Positions 1 through 64,000 of a DNA stretch of 64,000 bases are shown here, in pieces. A program made the position numbers and the translations under genes. Source of the stretch: Halichondria panicea (taxonomy: Eukaryota > Porifera > Demospongiae > Suberitida > Halichondriidae); contig NC_087379.1 of the NCBI RefSeq assembly GCF_963675165.1, positions 1,554,201 through 1,618,200 on the forward strand. Reading direction: 5' to 3'. The first letter of the stretch is position 1, and every line of letters begins with the position of its first letter. The notes beneath the pieces are model-generated. The model was not told the DNA's origin, made no database searches, and worked only from the letters and a program-made list of their open reading frames with translations.

Positions 1-404
1 TATAAATACCATAAGGCCACTCCAAGTGACACTCTGGTTTCTGGTCTGAAGTTTTTTTTTTTATCGTGGCGCTCTAAGTGGCTGATAAGTGTTTGTAGTA
101 AGTTGTGAAACCACACAGTTGCAAGGCTTAGCTATTATGTGGTTTCACACATCCGTCCTCTAACCACTAACCACTTAACAATGCAAACATGCAGCCACTT
201 GACTGCTGCACAAGTAGCTCAAGCAGTGTAATTTACCAGACGATGATATATCGGCTGGTCCACGAGAATACACTCTACTCTCTCTGTAAATTTACCTCTG
301 ATCAAGCTTTCTATATATACAGGTAAGATAAATTGCTTGAATACCATTTTAATTGGGCTTAGATATCCAGCTGGATTGCCTATTTAATATTGCTATTCCC
401 ACAG
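1..404 (+). promoter_or_regulatory. 5' flank, untranslated exon and first intron of kinase-kelch copy 1
   Basis: Ends in an untranslated exon whose donor (ACAG/GTAAGA) lies at 322/323. An 82-base intron closes at the acceptor CCCACAG (404). Bases 62 to 416 match 58953 to 59307 with a constant offset and no visible gap, so copies 1 and 7 share one promoter type. The stretch from about 66 to 200 contains inverted words (GTGAAACCACA against TGTGGTTTCAC), which could be an old transposon end or a stem. The true transcription start cannot be fixed from sequence. Confidence 0.5.
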
Positions 405-415
405 TAACGAAGACA

Positions 416-3400
416 ATGGCTGTAAATCCACAAGCTTTCGAGCAGTTCACTCTGAGACAAATTCGCATCACTGAGAATGAGTTGGGACATGGTTCTTACG
501 CTGTTGTCATGGAGCTAGAGTATCGAGGACTGAAATGTGCCGGCAAGAAGCTTTACCGAGTTCTCTACGAGACTGGAATCGGGCATGCAGCACAAAGGTA
601 TCTGGAGGAATGTCACCTGCTCAGTCAAACTAGGCACCCCAACATTGTCCAGTTTCTGGGAGTCTGTTTTGAGGAAGGCTCTCAGTTCCCCATCCTAGTC
701 ATGGAGTTCCTCCCCACCAACTTGACCAGCTGTCTCGAGCGCTACGGTATTCTCCCCGATGAGATCAACTTCTCCATCCTCCATGACGTCTCACTGGGCC
801 TGGTCTACCTCCATGGCCAAACACCAGTCATTGTGCACAGAGACCTCTCAGTCAACAATGTCCTCTTGTCCACCAACATGACGGCCAAGATATCCGATCT
901 GGGGGTTGCTCGAATATTGAACCTGACCCCCCTTCAAGTGAGTCGAATGACGGAGACCCCTGGCACCCCAGCATACATGCCCCCCGAAGTGATGGTTGCC
1001 GACCCCCACTATGACACCAGTGTGGATGTGTTCTCCTTTGGGATCATGATGATTCATACCTTCACAGCAGAGTGGCCACTACCAAGTATCGGTCCCACCA
1101 GAATCGATCCTGCTAATCCTGACAGACTGATACCAGTAACGGAAGCTGAACGACGTGAACATTTTCTTCGAAAGATTCCCCCAGACCACCCTCTGATGGA
1201 CCTCATCATGCGCTGTCTCAGCAACAACCCTCAGCGAAGGCCTAGAGCAGCGGAGATAGTGGGTCGGATGGTGGGTGTGGTACTTGAACACCCTCCCTCC
1301 TTTGAGAACAGAGTGGAGATGCTCCAGCGAGTGAGTGCCCTACTGACAGAGAAGAGGGAGCTTGAGGAGAAGGTTGTGAGAAAGGACTCGGCAATCCAGA
1401 AGAAAGCAGGAGAGAACGAGGCACTGGCGGAGGAGAAAAGACGACAAGAGGAAGAAAGTGAAAACACTGTCGAGCGTATGCAGTTGGTGCACTCTGTGGA
1501 AACTGATCAGTTGAAATTGGAAAATGAATATCTTAAAGCTCAACTCGAAGATAAAGAGACAATTGTTAACATGAAAGATGAATTTATTCTCTCCAAAGAT
1601 GCTAGGATTACTGAGGTAGAAACTCGATGTAAGCAACTCACTGAAGAGGTGGAGCAACAAATTGCCAACGTCAACAACGAGCTTGTATCTAAAGCTACAA
1701 AAATAGCTCAACTGGAAACAGATGTCACCAATCTCACTGCACAAGTGGAACGAGAGCAAGCTGGCAAAAACTCTATTATTGCTGTTAAAGATTCGATGCT
1801 TGCCTCCAAGGACACTTTCCTTCAGAAGAATAAAACCACCATTCAGAGTTTAAACGACCAACTGACCAAAACCAGAGACTACCTGACCAGCAAACCACAG
1901 GTGAGCTCATCAACACTGTACCACTAAGTGCACACATTAAAATATGATACTCTCATATCTCTTATTATATCGCTACCCCAAATAGAAGTACCAAGTCTAA
2001 AGCGAATTGATGGCTATGCATGAAAAACTGTGTTGTAGTGTAATCCAGGCTATGTGTTCAATTGATTCCACCTTTAGTTAGTACGTCACTTACTTACTGT
2101 TCTACGGTGGCCCGAGGTCGTGTCATGCGCCAATGATGCATCGCCAATGTTTGTGACCTTTGACCTGCGCCAATGTCCAAACACCATACGCCAATTGCCA
2201 ATGTATCTTGACCTTTGACCTCCAGATATGCGCCAATGTCCAAACGCCATACGCCGATTGCCAATGTATCTTGAACTTTGACCCACATGTGATCTAAGAC
2301 TGCTCTCTAGGTCTCTGAGCTGAGACTGTCTTTAGCCCACTGTGTAAGTTAATGGTCCCTAGGTTTATGATAAAGGCCGGATGTAGGCTGCACTAAAAGA
2401 TGAGCATGTTCAGTTGTCAAAAAATGCTGTTGTGCTTTACTGTACGTGTGGAGCAAGTATCTCCATTTTGTGTTAGTGCTTTCAGAATCAATTGACTAGC
2501 TGGATGCCCACCCGGGGTGCCAGATCAGAGGACCTTTATCAACTCCTGGAACTGACTGGTTGGATTTAGAATAAGATCGTACAAGCAGCCATTTGCCATT
2601 GGATTATTTGTTGTAGTCACTTGCTATGGCCATTGTCACAGTTCTTACCTTCATTTATGTATTATCACACTAGGCTGTATATGTATAAGTTTGGAATTAA
2701 AAATGGATAAGTGATGCCCATACAATGGGCCATAGAGGAGTTTGATGTTGTCCCTGATGAAGCAGCTGCATTATTATACACAAAAACCAGGCATAAAAAA
2801 TTAATATTTCACCTCGGTCAAAGGTCATGGAGCGGCGATTGGCACATGGGACACTAGACATTGGCGCTTGCCAAGAGGTCAAAGGTCAGCACATTGGCGT
2901 GGTAAAGGTCAAAGGTCACAACATTGGCGATGTATCATTGGCGCATAACGCGACCTCCAGGGCCATCGTATTGTTCCCATTGTAGTGAGCCACAGGCATA
3001 TCTCCCATTGCCACCCTAATAGAAGCTAGTGCCAAGTCTAAAGCTTACTGTTATTGAACGCCAAATCATTTTTTTTTGCGATGCCTCGATAATTAGAATG
3101 ACAGTTGTTGTGTATTATAGTGTGGCTTGTAATCTATGTGTACAATCTCAGCCTGGAAGCTATCCGTACATGTATGTCTATGTGTGCAATTAGCCGTGTA
3201 CCCAATTCTGTTACAGTATGCTAATCACCACTCTAATATAAGAGCCAAATTAGTGTGTCCCACAGGATCGATACTGGTTTTGTTGCTATGGTAACCTTGT
3301 AACATTATCATCTGACATTAACTTGTGGTTAGGGTTACATTCCAAAGTCCCTTATATTATAATTACATGCAACACACAAGTTATTGACTCTCTGTATTCT

Positions 3401-4328
3401 CCAGTCCCTACAGGTTCAGTTGTCCTACAGTCAGTGCTCTGAGGCTCCAGTGGAGATGTCTGAAGGACACGCGGTAACCATCAATGGCAAGGTCTACTAT
3501 GGTGGAGGAGACTGTGATGACGATGATGACAAGTACTGTGTCCACTGTTACGATCCGCCACAACACGTCTGGTCAACTCTGCCCAGACTTCCTGTACGCT
3601 ATTTTGATCTAGGAGAGGTCAAAGGTGAACCGGTAGCAGTTGGAGGTGTGGATTCATCCTACTCTGTATCCAACGTGGTACATGTGTTTAACAAAGGAAG
3701 GAACTGGAAACTGACAATCCCACCTATGCCCACAGCGAGGTATTCACCAGCAGTCATTAGTCTCCCAACACATCTGGTCGTAGCAGGAGGTAAAGTGGGC
3801 ATATTAGGCTACACTGATAATGTTGAGATCTACAACATCAATACCTCCCAATGGAGCGAGGCAGACAGACTACCGTATGCTTGTCGTGACCAAAGAGGAA
3901 TTGTCTACAACAACACAGTGTACCTAATGGGAGGATTTGACGGCAACAATCTAAGTAAGGTGTGTGCTGCTCAAGTCGACAAGCTCATCTCAGCAGACCG
4001 ACAGGATGATAAGAGTGCCAACAAAGCCGACTCTGTCTGGAATACAATATCCAACACACTGTCTTACTGGCCCTCCCCTGTAACGATATCCGACACCCTC
4101 TTTGCTGTTGGTGGAGAGGATAGTGAAGGTGAAGCCACTCAAAGGATCTACGCCTACTCATCCTCGATGGACTCCTGGCTCTACGTTGGTGATCTACCAT
4201 CTCCTATAGCACACGCTGCCACTGTGTCACTGTCTCGAACAGAGTGCCTTATGATTGGGGGGTTGAACGATAACTTTGAAAAACAATCTACTGTGTATAG
4301 AATGACTACCACAACAGCTATTTCTTGA
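416..4328 (+). CDS. Kinase-kelch gene copy 1: TK-like kinase, coiled coil, six-blade kelch propeller
   Basis: Two coding exons, 416-1900 (495 codons) and 3405-4328 (307 codons plus TGA), joined in phase 0 as CAG/GTGAGC...TTCTCCAG/TCC; about 802 residues. Start chosen at ATGGCTGTA because the upstream in-frame ATG at 353 lies in the intron before the acceptor at 404. Kinase motifs: glycine loop LGHGSYAVV (23-31), lysine K44, helix-C E65, HRDLSVNN (141-148), DLG (161-163), PPE (189-191). Residue 145 is Ser where Ser/Thr kinases have Lys, so substrate class is uncertain. Residues about 295-490 are Glu/Lys/Gln-rich coiled coil. The kelch exon has six GG-ending strands and an Asp-rich loop in blade 1. 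No signal peptide or membrane span, so probably cytosolic. Its 1.5 kb intron carries a transposon (2103-2970). The function is inferred: ligand sensing by the propeller with kinase output. Confidence 0.85.
2103..2970. mobile_element. Inverted-repeat DNA element in the kinase-kelch 1 intron
   Basis: Both ends carry long imperfect inverted repeats with many copies of GCCAATG and TGACCTTTGACC, for example about 2107-2230 against about 2815-2965. The matching intron of copy 4 (about 37420-37445) reads straight through from CTTACTGTT to CCCATTGTAG, so this is a filled site against an empty site. The flanks TACTGTTC and TATTGTTC suggest an 8 bp target duplication with one mismatch. No transposase is visible, so it is non-autonomous. 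Boundaries are good to a few bases. Confidence 0.75.
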
Positions 4329-4495
4329 TAATTATTGTGGTGGTATGATGTTTTGTATGACATGTTGATACATGCATGTAATTGTTTTCTTCAGTAAAAC
4401 ATGAAAAGTGTGTATATATGTAGCCAGCCCCTCCCCCTTATAAGACTGTCTGATTGCAATGTCAGCATAAACGACCCTCTTCCAGCTCATGCCGG

Positions 4496-5558
4496 TGTCA
4501 TAAAATTTTGGGCCCCCCCTATGTTTAGGCCCCCCCAGGCCTAGAATTTTAAAATTTTGGGCCCCCCGGGCCTAGAATGTTAACAGTTTAGGCCCCCCAG
4601 GGGGTCCAAACTGTTAACATTCTAGGCCCCCCACTGTGAGATTAGGCCCCCCTCTTCTGCTATCCTTTTCTGCACGATAGAACCAAGTCAAAGAGATATA
4701 ATAATATGGTAAGGTTAGCTCTATTAGTTGACAAAGCATCAAAGAGACTGCATGCATGCAAAGACTCTGTATCAAAGTAGCAAAAATGTTTGCATTATTA
4801 TTCTATCATGGAATTCAAAGTGAAGGAAGATTTACCTTTCAAGTTACTCATGCTTTACCTATAAGAGTTAAATGCTTTGATGCAGCTCTGCAATGTTGGA
4901 TCTGCCTGTAAGACAATCGATGTTGTTGCATAGCTATCACCATATTTGCAACTTTGTGCTTACTTTCTCAGCCAAATTTCAGGACAAAAAAGTATAAACG
5001 CACACAATTTCAGTGCAAAGACAACAATTTATATCTTCCTCCATGTTTTCCTATACATAGAAGATGTAAATTGTTGTGTGGATGCTCCAATAGCATCACT
5101 GGCTCAGCTCTCAAGTAATGTGGAATCATAAATAGAAGTCAAGAGAGAAACTGTTGTATCATGGTGGAATCACAATAGCAGTTTCCTTTCGGGACAAGGG
5201 TAATCTTGGACAGTCCTGACCAATTCGGGACAGTTGGCACCTATGTGCTTCGTGCTGCATGAGGCCTGATTCATAGAATGACATGGTGCAGTGTGATGGC
5301 TGTGAGACCAGTGGTATACTACTGTACATGCATGAAATGTGTGTGTGTGAGGAGAGCTGCATTCAGTAACTGGCACTGCATAGACTGTGAAGACCATAGA
5401 AGACTGTATTGGTGTATTTTGAGAATGCACTGTCACATAATGTTACCGCTGTTGCACTGTTAATGGGGGGCCTAAAATTTTAAGAGGGGGCCTAAAATGT
5501 TAAAATTCTAGGCCCGGGGGGGGGCCCAATCTCATGGGGGGCCTAAAATTTTATGACA
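4496..5558. mobile_element. Inverted-repeat element with 4 bp CCGG target duplication
   Basis: Begins TGTCATAAAATTTT and ends with its complement AAAATTTTATGACA, followed inward by runs of GGGCCCCCC and matching GGGGGGCC. The target CCGG is present at 4492-4495 and 5559-5562. The uninterrupted site ATGCCGGGACAG occurs just downstream near 5610, because about 50 bases around the target are also tandemly duplicated. Internal open frames of 60 to 90 codons resemble no transposase that I recognise. Confidence 0.75.
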
Positions 5559-5649
5559 CCGGGACAGTTCTCCTGATGAAGAGCATAAACGACCCTCTTC
5601 CAGCTCATGCCGGGACAGTTCTCCTGATGAAGACACTAACTGTTCCCCT

Positions 5650-6858
5650 GGTGTCCTGTGCTCTGTCAGCGTTGTTCTCCAGCTAGCTTAGTGCTGCTGG
5701 TCTCCTGGAGGGACTCTACTGTGGCAGAGAGAGCTGCTATGACGGTCAGTCCCTACACTCACTATTGACAGAGTGTGTGGGGTTGGAGTTGTGGATTATT
5801 AGATCTGGCTAGCTAGTTCAATGCATGTGAATCATTTTAGAGCTGGCTAGAGATGCTGTCGGTGATTTGTAGAAACAGGTGTATCAGTATAATTATCTGT
5901 ATGAGCCGTTTCTACCTATTATCCAGGCCAATAGAATTGCACCTGACTAGCTGATGAATTATTCTCGTTCCCTACATGCAGTTCTTCAAGTGGACAAAGA
6001 TGTCACAGCTGTAAGTACGTGGTGGAGCTATTGACTGTGCTCACACACTGTTGCTTGGTTACAGGCTGAGATGAGGAGAGCCTATCGACACCTGGCACTG
6101 GAGTACCATCCTGACAAGAACAAGGTAACAGAGGGAGAGTTGGTTAGTCTCAGTAGATACACAGCTAGTCCTAAACCATCACAAAATGCTTTATAACTTT
6201 ATCTAATGTAATGGTGCCATAGTAAAGTGAATTGCACAGTGTAGTCACATTGTATGTACCCCCTCCCCTCATGAAATGAATACTATACTCACCATTTCTT
6301 TGTGTGCCCCTAATACCTCACTCCCCCCTCCAGGCTGAGGGCTCTAGGGAGAGGTTCCAGCTCATCAGCACGACCTACGAGATACTGAAGGATGAGGAGG
6401 AGAGAGCAAACTATGACTACATGCTTGAGAACCCTGGTAGGTACAGGGCTAGGGGGTAGTTATTACTCACTACCTACTAGTAACTAGAGACAGTTCCCCT
6501 GCAACTGGTGATAACTTTACCATGGCTACTCTAATGGCAGTTCTCTGTTTGCCTGTTAATTGGATAGTTATGCTAATGGAGTTGTTATATAGAGAGATGT
6601 ATTCTTAGGAAGTAAATAGTTGCTATAATAGCATCATTCACATCGTACGCCCACCACACACACTCACACAATAAGATACTGCCCTCCCACAGACCATGTG
6701 TACTGTCACTATACTATCACTACTACCGTCGTTGAGTGACCTCCCAGGTGGACATCCGAGTGGTTGTGGGTGTGGCCATCAGTGTCATCTCTCTGGTCCA
6801 GTACCTCGGCTGGTGGCACTCGTACAATACAGCCATCACTGCAGCTCAGAATGCCAAG
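5650..6858 (+). pseudogene. DNAJC25: DNAJC25-like J-domain gene, copy A (disrupted)
   Basis: DNAJC25 is a membrane-bound J-domain co-chaperone. Readable exons: signal-type segment ending YCGRESCYD (to 5744), VLQVDKDVTA (5982-6010), AEMRRAYRHLALEYHPDKNK with an intact HPD (6065-6124), the rest of the J domain ending YDYMLENP (6334-6436), and the transmembrane exon with VDIRVVVGVAISVIS and YLGWWHSYNTAI (6693-6858). Disruptions: a 9-base insertion in exon 1 brings an in-frame TAG near 5684, and exon 5 reads CGT CGT TGA before the conserved VDIR segment. The C-terminal exons are missing. It follows kinase-kelch 1 on the same strand. The family call is firm; non-function is inferred from the two stops and the missing 3' end. 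Confidence 0.75.
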
Positions 6859-7159
6859 GTCAGACTAGTTTGCAATGCTTGTGTACTACAGCCTCATTTA
6901 TAACAGAGCATTGTTAGTTGTACATCCTCGTAATGTTGCAGTGGTTGTTCCATTCTGGTACACCTTGAGTAGGAATATTTTTCTTACTATACGAATGTGA
7001 TCGATATCACGCAATGTCATGCATACAGTGTAGTTTGTTATCCCTTTACCGGTCAAATTGTTGTAAATTTACAACAACAATCAGGGAGGGAGCGTGCTAT
7101 CAACTTGTGAATGTTGCATGATATTGCATGGATTCTGTGGCAGATTAGATGGCATCATG

Positions 7160-7760
7160 ATATTTATCCTTTGAAGTTCTGCTGAGCTGTTCAATTAGGA
7201 CACTTAGGTTTAAAACCAGCTATACAGCATGTAGGACTGAGTAGTATCCATTGGTAGACCCTCTGGACTATCTTGGTAGCCATAAATATTTTCGAAGAGG
7301 AAGTAGCAAGCCATTTGTGTACACAGGCACTTCACAAGTGGACACAAGCACTACAATAGTCTACATGCTTGCTAAGCAGCTTAGTTGACCAGAGTGCAGC
7401 GTTTATTTAAAGGCCACACATACTTCCATCGAGGCAGCAGCAAGGCATAAAATCGATGGTTAGTTTGTGCACAGCCATTGACCCACGCCCATCTCTACTA
7501 AGCCATAGCCACTTCATTGGGTGCGGCGATCAAATCAAGCTAATTTGGTGGGTTGGGCTCAGATGCAAACTAAAGAAAATTGCGCGATTGACCTCCTGGA
7601 AAGGGTTAACTGACTCACCCCTTACACACACCCGCACCCACACACCCACACACAGGTACATAGAAGACGCTTGTGCAACGTACTATGAAAGTGTACCAGC
7701 CCCATAAGAAGGACTGGGAGAAATCATTACTCTCAGCAAACATTCAGTGTCTGTGCACAG
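7160..7760. repeat. Spacer block also present near 56590-57730
   Basis: Bases about 7160 to 7610 (starting around TTTATCCTTTGAAGTTCTGC) match about 56590 to 57730, where three or more transposons interrupt the copy. Its right part, about 7676 to 7760 (TATGAAAGTGTACCAGC onward), matches about 40430 to 40510, downstream of DNAJC25 copy C. That stretch may be a leftover exon or untranslated region of the DNAJC25 passenger. No gene identified. Confidence 0.5.
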
Positions 7761-8208
7761 ATGATCCCTCTATACTGGAATTGACTTATCGTTTACCATG
7801 CAGTTATCTTATTTTTTATTGACTGACTTGCAAATTAATTAATAACGGACGACTGACTATAATCAGTGCCCATTATAATTATATACTATCCATATGCATG
7901 ATTGAACAGGGCAAATCGAATTGAAGTACTGACAATTATAATTATGTTGATACGTTCACTTTCATCATAATTAATAATTAATTACGAACAGATTAGAGAG
8001 AGATATTATATAATTATGATCATGAACTACAGTATGTGAAATTAATATAATGGTTCAAAATTCTTAGCTTTCGTCTCCTCGTCCTTGGTTGCCATACATG
8101 CATGAGTTGATCTGATTGGGCAGATTCAGAACGAGAGGAGCAGCTAACACCTCCCTGCAGCTGATATTGCAACCAATAAAAGCATTTAACATAATTATTG
8201 TTAATTAT

Positions 8209-8537
8209 ACCTTTCAAAATGGAGAGAGAAATGCCTGTATACGCATTGTTCCAGGAACTACAACAGTTTGTGAGAAAATGCGTTTATTATACCTTTCAAA
8301 ATGGAGAGAGAAATGCCTGTATACGCATTGTTCCAGGAACTACAACAGTTTGTGAGAAAATGCGTTTATTATACCTTTCAAAATGGAGAGAGAAATGCCT
8401 GTATACGCATTGTTCCAGGAACTACAACAGTTTGTGAGAAAATGCGTTTATTATACCTTTCAAAATGGAGAGAGAAATGCCTGTATACACATTGTTCCAG
8501 GAACTACAACAGTTTGTGAGAAAATGCGTTTATTATG
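8209..8537. repeat. Four tandem copies of an 82 bp unit derived from a CWF19L1 exon
   Basis: The unit begins ACCTTTCAAAATGGAGAGAG and recurs every 82 bases near 8209, 8291, 8373 and 8455 with almost no divergence (one G-to-A change in the last copy). The paralogous place in copies B to E (for example about 41040-41110) has a single copy. 82 is not a multiple of three, so the expansion breaks the reading frame. Confidence 0.9.
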
Positions 8538-8599
8538 GTCTTGTGAGAACACACTTCCCCATCATCAAAGTATATGGGACACCATGCAGTGTACGCAAG

Positions 8600-8600
<1 letters not shown>

Positions 8601-8640
<40 letters not shown>

Positions 8641-8652
8641 GGGGGGGGGGGG
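8601..8652. repeat. TG microsatellite followed by a G run
   Basis: About 19 TG units then about 14 G. Other arrays occur at the same relative place in CWF19L1 copies B to E (31541-31615, 41388-41545, 52923-52960, 63510-63632). On the coding - strand they read as CA repeats leading into the CAG splice acceptor of the GVPYF exon. Short valine- and cysteine-rich frames across them are not genes. Confidence 0.9.
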
Positions 8653-8943
8653 TACGTGAATGGCTTTACAATAGATGAAGCCTTTTTCTAAGCTTTCAGC
8701 AATCAGTAAATACACAGAATTTAAGTTATGGAGCTGAAGGAGTCCTCGAACCATTGAATAATTAAACGGGGAAATCGCATTTCTCCATTTACAACATGTG
8801 CCCTCAAAACAATAATTATTATTATTGCTGTACAAATTACACTATACCTGGTCTGTACGTGTATTATTATTTATTTATCCCATGTATAAATTATAGCCTA
8901 ATCTTGACACACCATACAACCATTATACAGAATCAATCACATC

Positions 8944-10116
8944 CAGGCTATAATTAATCGAGGTACGTACGTTCAGCTCGTCGTATCTCCTCTGCTCCCT
9001 CCTCGGGTTCTATAGACTGGAACCATGCACCATGCCCCTTTCTTTTGGAGAAAGGGATCCAGTTTTTTCAACAGTTTTTTCCTTATAAATGCAAAGCATA
9101 ATAATTATACATGCAGGGAATTTCAAAGGCAGCAAATAATTATACAAAGCTAATGATAATTATAAACGAATTTTTAATGTCTGAGTTTGAATTAAAATTA
9201 TGACACCATAGATAGAGTATAATTATCACCTAAAGAATTCGAAGTTGTGGATGTTGTACACAATTCTTTACTTGCACCTTAACGAGTACGAGTTGGACGA
9301 AGACCCATGCATGTTCTTAATGAAAGTGAAGAGTTTGCACGATACTGTAAAGAAAGGACAACTAAAGCGATTCCAGTTGTCGAAAGCTGTCTGAAGCCAT
9401 GCAGGAAATCACATTATTTTGTATGAGAAAATTTTGGAAAATGAAGTCGTTCACTACAGGGGAAACAGGACATCCGACAAAAACAAAACAAAAATTATAA
9501 TTAGGCGCGGGTCCCTGCATTAAAGGGTGGAGCACAAAATCTTTACATGTAATGGTCGAAAACATTAATTTTCGCTACCTTCTGGTGAAATGATTGCAGA
9601 CTATAGAATAATTAATACATAATTATAATCCACAAGTGGCTACGCTTATAGGAACAACTGTGAGTTTTTCACATTTGACTTGTATACGCTCGGATCGAGG
9701 TATGCTTTCTCGTTCAACATCAGATGCCATGGAGTATTGGTTCATTTTTCATTTCTTAACAGTCTCTACATGCATGTACTTGATTTTAAGGGCCTTCTAA
9801 CAAACTTGTGCCGTACATTCATGGAAGCAATTTGTAACAAACCAAAATTAAAAGATGACATCTTTATATACATGTAGTAGGAGTGCTGATACTTCCACAA
9901 GCTTTAGCAATTAGTCGTTATCTACCAGCATTAAGTTTGTACTGTTTATATAACACATGCATGATGCATTATTTTTGTTGACTTTTATAATAATTAATCC
10001 ACAATTAAAACAATTAAAATCCAATGGGCACATTAATTTTTAATTAAGTGATCGGTTTGCTGTGATAACAGGTCTGTCTATACATTTAATTATTAGACAC
10101 AGTACATATACAAGGG
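8944..10116. other. Non-coding left part of the 4 kb BBS2-bearing insertion
   Basis: AT-rich sequence without a supported gene; small open frames of 65 to 67 codons show no family features. It lies downstream of the BBS2 stop codon and so may include the old 3' flank of BBS2. The whole insertion, 8944 to 12945, is bracketed by the 12-base direct repeat ATCAATCACATC (8932-8943 and 12946-12957), which occurs once in the intact paralogous intron near 32163-32174. Confidence 0.55.
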
Positions 10117-12743
10117 CTAGTTAGCACCGGATCTCATGATCTTGAACAGTGTCTCCACCTCTTTGTTCTTTATGGCAGTCCTACAGCCCGAGATCACTTT
10201 AGCCTTAGGGCGACCGACTGCAGGTGGATGGGATGGAAAACATAGTTAATGAGTTTTATATGGAACATCGAAGCGAGCATAGCTAATTAGGTATAGTAAT
10301 GTAGTACATCAATCGAATCAACATTTTCATTTGAGTATTAAGGTAAAGAGCATACGTTTTGTTTAATTCAATCGAGTGACGTACATACGATCCAATACAA
10401 CATACAAACACATACATACAAACAGAAAAGTTTTCTTGCTATAGTGTGGGGCTTATTTCTTTTTTTTACTCGCCCAATCAAATCAAAAGTAACAGCACTA
10501 GTCTACATAATTTATTCTTCAGGTATTTTAGCAACACGTACATGTACATTGTATAGTGGTATTGGACCCACCTCTCAACTTCCCAGCTTTCTGGATGGCC
10601 TGGTTGACTATCTTGAGGCATTCCAGCAGCTCCATGTGATTATTGGAGCGTATCTTGTAGCCGGTTACAATGTCCTTGTTCAGATCGTACAGCTGCATGT
10701 ATGCCTTCTTCATGTTGGTCCTGCAGAGCAGCAAACACCAGTCAAGAAGGGCACATGAGTACCATGTCATGGAATTGTACTTGTAACTATTGTGTCATTT
10801 GAATTCAATTTCTCATATAAAACGCTTTTTAGTAACGCTATGTTACCGCTGGGACATAGGAATGCAATTAAATAGAGGTTGTCGCCTGCATGGACATTAC
10901 ACTCAACAACTAAATTGCATGTACCAAAATCTACTTCACAAATCAATAGTTCAGCTGTAATGTATGTACAATAGATAGGTACAATAGATACGTACGTACA
11001 AATGTATACAGCTTACGCCCACACTACACCCACTCACATATCGTTTATCATCCTCGCGTCCTCTGCCCTCACCACCAGGTTACGTATCACGCCCGAGTTG
11101 TCGGCCATCTCAGCCGTGAGTCTCTGTCGTACCTTGTGGTATTCGTCTACCTGTGACAACACACTACGCAGCTCCTCCATGTGCTTGGGGAACTCGGCCA
11201 CCACTTCCAGATCCTGCAGGGAAAGAAAGGGATTGAGGGATCATCATAAGTTTGAGAGGCCATAACTTATGTTGCAAATTAACGTCCAATTTCCTTTTTT
11301 ATATTTAATAGCTCTTTGATAGTTTTAAAACATTTATGGTGCTCTTAGAGTAGGAAAACTAATCTCGTGACTTAATGCAAAAAAGTAGCTAGACATGTAG
11401 ACGCATTGTCACGGTGACAAAGCACTGCAACTCAGCATACAATATAAACTACTCACTCACCTCAATTCCTAAATAGGTGGCCAGAGATTGAATGATGTCA
11501 CCGGCCAGGTCCATATCGTCAGTGTGAAGGGTGGTCTGTAGAATAACATAATACCAGGAGCATATACGTATGTCTACACTGTAAAAAATAAAGTGCGGTG
11601 GGCACACTAAAACTGTCGCATAATTATAGCACACTTTTTTTTTACAGTCTATACACTCTGGAGACGATGTGACGGGCCACAGTGTGTGTGTGTGTATGTC
11701 ATGTGACACTGACCTTGCCGCTCTGAGCAGGGTCCATGGTCATGAGGAGGGGGCTGTTGGTACGCAGTGAGAGGTACGCAACGGAGAGAGTGGGCGTGGT
11801 CACTGCATCGTCACCAGGGGCGTACATGAAACTGTCATCAATCCATGACTTTAGCTACAAGTGGAAAAGGTCATAATGTAATTGATTTGCACAAACCATT
11901 ATGGGATGTACATGTATCAAGTATAAATTATATAGAGATGCTCCCATGAGTTTCTTCACGTCAAACTTAGCTATACTAATCTCAACCATAACTTGTGCAC
12001 TTAATTGAAGTTATGTTTACCTGCTTGTATTTTTCCAAAAACCCACAACTTTGTGGATGTGGTATTCATATTTAATTATCTAATTATCTAAACATTCATC
12101 TATATAGTCTACATGTACATACTTACTCTGTCCAGTCTCTCAGAGAGGTTAAAAGTCACTGTGCCAATTGGACGGGGCTGTATGTCGACACTGCAGGGGA
12201 TGTACAAGGAGAATCTCGGTAGAGGGCGGGAAGCCTCAAAAACGTGGTATTGAGTGCTTGAGACTTGACCCACAAATACTTTCACGTTTAGTTCCACTGG
12301 AGTGTCTTTCTGGGGGAAGAGGGGTACCTTGATTGTGTTGCTCAGTTTGGAGGGAGGGGGGTGCCTGTGTGTGTGAGTGTGTGAGGGGTGTGTAGGTGGT
12401 GAAATATCTGCCTAAATCGGTTAAGGCCATTGAACAGAACACATGCAGCTATAGCCTTGCAATTACACACAATCATGTACATACAATATTGGTAAAGTAT
12501 AACACATTGGTACACAGCTGCACACTCACACGACATGGCTCTCCCCCTCAAACAATCCTTCGGCAAAGACTATCACTGAGCGGATAATTGTGTCTGTAGG
12601 GGAGGAGGGCAATATGGACCATACACATAATTATGGGGGTAGAGGTATGTCTCGCTAAAACACATCGATCAGTAACACGTACATCACATGATTCACTAGC
12701 GGCACTCACCATTGCTGGTAACGACAGCGAGTTCTATGTGAGG
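10117..12743 (-). pseudogene. BBS2: 3' half of BBS2 (Bardet-Biedl syndrome 2 protein), 5'-truncated
   Basis: BBS2 is a subunit of the BBSome, which sorts membrane proteins to cilia. Eight - strand exons splice in frame with GT/AG ends: 12710-12743 (PHIELAVVTSN), 12530-12593 (IIRSVIVFAEGLFEGESHVV), 12127-12364 (VPLFPQKDTPVELNVKVFVG), 11714-11854, 11461-11535 (DMDLAGDIIQSLATYLGIE), 11038-11213 (coiled coil with RAEDARMINDM), 10572-10720 ([20 protein letters not shown]) and 10117-10217, ending TLFKIMRSGAN and TAG. These cover the GAE domain and C-terminal helices of the roughly 715-residue protein. The N-terminal propeller exons are absent: upstream is a TG array, then CWF19L1 sequence. The surviving exons show no stop or frameshift, so the capture is probably young. 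It may be transcribed, but cannot give full BBS2. Confidence 0.85.
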
Positions 12744-12830
12744 CTGTGTGTGTGTGGGTGGGGGTGGGGGGAGAGTATGTGTGTGTGTGTGTGTGTGTGT
12801 GTGCATGGGAAAGGGGGGGTTGCATGACCA
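12744..12830. repeat. TG-rich microsatellite at the 5' break of the BBS2 fragment
   Basis: A TG/GGGTG tract starts exactly at the acceptor of the first surviving BBS2 exon. No upstream BBS2 exon follows; CWF19L1 intron sequence resumes at 12946. Confidence 0.8.
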
Positions 12831-12945
12831 TTATAGTATAAACCTATAAACAGTCTTATTGTGTGATTCTAAATGAAAAACCCCAGCACACATGTAGATA
12901 GCTACAGTCACATGTGCATGTAGACAGAATAGTTTAACCAACAAT

Positions 12946-15721
12946 ATCAATCACATCACATGATAATACGGCCTTGACGGTACAGACCTGCAGTTGAAGA
13001 TGCTGTGATTTGTAGTTTCTCTCAAAGATGACACACGACTGATCTTTGCTGTTGAAGTACATTGTACTTCCTCAGAGCACTCTTAAACTTTCCAAGCTCC
13101 TCCAAAACCTCCTACAGTAATAGAGCACAGGTCATACAGTGTACATGCATGATATATGGTATAGTGATCTCTGCTTACACAGTGGGCAGACCAACAGTGG
13201 CTGTACTAAAGAGGTGGTCTGCTAACACAGGTCCAAACACATGCTATGCATGGATACCATTAACCTGGCTGTATTATAGAGGGTGACCTGCTTACAGGCT
13301 GATCGACCACTACAGACTGCTAAATAGTACACACAGAGCATGGAAACATACTCTCCACAATACAAACAATGACTATACACACACAGCAGTGGTACACACA
13401 GCACATGAACTCACTGGTGGTGTGTCAGTGGAGGCTGCATAGTGACCGATGGGTAGGACCAGCACATGCTCTGGTACCATCCCACCCTTGGATAAAGCCA
13501 GGTACGTCTATATAGGGTATACAATACAAACTGTTAGTGGTCTGCTATTTGTGAGCTACATTGTATTTTGTATGTGCAGTATTAGCAAGTACAACACACT
13601 CTATCTCACATGATCTCCGATGGAGACCACGAGATGTTTCTCCACCTCCTTGCCCCCCAGACAGAACCAGCACGGCCCCCTGGGCTGGGGAGGGGGTCGT
13701 CTCTTTGCAGGGGGTCCTCCGTCCTGTTGTCTCTTCTGTTTGCGATGAGCAGAATCAAGAGCCCTCTGATCAAAGAAGAAGTTAGGCCCAGCCTCCTCTT
13801 GAGACTCCCTCTGCACAGTGTGAACCAGCACGGCCCCCTGGGCTGGGGAGGGGGTCGTCTCTTTGCAGGGGGTCCTCCGTCCTGTTGTTTCTTCTGTTTG
13901 CGATGAGCTGAATCAAGAGCCTCTGATCAAAGAAGAAGTTAGGCCCAGCCTCCTCTTGAAACTCACTCTGGTACAGTGTGTGGGAGTAGGTACACAATAA
14001 ACTTTGACCTCTGCAAACATGGTGGATTTAAACTACTGCACAAAATTAATGGTGATATCTAGAGATAGGACTCTCAGAGTGCTACATAACGCAAGTTTTT
14101 GTTTGGAAAATTGGACAATCTACAAGTATAATTTATTGCTCCTTCAACGATAGCTAGACATTATGGGATAATAGTTTTCCTTACCAAAGATTTGACTAGT
14201 TCAGTGTAGGGACAGTTGGTGGCAGTGGGTGGTTGCTGAGTCAGCTCTTTCTCGTCCATGGAGCTCATGGGTGTGACAGAGAATGCATACAGGTACTGCA
14301 GGTATGAAGATGATGTCATCATTAATAACATGTAATACTAATGGGACTAGAATGATTTCAACTCACTCTTTTCTTCTTGTCTGGATTTCCCACTTGAGCC
14401 AAAGCTAAGAATCGTGTCACATGATGTGGCTTGCCTTGAAGGATTTTGTGATTCCTGCATGAAATGAAGCACAATACAGTTAGCATCAAAAGTTGTGGAG
14501 GTATTACTGTGTAGGGATTTAAAGATGAGGTCATGTAAGTATAATTATAATTAAGCGTTAAATGAACGGTAGTTCCGTTGGTCAAATCACATTGGAAATT
14601 GAACACACCATCTAAACGGACTCTTTCTATTTCAAGAAATTGGACAACAGAACTCTATTTAAGGAGCAGACTGTTATTAGCAGACTCCAGTATTCTAAAT
14701 ATACAGGGATGGACGTACTGTACCTGTATGGTATTCTCTCATAGAAGGTTTGGTGTAGAGCTGCAAAATGGTAGCGTGGCTTGAGACACATGGCCAGTTT
14801 ACTCAGAGGCTTTGCCCCCACTGCTCTCAGGTCCAGTCCGTCCTGCATGAGCATAGGGTATTATTAAGGTACTGGTCCATCCTACAATAACTGGGAGCTA
14901 GGTCTCACAGGAGCCACTGGGAACTTGTCCACTGCCCCGGGCCAATCAGAGGTGAGGAGAATGTCCACTCCACGGTAGACTAGCCCTCTCCACTGCACTG
15001 ACCCTCCAGCCAGGACACATCAGAGTCAGTGAAATAATTATGGTCACTAGAGGGAGAAACAAAAACTAGTTCAACAACTTCTCCAGGTGATTGGGAAGAG
15101 AACTGACCAATAGATTATCTCCCTTGTCTTGATGCTGATAGGTCCTCCCCTGGTAGCTCCCACTGAGATAGGCCACCCTCAGACCACTGGACGCACTGTA
15201 CACTCCACGCTGACCTGTAATGGAGTGTGACTCATGTGTGTACTGATAGAGTGGTTAACAACATGCATGCACTGTACCTAGACATGTGACATTGGGGCAA
15301 AGCTCTCCTCCATCACGTGACAAGTCTCCATAGAACTGGCCATGCTCAGTCCAACACGGGCCAAGGATGAACGTCGGTAGAGGCACTGTGCATGGGGGTG
15401 TAATAAATGTCAGAGGAAGGTGATTTAATATCGTTTAATTACCTGTTTCCACCCCCTCCCGATACTTGCTCCACTCCTCCTGGCAGTCAGAGCTAAAGAA
15501 AGATCCAACACACAACAGCAGCTACATAAAGGGACAATAAAGCATCCATTGTATGTAGCTACCTTAAAGTCTTTGTTCTTGGAGAGGATGCTCTGGACTC
15601 TGCTAAACAGTTGCTTGAAGTGACCCTCCACATCTCCACACACACCAGACTGAGTGAGGGGGAGAAGGAGATCTAGGTGAGTACGCTTGCACTAGAGCTA
15701 GCTAGCTCCTTACATTTTCAT
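12946..15721 (-). pseudogene. CWF19L1: CWF19L1-like gene, copy A, main part (disrupted)
   Basis: CWF19L1 is a splicing-associated protein with an N-terminal metallophosphatase-like part and C-terminal CwfJ domains. - strand exons: 15564-15649 (CGDVEGHFKQLFSRVQSIL), 15443-15521 (LLLCVGSFFSSDCQEEW), 15278-15385, 15108-15214 (GVYSASSGLRVAYLSGSY), 14910-15046, 14724-14842 (CLKPRYHFAALHQTFYERI), 14367-14454, 14185-14295, about 13610-13975 ([20 protein letters not shown]), 13415-13507 ([10 protein letters not shown]) and 12988-13111 ([16 protein letters not shown]). A candidate start ATGAAAAT lies at 15714-15721. Damage: extra TG near the CGDVEG motif, an AGTC insertion with a stop near 14980, a 7-base insertion near 13061, a 158-base duplication in the CWFCL exon, and the BBS2 insertion downstream. 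It is head-to-head with kinase-kelch 2. Confidence 0.8.
13665..13975. repeat. 158 bp tandem duplication inside the CWFCL exon of copy A
   Basis: The segment starting AACCAGCACGGCCCCCTGGG at 13665 is repeated from 13823 with few changes. Copies B, C and D have it once. The duplication joins a second acceptor-side half of the exon to the first and shifts the reading frame (158 is not divisible by 3). Confidence 0.9.
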
Positions 15722-16059
15722 CCTTGACTTGGTGGTATTCTAAATAATACACAAAACCTTGCAAGTAGCCACGCCCCCTTTTGCTTGCACTAAGAGGGGG
15801 GGGGGCGTATCTCGACCTTTTATTTCTATTGGCAGCTAGCTAGCTAGCTGTCTCTGTAACCAAGCTTTCTCTACAGTATAGGTAAGATCAACTGAATAGC
15901 TGTCCTGTAAACCTGAGACTGACTCACTGTCTGTAAGGCTTTGTTTTTTAAGTCTTGGCATTATTATATCTAGACCTAGACATAGTGAAAGGATTCTTTT
16001 TGTTATAATTATTCAGCTGGATTGCGTTTTTAATATTGCGTGCTTTTCTATTCACACAG
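15722..16059 (+). promoter_or_regulatory. Head-to-head spacer and first intron, CWF19L1 copy A and kinase-kelch 2
   Basis: The only region between the - strand CWF19L1 start and the + strand kinase, so both promoters must lie here or overlap. It contains the box GGGCGTATCTCG (15803-15814), also found upstream of kinase copies 3, 4 and 5. The untranslated exon ends at 15881 with donor GTAAGATC. The intron closes at 16059 (CACACAG), 11 bases before the kinase ATG. Confidence 0.5.
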
Positions 16060-16070
16060 TAAAGAAGACA

Positions 16071-18600
16071 ATGGCTGTAAATCCACAAGCTTTCGAGCAG
16101 TTCACTCTGAGACAAGTTCGCATCACTGAGAATGAGTTTGGACATGGTTCCTACGCTGTTGTCATGGAGCTAGAGTATCGAGGACTGAAATGTGCCGGCA
16201 AGAAGCTTTACCGAGTTCTCTACGAGACTGGAATCGGGCATGCAGCACGAAGGTATCTGGAAGAGTGTCACCTGCTCAGTCAAACTAGGCACCCCAACAT
16301 TGTCCAGTTTCTGGGAGTTTGTTTTGAGGAAGGCTCTCAGTTCCCCATCTTAGTCATGGAGTTCCTTCCCACCAACTTGACCAGCTGTCTCGAGCGCTAC
16401 GGTATTCTCCCCGATGAGATCAACTTCTCCATCCTCCATGACGTCTCACTGGGCCTGGTCTACCTCCATGGCCAAACACCAGTCATTGTGCACAGAGACC
16501 TCTCAGCCAACAATGTTCTCTTGTCCACCAACATGACGGCCAAGATATCCGATCTGGGGGTTGCTCGAATATTGAACCTGACCCCCCTTCAAGTGAGTCG
16601 AATGACGGAGACCCCTGGCACCCCAGCGTATATGCCCCCCGAAGTGATGGTTGCCAACCCCCACTACAACACCAGTGTGGATGTGTTCTCCTTTGGGATC
16701 ATGATGATTCACACCTTCACAGCACAGTGGCCACTACCAAGTATCGGCCCCACCAGAATCGATCCTGCTAATCCTGACAGACTGATACCAGTAACGGAAG
16801 CTGAACGACGTGAAGAGTTTCTTCGAAAGATTTCCCCAGACCACCCTCTGATGGACCTCATCATGCGCTGTCTCAGCAACAACCCTCAGCGAAGGCCTAG
16901 AGCAGCGGAGATAGTGGGTCGGATGGTGGGTGTGGTACTTGAACACCCTCCCTCCTTTGAGAACAGAGTGGAGATGCTCCAGCGAGTGAGTGCCCTACTG
17001 ACAGAGAAGAGGGAGCTTGAGGAGGAGGTTGTGAGGAAGGACTTAGCAATCCAGGAGAAAGCAGGAGAGATCGAGGCACTGGCGGAGGAGAAAAGACGAC
17101 AAGAGGAAGAAAGTGAAAACACTGTCGAGCGTATGCAGTTGGTGCACTCTGTGGAAACTGATCAACTAGTAACTGAACATAGTGTAGAGAAAGAGGATCT
17201 CAGAGTTGAATTGGAGCAACAAATTGCAGAAAAAAATTTGACTATCGTTCACAAAGATTCGATGCTTGCCTCCAAGGACACTTCCCTTCAGAAGAATAAA
17301 GCCACCATTCAGAGTTTAAACAACCAGCTCACCAAAACCAGAGACTACCTGACCAGCAAACCACAGGTGAGCTCCTACATCTAATAAGCATACGCACATC
17401 TAAAATTGTATTGCTTATAGTCCATTTAATGTTCCAATTGAACTCCTGCAAATTATTTTTTGCGATGCATCGGTAATTCCTCAAAGTTGTTAATGTGTAC
17501 TCATGCATTTGTGACTATATGTAACTAATACAGCTAGTCACCACTCCAATATAAGCTCTAAATTGTGTCCCCCAGGTTGTTATAGTTTTATTGCCATGGT
17601 AACCTTGTAGCATTGTTAACATGTGATTAGGGTTAATTACATGCAACACAAGTTATTGACTCTCTGTATTCTCCAGTCCCTACAGGTTCAGTTGTCCTAC
17701 AGTCAGTGCTCTGAGGCTCCAGTGAAGATGCATGGTGGACTAGCGGTAACCATCAATGGCAAGGTCTACTATGGTGGAGGAGTCTGTGATGACGATGATG
17801 ATGACGAGTACTGTGTCCACTGTTACGATCCGCCACAAGACGTCTGGTCAACTCTGCCCACACTTTCTGTACGATGGTTTGGTCTGGGAGAGGTCAAAGG
17901 TGAACTGGTAGCAGTTGGCGGTGTGGATTCATCCGATTCTGCATCCAACGTGGTACATGTGTTTAACAAAGAAAGGAACTGGAAACAGACGATCCCACCC
18001 ATGCCGACAGCGAGGTGTTCACCAGCAGTCGTTAGTCTCCCAACACATCTGGTCGTAGCAGGAGGTCTGGACTTTGGTCCCTACACTGATAATGTTGACA
18101 TCTACAACATCAGCATCTCCCGGCAGTGGAGCAAGACAGACAGACTACCGTATGCTTGTAATGACCAAAGAGGAATTGTCTACAACAACACAGTGTACCT
18201 AATGGGGGGATTTGACGGCAATAGTCTAAACAAGGTGTGTGCTGCTCAAGTCGACAAGCTCATCTCAGCAGACCGACAGGATAATGGGAGCGCCAACAAA
18301 GCCGACTCTGTCTGGAATACAATATCCAACACACCGTCTTACCAGCCCTCCCCTTTAACGATATCCGACACCTTCTTTGCTGTTGGTGGAGTGGATAGTG
18401 AAGATGAAGCCACTCAAAGGGTCTACGCCTACTCATCCTCGATGGACTCCTGGCTCTACGTTGGTGATCTACCATCTCCTATAGCACACGCTGCCACTGT
18501 GTCACTGTCTCCAACAGAGTGCCTTATGATTGGTGGATGGAACAAAGGGAAAACACAATCTACCGTGTATAAAATTAGTATCACAGCAACTATTTCTTGA
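16071..18600 (+). CDS. Kinase-kelch gene copy 2
   Basis: Exons 16071-17366 (432 codons) and 17677-18600 (307 codons plus TGA); about 739 residues. Kinase motifs as in copy 1: glycine loop HGSYAVV, AGKK lysine, HRDLSANN, DLG, PPE. The coiled coil is about 60 residues shorter than in copies 1, 3, 4 and 6: after VHSVETDQLV it runs directly into an EKEDLRVELEQQIAEKN segment shared with copy 5. Kelch surface residues differ from the other copies: GGL before the blade 1 strand, RWFG in blade 2, C in blade 3, ND in blade 4, YQ in blade 5, H in blade 6. The blade 1 loop has six consecutive Asp. If the intron after the kinase exon is retained, the protein ends VSSYI. All motifs are intact and both splice sites are canonical. 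Confidence 0.85.
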
Positions 18601-18702
18601 TATTGTTGTGCCGGGTATAATTGTGTGCAGCTGCAACCAGCCCCTCCCCTTCATAGATTATTGCAATGTCAGCATAAACAACCCTCTAGCTCAAGGACAG
18701 CC

Positions 18703-18746
18703 TAGCCTCGAATCCAGGCCGATTAATCGGCCTGGTCTCGAGGCTA
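18703..18746. mobile_element. 44 bp miniature element, TAGCCTCG family
   Basis: Almost a pure palindrome, TAGCCTCGAATCCAGGCC facing GGCCTGGTCTCGAGGCTA. It is flanked by GGACAGCC on both sides (18695-18702 and 18747-18754). The paralogous spacers near 5605 and 38983 lack it. Same terminal motif as the elements at 28247, 34859 and 53017. Confidence 0.7.
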
Positions 18747-18969
18747 GGACAGCCTGGTTCTCCTGATGAAGACACTAACTGTTCCTGGTTGGAGTTGTAT
18801 GATTAGATCTGGCTAGCTAGTTCAATGCATGTAAATCATTTTAGAGATACTGTGATTTATAGAAACAGGTGATCAGTATAATTATCTGTATGAGCCGTTT
18901 CTACCTATTATCCAGGCCAATAGAATTGCACCTGACTAGCTGATAATTATTCTCGTTCCCTACATGAAG

Positions 18970-20575
18970 TTCTTCAAGTGGACAAAGATGTCAAAGACAA
19001 AGATGTCACAGCTGTAAGTACATGGTGGAGCTATTGACTGTGCTCACACACTGTTGCTTGGTTACAGGCTAAGATGAGGAGAGCCTATCGACACCTGGCA
19101 CTGGAGTACCATCCTGACAAGAACAAGGTAACAGAGGGAGAGTTGGTTAGTCTCAGTAGATATACAGCTAATCCTAAACCATCACAAAATGCTTTATATA
19201 ACTTTATCTAATGTAATGGTGCCATAGTAAAGTGAATTGCACAGTGTAGACACATTGTATGTACCCCCTCCCCTCATGAAATGAATACTATACTCTCCAT
19301 TTCTTTGTGTGCCCCTAATACCTCACTCCCCCCTCCAGGCTGAGGGCTCTAGGGAGAGGTTCCAGCTCATCAGCACGACCTACAAGATACTGAAGGATGA
19401 GGAGGAGAGAGCAAACTATGACTACATGCTTGAGAACCCTGGTAGGTACAGGGCTAGGGGGTAGTTATTACTCACTACCTACTAGTAACTAAAGACAGTT
19501 CCCCTGCAATTGGTGATAACTTTACCATGGCTACTCTAATGGCAGTTCTCTGTTTGCCTGTTAATTGGATAGTTATACTAATGGAGTTGTTATATAGAGA
19601 GATGCATTCTTAGGAAGTAAATAGTTGCTATAATAGCATCATTCACATCGTATGCCCACCACACACACTCACACAATAAGTTACTGCCCCCCCACAGAGC
19701 AAGTGTACCATCACTACTATCACTACGATCTTCGTCTAGTGACCCCCCAGGTGGACATCCGAGTGGTTGTGGGTGTGGCCATCAGCGTCATCTCTCTGGT
19801 CCAGTACCTCGGCTGGTGGCACTCGTACAATACAGCCATCACTGCAGCTCTCTCAGAATGCCAAGGTGAGACTAGTTTGCAAGGCATCTCAAAACAAGTT
19901 AGGAACCTAAAAGATGCATTTAGTAGCTGTTGGTGTGCTACCATACGGTGTGTATAAATCAGCAATTAGTTTCCAGTCCACATTGTCCATTTCTATTTTT
20001 AGGAAAAAATCGTTGGCTATCTATGATTATAAGTGGTGCTTTTTCAGAATCAGGCCTCTTTTTAAGCCCATACAGAAGACGTCAGATTGATTGATTATCA
20101 ACAGCAAGTAAACACATACCCATAGTGTGTGAATGAGGTGCTCACAGTGGCTGTATTTAAGTAGCATACTCTGTAGACATGTAGTTATTTATGTCCCCAG
20201 ATATCGTGAGGAGCTGGCAGTGGAGAAGGGGTTGTTGAAGGAGGGTCAGAGACGGACTCAAGGGAGGAAGTAAAGAACGACGAAGAGACTGTGCTACAGA
20301 GAATTGTGGAGGAGAACCTCAACATTCTGTGAGTCGATGATGTAACCAGCTAGTCTTATAATTATTGTGCCATTATTTTGTTAGGAACTTTTGTTTACCT
20401 TTTGTTTACAATTGAAGTTGAGGGGGTAGGTTGGTCTACTCACAAGTGTTTATATTTCAAGCATTAATTTCTGTTCTGGTAGTGGTTGATACAGTAAACC
20501 TATGTTGCAGAGTACAAGGAGGAGAGGAAAGAAAGACGGCGCTGCTAGACAATGCCAAGTACAAGAAGTACAAGT
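18970..20575 (+). pseudogene. DNAJC25: DNAJC25-like gene, copy B (disrupted)
   Basis: The first exon is deleted. Remaining exons: VLQVDKDV with a small internal duplication (about 18970-19015), MRRAYRHLALEYHPDKNK (19068-19127), the rest of the J domain (about 19340-19442), the transmembrane exon with VDIRVVVGVAISVIS (about 19699-19865), and a later exon reading YREELAVEKGLLKEGQRR (from about 20202). Near 20270 the frame shifts by one base: the conserved acidic run EVKNDEETVLQRIVEENL follows in another frame after a TAA. The end of the transmembrane exon also carries a 4-base insertion (CTCTCTCAG). A C-terminal scrap (KEERK...KYKKYK) lies near 20515-20575. This is the most complete 3' end of the three copies. 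Confidence 0.75.
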
Positions 20576-20629
20576 GAGAGTGAGGCCAGTGAAGGAGGTT
20601 AGACGATACCAAGTAACAGTGAGTAAGTG

Positions 20630-21473
20630 ATTATGCCTCGAGGCGTAGCCGCACGAGGGATACGGTAAAGCTGACTGTGTGTGTGTCTGTCTGTGTGTGT
20701 GTGTGTGTATTCCAGCTATAACTGCTCAACGGTTACAATGCGACGAAAACTAACAGCTTTTATAGGCTTCTAGCCACGTTCTCTTGGATTTTGATTCGTG
20801 GATTAGCAAACTAAAGCTTCTTTCTCGAGTTATGGCTAGTTTGACTCACATTGAAGGCTGTTGCAGTCTCTTCAGAATCTTTCATAGCATCATCTGTCCG
20901 CACAAACTTTCTATTCAACATATGAGTTAGCCTTGCACTAAAGCGCTAGCTTTTTGTTAGCTACAATACTCAGAAAATATCTGTTAAAACAGCTAGCTAG
21001 CAGTACAGTAGCCATTTGTAAAATTGATATCTTTGGACACACCCTTTAATTATTCCTGTGGATGTAATGCGCATGCGCGCTCATTCCCCATGTGTGAGAA
21101 AATAATATCCAAGATCCAGATCCAGATCCTCCTGGCAGAATCATCTTTGTCTTGAGGGCCTGGTAAGCCACAAAACACTACCATATAACAATATAGATAA
21201 CAATATGCATGTACACAGGTCTTTTCTTCTTAGATATTATATACACTGAACTACAGATCCTGGAAGAATCAATTTTCTTCTTTCTTGATGTCCTGGTAAG
21301 CCACATAATACAAAAAATAATAACTTACAATAGATGCATGTAAATAAGTCTTTTCTTCTCAGTGACTTTATATAGATAAGCTAACTTTAATATAAAATTC
21401 ATTATAGATAACACTCTAATACTTTTGAGCGAAAGCAAAAACATGGCGAGAGGCATTAGCACAGCGCCAGCTT
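20630..21473. repeat. Dispersed repeat R, copy 1
   Basis: Starts TTATGCCTCGAGGCGTAGCC and ends GCATTAGCACAGCGCCAGCTT. A second copy lies at 27955-29404 in the intron of kinase-kelch 3. The two are colinear apart from a 621-base insertion in the second. It includes a TG microsatellite near its start and GCGCATGCGCGC near the middle. No coding potential recognised; the ends suggest a transposon (TGCCTCGAGGCG against GGCGAGAGGCA) but no clear target duplication was found. Confidence 0.75.
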
Positions 21474-21647
21474 GAACACTAGTTAATAAAGTCACCATGA
21501 TTACAATACCCCACCCTCACAGGAGATACGTGAGAGCTGGTCAGAAAAGAGTCACCACAAACTGTTAGGGACAATAACATTTTGTATGAAAGCATATTTA
21601 TCATTTTTTGCTTCGGTTTTATTGAAAGGAATTTTGCAGTAATAATT

Positions 21648-21765
21648 AAGGTTTTATTGAAAGGAATTTTGCAGTAATGCAAAATTCCTTTCAATAAAAC
21701 CGAATAAATTTTTTTTTACAAACACAAAATTTTTGTGTTTGTAAAAAAAAAAATTATTTTGCATG
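21648..21765. repeat. Two adjacent hairpin-forming inverted repeats
   Basis: GGTTTTATTGAAAGGAATTT is followed within a few bases by its reverse complement, after a direct copy of the same word. Immediately downstream ACAAACACAAAA faces TTTTGTGTTTGT with A/T runs outside. The surrounding 21474-21960 holds no gene that I can support. Confidence 0.7.
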
Positions 21766-21964
21766 CAATTAATTAAGGCGCATGCGCACAGAGCCTGCAC
21801 AGAGCTGCAAAGCATTTCAAGCACATTCCTTAGTGGTACATGTAGATTTAATTATTTCATATTTCAATTTATTGGAGCAGCCAATCAGAGAGTACCTGAC
21901 GCATGTTGAGAAAACCACAAATTCCTTGGCTTAGGGTGTACTATATAAGGAGGGCTCTTTGCAC

Positions 21965-22147
21965 CGTATAGCGTGTAATTTTCGTGGGGCAAAATATTCG
22001 TGGTTGGAGGTCTGACCACGAATATTTTACCCACGAATGAAGCGACCTTGCCTACCTTTACCTGCAGTGCAAGCAGCAACCACGAAATGTCTCAATATTG
22101 CTGAACCACGAATATTTTGTCCCCTGAAAATTACCCTCTATACGGTA
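21965..22147. mobile_element. Miniature inverted-repeat element next to the Bcl-2-like gene
   Basis: About 45 bases at each end are inverted copies (ACCGTATAG.G.GTAATTTTC, then CAAAATATTCGTGGTT). An internal copy of CACGAATATTTT lies near 22016. It ends 14 bases before the candidate ATG of the Bcl-2-like gene, so the element could contribute promoter or untranslated sequence. Target duplication not resolved. Confidence 0.7.
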
Positions 22148-22160
22148 TACGTGTGTATCA

Positions 22161-23106
22161 ATGTTATCCCGACCAACCAACTTCCGCTCCAATCAACTCG
22201 ATCCTCCACTCTCTCCACTCCACTCAAGTCTCCTTCAACTATGGCCCATTCAAGAGACGACCTTCACCAAATCAAAACCCAAAGCAGTGCCATGCCATCA
22301 CCTCGTGGATTTTATGCTGAAAGAAGACGGAATACAACTGAAATACAACTACAGCCACGACAAGCTTATGAGGGGTCTCCTTGAGAAGGATAAAGGCTTT
22401 AAAGATGTGATTTCGACGCTGGAAAGTTGCTGTAAAGACCTGAAACTGAAGCATCAACAAGGAATTGAGGGCCGAGTGAAGACACTGGACATATCTCACT
22501 AACAACTCTATGTTGAATATCAAGACTCTTGTTCCAGGCTCATGGTAGACGACATCAAGTGGGGCAAGATTGCAGTGCTGCTGTTCTTCACGAGCGTACT
22601 AGCCAAACGATTGTATGAAGAGAACAAGACTCCCTTGATAGACAGTATCATTGGATGGCAGACGACATTTCTTCATGACTTCACTCAGTGGATTCTCGAG
22701 CACGGCGGTTGGGTAAGAAATTGTTGTATATGTATTTTCTATTACTTTGTATAAATTCGATGTACTATAATTACTTGTGTGTTTCTTTAATAATATTTTA
22801 TTTCTCCACATCCAGGGTGCCATCAAGGGAGCAGGGAGTATTGATGCCTCTGAGAAAGCCAAAGAGAGAACTGAAAACCAAAGACGTGAGAACCGCCGCC
22901 CTACTGGCTGGCTCACATGTACAGTGGCTGCAATCAGCTTAGGAGTTGCCCTAGTATATAGGAGCTCTCACATTCAAATAGAACACTTTTGCTGGAATCA
23001 CTTAATTCGGACCGACCCCACTCAATCTCTCCTTCATAATCACTTAGTAGTTTTATTTTTACAATTTTCTTTTTATAGCAAATGTTTTCAAAAAAGTTTG
23101 TTATAA
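22161..23106 (+). CDS. Bcl-2 family protein-like gene with an in-frame TAA
   Basis: Bcl-2 family proteins control mitochondrial outer-membrane permeability. Exon 22161-22712 contains a BH4-like HHLVDFMLKEDGIQLKYNY, a possible BH3 (VISTLESCCKDLKLKH), BH1 (DIKWGKIAVLLFFTSVLAKR) and the start of BH2 (FTQWILEHGGW). The acceptor at 22815 adds GAIKG, completing BH2, then a tail-anchor helix GWLTCTVAAISLGVALVY. A TAA at 22500-22502 interrupts the same frame between BH3 and BH1, although spacing across it fits the family. It may be a real nonsense mutation, a very short intron (CTAAC and TTGTTCCAG occur here, but I found no donor that keeps frame), or a sequence error. The stretch after the anchor to 23106 is unusually long for the family. 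Start codon uncertain. Confidence 0.6.
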
Positions 23107-23457
23107 TTATTATCATATCCATTAATAATAATAATTAAGGGTTGCATTATTATATATAATACTATAGAGTTGAGTATACGTTGAAAAACATGTATAATTA
23201 TTTAGCTATAGCTGGAGCTGTATATAATTAATAGTATAATATATAGTATCAGTTGAACTGCTTATGAATCACACAGTACGCATATATAATTATACATGCA
23301 GCTTGAGACATTAATTTACACAAAAATATTATTGATATAGATTATCGGATTCTAAAGATAATCGCTATAATAATTATATGACAAAACAACATTGCTCTTT
23401 CATACAAGAATAAATAGGAGTACACTACTAATGTTTTTTTTTGCAAGCGTCAGTGAT

Positions 23458-24166
23458 TTAGTTCTCAATGTCCTCCACCTTCATGCTCTCGTACTTCTTG
23501 ACCTTCGTACTCTCAGAGGACTGTGAGGGCGTGGCTGAGGGAGGTGGGAGCAGGCTGTGGGCAACAGTGGCAGCAGAGGGAGTCCTGCTCTCATATGCCA
23601 CTGTGTGTGTGTGGGAGGGGGGGTTAGTTGAGTATGCCATACAGTAAGAGGGTGGGATATATATACACACGTATAGTAGCTGATGATACTAGATACTGTA
23701 TTAATACGAACAGCTTTTAAAGATATTCAAAGATATTTGAAGCAAAGGATATGGTTTAAAATACAATGAGACTATTAATTAACTTACCAGTATTGTTGCT
23801 GGTACTGCCGTTGGTATTGGTGGAGTAGATATTTTGGTTCATTTCGTCAAAATTGATATCCAGTGTCTCCAACTTCTCATCCTTTAGTGCCTCCTCTGCG
23901 CTGGGATTGGCGAAGAACACGTCCGGAGTCTTGATAGATTTTACTCTCACTTTAACATCCACACTCTCAGAGACTAGGACGTTTGTCTTCCTCTGACTAA
24001 CTGGAGTAGAGGCCAGAGAGTTGAGCTCGTGGGACTCGAAGGATTGGGTGTCGACATCTCTTCTGTTTCTGTCTGGGAGGAGATAGTAGTCAGTGACAGA
24101 GCCAGAGGAAGGTGGGCGGTTGATGGTTACGTATCGTTCCTCTGAATCATGTGAGGACACCTTGTT
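23458..24166 (-). CDS. C-terminal exons of an unrecognised protein with tyrosine motifs, copy 1
   Basis: Two - strand exons, 23788-24166 and 23458-23600, splice in frame (AATACTG/GTAAGT ... CACAG/TGGCATATG) and end in TAA after KKYESMKVEDIEN. The encoded tail is hydrophilic and Ser/Thr-rich with six tyrosines. One pair, EERYVTI and DYYLL, is spaced like an ITAM (YxxI, 11 residues, YxxL). No transmembrane or catalytic segment lies in these exons, and upstream exons could not be identified between 24170 and 25200. I do not recognise the family; a receptor cytoplasmic tail or an adaptor are possibilities. A damaged copy lies at 47932-48631. Confidence 0.5.
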
Positions 24167-24169
24167 CTG

Positions 24170-25205
24170 TGTACGTGTGGGGAGGAGGGGACAGTTGAGA
24201 TTAGTTGGTTGCTCTACTCACTAACACATAGAATACTGTTCCATGCAATCACTTCGAGTCAATATATGCAATATGTCAGTACAACATACTACCATGAATT
24301 ATAACTCTAGTCTTTAAAGCATACCAGAGAAAGAAAGATTGATTTTCAACCTGGTATCAGATCTTTGACTTTGTGATGCAAACTGTACGGAAAGCGACTA
24401 AATACTACAGGAATATGTCCAATGTCCACCTTTGAACCTTGCATATAAAATACACCTTTTAATGGTAAAAAACCGTTAATATTCAAACTGTCAGAGATGA
24501 GAGCTAGCTAGCTAGGGCCTGGGGCTAGGGGGAACAGACTGCAGTCGTTGCTGTAGCCTCCTTGTGGTGAACCATGTATCCTCTACTATCTATGGTACAA
24601 GTAAGATAAAATTAGGTAGTCTATAAAATTATAATTATATCATCTCAGTACATGCAGTACATGCAGTATACACAATAGCTAGCTGGTACATGGTATGGTA
24701 TAGATACATGTCTGATGTAGATCTAGTATTAGTAACGCTTGTTTGTAAAGACAGACCCTTCGCACCACCTTCACTCTTGTTTCTTCTTTTCCGCTATAAT
24801 TATGTCCATTTACTCCATACGTTTCATACTATCTCACTTGTAATTGTTGTTTCACCATTTCCCAGGCCGTACTGTACAAGTGAAAGCAATCCTTGAGATC
24901 TGCAACGTCTTGGTCTACAAAGAGTCTGTCGTTCACTTCTCATTTCTGGATTCTTAACCCATGTTCCTGTGCATCATTACTGTGTGGCTTGTGCTACACT
25001 GAGTACATATTTTTGTCTTCAAATTTTGAGTGGAGTTTCTACTGGGACTATTGTAGCATTGTCCTTGGGACCGAGGCTACAGACTGCTCTGCCTCATAAG
25101 TGAAGAGGCGAACACAAATGCCAGAATGTTCTTTCACAATAATAATTGTTTTTTGTGCAATAAAACAATGTTTGCTGTATTAATTTCAATAGTGTTACAA
25201 CATGT
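24170..25205. other. Spacer with no supported gene
   Basis: AT-rich DNA. Small open frames of about 68 codons on the + strand have no recognisable domain. A - strand stretch near 24520-24600 could be an upstream exon of the neighbouring unrecognised gene, but no matching splice pair convinced me. Confidence 0.4.
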
Positions 25206-25213
25206 TGGGATGC

Positions 25214-25815
25214 AGGGGCGTAGCTACCATTGTTTCCTGGTTGCCCAGAAACCCCCCCAGGAGCTGCTGAGAAAATTGGGCAGGGCTCCCTATAATTGAA
25301 ATCATGCAGCCCTGCCCATCTTTTCACACGTGGCTGCAAATCAATAATCAGAGCAGCACCGTGAAGCGTTTCACTTTGGCTTTGTCTCAGCTAGTTAGTC
25401 TCAGCTAGCTAGCTACCTCAAACAAAGAAGACCAAGACTTAAGTTCTAGATCTAGTATCAATCCTGAATGCTCCAGTATTCTCAGACTCAGCTCTAAGCA
25501 CAACTTTATTCAGGAAGTGTACAAGTTTAGAACAATCTCAGCCACATGAAACCTCTCAGGTAAATGACATTTAATTGTTGCTCAGCTAGACTAGCAATAC
25601 ACAATTGGCACCTGCATGCCTAGTATGTTACGTCTATAGCTAGCTAGCTTCTCACAAATATGTAAAAAAAGTCATGAACAATAGTCAATAACAGTAGGTG
25701 TGCCCCAATCAAGAGGGTGTGGTACCGGAAGTGGGCGTGACAAAAAATTTCGCGTCGCTATCGCGCCGCTGATTTTTCTGCAGAAACCCCTGTCTCAAAA
25801 GTCTGGCTACGCCCC
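25214..25815. mobile_element. hAT-like non-autonomous element with 8 bp target duplication
   Basis: Ends AGGGGCGTAGCTACC and its near-complement GGCTACGCCCC. The target TGGGATGC is repeated exactly at 25206-25213 and 25816-25823. An 8 bp duplication with short G-rich ends is typical of hAT elements. No transposase frame is present in its 602 bases. Confidence 0.8.
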
Positions 25816-25823
25816 TGGGATGC

Positions 25824-26300
25824 ATGAGCACATTAATTTTAATACCCTGTATGGATCTGCACTAGATCTAGTATTAATTGAAGATTCATGTGCTTCTTGT
25901 CATAATCCTCTGGAGCCGCCCCCACATCATAGATAATTATAAGGTCAAAGTTCATGGACTTAAGCTCTTGTAACTGTACAAGCCACACCTCCTTTTGCTG
26001 CAATAAAGGAAGGGCGTATCTAGTACCATGAACTTTTAGGGCTGCTTGTTTTTGTCATGCTTCACCAATCAAGCTTTCTCTTGACTTTACAGTTTACAGT
26101 CTAGTACAGGTAAGTCAGTAATTAATATAATACTGTATTAATATAAAACTGCATATTTATGGTCCTGTATACGTAAGGCAGCTCTATGAATGCAATAATT
26201 ATATTACAAAGCTGAAAGACTGATTCTTTTCATTGCTATTTATAAGCATTGACTTTACTTTTTCTGTTATAATAGAGCTGGATATATTGCATTCACACAG
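25824..26300 (+). promoter_or_regulatory. 5' flank and first intron of kinase-kelch 3
   Basis: Contains GGGCGTATCTAG (26012-26023), one base different from the box upstream of copies 2, 4 and 5. The untranslated exon ends CTAGTACAG/GTAAGT at 26109, and the intron closes at 26300 (CACACAG), 11 bases before ATG. Unlike copies 2, 4 and 5, no CWF19L1 copy faces it. Confidence 0.45.
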
Positions 26301-26311
26301 TAACGAAGACA

Positions 26312-29300
26312 ATGGCTGTAAATCCACAAACTTTCGAGCAGTTCACTCTGAGACAAATTCGCATCACTGAGAATGAGTTGGGACATGGTTCCTACGCTGT
26401 TGTCATGGAGCTAGAGTATCGAGGACTGAAATGTGCCGGCAAGAAGCTTCACAGAGCTCTGTACGAAGCTGGAATCGGGTATGCAGCACGAAGGTATCTG
26501 GAGGAGTGTCACCTGCTCAGTCAAACTAGGCACCCCAACATTGTCCAGTTTCTGGGAGTCTGTTTTGAGGAAGGCTCTCAGTTCCCCATCCTAGTCATGG
26601 AGTTCCTCCCCACCAACTTGACCAGCTGTCTCGAGCGCTACGGTATTCTCCCCGATGAGATCAACTTCTCCATCCTCCATGACGTCTCACTGGGCCTTGC
26701 CTACCTCCATGGCCAAACACCAGTCATTGTGCACAGAGACCTCTCAGCCAACAATGTCCTATTGTCCACCAACATGATGGCCAAGATATCCGATCTGGGG
26801 GTTGCTCGAATATTGAACCTGACCCCCCTTCAAGTGAGTCGAATGACAGAGACCCCTGGCACCCCAGCGTACATGCCCCCCGAAGTGATGATTGCCGACC
26901 CCCACTATGACACCAGTGTGGATGTGTTCTCCTTTGGGGTCATGATGATTCACACCTTTACAGCAGAGTGGCCACTACCTAAGATCGGTCCCAACAGAAT
27001 CGATCCTGCTAATCCCAATGGTCTGATACCAGTAACGGAAGCTGAACGACGTGAACATTTTCTTCGAAAGATTCCCCCAGACCACCCTCTGATGGACCTC
27101 ATCATGCGCTGTCTCAGCAACAACCCTCAGCAAAGGCCTAGAGCAGCGGAGATAGTGGGTCGGATGGTGGGTGTGGTACTTGAACATCCTCCCTCCTTTG
27201 AGAACAGAGTGGAGATGCTCCAGCGAGTGAGTGCCCTACTGACAGAGAAGAGGGAGCTTGAGGAGGAGGTTGTGAGGAAGGACTCGGCAATCCAGGAGAA
27301 AGTAGGAGAGAACGAGGCACTGGCGGAGGAGAAAAGACGACAAGAAGAAGAAAGTGAAAACACTGTCGAGCGTATGCAGTTGGTGCACTCTGTGGAAACT
27401 GATCAGTTTAAATTGGAGATTGAAAATCTTAAAGGTCAACTCGAAGATAAAGAGACAATTGTTAACACAAAAGATGCATTTATCTTCTCCAAAGATGCTA
27501 GGATTACTGAGGTAGAAACTCGATGTAAGCAACTCACTGAAGAGGTGGAGCAACAAATTGCCAACGTCAACTACACTCACAACGAGCTTGTATCTAAAGC
27601 TACGAAAATAGCTCAACTAGAAACAGATGTCACCAATCTCACTGCACAAGTGGAACAAGAGCAAGCTTGTTTAGCTGACAAAAACTCTATTATCACCCAC
27701 AATAACTTGACTATCGCTCATAAGGCTTCGATCATTGCCTCCAAGGACACTTCCCTTCTAAAGAATAAAACCACCATTCAGAGTTTAAACGACCAACTCA
27801 CCAAAACTAGAGACTACCTGACCAGCAAACCACAGGTGAGCTCCTCAACACTGTACCACTAACTGATATGATACTGAGTATACCATCGCCACCCTAATAG
27901 AAGTAATAGCCTCAAAAATTTCGCGCTTGCGATATTATAATTATTTCCACCCTAATTATGCCTCGAGGCGTAGCCGCACGAGGGATACGGTAAAGCTGAC
28001 TGTGTGTGTGTGTGTGTGTCTGTCTGTGTGTCTGTTCCAGCTGTAACTGCTCAACGGTTGCAATGCGACGAAAGCTAACAGCTTCTATAGGCTTCTAGCC
28101 ACGTTCTCTTGGATTTTGATTCGTGGATTAGCAAACTAAAGCTTCTTTCTTGAGTTATGGCTAGTTTGACTCACATTGAAGGCTGTTGCAGTCTCTTCAA
28201 AATCTTTCATAACATCATCTATCCGCACAAACTTCCTATTTAACATTAGCCTCGATCCCAGGCCGCACTTCCCGCTAGGGAAGTGGGCCTGGTATCGACT
28301 GCTTGCGCATGCGCTAATATCCCCCCGGTATCTGGGGGCTTTGGATAACATCGTTTATGCTCAGTAAAACTATGACATCACAACAAAAGGAAGTGGATTG
28401 AAGGAAGTAGATAGAAAGTTCGATTGAAGGTTTCTAGCCCATCGGATAGCATTCTCTGATAGCTACCCTTAGCCTGCTATGTTAACAAAAGACTCACAGC
28501 CTGCAACAGTGTGGATGACGATCGTCTGAAAGGAGTGACGGCTGATAAGAGCCTATATGGACAGGCCACGCCCATTTAACACTAACTTTGGTGAAAGTCT
28601 ACTATACTACTGCTACTGATTCTATCAGAAGAAAATAGCAGTACAACAAACCTACACAGCTCTGTTTCTAGCTAGCTAGCTATATAGCTCTGTGCATGAC
28701 TTTTAGAATATTTTCTCTGATGTATCCAGTATTATAGAAATATTTACGGGTAAAAAATCCAATATTATAGTATTATAGAAATATTTACGGGAAAAAAATC
28801 CAATAATTTGGCGCATGCGCAAGCAGTCGATAGCAGGCCTTCTTTCAAAGGCCGGTGAAGGAGGCTAATTCAACATATGAGTTAGCCTTGCACTAAAGCG
28901 CTAGCTTTTTGTTAGCTACAATACTTAGAAAATATCTGTTAAAACAGCTAGCTAGCAGTAGCCATTGATCTCTTTGGACACACCCTTTAATTATTCCTAT
29001 GGATGTAATGCGCATGCGCGCTCATTCCCCAGAGAAATAATAATAATCCAAGATCCAGATCCTCCTGGCAGAATCATCTTTGTCTTGAAGGCCTGGTAAG
29101 CCACAAAACACTACCATATAACAATATAGATAACAATATGCATGTACACAGGTCTTTTCTTCTTGCATATTATATACACTGAACTACAGATCCTGGAAGA
29201 ACCAATTTTCTTCTTTCTTGAGGTCCTAGTAAGCCACATAATACAACAATAGATGCATGTAAATAAGTTTTTTCTTCTCAGTGACTTTATATAGATAAGT

Positions 29301-30802
29301 TAACTTTAATATAAAATTCATTATAGAAACTAATATTAATAACACTCTAATACTTTTCAGCGAAAGCAAAAACATGGCGAGAGGCATTAGCACAGCGCCA
29401 GCTTAAACTAATTCAAGGAAGTACCAAGTTCATTCTAAAGCTATTACTGTTCCAATTGAACACTAAGTACATTCTAAAAATTGTTTTTGCGATGCCTCGG
29501 TAATTCGAAGCAAAGTTGTTGTGTATTATAATGTGGGTTGTAATCAATGCACGTACACATCTGTGAATATAATTATTTTGTCACAGTAATCACCACTCCA
29601 ATAATAAGTGTCAAATAGTGTCCCATAGGATTATTTTGTTGATATGGTGTTGCTACGGTAATCTTATCATCTGATGTTAACAAAGCGTACCAGGACATGC
29701 ATATCATACACTCCTGAACGTATGTACCATAGAACGCTACATACAAACTGCTTACATTCCTAAATGTTCCGAGTGATCGTACATGATTAGAATGAATATT
29801 TTCCTGTAAATAATAATTTAAGGCTAAAATAGATTTGTCGTCTTAATATCAAAATGTCTGCAACACAAGTTATTGACTCTCTGTATTCTCCAGTCCCTAC
29901 AGGTTCAGTTGTCCTACAGTCAGTGCTCTGAGGCTCCAGTAAAGATGTCTCGTGGGCGAGCGGTTACCATTAATGGCAAGGTCTACTATGGTGGAGGAGT
30001 CTGTGGCGATGACTACTGTATCCATTGTTACGATCCGCCACAAGACATTTGGTCAACTCTGCCCAGACTTCCTGTACAAGGTTTTGGTCTAGGGGAGGTC
30101 AACGGTGATCTGGTAGCAGTTGGCGGTATGGATTCATCTGGCTATCCATCCAACGTGGTACATGTGTTTGACAAAGAAAGGAACTGGAAACAGACGATCC
30201 CACCCATGCCCACAGCGAGGTGTTCACCAGCAGTCATTAGTCTCCCAATACATCTGATCGTAGCAGGAGGTGTGGTCCCTGGTGGCTACACTGATAATGT
30301 TGAGATCTACAACATCAGCACCTCCCAGTGGAGCGAGACAGACAGACTACCGTATGCTTGTTCTGCCCAAAGAGGAATTGTCTACAACAACACAGTGTAC
30401 CTAATGGGGGGATTTGACGGCTATAATCGAAACAAGGTGTGTGCTGCTCAAGTCGACAAGCTCATCTCAGCAGACCGACAGGATGATGGGAGTGCCAACA
30501 AAGCCGACTCTGTCTGGAATACAATATCCAACACACCGACTTACCAGCCCTCCCCTGTAACGATATCCGACACCCTCTTTGCTGTTGGTGGACTGGATAA
30601 TGAATATGATTTCATTCAAAGGATCTACGCCTACTCATCCTCGATGGACTCCTGGCTCTACGTTGGTGATCTACCATCTCCAATAGCATTCGCTGCCACT
30701 GTGTCACTGTCTCCAACAGAATGCTTTGTGATCGGGGGACTGAACAATGGAAGACAATCTACCGTGCAAAAAATTAGTATCGCAACAACTATTTCTTTAT
30801 AA
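26312..30802 (+). CDS. Kinase-kelch gene copy 3
   Basis: Exons 26312-27835 (508 codons) and 29894-30802 (302 codons plus TAA); about 810 residues. Kinase motifs intact (HGSYAVV, AGKK, HRDLSANN, DLG, PPE), with a few private changes (HRALYEAG after the lysine, SLGLAYLHG before HRD). Long coiled coil with the block ARITEVETRCKQLTEEVEQQ. The blade 1 loop is short (GVCGDDYC) because the Asp run is contracted. Surface residues: RGR (blade 1), QGFG (2), C (3), SA (4), YQ (5), F (6). The separating intron is 2.06 kb and carries repeat R with a nested transposon, against about 230 to 1500 bases in the other copies. It has no DNAJC25 passenger downstream; CWF19L1 copy B begins about 200 bases after its stop. 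Confidence 0.85.
27955..29404. repeat. Dispersed repeat R, copy 2, inside the kinase-kelch 3 intron
   Basis: Colinear with 20630-21473 from TTATGCCTCGAGGCGTAGCC to GCATTAGCACAGCGCCAGCTT, apart from the element at 28247-28867. Its presence in one kinase intron only shows insertion after that gene copy formed, or loss from the others. Confidence 0.75.
28247..28867. mobile_element. TAGCCTC-family element nested in repeat R
   Basis: Ends TAGCCTCGATCCCAGGCC and, inverted, TAGCCTCCTTCACCGGCC. A subterminal inverted pair (ATCGACTGCTTGCGCATGCG) follows. The 9 bp target ATTTAACAT / ATTCAACAT flanks it (28238-28246, 28868-28876), and repeat R copy 1 has the empty site TATTCAACATATGAG (near 20920). 9 bp targets are typical of Mutator-like elements. 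No transposase is encoded in its 621 bases. Confidence 0.85.
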
Positions 30803-31010
30803 ATTTGTTTCTGGAGTGAAACATGTTTGCGTGGAACCAGCCACTCCCCCTTATAGACTATTGCAATGCTGACAATTAAAGTAATAATTATTGTTGATCC
30901 CCATGCATACAGGCCAGTACGTTCAATTTCATCATATAATTAAATTTGAATAATTTGAATACACTCACAAAACAAAGGGATTAATTATTGTGAAAATGAG
31001 AATTGTTAAC

Positions 31011-34000
31011 AACAGTGAAATCAAAGTCTTCCTCATATCTAGAGCAACTTTCGTCTCATCGTCCTTTGTTGCCAGACACGACTTCCTAATTGGGCAGATT
31101 CAGAACAAGAGGAGCAGCCAACACCTCCCTGCAGCCGATATTGCAACTAATAAAAGCATTCAACATGTCATTAATTTTTAATTACCTTCCAAATTGGAGA
31201 GAGAAACGTCCGTACGTATTGTTCCAGGAACTAGAACAGTTTGTGTGTTCACTCGATAGGTATGATGACAGATTTGTGGAAGAGACATTTGCTGAGTATG
31301 CAATAGAAAGGTTAGAGGGTGTGCATTGTCGGTGTGACGAGACTCACGGATATGTTCTTACCTACTCACTTGAGAGTGCTGTTTACCTCATGAGCTCACA
31401 GTAGTAGAAACATACTATAACCTATATTCAGTGATCTGGTTGTTTGTCTGCGTGAGTTGGTGAGAAAATGGTCTTGTGAACACATTTCCCCCATCATCAA
31501 ACTCTGCCAGGAAGTATGGGACACCAGTGTACTCAAGCTGTGTGTGTGTGTGTGTGTGGGTGGGGGAGGTGTGGATGTGTGGGTGTGTGTGGGTGGGTGG
31601 TGGGAGGGGGAACGTGTGTGTAGCAAAACTAATAGATTCTGGAAAAGAGAAGTATTGACTAAAAGCTTAGAGAATGGTACGTAGAACATGGTACAGCTAT
31701 AATGTGTGTTACCTCTGAGGGTGGTGTTTCCCTGGGCACAGTCTCAAGCCCCACCCCATACTCTGCCCATAATCTATGAAGGCTTGTCTCAGAGCATCAG
31801 ATGGAATCTTGGTCACTGGAATAACCTACAGTGACCACCATTACCATCACACACTAACCATACACAACTATCAGTCAACACATACCATACACACACTAAC
31901 ATGTACCTTATTTCTACAAAGTTTTACGAGCTTAAACATACTAGTTCTAATGGCCTCACTCAATAAGATTACAAAGACCTATACTGGTACTTGGAATGAC
32001 ACCACAATTTTTGTTAGACGGCCTCTTTCTAAGCTTTCAGGAAATCATAAAATCGTTAAAATTGAATTCAGCTGAAAGAGTCCCCGAACCATTGAACATT
32101 CCTCCGTCTGCAACATGCCCTCAAAACATTGTAGCCTAATCTCAACACACCAACCATACAGTATCAATCACATCACATGATAATACGGCCTTGACGGTAC
32201 TGACCTGTAGTTGAAGATGCTGTGATTTGTAGTTTCTCTCGAAGATGACACACGACTGATCTTTGCTGTTGAAATACTTCCTCAGAGCACTCTTAAACTT
32301 TCCAAGCTCCTCCAAAACCTCCTACAGTAATAGAGCACAGGTCATACAGTGTACATGCATGATATATGGTATAGTGATCTCTGCTTACACAGTGGGCAGA
32401 CCAACAGTGGCTGTACTAAAGAGGTGGTCTGCTAACACAGGTCCAAACACATGCTATGGAGACTTTGGGGCCCATTAACCTGGCTGTATTATAGAGGGTG
32501 GCCTGCTTACAGGCTGTCCACTACAGACTGCTAAATAGTACACACAATGGAAACATACTCTCCACAATACAAACAATGACTATACACACACAGCAGTGGT
32601 ACACACAGCACATGAACTCACTGGTGGTGCGTCAGTGGAGGCTGCATAGTGACCGATGGGTAGGACCAGGACATGCTCTGGTACCATCCCACCCTTGAAT
32701 AAAGCCAGGTACGTCTATATAGGGTATACAATACAAACTGTTAGTGGTCTGCTATTTGTGAGCTACATTGTATTTTGTATGTGCAGTATTAGCAAGTACA
32801 ACACACTCACATGATCTCCGATGGAGACCACGAGATGTTTCTCCACCTCCTTGCCCCCCAGACAGAACCAGCACGGCCCCCTGGGCTGGGGAGGGGGTCG
32901 TCTCTTTGCAGGGGGTCCTCCGTCCTGTTGTCTCTTCTGTTTGCGATGAGCTGAATTAAGATCCCTCCGCAAAGAAGAAGTTAGGCCCAGCCTCCTCTTG
33001 AGACTCCCTCTGCACTGTGTGTGGGAGTAGGTACACAATAAACTTTGACCTCAGCAAACATGGTGGATTTGAACTACAACACAAATGGTGATATCTAGAG
33101 ATAGGACTCTCAGAGTGCTACATAACGCAAGTTTTTGTTTGGAAAATTGGACAATCTACAAGTATAATTTATTGCTCCTTCAACGATAGCTAGACATTAT
33201 GGGATAATAGTTTTCTTTACCAAAGATTTGACTAGTTCAGTGTAGGGACAGTTGGTGGCAGTGGGTGGTTGCTGAGTCAGCTCTTTCTTGTCCATGGAGC
33301 TCATGGGTGTGACAGAGAATGCATACAGCTACTGCAGGTACGAAGATGATGTCATCATTAATAACATGTAATACTAATGGGACTAGAATGATTTCAACTC
33401 ACTCTTTTTGTCTTGTCTGGATTTCCCACTTGAGCCAAAGCTAAGAATCGTGTCACATGATGTGGCTTGCCTTGAAGAATTTTGTGATTCCTGCATGAAA
33501 TGAAGCACAATACAGTTAGCATCAAAAGTTGTGGAGGTATTACTGTGTAGGGATTTAAAGATGAAGACAAGTAAGATGTACGTATAATTATTAAGCGTTA
33601 AATGAAGTATCTTTGAACGGTCAAAACTTAACCGTTGGTCAAATCACACATACAATACAGTTAGCATCAAAAGGGATGAGGACATGATGTATGTATAATA
33701 GTGTTTTGAACGGTCAAAAGTTTAGTTCTGTTGGTAAAATCACATTCATTTTCTGATTTTCTGAATGCTATAGAAAGATGCCTTTCTGATGATATAATTA
33801 TGTTAAGTCGTAAGTGTATACTTATTTTCAGACTGTTATTAGCAGACTCTAGTATTCTATATACAGGGATGGACGTACTGTACCTGTACGGTATTCTCTC
33901 ATAGAAGGTTTGGTGTAGAGCTGCAAAATGGTAGCGTGGCTTGAGACACATGGCCAGTTTACTCAGAGGCTTTGCCCCCACTGCACTCAGGTCCAGTCCG

Positions 34001-34821
34001 TCCTGCATGAGCATAAGGTATTATTAAGGTACTGGTCCATCCTACAATAACTGGGAGCTAGGTCTCACAGGAGCCACTGTGAACTTGTCCACTGCCATGG
34101 GCCAATCAGACGTGAGAAGAATGTCCACTCCACGGTAGCCCTCTCCACTACACTGACCCTCCAGCCAGGACACATCAGAGTTAGTGAAATATGGTCGCTA
34201 GATGGAGAAACAAAAACTAGTTCAACAACTTCTCCAGGTGATTGGGAAGAGAACTGATCAATAGATTATCTCCCTGGTCTTGATGCTGATAGGTCCTCCC
34301 CTGGTAGCTCCCACTGAGATAGGCCACCCTCAGACCACTGGACGCACTGTACACTCCACGCTGACCTGTAATGGAGTGTGACTCATGTGTGTACTAATAG
34401 AGTGGTTAACAACATGCATACACTGTACCTAGACATGTGACATTGGGGCAAAGCTCTCCTCCATCACGTGACAAGTCTCCATAGAACTGGCCATGCTCAG
34501 TCCAACACGGGCCAAGGATGAACGTCGGTAGAGGCACTGTGCATGGGGGTGTAATAAATGTCAGAGGAAGGTGATTTAATATCGTTTAATTACCTGTTTC
34601 CACCCCCTCCCGATACTTGCTCCACTCCTCCTGGCAGTCAGAGCTAAAGAAAGATCCAACACACAACAGCAGCTACATAAAGGGACAATAAATGCACTGG
34701 CACTGCAGTGAGTGTGTGCATCCATTGTATGTAACTACCTCAAAGTCTTTGTTCTTGGAGAGGATGCTCTGGACTCTGCTAAACAGTTGCTTGAAGTGAC
34801 CCTCCACATCTCCACACCAGA
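31011..34821 (-). pseudogene. CWF19L1: CWF19L1-like gene, copy B (disrupted)
   Basis: - strand exons in the same order as copy A, running from the CGDVEG exon (ending 34821), through CLKPRYHFAALHQTFYERI (about 33880-34003), [20 protein letters not shown] (about 32813-33020) and [13 protein letters not shown] (from 32205), to VIPVTKIPSDALRQAF (31713-31825), the [13 protein letters not shown] exon and the last exon (about 31011-31135). Damage: two bases lost in a TG run just before GDVEG, a 2-base deletion in the FFFDQ segment before CWFCL (shared with copy C), and a deletion in the last exon giving LPN then TAG where copies D and E read NRINW or NQINW. It lies tail-to-tail with kinase-kelch 3 and head-to-head with kinase-kelch 4. 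Confidence 0.75.
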
Positions 34822-34858
34822 CTGAGTGAGGGGGAGAAGGGGAGATCTAGGTGAGTAC

Positions 34859-34909
34859 TAGCCTCGATTCCAAGCCGCTGAGAAATTCAAGGGGCTGGAG
34901 TCGAGGCTA
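34859..34909. mobile_element. 51 bp miniature element, TAGCCTCG family
   Basis: TAGCCTCGATTCCAAGCC faces GGGCTGGAGTCGAGGCTA with only about 15 bases between. The 9 bp target GGTGAGTAC is perfectly duplicated (34850-34858, 34910-34918). The empty site GATCTAGGTGAGTACGCTTG is preserved at about 15670-15690. This is close to the minimum size for a transposed inverted-repeat element. Confidence 0.85.
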
Positions 34910-34918
34910 GGTGAGTAC

Positions 34919-35693
34919 TTGCAACATAGATAAAGAAGAGGATTGGCAACGGAAGTTAAAACGTAGACTTTTGTGCAGGGGGTGTGGCTTAATCCTGAAA
35001 CGATGCGTTGTCCTTTTTTTATGTTTGAGGCCCTTACACAGAGCTAGCTTTCTAAGACCCCCCAAAACTTCATTTCCATGCTTCTTGATGATGTGTATTA
35101 TGTGGAAAATCACAAAATTGTTTCTAGATTGTTGAGAATGAGCTACGGGTACATAGCGCTTTTTTCACCTCTTTTCACCTTTTTTTTGCTTGCAACAAAG
35201 AAGGGGGCGTATCTCGTTCTTGACCTTTTCGTTCTGTTGGCCGCTACAGCTCTCTCTAGCTCTAGCTCTGTAACTTCACCTCTATCAAGCTTTCTATACA
35301 GTACAGGTAAGATCAACTGAATAGCTTTTATATACATAGAGTCTACCATAACTGCATGTGCTCCTGTAAGCCTGGGCCTCACTGACTGTAAGGCTTTGTT
35401 TTTGTATAGATTTTTATACTTGGCAATAATTATACTTTTTTGCTAACCGACTATATCCAGCTGGATTGCCTATTTAATATTGCACCCTATCAAGCTTTCT
35501 ATACAGGTATAGGTAATTAAGATCAACTCCCATGTGTCCTGTAAACCTGAGCCTCACTACGTGCACTGTCTGTAAGGCTTTATAATTGTAAATTAAATTA
35601 ATTAGCCAAAGGATTCTTTTTTGTTACTTAATCTTAATTGGCTTCTATATCCAGCTGAATTGCCTATTAATATTCTTTTTTGTATTCACACAG
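34919..35693 (+). promoter_or_regulatory. Head-to-head spacer, untranslated exon(s) and first intron of kinase-kelch 4
   Basis: Contains the box GGGCGTATCTCG (35205-35216). The donor GTACAG/GTAAGATC lies at 35306. A second, similar donor-like block (TCAAGCTTTCTATACAGGTA near 35488-35510) shows a local tandem duplication of the untranslated exon region. The acceptor is at 35693, 11 bases before ATG. Confidence 0.5.
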
Positions 35694-35704
35694 TAACGAA
35701 GACA

Positions 35705-38561
35705 ATGGCTGTAAATCCACAAGCTTTCGAGCAGTTCACTCTGAGACAAGTTCGCATCACTGAGAATGAGTTTGGACGAGGTTCCTACGCTGTTGTCATG
35801 GAGCTAGAGTATCGAGGACTGAAATGTGCCGGCAAGAAGCTTTACCGAGTTCTCTACGAGACTGGAATCGGGTATGCAGCACGAAGGTATCTGGAGGAGT
35901 GTCACCTGCTCAGTCAAACTAGGCACCCCAACATTGTCCAGTTTCTGGGAGTCTGTTTTGAGGAAGGCTCTCAGTTCCCCATCCTAGTCATGGAGTTCCT
36001 CCCCACCAACTTGACCAGCTGTATTGAGCGCTATGGTATTCTCCCCGATGAGATCAACTTCTCCATCCTCCATGACGTCTCACTGGGCTTGGTCTACCTC
36101 CATGGCCAAACACCAGTCATTGTGCACAGAGACCTCTCAGCCAACAATGTCCTCTTGTCCACCAACATGACGGCCAAGATATCCGATCTGGGGGTTGCTC
36201 GAATATTGAACCTGACCCCTCTTCAAGTGAGTCGAATGACAGAGACCCCTGGCACCCCAGCGTACATGCCCCCCGAAGTGATGATTGCCGACCCCCACTA
36301 TGACACCAGTCTGGATGTTTTCTCCTTTGGGATCATGATGATTCACACCTTCACAGCAGAGTGGCCACTACCAAAGATCGGCCAGACACGAATCGATCCT
36401 GCGAATCCTGACAGACTGATACCAGTGACGGAAGCTGAACGACGTGAACATTTTCTTCGAAAGATTTCCCCAGACCACCCTCTGATGGACCTCATCATGC
36501 GCTGTCTCAGCAACAACCCTCAGCGAAGGCCTAGAGCAGCGGAGATAGTGGGTCGGATGGTGGGTGTGGTACTTGAACACCCTCCCTCCTTTGAGAACAG
36601 AGTGGAGATGCTCCAGCGAGTGAGTGCTCTACTGACAGAGAAGAGGGAGCTTGAGGAGGAGGTTGTGAGGAAGGACTCGGCAATCCAGGAGAAAGCAGGA
36701 GAGAACGAAGCACTGGCGGAGGAGAAAAGACGACAAGATGAAGAAAATGAAAACACTGTCGAGCGTATGCAGTTGGTGCACTCTGTGGAAACTGATCAGT
36801 TTAAATTGGAAAATGAATATCTTAAAGCTCAACTCGAAGACAAAGAGACAATTGTTAACATGAAAGATGAATCGATTCTCTCCAAAGATGCTAGGATTAC
36901 TGAGGTAGAAACTCAATGTAAACAACTCACTGAAGAGGTGGAGCAACAAATTGCCAACGTCAACTACACTCACAACGAGCTTGTATCTAAAGCTAAGAAA
37001 ATAGCTCAACTGGAAACAGATGTCACCAATCTCACTGCACAAGTGGAACAGGAGCAAGCAGACAAAAACTCTATTATCGCTCACAAAGATTCCACTATTG
37101 CTGTCAAAGATTCAATGCTTACCTCCAAGGACACTTTCCTTCAGAAGAATAAAACCACCATTCAGAGTTTAAACCACCAACTCACTAAAACCAGAGACTA
37201 CCTGACCAGCAAACCACAGGTGAGCTCATCAACACTGTACCACTAAGTGCACACATCTAAAATATGATACCCTCATGTCTCTTATTATATCGCTACCCCA
37301 ATAGAAGTACCAAGTCTAAGCTTATAATGAATTGATGGCCATGCAAGAAAAACTGTGTTGTAATGCAGCGTGTAATCCAGGGTATGTGTTCAATTGATTC
37401 TACCTTTAGTTAGTACGTCACTTACTGTTCCCATTGTAGTGAGCCACACGCATATCTCCTATTGCCACCCTAATAGAAGCTAGTGCCAAGTCTAGAGCTT
37501 ACTGTTATTGAAAGCCAAATAATTTTTTTTGTGTGATGCCTCGATAATTAGAATGACAGTTGTTGTGTATTATAGTGTGGCTTGTAATCTATGTGTACAA
37601 TCTCAGCCTGGAAGCTATCCGTACATGTATGTCTATGTGTACAATTAATTCTATAGCTAATTAGCCGTGTACCAAATTGTGATTTATTCTGTTACAGTAT
37701 ACTAATCACCACTCCAATATAAGAGCCAAATTAGAATAGTTTGTGTCCCACAGTATCGATACTGGTTTTGTTGCTATGGTAACCTTGTAACCTTATCGTC
37801 TGGCATTAACATGTGTTATGGTTATTCCAAATTCCCTTATTTAATAGACCATTATTCATTACATGCAACACAAGTTATTGACTCTCTGTATTCTCCAGTC
37901 CCTACAAGTTCAGTTGTCCTACAGTCAGTGCTCTGAGGCTCCAGTGAAGATGTCTTATGGGCGAGCGGTAACCATCAATGGCAAGGTCTACTATGGTGGA
38001 GGAATCTGTGATGACGATGATGACGAGTACTGTGTCCACTGTTACGATCTGCCACAAGACGTCTGGTCAACTCTGCCCAGATTTCCTGTACACTATTTTG
38101 GTCTAGGAGAGGTCAAAGGTGAACTGGTAGCAGTTGGCGGTATGGATTCATCATTCTCTAGATCCAATGTGGTACATGTGTTTAACAAAGGAAGGAACTG
38201 GAAACGGACGATCCCACCCATGCCCACAGCGAGGGATTCACCAGCAGTCGTTAGTCTCCCAACACATCTGGTCATAGCAGGAGGTGATGTGGGCTCTGTT
38301 AGGATCACTGATAATATTGAGATCTACAACATCAGCACCTCCCAGTGGAGCGAGACAGACAGACTACCGTATGCTTGTTATGACCAAAGAGGAATTGTCT
38401 ACAACAACACAGTGTACCTAATGGGGGGACATGACGGCAAGAATCTAAACAAGGTGTGTGCTGCTCAAGTCGACAAGCTCATCTCAGCAGACCGACAGGA
38501 TGATGGGAGTGCCAACAAAGCCGACTCTGTCTGGAATACAATATCCAACACACCGTCTTAA
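35705..38561 (+). CDS. Kinase-kelch gene copy 4, truncated in kelch blade 5
   Basis: Exons 35705-37219 (505 codons) and 37899-38561; predicted about 725 residues. Kinase motifs intact, with RGSYAVV in the glycine loop. The kelch exon is open for four blades and then has TAA at 38559-38561 where the other copies have a Tyr, Asp or Cys codon. The same frame continues without further damage to TGA at 38802-38804 (about 301 kelch codons in all), so this is one nonsense change. Downstream, a 12-base in-frame deletion removes the acidic loop after blade 5. Surface residues: YGR (blade 1), HYFG (2), D (3), YD (4), S (6). The alternative acceptor CTACAG is CTACAA here. Product: kinase with an incomplete propeller, or a young pseudogene. 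Confidence 0.8.
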
Positions 38562-38804
38562 GCGCCCTCCCCTGTAACGATATCCGACACCCTCTTTGCT
38601 GTTGGTGGAGTGGAAGCCACTCAAAGGGTCTACGCCTACTCGTCCTCGATGGACTCCTGGCTTTACGTTGGTGATCTACCATCTCCTATAGCAAGCGCTG
38701 CCACTGTGTCACTGTCTCCAACGCAGTGCCTTATGATTGGGGGATTTAACAATGGAAGACAATCAACTGTGTATAAAATTAGTATCACAACAAAACTTTC
38801 TTGA
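38562..38804 (+). pseudogene. Remaining in-frame kelch sequence after the stop in copy 4
   Basis: Encodes the end of blade 5 and blade 6 (ISDTLFAVGG, PIASAATVSL, CLMIGG) in the same frame as the upstream exon. It would be translated only by readthrough, or if the TAA is a sequence error. Deletion of four codons relative to copy 2 between VGGV and EATQR. Confidence 0.75.
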
Positions 38805-39019
38805 TATTTGATATAATGTTGTGGTATTATTTTGTATTTCTTGAGAAACATTGTGTAACTGTATCTCCAAGGTTACGGGAAGCAGTTGCTATTGTCCTCC
38901 TTTCTGTGAAGTGTAGCTGCAACCAGCCCCTCCCCCTTATAGATTATTGCAATGTCAGCATAAACGACCCTCTTCCAGCTCATGGACAGTTCTCCATGAA
39001 GACACTAACTCCTGGTGTC

Positions 39020-40123
39020 TTGTGCTCTGTCAGCGTTGTTCTCCAGTGCTGCTGGTATCCTGGAGGGACTCTACTGTAGCAGAGAGAGCTGCTATGACGG
39101 TCAGTTCCTACACTCACTATTGACAGAGTGTGTGTGGTTGGAGTTGTGGATTATTAGATCTGGCTAGTCAGTTCAATGTCATTTTAGAGCTGACTAGAGA
39201 TGCTGTGATTTATAGAAACAGGTGGATCAGTATAATTATCTGTATGAGCCGTTTCTACCTATCATCCAGGCCAATAGAATTGCACCTGACTAGCTGATAA
39301 TTATTCTCGTTCCCTACATGAAGTTCTTCAAGTGGACAAAATGTCATAGCTGTAAGTACGTGGTGGAGCTATTGACTGTGCTCACACACTGTTGCTTGGT
39401 TACAGGCTGAGATGAGGAGAGCCTATCGACACCTGGCACTGGAGTACCATCCTGGCAAGAAGAAGGTCACAGAGGGAGAGTTGGTTAGTGAGTGAATTGC
39501 ACAGTGTAGACACATTGTATGTACCTCCTCCCCTCATGAAATGAATACTATACTCTCCATTTCTTTGTGTGCCCCTAATACCTCACTCCCCCCTCCAGGC
39601 TGAGGGCTCTAGGGAGAGGTTCCAGCTCATCAGCACGACCTACGAGATACTGAAGGAGGAGGAGGAGAGAGCAAACTATGACTACATGCTTGAGAACCCT
39701 GGTAGGTACAGGGCTAGGGGGTAGTTATTACTCACTACCTACTAGTAACTAGAGACAGTTCCCCTGCAATTGGTGATAACTGTACCATGGCTACTCTAAT
39801 GGCAGTTCTCTGTTTGCCTGTTAATTGGATAGTTATGCTAATGGAGTTGTTATATAGAGAGATGCATTCTTAGGAAGTAAATAGTTGCTATAATAGCATC
39901 ATTCACATCGTACGCCCAGCACACACACTCACACAATAAGTTACTGCCCCCCCACAGAGCAAGTGTACCGTCACTACTATCACTATACTACCATCGTCGA
40001 GTGACCCCCCAGGTGGACATCCGAGTGGTTGTGGGTGTGCCCATCAGCGTCATCTCTCTGGTCCAGTACCTCGGCTGGTGGCACTCGTACAATACAGCCA
40101 TCACTGCGGCTCAGAATGCCAAG
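39020..40123 (+). pseudogene. DNAJC25: DNAJC25-like gene, copy C (disrupted)
   Basis: Exons readable: SALFSSAAGILEGLYCSRES (about 39030-39100), a damaged VLQVDK exon with a one-base deletion and TAG near 39345, MRRAYRHLALEYHP in which the catalytic-stimulating HPD motif reads HPG, the rest of the J domain (about 39600-39702), and the transmembrane exon with a frameshift before VDIRVVVGV (about 39957-40123). J proteins need HPD to stimulate Hsp70, so even a repaired frame would not give a working J domain. It follows kinase-kelch 4 on the same strand. Confidence 0.8.
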
Positions 40124-40875
40124 GTGAGACTAGTTTGCAATGCTTGTGTACTGAATGTTATGAGTGGGCGGTGTATTCAAGTTACAGTGTTAGTGGGATT
40201 GTTACTGTGTCCACTCTAAAACTACAGCCTCATTTATAACAGAGCATTGTTAGTTGTGCATCCTCGTAATGTTGCAGTGGTTTTTCCATTCTGATACACT
40301 TTGAGTAGGAATATTGCTGACTATACGATTTCTAAGAATGTGATCGACACACACACCATGTCACACTGTAGTTTGTTAACTGATTATAACTCCCCCCCCC
40401 CACACACACACAACAACTGTGTATTAGTGCAACTATGAAAGTGTACCAGCTCTACAAGGATGAATGGGAGAGATCATTGACTCTCAGCAAACACTCAGTG
40501 TCTGTGCAGATGATTCCCCTAGCTGTCACTATAGTCATCATTCATTAATAATTTTTATCTCGATCCTGTGGCCCAGTCCTAATTATAATCATTTTGTTGA
40601 CATAATTGACCATCTATCGATCGATGCAAATTGATGGCAAAATGTATATATTGATACATATATATAAGCTTCAGCAGATTTCAAAATCATTGCCCATTAA
40701 TTGCTTGACAATTATAATCAAATTACGAACATTATAATTACAACACGTACAAAAATAATCTTATAGCAAGTGAGAATTTTAAATGATGAATGAGAAAGTG
40801 ATAATAATTATTATATTGAGGAATTTAAAGTGATCATCATTGTCAATAAATTATGGTGAAAAAATAATGGTCAAT
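40124..40875. other. Spacer between DNAJC25 copy C and CWF19L1 copy C
   Basis: AT-rich. Bases about 40430-40530 match about 7676-7760 and on the + strand read MKVYQLYKDEWERSLTLSKH with a TAA near 40548. This could be a leftover exon, but no family was recognised. The rest shows nothing that I can support. Confidence 0.4.
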
Positions 40876-40877
40876 TT

Positions 40878-43800
40878 CATTTCTAGAGCAGCTTTCGTCT
40901 CCTCGTCCTTTTTTGCCAGACACAACTTCTAGTTGATCCGATTGGGCAGATTCAGAACGAGAGGAGCAGCCAACACCTCCCTGCAGACGATATTGCAACC
41001 AATAAAAGCATTCAACATGTTATTAATTGGTTTTTAATTACCTTCCAAATTGGAGAGAGAAACGTCAGTACGTATTATTCCAGGAACTAGAACAGTTTGT
41101 GTGTTCACTCGATAGGTATGATGACAGATTTGTGGAAGAGACATTTGCTGAGTATGCAATAGAAAGGTTAGAGGTGTGCATTGTCGGTGTGACGAGACTC
41201 ACGGATATGTTCTTACCTACTCACTTGAGAGTGCTGTTTACCTCATGAGCTCAAAGTAGTAGATAACCTATATTCAGTGATCTGGTTGTGTTTGTCTGCG
41301 TGAGTTGGTGAGAAAATGGTCTTGTGAACACATTTCCCCCATCATCAAACTCTGCAAGGAAGTATGGGACACCAGTGTATGCAAGCTGTGTGTGTGTGTG
41401 TGTGGGTGGGTGGTGGGAGTGGGGAGGGGTGTGTGTGTGTGGAGGGGGATGGGTGAGTGTGTGGGGAGGAATGTACGCAAGGTTTGTAGTGTGTGTGTGG
41501 GAGGTGTGTGTGTGTGTTGTGTGTGTGTGAGAGGAGGGACGTGTGTGTAGCAAAACCAGGCTAATAGATTCTGGCAAAGAGAAGTATCGATCACTATAAA
41601 AGGCTTAGAGAATGGTACGTAGAACATGGTACAGCTATGATGTGTGTGTGTTACCTCTGAGGGTGGTGGGCACAGTATCAAGCCACACCCCCATACTCCG
41701 CCCATAATCTATAAGGGCTTGTCTCAGAGCATCAGATGGAATCTCGGTCCCTGGAATAACCTACAGTGACCACCATTACCATCACACACTAACCATACAC
41801 AACTATCAGTCAACACATCTACCATACACACACTAACATGCACAGTATTTCTACACTGATAACATAATTCATTTGCGAGTACTACTGGCCTCACTAATAT
41901 GATGGCAAAGAACTATTATTGGTAATTGGAATGACATCTGCAAGATGGGCTTTCCAATTTAACAATTCAAAAAATCATAAAATCGTTGAAATTGAATGGT
42001 TACTGACCTGTAGTTGAAAATGTTGTGATTTGTAGTTTCTCTCAAAGATGACACACGACTGATCTTTGCTGTTGAAGTACTTCCTCAGAGCACTCTTGAA
42101 CTTTCCAAGCTCCTCCAAAACCTCCTACAGTAATAGAGCACAGGTCATACAGTGTACATGCATGATATATGGTATAGTGATCTCTGCTTACACAGTGTGC
42201 AGACCAACAGTGGCTGTACTAAAGAGGTGGTCTGCTAACACAGGTCCAAACACATGCTATGGAGACTTTGATTGGGGCCCATTAACCTGGCTGTATTATA
42301 GAGGGTGGCCTGCTTACAGGCTGTCCACTACAGACTGCTAAATAGTACACACAGAGCATGGAAACATACTCTCCACAATACAAACAATGACTATACACAC
42401 ACAGCAGTGGTACACACAGCACATGAACTCACTGGTGGTGCGTCAGTGGAGGCTGCATAGTGACCGATGAGTGGGACCAGCACATGCTCTGGTACCATCC
42501 CACCCTTGGATAAAGCCAGGTACGTCTATATAGGGTATACAATACAAACTGTTAGTGGTCTGCTATTTGTGAGCTACATTGTATTTTGTATGTGCAGTAT
42601 TAGCAAGTACAACACACTCACATGATCTCCGATGGAGACCACGAGATGTTTCTCCACCTCCTTGCCCCCCAGACAGAACCAGCACGGCCCCCTGGGCTGG
42701 GGAGGGGGTCGTCTCTTTGCAGGGGGTCCTCTGTCCTGTTGTCTCTTCTGTTTGCGATGAGCTGAATCAAGAGCCCTCCGCAAAGAAGAAGTTAGGCCCA
42801 GCCTCCTCTTGAGACTCCCTCTGCACTGTGTGTGGGAGTAGGTACACAATAAACTTTGACCTCAGCAAACATGGTGGATTTGAACTACAACACAAATGGT
42901 GATATCTAGAGATAGGACTCTCAGAGTGCTACATAACGCAAGTTTTTGTTTGGAAAATTGGACAATCTACAAGTATAACTTATTGCTCCTTCAACGATAG
43001 CTAGACATTATGGGATAATAGTTTTCCTTACCAAAGATTTGACTAGTTCAGTGTAGGGACAGTTGGTGGCAGTGGGTGGTTGCTGAGTCAGCTCTTTCTC
43101 GTCCATGGAGCTCATGGGTGTGACAGAGAATGCATACAGGTACTGCAGGTATGAAGATGATGTCATCATTAATAACATGTAATACTAATGGGACTAGAAT
43201 GATTTCAACTCACTCTTTTCTTCTTGTCTGGATTTCCCACTTGAGCCAAAGCTAAGAATCGTGTCACATGATGTGGCTTGCCTTGGAGGATTTTGTGATT
43301 CCTGCATGAAATGAAGCACAATACAGTTAGCATCAAAAGTTGTGGAGGTATTACTGTGTAGGGATTTAAAGATGAGGACATGTAAGATGTACGTACGTAT
43401 AATAATTATAATCTTGTGAACGGTCAAAACTTTAGTTTCGTTGGTCAAAAATCACATTCATTTTCTGATTTTCTAAATGCTTATAAAATAACACTCACTA
43501 CACACGGACACGACACAACAGAACTCTATTCTAAATATTCTAAATATACAAGGATGGACGTACCTGTACGATATTTTCTCATAGAAGGTTTGGTGTAGAG
43601 CTGCAAAATGGTAGCGTGGCTTGAGACACATGGCTAGTTTACTCAGAGGCTTTGCCCTCACTGCACTCAGGTCCAGTCCGTCCTGCATGAGCATAAGGTA
43701 TTATTAAGGTACTGGTCCATCCTACAATAACTGGGAGCTAGGTCTCACAGGAGCCACTGTGAACTTGTCCACTGCCCCGGGCCAATCAGAGGTGAGGAGA

Positions 43801-44489
43801 ATGTCCACTCCACGGTAGCCCTCTCCACTGCACTGACCCTCCAGCCAGGACACATCAGAGTCAGTGAAATATGGTCGCTAGAGGGAGAAACAAAAACTAG
43901 TTCAACAACCTCCAGGTGATTGGGAAGAGAACTGACCAATAGATTATCTCCCTTGTCTTGATGCTGATAGGTCCTCCCCTGGTAGCTCCCACTGAGATAG
44001 GCCACCCTCAGACCACTGGACGCACTGTACACTCCACGCTGACCTGTAATGGAGTGTGACTCATGTGTGTACTGATAGAGTGGTTAACAACATGCATACA
44101 CTGTACCTAGACATGTGACATTGGGGCAAAGCTCTCCTCCATCACGTGACAAGTCTCCATAGAACTGGCCATGTTCAGTCCAACACGGGCCAAGGATGAA
44201 CGTCGGTAGAGGCACTGTGCATGGGGGTGTAATAAATGTCAGAGGATATCGTTTAATTACCTGTTTTCACCCCCTCCCGATACTTGCTCCACTTCTCCGG
44301 GCAGTCAGAGCTAAAGAAAGATCCAACACACAACAGCAGCTACATAAAGGGACAATAAATGCACTGGCACTGCAGTGAGTGTGAGCATCCATTGTATGTA
44401 GCTACCTCAAAGTGTTTGTTCTTGGAGAGAATGCTCTGGACTCTGCTAAACAGTTGCTTGAAGTGACCCTCCACATCTCACACACCAGA
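40878..44489 (-). pseudogene. CWF19L1: CWF19L1-like gene, copy C (disrupted)
   Basis: Same exon order as copy B. Recognisable: the GDVEG exon (ending 44489), GVYSASSGLRVAYLSGSY (about 43933-44040), CLKPRYHFAALHQTFYEKI (about 43568-43682), [20 protein letters not shown] (about 42623-42830), [10 protein letters not shown] (about 42430-42530), FERNYK (about 42010-42125), the [13 protein letters not shown] exon and the last exon (about 40878-40986). Damage: one base lost so that the CGDVEG motif breaks (TGTGTGAGATG), a 2-base deletion before CWFCL shared with copy B, and TGG to TAG in the last exon (NRIN, stop). The intervening TG array is expanded and interrupted (41388-41545). Confidence 0.75.
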
Positions 44490-44883
44490 CTGAGTGAGGG
44501 GGAGAAGGAGATCTACAAAACCGGTGTTGTAAAGTACCACACCCCCTTTGCTTTTGCTTTGCTTAGCTTGCACAAAGAAGGGGGCGTATCTCGTTCTTGA
44601 CCTGTTGGCCGCTACAGTTCTCTAGCTCTTTAACTTCACCTCTATCAAGCTTTCTATACAGTACAGGTAAGATAAACTGAATAGGTTTTATATACATACC
44701 ATAACTGCATGTGCTCCTGTAAGCCTGAGCCACAAGTTTGTAAGGCTCTGTTTTTCTATAGATTCTATTTTATATTGGCAATAATTATATCTAGATCTAG
44801 TCTACTTTTTTGCTACTTAATCTTAATTTGCTATGTCCAGCTGGATTGCCTATTTAATATTGCATGCTTTTTTACTCCCACAG
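44490..44883 (+). promoter_or_regulatory. Head-to-head spacer and first intron, CWF19L1 copy C and kinase-kelch 5
   Basis: The box GGGCGTATCTCG lies at 44582-44593, 74 bases upstream of the donor (GTACAG/GTAAGATA, 44666). The acceptor is at 44883. Nearly the same layout as upstream of copy 4, without the micro-transposon. Confidence 0.5.
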
Positions 44884-44894
44884 TAACAAAGACA

Positions 44895-47454
44895 ATGGCT
44901 GTAAATCCACAAGCTTTCGAGCAGTTCACTCTGAGACAAATTCGCATCACTGAGAATGAGTTTGGACATGGCTCCTACGCTGTTGTCATGGAGCTAGAGT
45001 ATCGAGGACTGAAATGTGCCGGCAAGAAGCTTTACCGAGTTCTCTACGAGACTGGAATCGGGCATGCAGCACGAAGGTATCTGGAGGAGTGTCACCTGCT
45101 CAGTCAAACTAGGCACCCCAACATTGTCCAGTTTCTGGGAGTCTGTTTTGAGGAAGGCTCTCAGTTCCCCATCCTAGTCATGGAGTTCCTCCCCACCAAC
45201 TTGACCAGCTGTCTCGAGCGCTACGGTATTCTCCCCGATGAGATCAACTTCTCCATCCTCCATGACGTCTCACTGGGCCTGGTCTACCTCCATGGCCAAA
45301 CACCAGTTATTGTGCACAGAGACCTCTCAGCCAACAATGTCCTCTTGTCCACCAACATGACAGCCAAGATATCCGATCTGGGGGTTGCTCGAATATTGAG
45401 CCTCACCCCCCTTCAAGTGAGTCGAATGACGGAGACCCCTGGCACCCCAGCGTACATGCCCCCCGAAGTGATGGTTGCCAACCCCCACTACAACACCAGT
45501 GTGGATGTGTTCTCCTTTGGGATCATGATGATTCACACTTTCACAGCAGAGTGGCCACTACCAAGTATCGGCCCCACCAGAATCGATCCTGCTAATCCTG
45601 ACAGACTGATACCAGTAACGGAAGCTGAACGACGTGAAGAGTTTCTTCGAAAGATTTCCCCAGACCACCCTCTGATGGACCTCATCATGCGCTGTCTCAG
45701 CAACAACCCTCAGCGAAGGCCTAGAGCAGCGGAGATAGTGGGTCGGATGGTGGGTGTGGTACTTGAACACCCTCCCTCCTTTGAGAACAGAGTGGAGATG
45801 CTCCAGCGAGTGAGTGCCCTACTGACAGAGAAGAGGGAGCTTGAGGAGGAGGTTGTGAGGAAGGACTCAGCTATCCAGGAGAAAGCAGGAGAGAACGAGG
45901 CACTGGCGGAGGAGAAAAGACGACAAGATGAAGAAAGTGAAAACACTGTCGAGCGTATGCAGTTGGTGCACTCTGTGGAAATGAATCAACTTGTAACTGA
46001 ACATAGTGTAGAGATAGAGGATCTCAGAGTTGAATTGGAGCAACAAATTGCATACAAAGATTCCATGCTTGCCTCCAAGAATACTTCCCTTCAGAAGAAT
46101 AAAACCACCATTCAGAGTTTAAACGATCAGCTCACCAAAACCAGAGACTACCTGACCAGCAAACCACAGGTGAGCTCATCAACACTGTACCACTAAGTGC
46201 ACACATCTAAAATAATTATGATACCCTCATATCTCTTATTGTATCACTAATAGTAGTGCTGTAAGTCCGTTAATATTCCAATTGAACGCCAAGTTATGCT
46301 GTAAATTGTTTTTTGTGATGCCTCGGTAATTCGAATAATGCTGCTTTGTTATGTAATCACCACTCCAATATATAAGCGCCAAATTCTTGTGTCCCACAGG
46401 ATACGATACTTATACATTATATAAGTTTGTGTTGCCATGGTAACCATGTAGCATTGTTAACATGTGGTTAGGGTTACATTCCAAATGTTCCAAATCACAT
46501 GCAACACACAAGTTATTGACTCTCTGTATTCTCCAGTCCCTGCAGGTCCAGTTGTCCTACAGTCAGTGCTCTGAGGCTCCAGTTATGTATTGTGGACACG
46601 CGGTAACCATCAATGGCAAGGTCTACTATAGTGGAGGAGCCTGTGATGACGATGAGGATGACGAGTACCGTGTCCACTGTTACGATCCGCCACAAGACGT
46701 CTGGTCAACTATGCCCATACTTCCCGTACGCTATTTTGGTCTAGGAGAGGTCAAAGGTGAACTGGTAGCAGTTGGTGGTAGGGATTCTTCCGACTCTAGA
46801 TCTAACGTGGTACATGTGTTTAACGAAGGAAGGAACTGGAAACGGACGATCCCACCCATGCCCACAGCAAAGAGTTCACCAGCAGTTGTTAGTCTCCAAA
46901 CACATCTGGTCGTAGCAGGAGGTCTGTTGGTCTCTGGTGGCTACACTGATAATGTTGAGATCTACAATATCAGCACCTCCCAGTGGAGCGAGATAGACAG
47001 ACTACCGTATGCTTGTGCTTTTCAAAGAGGAATTGTCTACAACAACACAGTGTACCTAATGGGGGGATTTGACCGCAAGAATCTCAACAAGGTATTAGCT
47101 GCTCAAGTCGACAAGCTCATCTCAGCAGACCGACAGGAGGATGGGAGTGCCAACAAAGCCGACTCTGTCTGGAATACAATATCCAACACACCGTCTTGCC
47201 GGCCCTCCCCTGTAACGATATCTGACACCCTCTGTGCTGTTGGTGGAGTGGATAGTGAATATAAAGCCACTCAAAGGATCTACGCCTACTCATCCTCGAT
47301 GGACTCCTGGCTCTATGTTGGTGATCTACCATCTCCTATAGCATTAGCTGCCACTGTGTCACTGTCTCTAACAGAGTGCTTTGTGATTGGGGGGTGGAAC
47401 AAAGAAGGACAATCAACTTTGTATAAAATTAGAATCACAGCAAATATTTCTTGA
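44895..47454 (+). CDS. Kinase-kelch gene copy 5
   Basis: Exons 44895-46169 (425 codons) and 46537-47454 (305 codons plus TGA); about 730 residues, the shortest coiled coil of the array. Kinase motifs intact. The coil has the EIEDLRVELEQQIAYKDS type shared with copy 2. Start taken 11 bases after the acceptor at 44883; the long in-frame extension upstream is intron. Surface residues: CGH (blade 1), RYFG (2), KS (3), AF (4), CR (5), L (6). Blade 1 ends YSGG rather than YGGG, and DDDEDDEYR replaces the usual acidic loop with its Cys. The segment reads KVLAAQVDK where most copies have KVCAAQVDK. A damaged copy of the unrecognised tyrosine-motif gene follows, not DNAJC25 or CWF19L1. Confidence 0.85.
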
Positions 47455-47931
47455 GTGTTTCGGTATATTTTTATACGGCTTAAATTTTCATGATAATAAT
47501 TGTTTTCTTGAGTGAAACATATACTGAGATCAATACTTGCATGGTACATGATGGTTACAAGTATAATACATGCATAATTATGTATACGTATATATAGTAA
47601 GGTTTAATTAACCAGCCCCTCGATCAATTATATAAGACTATTGCAATGTATGTCAGCTTAAACGACGTACCCTCATAACAGTTCTCAATACACTACATGC
47701 ATATAGTATAGAGTCGAGTATGTAGCTGTAGTATATCAGTCGCGAACTGCTTATGAATCTTACACACTGTATATAATACGTACAGCTTGACGCATTAACA
47801 CAAAAATAATAATTGAGTGTCATACATAAAATTAAAATTATCCGATTCTAGCTACGACAAAAAAAAACTTGCTCTTTCACACAAGAATAAATAGAGTCCA
47901 CTACGAATGTTTTTTTGAAAGTGTCAGTGAT

Positions 47932-48631
47932 TTAGTTCTCAATGTCCTCCACCTTCATGCTCTCGTACTTCTTGACCTTTGTACTGTCAGAGGACTGTGA
48001 GGGCGTGGCTGAGGGGGGTGGGAGCAGGCTGTGGGCAACAGTGGCAGCAGAGGGAGTCCTGCTCTCCGGCATATGCCACTGTGTGTGTGTGTGGGGGGGG
48101 GGGGGGTTAGTTGAGTATGCTATACAGTAAGAGGATGGGATATATATAGACGTATATATAGTAGAGATACTGTATTAATACGAGCAGCTTTCAAAGATAT
48201 TCGAAGCAGGAGAAATTGAGACTATTAACTTACCAGTATTGTTGTTGGTACTGCCGTTGGTATTGGTGGAGTAGATATTTTGGCTGGTGGTTGGCAAATG
48301 AACCACTTCGTCAAAATTGGTATCCAGTGTCTCCAACTTCTCATCCTTTAGTGCCTCCTCTGCGCTGGGATTGGCAAAGAACACGTCTGGAGTCTTGATA
48401 GATTTTGCTCTGACTTTGACATCCACACTCTCAGAGACTAGGACGTTTGTCTTCCTCTGACTAACTGGAGTAGAGGCCAGAGAGTTGAGCTCGTGGGATT
48501 CAAAGGATTGAGTGTCGACATCTCTTCCGTTTTCTGTCTGGGAGGAGATAGTAGTCAGTGACAGAGCCGGGGGAAGGTGGACGGTTGTTGGTTACGTATC
48601 GTTCCTCTGAATCATGTGAGGACACCTTGTT
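47932..48631 (-). pseudogene. Unrecognised tyrosine-motif gene, copy 2 (disrupted)
   Basis: Matches 23458-24166 exon by exon (48234-48631 and 47932-48078). Damage: an extra base in the DRN segment near 48533 shifts frame, and a 4-base insertion (CCGG) near the acceptor side of the last exon does the same. The first tyrosine motif reads YVTN rather than YVTI. A 15-codon insertion-like difference (VVHLPTTS) precedes QNIYSTN. Flanking non-coding DNA from about 47690 also matches 23160 onward, so a block of about 1 kb was duplicated. Confidence 0.7.
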
Positions 48632-48659
48632 CTGTGTAGGTGTGGGGAGGAGGGGACAG

Positions 48660-49280
48660 TTGAGATTAGTTGGTTGCTCTACTCACCAATCAAATAATTA
48701 TACTATAATAGACTTGAATAGTATACTGTTATCATGAAACTTCAAAGACATTCAATCACTCAAGATCATCAGTAGTAACTTAAGTACTGAATGCTCTAGT
48801 CTAAGCATACCAGCTGAAGAGAGTTGAGCTTGATTTTCTGATTTTCCCTCAGATCTTGACTTTGTGCAAGCTGTACGAGCCACACCTCCTTTTGCTGCAA
48901 AAAGGTCGTACCATGAACTTTTGGCTACTCGTACGTAGAACTTCACATGCACAAAGCAAGCAAGCTTTCTTTACATGCAGTAAAGAATAATTATAATACT
49001 TTAACTGCGTATATGGTCCTGTAAGACAGCTAATCTATTCCATGCATGCAAACAAGCTGAAGGATTCTTCTTATTGCTAAAATTTATATAAAGTATTACA
49101 GCACATGAGTGTTCAGCACTGAGGTTCCTTACTGTAATTAATTGTACACAAAATCCATATAAGGAAGGCGTAACGCTCTACGCTTTTACTGGTGTGTTGC
49201 AAAGATTCTGCAAACTCCAGTAATAGATCTACAGCTGGATTACCCGCTATTTAATATTGCATGCTTTTCTATTCCCACAG
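48660..49280 (+). promoter_or_regulatory. 5' flank of kinase-kelch 6
   Basis: Shares pieces with the flank of copy 3 (CCACACCTCCTTTTGCTGCAA). The G-rich box is degraded to AAAGGTCGTACCATG. The expected donor is altered: CTTTACATGCA/GTAAAG near 48979. The acceptor at 49280 (CCCACAG) is intact. The gene may use a different first exon. Confidence 0.4.
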
Positions 49281-49291
49281 TAACGAAGACA

Positions 49292-51994
49292 ATGGCTGTA
49301 AATCCACAAGCTTTCGAGCAGTTCACTCTGAGACAAATTCGCATCACTGAGAATGAGTTTGGACATGGTTCCTACGCTGTTGTCATGGAGCTAGAGTATC
49401 GAGGACTGAAATGTGCCGGCAAGAAGCTTTACCGAGTTCTCTACGAGACTGGAATCGGGCATGCAGCACGAATGTATCTGGAAGAGTGTCACCTGCTCAG
49501 TCAAACTAGGCACCCCAACATTGTCCAATTTCTGGGAGTCTGTTTTGAGGAAGGCTCTCAGTTCCCCATCCTAGTCATGGAGTTCCTCCCCACCAACTTG
49601 ACCAACTGTCTCGAGCGCTACGGTATTCTCCCCGATGAGATCAACTTCTCCATCCTCCATGACGTCTCACTGGGCCTGGTCTACCTCCATGGCCAAACAC
49701 CAGTCATTGTGCACAGAGACCTCTCAGCCAACAATGTCCTCTTGTCCACCAACATGACGGCCAAGATATCGGATCTGGGGGTGGCTCGAATATTGAACCT
49801 GACCCCCCTTCAAGTGAGTCAAATGACGGAGACCCCTGGCACCCCAGCGTATATGCCTCCCGAAGTAATGATTGCCGACCCCCACTACGACACCAGTGTG
49901 GATGTGTTCTCCTTTGGGATCATGATGATTCACACCTTCACAGCAGAGTGGCCACTACCAAAGATCGGCCAGACACGAATCGATCCTACCAATCCCAATG
50001 GTCTGATACCAGTGACTGAAGCTGAACGACGTAAACATTTTCTTCGAAAGATTCCCCCAGACCACCCTCTGATGGACCTCGTCATGCGCTGTCTCAGCAA
50101 CAACCCTCAGCGAAGGCCTAGAGCAGCGGAGATAGTGGGTCGGATGGTGGGTGTGGTAGTTAAACACCCTCCCTCTTTTGAAAACAGAGTGGAGATGCTC
50201 CAGCGAGTGAGTGCCCTACTGACAGAGAAGAGGGAGCTTGAGGAGGAGGTTGTGAGGAAGGACTTGGCAATCCTGGAGAAAGCAGGAGAGAACGAGGTAC
50301 TGGCGGAGGAGAAAAGACGACAAGAGGAAGAAAGTGAAAACACTGTCGAGCATATTCAGTTGGTGCACTCTGTGGAAGCTGATCAGTTTAAATTGGAGAT
50401 TGAAAATCTTAAAGGTCAACTTGAAGATAAAGAGACAATTGTTAACACAAAAGATGAATTTATTCTTTCCAAAGATGCTAGGATTACCGAGGTAGAAACT
50501 CGATGTAAGCAACTCACTGAAGAGGTGGAGCAACAAATTGCCAACGTCAACTACACTCACAACGAGCTTGCATCTAAAGCTACGAAAATAGCTCAACTGG
50601 AAACAGATGTCACCAATCTCACTGCACAAGTGGAACAAGAGCAAGAAGAAAAAAACTCTATTATCACCCACAAAGATTTTACTATTGCTGTCAAAGATTC
50701 AACAATTGCTCACAAAGATTCGACTATTGCTCACAAAGATTCGATGCTTGCCTGCAAGGACACTTCCCTTCAGAAGAAAGAAGCCACCATTCAGAGTTTG
50801 AACGACCAGCTCACCAAAACTACAGACTACCTGACCAGCAAACCACAGGTGAGCTCATCAACACTGTACCACTAAGTGCATGCACATATCTGTACCATCG
50901 TATCTCTTATTGTATCCTAATGTGCCTAATCTATCAATTGAACTTAAAGTTATTCTGAAATGATTTTTTGTGATGCCTCGGTAATTTGTCAAAGTTTTGT
51001 GTATTGTAATTATAATGGACTATTATGTTATACACAGTTTACAACACACAAGTTATTGACTCTCTGTATTCTCCAGTCCCTACAGGTTCAGTTGTCCTAC
51101 AGTCAGTGCTCTGAGGCTCCAGTGAAGATGAATGTTGGGCGAGCGGTAACCATCAATGGCAAGGTCTACTATGGTGGAGGAGCCTGTGGTGACAATGATG
51201 ACGAGTACTGTGTCCACTGTTACGATCCGCCACAAGACGTCTGGTCAACTCTGCCCAGACTTCCTGTGCGCTATTTTGGTCTAGGAGAGGTCAAAGGTGA
51301 ACTGGTAGTAGTTGCCGGTATGGATTTCTCTCTCTCTGTATCCAACGTTGTACATGTGTTCAACAAAGGAAGGAACTGGAAACGGACAATCTCATCCATG
51401 CCCATAGCAAGAAGTTGGCCAGCAGTCTTTAGTCTCCGAACACATCTGGTCGTAGCAGGAGGTCGGTTGGTCTCTGGAGGCTACACTGATAATGTTGAGA
51501 TCTACAACATCAGAACCTCCCAGTGGAGCGAGACAGACAGACTACCGTATGCTTGTTATGACCAAAGAGGGATTGTCTACAACAACACAGTGTACCTAAT
51601 GGGGGGACATGACGGCAAGAATCTAAACAAGGTGTATGCTGCTCAAGTCGACAAGCTCATCTCAACAGACCGACAGAATGATGGGAGTGCCAACAAAGCC
51701 GACTCTGTCTGGAATACAATATCCAACACACCGTCTGACCGGCCCTCCCCTGTAACGATATCCGACACCCTCTTTGCTGTTGGTGGACTGGATAGTAGAT
51801 ATAAAGCCACTCAAAGGATCTACGCCTACTCATCCTCGATGGACTCCTGGCTCTACGTTAGTGATCTACCATCTCCTATAGCACAAGCTGCCACTGTGTC
51901 ACTGTCTCCAACACAGTGCCTTATGATTGGGGGATTTAAGAATGGTAGACAATCTACTGTGTATAAAATTAGAACTGCAACAACTATTTCTTAA
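49292..51994 (+). CDS. Kinase-kelch gene copy 6
   Basis: Exons 49292-50848 (519 codons) and 51077-51994 (305 codons plus TAA); about 824 residues, the longest of the array. The intron is only 228 bases. Kinase motifs intact, with private changes RMYLEE, QVSQMTE and RRKHF. The coiled coil ends in a tandem run of 21-base units encoding TIAHKDS (about 50664-50755). Surface residues: VGR (blade 1), RYFG (2), RSW (3), YD (4), DR (5), Q (6). Blade 2 reads VVVAGMD instead of VAVGG, so one of the kelch glycines is lost. Blade 3 begins SSMPIARSWP instead of PPMPTARxSP. It is followed by CWF19L1 copy D on the opposite strand. Confidence 0.85.
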
Positions 51995-52334
51995 TTAAGT
52001 GTTTTGGTATAATTATATATATTTTCATGATAATCGTTTTCTTGAGTGAAACATGTTATATATACTGGCATGGTACTGATAGAGGTTACAGTAAGTAGAG
52101 GTATATAATAAATGTGTGCATGCAGCTGCCTCCCCCTATAGTCCTACATGTATATAGGCTATTGCAATAACACCCTCCAACTCATTCTAATACAACATTG
52201 GGACAGTCTTCAGTAAAATAATTGCCTATACTCATAATAATTATTATTATTGATCTGCGCTCTCTATAAAAGCAGTACTGGACATTAGGCCCCAAGCATA
52301 ATTATTATTAGACAACAAACACACAAAATGTCAA

Positions 52335-52921
52335 TCATACAAAAGTGAAAGTGAAAATGAAGAAATTAATCATCGTTATCAGTTGTGAAAGTTCGAAGTT
52401 CTTCCTCATTTCTAGAGCAGCTTTCGTCTCCTCATCCTTTTTTGCCAGACACGACTTCCAGTTGATCCGATTGGGCAGATTCAGAACGAGAGGATCAGCC
52501 AACACCTCCCTGCAGCTGATATTGCAACCAATAAAAGCATTCAACATGTCATTAATTGGTTTTTAATTACCTTCCAAATTGGAGAGAGAAACGTCCGTAC
52601 GTATTGTTCCAGGAACTAGAACAGTTTGTGTGTTCACTCGATAGGTATAATGACAGATTTGTGGAAGAGACATTTGCTGAGTATGCAATAGAGAGGTTAG
52701 AGGTGTGCATTGTCGGTGTGACGAGACTCACGGATATGTTCTTACCTACTCACTTGAGAGTGCTGTTTACCTCATGAGCTCAAAGTAGTAGAAACATACT
52801 ATAACCTATATTCAGTGATCTGGTTGTTTGTCTGCGTGAGTTGGTGAGAAAATGGTCTCGTGAACACATTTCCCCCATCATCAAACTCTGCCAGGAAGTA
52901 TGGGACACCAGTGTACGCAAG

Positions 52922-52954
<33 letters not shown>

Positions 52955-55900
52955 AGGGGGAGGGAATGTGGGTGTAGCAGATTCTGGCAAAGAGAAGTAT
53001 CGATCACTAAAAGGCTTAGCCTCGATTCCAAGCAGCATTAAAATACGGCTATTGCATGGGTGATAGTGCGTGTGCATGCGCTTCAAAATTACCCAGAATA
53101 TGGGTAGTCGTACTACGAATGTAAAATCTTAGTAATTAAATTATACCGTTTACTAAGACGTTTCTTTATCTCCATGACTGAGTTCTGTGAAGCTGTGGCT
53201 TATGTAATTGGTCTTGAACACTAATTTAAAGACAGAAGAGACTCTCATCTACTACGTCTAGGATGGTCCTATAGCTCTTCACAAGTAGCAGTTAAGAGGC
53301 ACCATACACTTCCCATAGCCTGTACAGATCCAAGGTAAGACATCTTAACCATACAACCATCATAGAGGTACAGTAGATGAGAGCCTCTTCTGACTTTAGA
53401 CTAGTGTGAAAGCCTTCTGAAACAACGCAATACTAAGATACAATGTGTGTGCAGGGAATGTACATAGATAGAAAATAGATGAGAGAAAAAAAGGAGATTC
53501 TGGTGAATAAATGCGCACTATCACCATGCAATAGGTACCAGGCCGTATTTTAATCGGCCTGGAATCGAGGCTATAAAAGGCTTAGAGAATGGTACGTAGA
53601 ACATGGTACAGCTATGATGTGTGTGTGTTACCTCTGAGGGTGGTGTTTCCCTGGGCACAGTTTCAAGCAACACCCCATACTCCGCCCATAATCTATGAAG
53701 GCTTGTCAGAGCATCAGATGGAATCTTGGTCACTGGAATAACCTACAGTGACCACCATTACCATCACACACTAACCATACACAACTATCAGTCAACACAT
53801 CTACCATACACACACTAACATGTACCGTATTTATACAATGTTTCCACATAATTATGTAAGTTTGCGAATGCTAATGGCTTCACAAAATAAGATTGCAAAG
53901 ACCTATACTGGTACTTGAATGACATCACGATTTTTGCTAGATGGTCTCTTTTAAAACCGTTGAAATTGATTACACAGAATTCAAGTTATGGCAGCTGAAA
54001 GAGTCCCTGAACCAGATTAAAAAGAGAAAACACATTCCTCTGTTTACCCTCAAAACATTGTAGCCTAATCTCAACACACCAACCATACAGTATCAATCAC
54101 ATCACATGATAATACGGCCTTGACGGTACTGACCTGTAGTAAGTTAAAGATGTTGTGATTCGTAGTTTCTCTCGAAGATGACACATGACTGATCTTTGCT
54201 GTTGAAGTACTTCCTCAGAGCACTCTTAAACTTTCCAAGCTCCTCCAAAACCTCCTACAGTAATAGAGCACAGGTCATACAGTGTACATGCATGATATAT
54301 GGTATAGTTATCTCTGCTTACAGAGTGGGCAGACCAACAGTGGCTGTACTAAAGAGGGTCTGCTAACACAGGTCCAAACACATGCCATAGAGACTTTGGG
54401 GCCCATTAACCTGGCTGTATTATAGAGGGTGGCCTGCTTACAGGCTGACCACTACAGACTGCTAAATAGTACACACAGAGCATGGAAACATACTCTCCAC
54501 AATACAAACAATGACTATACACACACAGCAGTGGTACACACAGCACATGAACTCACTGGTGGTGCGTCAGTGGAGGCTGCATAGTGACCGATGGGTAGGA
54601 CCAGCACATGCTCTGGTACCATCCCACCCTTGGATAAAGCCAGGTATGTCTATATAGGGTATACAATACAAACTGTTAGTGGTCTGCTATTTGTGAGCTA
54701 CATTGTAGTTTGTATGTGCAGTATTAGCAAGTACAACACACTCTATCTCACATGATCTCCGATGGAGACCACGAGATGTTTCTCCGCCTCCTTGCCCCCC
54801 AGACAGAACCAGCACGGCCCCCTGGGCTGGGGAGGGGATCGTCTCTTTTCAGGGGGTCCTCTGTCTTGTCGTCTCTTCTGTTTGCGATGAGCTGAATGAA
54901 GAGCCCTCTGGTCAAAGAAGAAGTTAGGCCCAGCCTCCTCTTGAGACTCCCTCTGCACAGTGTGTGGGAGTAGGTACACAATAAACTTTGACCTCTGCAA
55001 ACATAGTGGATTTGAACTACAACGCAATATGGTGATATCTAGAGATAGGACTCTCAGAGTGATACATAACGCAAGTTTTTGTTTGGACAATCTACATGTA
55101 TATTGGCCCTTCAACGATAGCTAGACATTATGGGATCATAGTTTTCCTTACCAAAGATTTGACTAGTTCAGTGTAGGGACAGTTGGTGGCAGTGGGTGGT
55201 GCTGAGTCAGCTCTTTCTCGTCCATGGAGCTCATGGGTGTGACAGAGAATGCATACAGGTACTGCAGGTATGAAGATGATGTCATCATTAATAACATGTA
55301 ATACTAATGGGACTAGAATGATTTCAACTCACTCTTTTCTTCTTGTCTGGATTTCCCACTTGAGCCAAAGCTAAGAACCGTGTCACATGATGTGGCTTGC
55401 CTTGGAGGATTTTGTGATTCCTGCATGAAATGAAGCACAATACAGTTAGCATCAAAAGTTGTGGAGGTATTACTGTGTAGGGATTTAAAGATGAGGACAT
55501 GTAACATGTACGTATAATTATAATGAACGGTCAAAACTTTAGTTCCGTTGGTAAATCATAATTCTGATTTTCTGAGAAAGATACATGCACCTTTCAGAAT
55601 GAATAAAAAATGTATACTTATTTTCAGCCTGATTTCCTGTTCTAAATTTGGGACTTGAACGAACTCAGAAAATCAACAGGAGCAGACTCTAGTACTCTAA
55701 TAATATAGGGATGGACGTACTGTACCTGTACGGTATTCTCTCATAGAAGGTTTGGTGTAGAGCTGCAAAATGGTAGCATGGCTTGAGACACATGGCCAGT
55801 TTACTCAGAGGCTTTGCCCCCACTGCACTCAGGTCCAGTCCGTCCTGCATGAGCATAAGGTATTATTAAGGTACTGGTCCATCCTACAATAACTGGGAGC

Positions 55901-56502
55901 TAGGTCTCACAGGAGCCACTGTGAACTTGTTCACTGCCCCGGGCCAATCAGAGGTGAGGAGAATGTCCACTCCACGGTAGCCCTCTCCACTGCACTGACC
56001 CTCCAGCCAGGACACATCAGAGTCAGTGAAATATGGTCGCTAGAGGGAGAAACAAAAACTAGTTCAACAACTTCTCCAGGTGATTGGGAAGAGAACTGAC
56101 CAATAGATTATCTCCATTGTCTTGATGCTGATAGGTCCTCCCCTGGTAGCTCCCACTGAGATAGGCCACCCTCAGACCACTGGACGTACTGTACACTCCA
56201 CGCTGACCTGTAATGGAGTGTGACTCATGTGTGTACTGATAGAGTGGTTAACAACATGCATACACTGTACCTAGACATGTGACATTGGGGCAAAGCTCTC
56301 CTCCATCACGTGACAAGTCTCCATAGAACTGGCCATGCTCAGTCCAACACGGGCCAAGGATGAACGTCGGTAGAGGCACTGTGCATGGGGATGTAATAAA
56401 TGTCAGAGGAAGGTGATTTGATATCGTTTAATTACCTGTTTCCACCCCCTCCCGATACTTGCTCCACTCCTCCTGGCAGTCAGAGCTAAAGAAAGATCCA
56501 CT
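52335..56502 (-). pseudogene. CWF19L1: CWF19L1-like gene, copy D (5'-truncated and frameshifted)
   Basis: The last exon is intact (52335-52509: REVLADPLVLNLPNRINWKS). The [18 protein letters not shown] exon lies about 52830-52920. [23 protein letters not shown] and [20 protein letters not shown] (about 54754-54960, with FFFDQ intact) are present, as are the CLKPRYHFAALHQTFYERI exon and GVYSASSGLRVAYLSGSY. The SDCQEEWSKYREGVET exon is cut at about 56502, and the CGDVEG exon is missing, replaced by sequence related to 7160-7610. One T is missing near 55199 (GGTGGTGCTGAG against GGTGGTTGCTGAG), which shifts frame. An intron holds the transposon 53017-53573. Confidence 0.75.
53017..53573. mobile_element. 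TAGCCTCG-family element in a CWF19L1 copy D intron
   Basis: About 65 bases at each end are imperfect inverted copies beginning TAGCCTCGATTCCA and including ATTAAAATACGG and ATTGCATGG.TGATAGTGCG. A second inverted pair lies inside (AGAAGAGACTCTCATCTACT). The 9 bp target TAAAAGGCT is perfect on both sides (53008-53016, 53574-53582). Copy C has the empty site CACTATAAAAGGCTTAGAG near 41594-41610. It is 557 bases long with no transposase. Confidence 0.9.
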
Positions 56503-57015
56503 AATTATATTAGGTATTGCATTCCTGGGTAAATTTTGCATGCCATAAACGAATAAATAAGCATAAAGCATAAACAATTCCCATTGGATGAACCGATTAT
56601 CCTTTGAAGTTCTGCTGAGCTGTTCAATTAGGACACACACAAAAAAAGGTTTAAAACAAGCTATACAGCATGTAGGACTATCTTGGTAGCCATAGAATAT
56701 TTTCGAAGAGGAAGCAGCATGCCATTTTGTACACAGGCAATTCACAAGTGGACACAAGCTCTACAATAGTCTACATGCTTGCTAAGCAGCTTAGTTGACC
56801 AGAGTGCAGCTTTTAAAGGCCACACATACTTCCATCGAGGCAGCAGCAAGGCATAAAATCGATGGTTAGTTTGTGCACAGCCATTGACCCACGCCCGGCC
56901 GAGCGCCCATCTCAACATGCAACAAGACATAGCCACTTCATTGGGGGCGGCGATAACATCAAGCTAATTAATTTTGGTGGGTTGGGCTCAGATGCAAACT
57001 AAAGTGATGGAACTG
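56503..57015. other. Rearranged spacer, partly copied from or to 7160-7610
   Basis: From about 56590 the sequence matches 7160-7560. It replaces the 5' end of CWF19L1 copy D, so a rearrangement between array units joined them. No gene seen. Confidence 0.5.
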
Positions 57016-57229
57016 TAGTCGAGCGCCGCCGCCCTCCTTGAAGGAGGTCGGGAATCAAGCCTATCCACAGTTTTGTTCTGGCCTGTTACGCAATAGTATC
57101 ATGAATATCATTTATTCTATGTGGGATTTGGAGCTGGTGGAATTGTTGGATTTCCAACAACAGAACAAAACTGGATAGGCTTGATTCCTGACCTCCTTCC
57201 CGGCAACGGTAGAGGGCGGCGCCCGACTA
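57016..57229. mobile_element. TAGTCGAGCG-family element (214 bp)
   Basis: Ends TAGTCGAGCGCCGCCGCCCT and, inverted, TAGTCGGGCGCCGCCCTCTA. A second inverted pair (AGGCTTGATTCC and CAGTTTTGTTCTG) follows. The 9 bp target ATGGAACTG is perfect (57007-57015, 57230-57238). The uninterrupted homologous spacer is near 7570-7580. Related element at 62579-62848. Confidence 0.9.
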
Positions 57230-57251
57230 ATGGAACTGTTCCAGGTTCCAG

Positions 57252-57695
57252 TAGTCTGGCCCCAGACCACTCCCTTGCACATGATCTGACATGTGCCAGG
57301 GAGAGGGTCTGGCATTTAATTTAGAGTCACTTTTCTTGGTTCAGATGTCAAAATTTGACATCTCCAATCAGATTCGCAAGAATGCAATTAAACTGTCACA
57401 TGATTCCACTTCACAGAGGAGGTTGATAGTACTTGACCTTTGTCATTTTTAAAACTATGCCAGTAGGCAATGGCTAACTTAAATTCCTGTATACATCAAC
57501 TAAAAATGTTATTTCAAGTACAGAGAATCTTTCAAATCTCACTAAATCTGTATAGGAGTAGAGATAATAGCCAGCCAGTTTTAGCATCGTAACCACGCCC
57601 ATTTCCGACACGCCCACTTTTGACTGTCTGAAAACCAAGAAAAGTGACTCTGTTTGCCAGACTCTCTCCCCGGGAGGAGTCTGGCCTCGAGACTA
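57252..57695. mobile_element. TAGTCTGGCC-family element (444 bp)
   Basis: Long imperfect inverted ends: TAGTCTGGCCCCAGAC against TAGTCTCGAGGCCAGAC, then GAGAGGGTCTGGCA and GAGTCACTTTTCTTGGTT on both sides. The 9 bp target AGGTTCCAG is perfect (57243-57251, 57696-57704). It sits 22 bases from the preceding element. Confidence 0.9.
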
Positions 57696-57733
57696 AGGTT
57701 CCAGATTGTGTGCGATTGACCTGGAAAGGGTTA

Positions 57734-58380
57734 CAGGGATTTGAGGAGTTCTTGCAACTGTAATGTCGAGAGCGGAAGTACCTGTCACGTGAACAGTTAC
57801 ATAATTATGGCTCATTTCAAACCAATTTTTCTCCAATAAAGCCTTTAGGCCTGTTTATTTTGGGGGAAATCGACCTATACAGGAGGCTTAGTCTCGAATA
57901 CCCGCCTCAACCTAAAAGCTTGAGGCGGGTATTCGAGACTACAGGGAGGCTTTGCTCTGCATATAATTATCTGCAAGCCTTTGCACCACAGCTAAAGCTA
58001 TTTGAGCCCAATCGTGAGCTTACTACTATTAGTCTGTCACACAAACTGTGTATCCAGCTGGAGCTAGCCTAAGAGAGATTTTACTGAGACTAGTGATACA
58101 CTTTCAACAGCTTACGGGCAGGCTGGGGCAAGTAGTAGCTCACAAAACTAATAGAATCTCAAGGATAGCTTCAGCTGACAACCTGCTGTGGTGCAAAGCC
58201 TTTACCAAAGGCTCTTAGCTTTCTGATGTAAGTCGATGTTTTCCCAGTTTAACAAAAATGAATAGGCTCTATTGGAGAAAAATTGGTTTGGAATGAGCCA
58301 AAATTCAATCTTGTTACCAAGGTTCACGTGACAGGTACTTCCGCTCTCGACATTACAGTTAAGAACACCTCAAATCCCTG
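57734..58380. mobile_element. TA-flanked inverted-repeat element (647 bp)
   Basis: CAGGGATTTGAGGAGTTCTT at the left has its near-complement at the right, with TA on both sides (57732-57733, 58381-58382). The inverted arms are over 100 bases and include GTCGAGAGCGGAAGTACCTG and AACCAATTTTTCTCCAATA. TA targets suggest a Tc1/mariner-type element. It contains the 53 bp element 57889-57941. Small open frames inside have no transposase features. Confidence 0.75.
57889..57941. mobile_element. 53 bp nested palindromic element
   Basis: TAGTCTCGAATACCCGCCTC faces its exact reverse complement across about 13 bases. The flanks CAGGAGGCT (57880-57888) and CAGGGAGGCT (57942-57951) look like a 9 bp target duplication with one inserted base. 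It is nested inside the TA-flanked element. Confidence 0.75.
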
Positions 58381-58382
58381 TA

Positions 58383-58952
58383 TGTGCCAAGACGGAATTC
58401 CGTCTTGGCCAATCAGATTGCAAAAGTCCAGTCAGGTGATGAACTTGGAGGCAGCAAAGAACTGCACTTTGCTCAACGCATTTGGATAATCATTACGATG
58501 CATTACGCATGGTAAACACTTCGTACGTACATAGAAGCTGCTGCGAAGCATAAGCAAGCCAAGCAGGGGTCCTTTGGCAAGATTCAAATAGAGAGAGATG
58601 CCTTCGCTTGAAGATTTGTACATTTATAATTATTAATTAACAATAAGCAAATACGTGTGGGCGTAAGATCACAAATTTAATTACATTCCATTGGTTTTGT
58701 GAGCAATCAACATTCCATTTTGAATTGACTTCATGACAAGAGTGCTCAGACAGTGTTCCAAAGGAACGGCGGCTGATTCATGAGACTAAGCTTGTGCACT
58801 AAGCTTAACCGTTATAAAAGCGAAAACTCGGCCTGGGATCGAGGCTAAGCTTGTGCATGCATGGCTTAGCGATTTCATTATGTGGTTTCACACATCCGTC
58901 CTCTAACCACTAACCACTTATCAATGCAAACAGTGCACAAGTATAGCTCATG
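58383..58952. other. Spacer with palindrome and partial promoter repeat
   Basis: 58386-58409 is a perfect 24-base palindrome centred on GAATTC. Bases about 58876-58930 repeat part of the flank found again at about 59032-59080 (TATGTGGTTTCACACATCCG). No gene supported. Confidence 0.5.
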
Positions 58953-59295
58953 TATCGTGGCGCTCTAAGTGGCTGATAAGTGTTTGTAGTAAGTTGTGAA
59001 ACCACACAGTTGCAAGGCTTAGCTATTATGTGGTTTCACACATCCGTCCTCTAACCACTAACCACTTAACAATGCAAACATGCAGCCACTTGACTGCTGC
59101 ACAAGTAGCTCAAGCAGTGTAATTTACCAGACGATGATATATCGGCTGGTCCACGAGAATACACTCTACTCTCTCTGTAAATTTACCTCTGATCAAGCTT
59201 TCTATATATACAGGTAAGATAAATTGCTTGAATACCATTTTAATTGGGCTTAGATATCCAGCTGGATTGCCTATTTAATATTACTATTCCCACAG
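58953..59295 (+). promoter_or_regulatory. 5' flank and first intron of kinase-kelch 7, same as copy 1
   Basis: Colinear without gaps to 62-404. The donor CAG/GTAAGAT is at 59213 and the acceptor CCCACAG at 59295. Because this flank and the adjoining kinase exon start match copy 1 so closely, the two ends of the array were copied recently. Confidence 0.55.
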
Positions 59296-59306
59296 TAACG
59301 AAGACA

Positions 59307-62300
59307 ATGGCTGTAAATCCACAAGCTTTCGAGCAGTTCACTCTGAGACAAATTCGCATCACTGAGAATGAGTTGGGACATGGTTCTTACGCTGTTGTCA
59401 TGGAGCTAGAGTATCGAGGACTGAAATGTGCCGGCAAGAAGCTTTACCGAGTTCTCTACGAGACTGGAATCGGGCATGCAGCACGAAGGTATCTGGAGGA
59501 GTGTCACCTGCTCAGTCAAACTAGGCACCCCAACATTGTCCAGTTTCTGGGAGTCTGTTTTGAGGAAGGCTCTCAGTTCCCCATCCTAGTCATGGAATTC
59601 CTCCCCACCAACTTGACCAGCTGTCTCGAGCGCTACGGTATTCTCCCCGATGAGATCAACTTCTCCATCCTCCATGATGTCTCACTGGGCCTGGTCTACC
59701 TCCATGGCCAAACACCAGTCATTGTGCACAGAGACCTCTCAGCCAACAATGTCCTCTTGTCCACCAATATGACGGCCAAGATATCCGATCTGGGAGTTGC
59801 TCGAATATTGAACCTCACCCCCCTTCAAGTGAGTCGAATGACGGAGACCCCTGGCACCCCAGCGTACATGCCCCCTGAAGTGATGGTTGCCAACCCCCAC
59901 TACAACACCAGTGTGGATGTGTTCTCCTTTGGAATCATGATGATTCACACCTTCACAGCAGAGTGGCCACTACCAAGTATCGGCCAGACACGAATCGATC
60001 CTGTTAATCCTGACAGACTGATACCAGTGACAGAAGCTGAACGACGTGAAGAGTTTCTTCGGAAGATTCCACCAGACCACCCTCTGATGGACCTCATCAT
60101 GCGTTGTCTCAGCAACAACCCTCAGCGAAGGCCTAGAGCAGCGGAGATAGTGGGTCGGACGGTTGGTGTGGTACTTGAACACCCTCCCTCCTTTGAGAAC
60201 AGAGTGGAGATGCTCCAGCGAGTGAGTGCTCTACTGACAGAGAATAGGGAGCTTGAGGAGGAGTTTGTGAGGAAGGACTTGGCAATCCAGGAGAAAGCAG
60301 GAGAGAATGAGGCACTGGCGGAGGAAAAAAGACGACAAGAGGAAGAAAGTGAAAACACTGTCGAGCGTATGCAGTTGGTGCACTCTGTTGAAGCCGAACA
60401 ACATCAAGCTATCATTGAAAATCTTAAAGGCCAGTTGATTTTCAATCAGGACATGATGGCTAAACTAGAAACTCAATATATACAACTCACTGAAGAGGTG
60501 GAGCAACAAATTGCTCACAAAGATTTGATGCTTGCCTCTAAGGATTCTTACCTTCAGAAGAAGGAAGCCACCATTCAGAGTTTAAACGACCAGCTCACCA
60601 AAACCAGAGACTACCTGACCAGCAAACCACAGGTGAGCTCATCAACACTGTACCACTAAGTGCACACATCTAAAATATCCTTTTTCTTATTTTATCGCCA
60701 CCCTAATTAATAGAAGTGCCAAGTCTGTTCCAATTGATTTTTTTGCATTGTCTCGGTATGAAAATTGCCCTGTACATTATAGTGGCTTGTGTTCGGGGAA
60801 GGGCTATGTGTATTAACAATGGTGTACTCGTTATGTTCTTACGGTATACCATAGAATAAAGAATTGGAAGGAAGTGGTGCACGTGACCATTTAATACACA
60901 GAGGCCTCGAAAACTATCCGCTTTTCGTCATATTTTTGCCGGGTAATTCGCTCGTAATAAGAAAGCTGTGTTTCCCCGAGACATCATCTCCTTCAGCAAT
61001 TACGCCTTATTCTGTGAGCCACGTGTGGTACTAGCTAATGACTAACAACACCCAGTAAAAGGAAACATACACAGTAGAGTTATAAGCTTCAAAGTGATAT
61101 TTTAGGGTCTTTGATTGCTAAACGTGTATATATATAAGCATCTTGAGCATCTTGGTAAAATAGGTATAGATCTTTAAATAGAAGTGAGCTGCACAGAATA
61201 AGCACATCTATACTATAGTGTTTTATTCTCCACAGTGTGTAGAAATAGGCATCAGCTTGGCTACCTCGCAAACCACGCCACTTACAGATGCTTGGCTAAA
61301 GACAGCCTCTATTGAACCGCGGGGAAGAGCGGATGTTCATTCAAGGGTACTTTCGTTTCCAATCCCTCTATTTTTTATCTCTGGGTATAATTATTATACT
61401 AAGCACCTCTAATATAATCTATCTATATAAGCGTCAAATTAGTTCGTATTTGTATCCAAATATATATTTTTTACCGCTATAAAAAATAACTTTGTATCAG
61501 AACTCTGTCATCTGGCAATGCCGTATTCTCCAGTCCCTACAGGTTCAGTTATCCTACAGTCAGTGCTCTGAGGCTCCAGTAGAGATGTATGGTGGACTAG
61601 CGGTAACCATCAATGGCAAGGTCTACTATGGTGGAGGAAACTGTGATGACAATGATGGCATATACTGTGTCCACTGTTACGATCCGCCACAAGATGTCTG
61701 GTTAACTCTGCCTAGACTTCCTGTACACTATTTTGGTCTAGGGGAGGTCAAAGGTGAACTGGTAGCAGTTGGCGGTGTGGATTCATCCCGCTCTATATCC
61801 AATGTAGTACATGTGTTTGACAAAGGAAGAAACTGGAAACGGACGATCCCACCCATGCCCACAGCGAGGTATTCAGCAGCATTTGTTAGTCTCCCAACAC
61901 ATCTGGTCGTAGCAGGAGGTCTGTTAGACTCTGGTGACTACACTGATAATGTTGAGATCTACAACATCAGCACCTCCCAGTGGAGCGAGACAGACAGACT
62001 ACCGTATGCTTGTTTTGGCCCAAGAGGAATTGTCTACAACAACACAGTGTACCTAATGGGGGGACGTGTTGGCAAGAATCTAAACAAGGTGTGTGCTGCT
62101 CAAGTCGACAAGCTCATCTCAGCAGACCGACAGGATGATGGGAGTGCCAACAAAGCTGACTCTGTCTGGAATACACTATCCAACACACCGTCTTACCAGC
62201 CCTCCCCTGTAACGATATCCGACACCCTCTTTGCTGTTATTGGAAAGGATAGTGAAAATAAAACCACTCAAAAGATCTACGCCTACTCATCCTCGATGGA

Positions 62301-62457
62301 CTCCTGGCTCTACATTGGTGATCTACCATCTCCTATAGCATACGCTGCCACTGTGTCACTGTCTCCAACAGAGTGCCTTGTGATCGGGGGACTGAACAAT
62401 GAATGTGAAAGACAATCAACTGTGCATAAAATTAAAAGTGCAACAACCATTTCTTGA
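59307..62457 (+). CDS. Kinase-kelch gene copy 7
   Basis: Exons 59307-60632 (442 codons) and 61534-62457 (307 codons plus TGA); about 749 residues. Kinase motifs intact (GHGSYAVV, HRDLSANN, DLG, PPE). The coiled coil is of a third type, AEQHQAIIENLKGQLIFNQD, not found in the other copies. The intron (901 bases) differs from the others for most of its length, and the sequence just before the kelch acceptor is unique (GGCAATGCCGTATTCTCCAG). Surface residues: GGL (blade 1), HYFG (2), Y with SA (3), FGP (4), YQ (5), Y (6). Blade 5 ends LFAVIGK instead of LFAVGG, so a kelch glycine pair is broken; the loop reads GNCDDNDGIYC. Confidence 0.85.
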
Positions 62458-62578
62458 GTGTTTTGGTTTGTATAGCTCAAATGTTTATGATAATTGTTGA
62501 AATAATCATAATCATGTTGCATAGATACTTGCATGGTACACGATAGAGGTTACCATGCATGCAGTGCATCATACAACG

Positions 62579-62848
62579 TAGTTGGGCGCCGCCGCCCTCT
62601 ACCGTTGCCTGGAAGGAGGTCAGGATTGATCACACCCACTCAACTGTACCACGTGTGAATTTTACACACGTTGGATTGACTGAGAGGCGAGGCCAACACC
62701 CACTTTAATAAATTATATTCATCGCTATTGGTTAGCACCCACATAGAATGAATGATATTTCATGATACTATTGCGTAACAGGCCAGAACAAAACTGTTGA
62801 TGAACTTGATTCCCGACCTCCTTCAAGGAGGGCGGTGACGCTCGACTA
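62579..62848. mobile_element. TAGTYGRGCG-family element (270 bp)
   Basis: Ends TAGTTGGGCGCCGCCGCCCT and, inverted, TAGTCGAGCGTCACCGCCCT. It shares internal words with 57016-57229 (GGCCTGTTACGCAATAGTATC in opposite orientation). The 9 bp target CATACAACG is perfect (62570-62578, 62849-62857). Confidence 0.9.
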
Positions 62849-62972
62849 CATACAACGTACCATGCAGCCCCTCCCCTTTAATTATCATTGGACAACAAAC
62901 ACAAAACGTCAATTATACAAAAGTGAAAGTGAAAATAAACTTGATCATCGTTGTCAGTTGTAAGTTGTGAAA

Positions 62973-63507
62973 TCATGATTCAAAGTTCTTCCTCATTTCT
63001 AGAGCAACTTTCGTCTTCTCGTCCTTCGTCGCAAGACACAACTTCCAGTTGATCTGATTGGGCAGATTCAGAACGAGAGGATCAGCCAACACCTCCCTGC
63101 AGCCGATATTGCAACCAATAAAAGCATTCAACATGTCATTAATTGGTTTTTAATTACCTTCCAAATTGGAGAGAGAAACGCTCGTACGTATTGTTCCAGG
63201 AACTAAAACAGTTTGTGTGTTCACTCGATAGGTATGATGACAGATTTGTGGAAGAGACATTTGCTGAGTATGCAATAGAAAGGTTAGAGGTGTGCATTGT
63301 CGGTGTGACGAGACTCACGGATATGTTCTTACCTACTCACTTGAGAGTGCTGTTTACCTCATGAGCTCAAAGTAGTAGAAACATACTATAACCTATATTC
63401 AGTGATCTGGTTGTTTGTCTGCGTGAGTTGGTGAGAAAATGGTCTTGTGAACATATTTCCCCCATCATCAAATTCTGCCAGGATTTATGAAACACCAGTG
63501 TATGCAA

Positions 63508-63547
<40 letters not shown>

Positions 63548-64000
63548 TGGTGGGAGTGTGCGTGTGCGTGTGTGTGTGTGTGTGTGGGGTGGGGTGTGTG
63601 TGTGTGTGTGTGTGTGTGTGGGGGGGGAGCGGTGTGTGTAGCAAAACTAACTAGCAATGTGTTACCTCTGAGAGTGGTGTTTCCCTGGGCACAGTCTCAA
63701 GCCACACCCCCATACTCCGCCCATAATGTATGAAGGCTTGTCTCAGAGCATCAGAGGGAATCTTGGTCACTGGAATAACCTACAGTGACCACCATTACCA
63801 TCACACACTAACCATACACAACTATCAGTCAACACATCTACCATACACACACTAGCATGTACCGTATTTATACAATGTTTCCACATAATTATGTAAGTTT
63901 GCGAATGCTAATGGCTTCACATATACGATTTCAAATACCTATATTGTATGACATTATGATCTTTGCTAGATGGTCTCTTTCTAAATCGTTTAAATTGATT
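62973..64000 (-). pseudogene. CWF19L1: CWF19L1-like gene, copy E, 3' exons only; rest beyond the window
   Basis: The last exon, 62973-63096, is open (REVLADPLVLNLPNQINWK, then RKNFES and TGA), close to the family's C-terminus. The GVPYF exon is altered here: the TG array is long (63510-63632) and the exon reads from ACACTGGTGTTTC, so the conserved VPYF becomes VFHKS. The VIPVTKIPSDALRQAF exon lies about 63667-63780. The 5' part is outside the window, so its overall state is unknown; I list it as a likely pseudogene by the company it keeps. Confidence 0.6.

Follow-up and report, generated by a model that had tools for sequence, protein, structure and literature searches.

The analysed window of 64,000 nucleotides (Halichondria panicea, contig NC_087379.1, positions 1,554,201 to 1,618,200) contains seven tandem two-exon genes, all on the forward strand, in which exon 1 encodes a putatively TKL-like kinase followed by a coiled coil and exon 2 a six-blade kelch propeller. 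Exon 1 of gene 1 (416..1900; Pfam Pkinase, 7.5e-41) ends in SKPQ at the donor CAG/GTGAGC, donor and acceptor having been read, and is followed by the kelch exon at 3405..4328 (Pfam Kelch_1, 1.3e-21). Gene 2, located by Pfam scans, donor and acceptor sites and, for its kelch exon, codon tests, occupies 16071..17366 and 17677..18600; its exon 2 supplies the reference numbering (L009). The remaining exon pairs lie at 26312..27835 and 29894..30802 (gene 3), 35705..37219 and 37899..38798 (gene 4), 44895..46169 and 46537..47454 (gene 5), 49292..50848 and 51077..51994 (gene 6), and 59307..60632 and 61534..62457 (gene 7). Each kelch exon start (3405, 17677, 29894, 37899, 46537, 51077, 61534) is preceded by ...ATTCTCCAG. 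The kelch exon of gene 3 has a near-identical copy about 45 kb downstream (C3:1629043), the sole amino-acid change affecting the residue after the double glycine of blade 3, and that of gene 7 has a near-identical copy at C3:1684092. Gene 4 carries an in-frame TAA in its kelch exon, at a blade 5 codon (register -17, see below) that mostly encodes Tyr across the family, and is thus a probable pseudogene. Haplotype duplication was rejected, since the copies follow one another along a single contig and nucleotide differences of about 10% separate the six intact kelch exons of the window. A search of Rfam at gathering thresholds gave no match.

The window's genes belong to a family (C3) with at least 51 full-length kelch exons in the genome. 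A second family (C1) comprises at least 126 kelch exons with about 30% identity to the C3 family, and the one C1 gene read has the same kinase-kelch architecture. In-frame stops occur in 1 of 51 C3 kelch exons, 3 of 126 C1 kelch exons, and 2 of 51 kinase exons, and some copies are exact duplicates. The consensus of both families contains six GG sites, as expected of kelch repeats, and the three exons scanned with Kelch_1 scored 76-94 bits (cut-off 20.1). The kinase domain scored 140 bits with Pkinase, and the Gly loop, Lys, HRD, DFG/DLG and APE/PPE motifs were found in all 18 kinase exons examined. Its best solved relatives by sequence are TNNI3K and CTR1, followed by WNK3/WNK1 and, ranked lower, BIK1, CERK1, RIPK2, TAK1, IRAK1 and others. 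TNNI3K, CTR1, RIPK2, IRAK1 and BIK1 are TKL kinases, WNK3/WNK1 are not; judged by its motifs and these nearest solved structures, WNK kinases among them, the domain appears to be TKL-like. To our knowledge, none of TNNI3K, CTR1, RIPK2, IRAK1, BIK1 and WNK3/WNK1 bears a kelch propeller. Membership in the KLHL family was rejected, as BTB and BACK gave no match in the five exons scanned and the exon preceding the propeller encodes a kinase. Likewise, NACHT and NB-ARC gave no match in two first exons and three kelch exons, and assignment to the NLR/STAND proteins (including HNWD) was rejected.

Comparison of the seven kelch exons recovered all residue strings that the original prediction had listed for blades 1, 3, 4, 5 and 6, including the blade 5 TAA of the copy at 37899. 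It had placed differences at each of the six blades while leaving blade 2 unlisted, and this blade varies too (RY, RW, QG, HY, RY, RY, HY). The proposed concentration of variation on the ligand face is evident, with three or more residue types in 30 of 48 top-face columns vs 14 of 255 others; the wording 'almost only' was too strong, as 74 of the 255 other columns vary among the seven copies. In addition to the listed positions, a second ring that had been overlooked is formed by the residue after the double glycine, selected in all six blades, together with the B-C turn. The diversified residues thus lie at the start of strand A, after the double glycine and in the B-C turn, and the strands and bottom loops are conserved. 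Counted from the post-double-glycine residue, registers -17, -16 and 0 were defined as core, giving 18 codons over six blades. In gene 1 they lie at 3459, 3462, 3510, 3597, 3600, 3648, 3741, 3744, 3792, 3885, 3888, 3936, 4065, 4068, 4116, 4212, 4215 and 4263; in gene 2, where one of the 18 is a gap, they lie at 17731, 17734, 17782, 17872, 17875, 17923, 18016, 18019, 18160, 18163, 18211, 18340, 18343, 18391, 18487, 18490 and 18538. Among 48 members of the C3 family (1128 pairs), amino acids differed in 69% of comparisons at these core codons vs 11% at the codons outside the top face, a set of 48 codons assigned by kelch topology rather than from a structural model. The six-blade face combinations were all distinct (48/48 in C3 and 38/38 in C1, one exact duplicate having been removed per set). 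Core residues of the C3 family are enriched in Tyr (17%, elsewhere 5%) and Arg (10%, elsewhere 3.5%), and those of the C1 family consist of 17% Ser, 9% Arg and 9% Tyr.

Selection was assessed by a FUBAR-type codon test written for this analysis, in which codons with a posterior above 0.9 for dN>dS were called selected. The test covered 48 of the 51 C3 exons (L027, which has a stop, and L015, identical to L014, were dropped, and L078 was not included) and 38 of the at least 126 C1 exons (L085, identical to L068, was dropped; L063 has an in-frame stop and its portion after the stop was retained). For the kinase, the seven window exons and those of 11 of 17 further loci were used; L046 and L052 were missed by the start pattern, and L041, L042, L048 and L056 had no exon that passed the filter. 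In the C3 propeller, the per-site analysis proposed beforehand identified 38 of 303 codons as selected, which are not scattered, as 30 of them are situated in top-face loops. The C1 propeller yielded 39 of 307, of which 33 are in top-face loops, so that the suggested survey of further genomic copies extends the face-concentrated pattern to both families. The selected codons included 13 of the 18 core codons vs 25 of 285 elsewhere in C3, a contrast equalled by none of 302 circular shifts, and 14 of 18 vs 25 of 289 in C1 (0 of 306 shifts). Eighteen of 180 compared positions were selected in both families, with about 6.6 expected from the totals. The five C3 core codons below the threshold are those at -17 and -16 of blade 2 (posteriors 0.76 and 0.89), -16 of blade 3, and -17 and -16 of blade 5; the latter two had been listed as diversified and do vary, but reached only 0.17 and 0.70. 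In the kinase exon of the C3 family, a single codon of 442 was selected, and the domain is nearly constant, as had been stated, with 96.1% nucleotide identity among the seven copies and a dN of 0.034 over 17 genes. For the kelch exons, mixture models without and with dN>dS differed by 2dlnL values of 327 and 255; the kinase exon gave a value of 8 and a null simulation one of 32.5. The original prediction also implied that replacements at the face outpace synonymous and intronic change, and across 17 genes (136 pairs) dN was 0.485 at the 48 top-face codons, exceeding the dS of 0.311 at the same codons.

For comparison with a propeller of known ligand contacts, registers were placed on the Keap1 sequence. 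Of the contact residues named in the original prediction, S508 and S555 fall at -17 and R415 at -16, so these matches hold, and S602 in the last blade gave no usable offset. Other Keap1 residues at core registers are S363 and N414 (-17) and Y334, R380 and Y572 (0). The core registers thereby take in eight of the nine Keap1 pocket residues listed in PMC7196981. The sponge exons thus resemble Keap1 and other KLHL proteins in their six-blade kelch domain and in the registers of pocket residues and selected codons, but differ by having a kinase in place of a ligase adaptor, by the lack of a BTB/BACK match in the exons scanned and by their variable face, that of Keap1 being conserved.

These results demonstrate that in both families strong diversifying selection acts through point substitutions at residues equivalent to the Keap1 pocket, and that the C3 family diversifies with some recombination too. 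Since C1 and C3 share ancestry, the C1 faces are separate diversifications on a shared scaffold and have no independent origin. The excess of dN over dS at the face, the non-scattered sites and the Keap1 register together support, at the sequence level, the earlier reading, in which a single signalling module sits behind a recognition face that has diversified. Diversifying selection on the predicted ligand face is combined with a constant output, as expected of a recognition repertoire, kinase constancy having been determined for the C3 family. The likely interpretation is that these genes form a germline-encoded repertoire of receptor kinases in the cytosol, with conserved output and a diversified propeller face that probably serves non-self recognition. 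In the predicted protein, a TKL-like kinase with intact catalytic motifs is followed by a coiled-coil stalk, whose length varies, and by a C-terminal kelch domain of six blades. Each face would bind its own protein or small-molecule ligand, binding would gather the kinases via the coiled coil, and the kinases would send one common signal. With less certainty, the ligands may be non-self, microbial or allogeneic; they are taken as non-self because a large tandem family selected in this way to differ from copy to copy, with an unchanging output, is otherwise familiar mainly from systems of pathogen and self-recognition. The 'immune or self-recognition' role that had been suggested is thus one that we infer.

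Each face might instead recruit a different endogenous substrate to the kinase, as BTB-kelch ligase adaptors do, and diversify its partners without any role in immunity. Keap1-type faces do recruit host proteins, the pocket registers are shared, the kinases are apparently active judging by their motifs, and in the five closest pairs of copies the face holds just 7 of 23 replacements. However, stable endogenous substrates usually select for conservation, somewhat older duplicates carry most of their replacements on the face (9 of 17 replacements in L012/L013, 14 of 24 in L026/L037 and 21 of 34 in L024/L034), and the families are large, with their at least 51 and 126 exons; this explanation is considered unlikely. 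That the repertoire serves small-molecule chemosensing, or fertility (recognition of gametes or larvae), and not immunity or allorecognition, is somewhat less probable still. Small ligands can bind to a propeller whose face is lined with Tyr, Arg and Asp, but no transmembrane or secreted form was recognised by hydropathy in 16 full-length models, which makes the sensing of outside chemicals less direct. By this simple measure, no signal-like N-terminal stretch was present in these models (N-terminal maximum 0.18), and the three that exceeded the customary threshold of 1.6 for a 19-residue mean (up to 1.85) did so within the kelch domain every time. The extracellular domain, signal peptide and transmembrane helix of receptor-like kinases were accordingly not found in the 16 models, to which a further upstream exon might belong.

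Relaxed constraint or mutation hot spots, by which the loops would tolerate change or mutate more often, is very improbable and was rejected. The positions are indeed loop ends, and in C3 the synonymous rate of the top face is modestly raised (mean alpha 0.66-0.73 vs 0.45-0.49; four-fold sites 0.139 at the core vs 0.081), so that a mutational contribution is possible. Yet divergence of the face exceeds the neutral yardsticks computed: nucleotide identity of the core codons among the six intact window copies is 0.62, compared with 0.934 for the rest of the exon, 0.914 for alignable spacers and 0.777 for alignable introns, and the top-face dN is higher not only than dS at the same codons but also than dS of the other kelch codons (0.140) and of the kinase (0.133; 17 genes, 136 pairs) and than the divergence seen in those introns (77.7% identity) and spacers (91.4% identity) that can be aligned. 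Values of dN/dS are 0.29-0.63 in the A-B hairpin and in the other codons, among them those of the bottom C-D loops. That gene conversion created the signal by misleading the tree-based tests is hardly credible and was also rejected: recombination is detectable in C3 (PHI, 2/500), and one null replicate with blade-wise recombination gave 11 calls, but only 1 of 18 at the core, whereas per-blade trees retained 14 of the 18 core codons among 33 selected and tree-free distances show the same contrast. As these 11 calls are false, single calls off the face (8 of 38 in C3 and 6 of 39 in C1) are unreliable.

With regard to a germline repertoire of kelch-kinases, the WD40 propellers of the fungal HET-D/E proteins appear to be the nearest analogue. 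According to the passages of PMC1805685 considered here, residues in the d-a loop and b-c turn atop the Podospora anserina HET-D/E propeller are under diversifying selection, and these NWD/HNWD proteins likewise join an intracellular signalling part to a beta-propeller diversified at these same two top loops and form a recombining gene family; they differ in having NACHT and HET domains, in their fungal host and in their WD40 repeats, which are almost identical inside one gene and are swapped as whole units. The sponge genes, in contrast, have kelch blades that differ among themselves, a TKL-like kinase as putative output and an animal host. In demosponges, NLR (NACHT-LRR) and SRCR genes form large receptor-gene families, built from different domains, according to passages of PMC12909245, PMC6208332 and PMC8242945. 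These passages describe neither a kelch-kinase family nor site-wise selection; the word 'kelch' appears twice in PMC6208332, outside these passages, and nowhere in PMC12909245 and PMC8242945. No title or abstract opening describing such receptors was found in the open-licence literature, and a description may be in print elsewhere. It is an evenly balanced question whether these genes represent a hitherto unrecognised kind of animal receptor, cytosolic, diversified in the germline and serving immunity or allorecognition, in which the six kelch blades form a paratope joined directly to a kinase; it would parallel in animals the WD40-NLR system of fungi, with another propeller and output. If so, the kelch face, familiar chiefly as an invariable degron reader, could serve as a repertoire, and direct propeller-kinase fusion would be an alternative to NLRs. 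For the question of how sponges discriminate self from non-self and how they sort microbes, the kelch-kinases are a concrete, numerous and testable candidate, with candidate specificity positions identified at the level of single codons in both families.

Taken together, the kelch exons of this one sponge genome number 177 or more and fall into two or more families; a few contain stops, and some are exact duplicates. Further kinase clusters were observed on C10, C11 and C16. Elsewhere in the genome, the assignment to demosponges is based on three matches to a presumed silicatein active-site motif at C2:656915-667884, with none in the reversed control, and on an exon reading ...GDCGASYAFSAMGALEG....

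The window (C3:1554201-1618200) contains seven genes in + orientation, whose first exon (425-519 codons) encodes a protein kinase followed by a coiled-coil stalk; a Pfam Pkinase match was obtained for both of the two exon 1 sequences scanned. Exon 1 ends in CAG|GTGAGC and is separated by an intron of 228-2058 bases, with the 3' end ATTCTCCAG, from exon 2, which encodes the kelch propeller. The kelch exons start at window positions 3405, 17677, 29894, 37899, 46537, 51077, and 61534, and the copy at 37899 contains a TAA in blade 5. The stalk, which in the first gene lies at about window 1310-1900 in exon 1 and in the other six genes in the matching stretch, is unequal in length among the copies, and these differences apparently arise through in-frame repeat units, such as the 21-base repeat at 50669-50744.

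Searches of the 131.5 Mb assembly (39 contigs) gave family counts that are lower bounds and include exact duplicates. With one kelch exon as query, at least 51 full-length relatives (77-100% identity; one with a stop) were found, 50 on the window's own contig C3 and one on contig C16. The kinase exon likewise had at least 51 full or nearly full matches (89-100% identity; 50 on C3, one on C16), two of which contain a TGA. A second kelch family, hereafter the C1 family, has at least 126 members across contigs C1, C6, and C28, three of them with stops, and shares 29-31% identity with the window's reference exon when aligned (30-35% in the search); a query from C6 added at least seven further members by eye, one with a stop. 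In the one C1-family gene read upstream, kinase exons and a coiled coil are present, with HRDLTARN and DFG motifs. Further clusters of related kinases (approximately 36-46% identity) occur at C11:4.4-6.5 Mb, C16:4.0-5.7 Mb, C10:5.5-6.3 Mb, and C1:3.2-5.2 Mb, and some of those on C16 sit in open frames of more than 700 codons; these clusters may carry other sensor domains. Three silicatein-type active sites are grouped on contig C2, which makes a demosponge host very probable.

Site-wise selection was assessed by a purpose-written FUBAR-type analysis (MG94, F3x4, GTR rates, 16x16 grid, IQ-TREE tree). Among 303 codons of 48 of the 51 C3-family kelch exons, 38 had a posterior >0.9 for dN>dS (22 of them >0.99) and 90 for the reverse. 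The C1 family, represented by 38 distinct exons of 39 fetched from at least 126, gave 39 and 45 of 307 codons, respectively, and the C3-family kinase exon (18 copies, 442 codons) one and 93. A mixture test yielded 2dlnL values of 327 for the C3 kelch, 255 for the C1 kelch, and 8 for the C3-family kinase exon. Recombination was detected by PHI (2/500 permutations). With blade-by-blade trees 33 codons of the C3 family passed, 28 being common to both tree schemes. One null data set, in which blade-wise recombination but no dN>dS was simulated, gave 11 codons >0.9, one of the 18 core codons (see below) called, and a 2dlnL of 32.5. The method is thus liberal, and the off-face calls (8 in C3, 6 in C1) are therefore not credible singly; codons >0.99 numbered only 3 in the simulation versus 22 in the real C3 data.

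Relative to the residue that follows the double glycine of each blade, the selected codons cluster at three places: -17/-16, where inner strand A is entered, 0, and the B-C turn (+2 to +6). At the core registers (-17, -16, and 0 of six blades) 13 of the 18 codons are selected in C3 and 14 of the 18 in C1, compared with 25/285 and 25/289 elsewhere, and none of 302 (C3) or 306 (C1) circular shifts matched this enrichment. The C3 core codons below the cut-off are -17 and -16 of blades 2 and 5, and -16 of blade 3. Loops of the top face, the presumed ligand face as assigned from kelch topology, hold 30/38 (C3) and 33/39 (C1) selected codons, and the A-B hairpin and remaining codons, including the bottom C-D loops, have dN/dS of 0.29-0.63. 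Of 180 positions compared between the two families, 18 are selected in both (odds ratio 8.6); after removal of the core registers, 8 are (odds ratio 6.1). The original prediction that the variable sites match ligand-contact positions of Keap1 was correct in register. In Keap1, S363, N414, S508, and S555 fall at -17, R415 at -16, and Y334, R380, and Y572 at 0; S602 has no usable offset, because the last blade closes across the ends. The pocket residues were taken from PMC7196981; the Keap1 sequence used here showed agreement at 27 positions, of which that paper names 24, and one mismatch (L577 in the paper, F in the sequence used).

Over 1128 pairs, amino-acid difference was 0.688 at core codons versus 0.113 outside the 48 top-face codons, difference at codon positions 1+2 was 0.484 versus 0.058, and that at four-fold sites was 0.139 in the core versus 0.081 in the rest. 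For 17 genes (136 pairs), dN and dS were 0.485 and 0.311 on the top face, 0.071 and 0.140 in the rest of the kelch, 0.034 and 0.133 in the kinase domain, and 0.114 and 0.243 in the coil. Within the window, the alignable parts of spacers (24.9 kb, 32 blocks) and introns (2.1 kb) are 91.4% and 77.7% identical, and identity is 96.1% in the kinase and, among the six intact copies, 62.0% at core kelch codons. In nine disjoint close pairs the 48 top-face codons take 68/134 replacements versus 5/51 silent codons; the five closest pairs alone place 7/23 replacements there. A mutational share may contribute to top-face variation, as the synonymous rate of the C3 family is about 1.5x higher there than elsewhere; the gap is smaller in the C1 family (0.50-0.60 versus 0.44-0.48).

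Every face was distinct in the 48 C3 and 38 C1 exons, exact duplicates having been dropped beforehand, and the hypervariable residues are often Tyr and Arg in the C3 family and often Ser, Arg, and Tyr in the C1 family. Kinase motifs are present in all 18 exons examined. Among solved structures, the best relatives of the kinase are TNNI3K and CTR1, followed by WNK3 and WNK1, with RIPK2, IRAK1, TAK1, BIK1, and CERK1 lower; several of the latter five are immune-signalling kinases. By hydropathy, none of 16 models has a signal-like N-terminus, and peaks >1.6 occur in only three, within the kelch domain. The kelch face would bind a ligand, the coiled coil would gather the kinases, and the kinase would send one common signal. 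The likeliest use of such a repertoire is non-self recognition, microbial or allogeneic; it may instead serve substrate diversification or chemosensing. The system closest in mechanism is the HET-D/HET-E family of Podospora, in which the residues under positive selection occupy the d-a loop and b-c turn at the top of a WD40 propeller (PMC1805685). Unlike that family and kelch-like adaptors, the window exons scanned contain no NACHT and no BTB, respectively, and the genes thus belong to neither group. Hypervariable kelch kinases were not described in the titles and abstract starts of the matches listed, in a search taking in little of the subscription literature.

Very recent segmental duplications have left identical or near-identical kelch exons 22-68 kb apart: the loci L014 (C3:1008082) and L015 (C3:1030129), window 29894 and C3:1629043, and window 61534 and C3:1684092. 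The copies at window 29894 and C3:1629043 differ by a single replacement, which falls on the post-GG residue of blade 3, a hypervariable position. Exon-like pieces on the - strand of the spacers (window 32766-33050 and 33670-34020, with similar pieces at 13604-14860, 42577-43700, and 54746-55555) are duplicated together with the kinase cassettes. Judged from sequence, they look like parts of a CwfJ/CWF19L1-type splicing-factor gene opposite in strand to the kinase genes: one of the pieces scanned has a Pfam CwfJ_C_1 match (E 2e-5), and the others are presumably of this type by their likeness to such genes. The spacer at window 8200-8536 holds a tandem repeat with an 82-base unit (4.1 copies, 99% matches).
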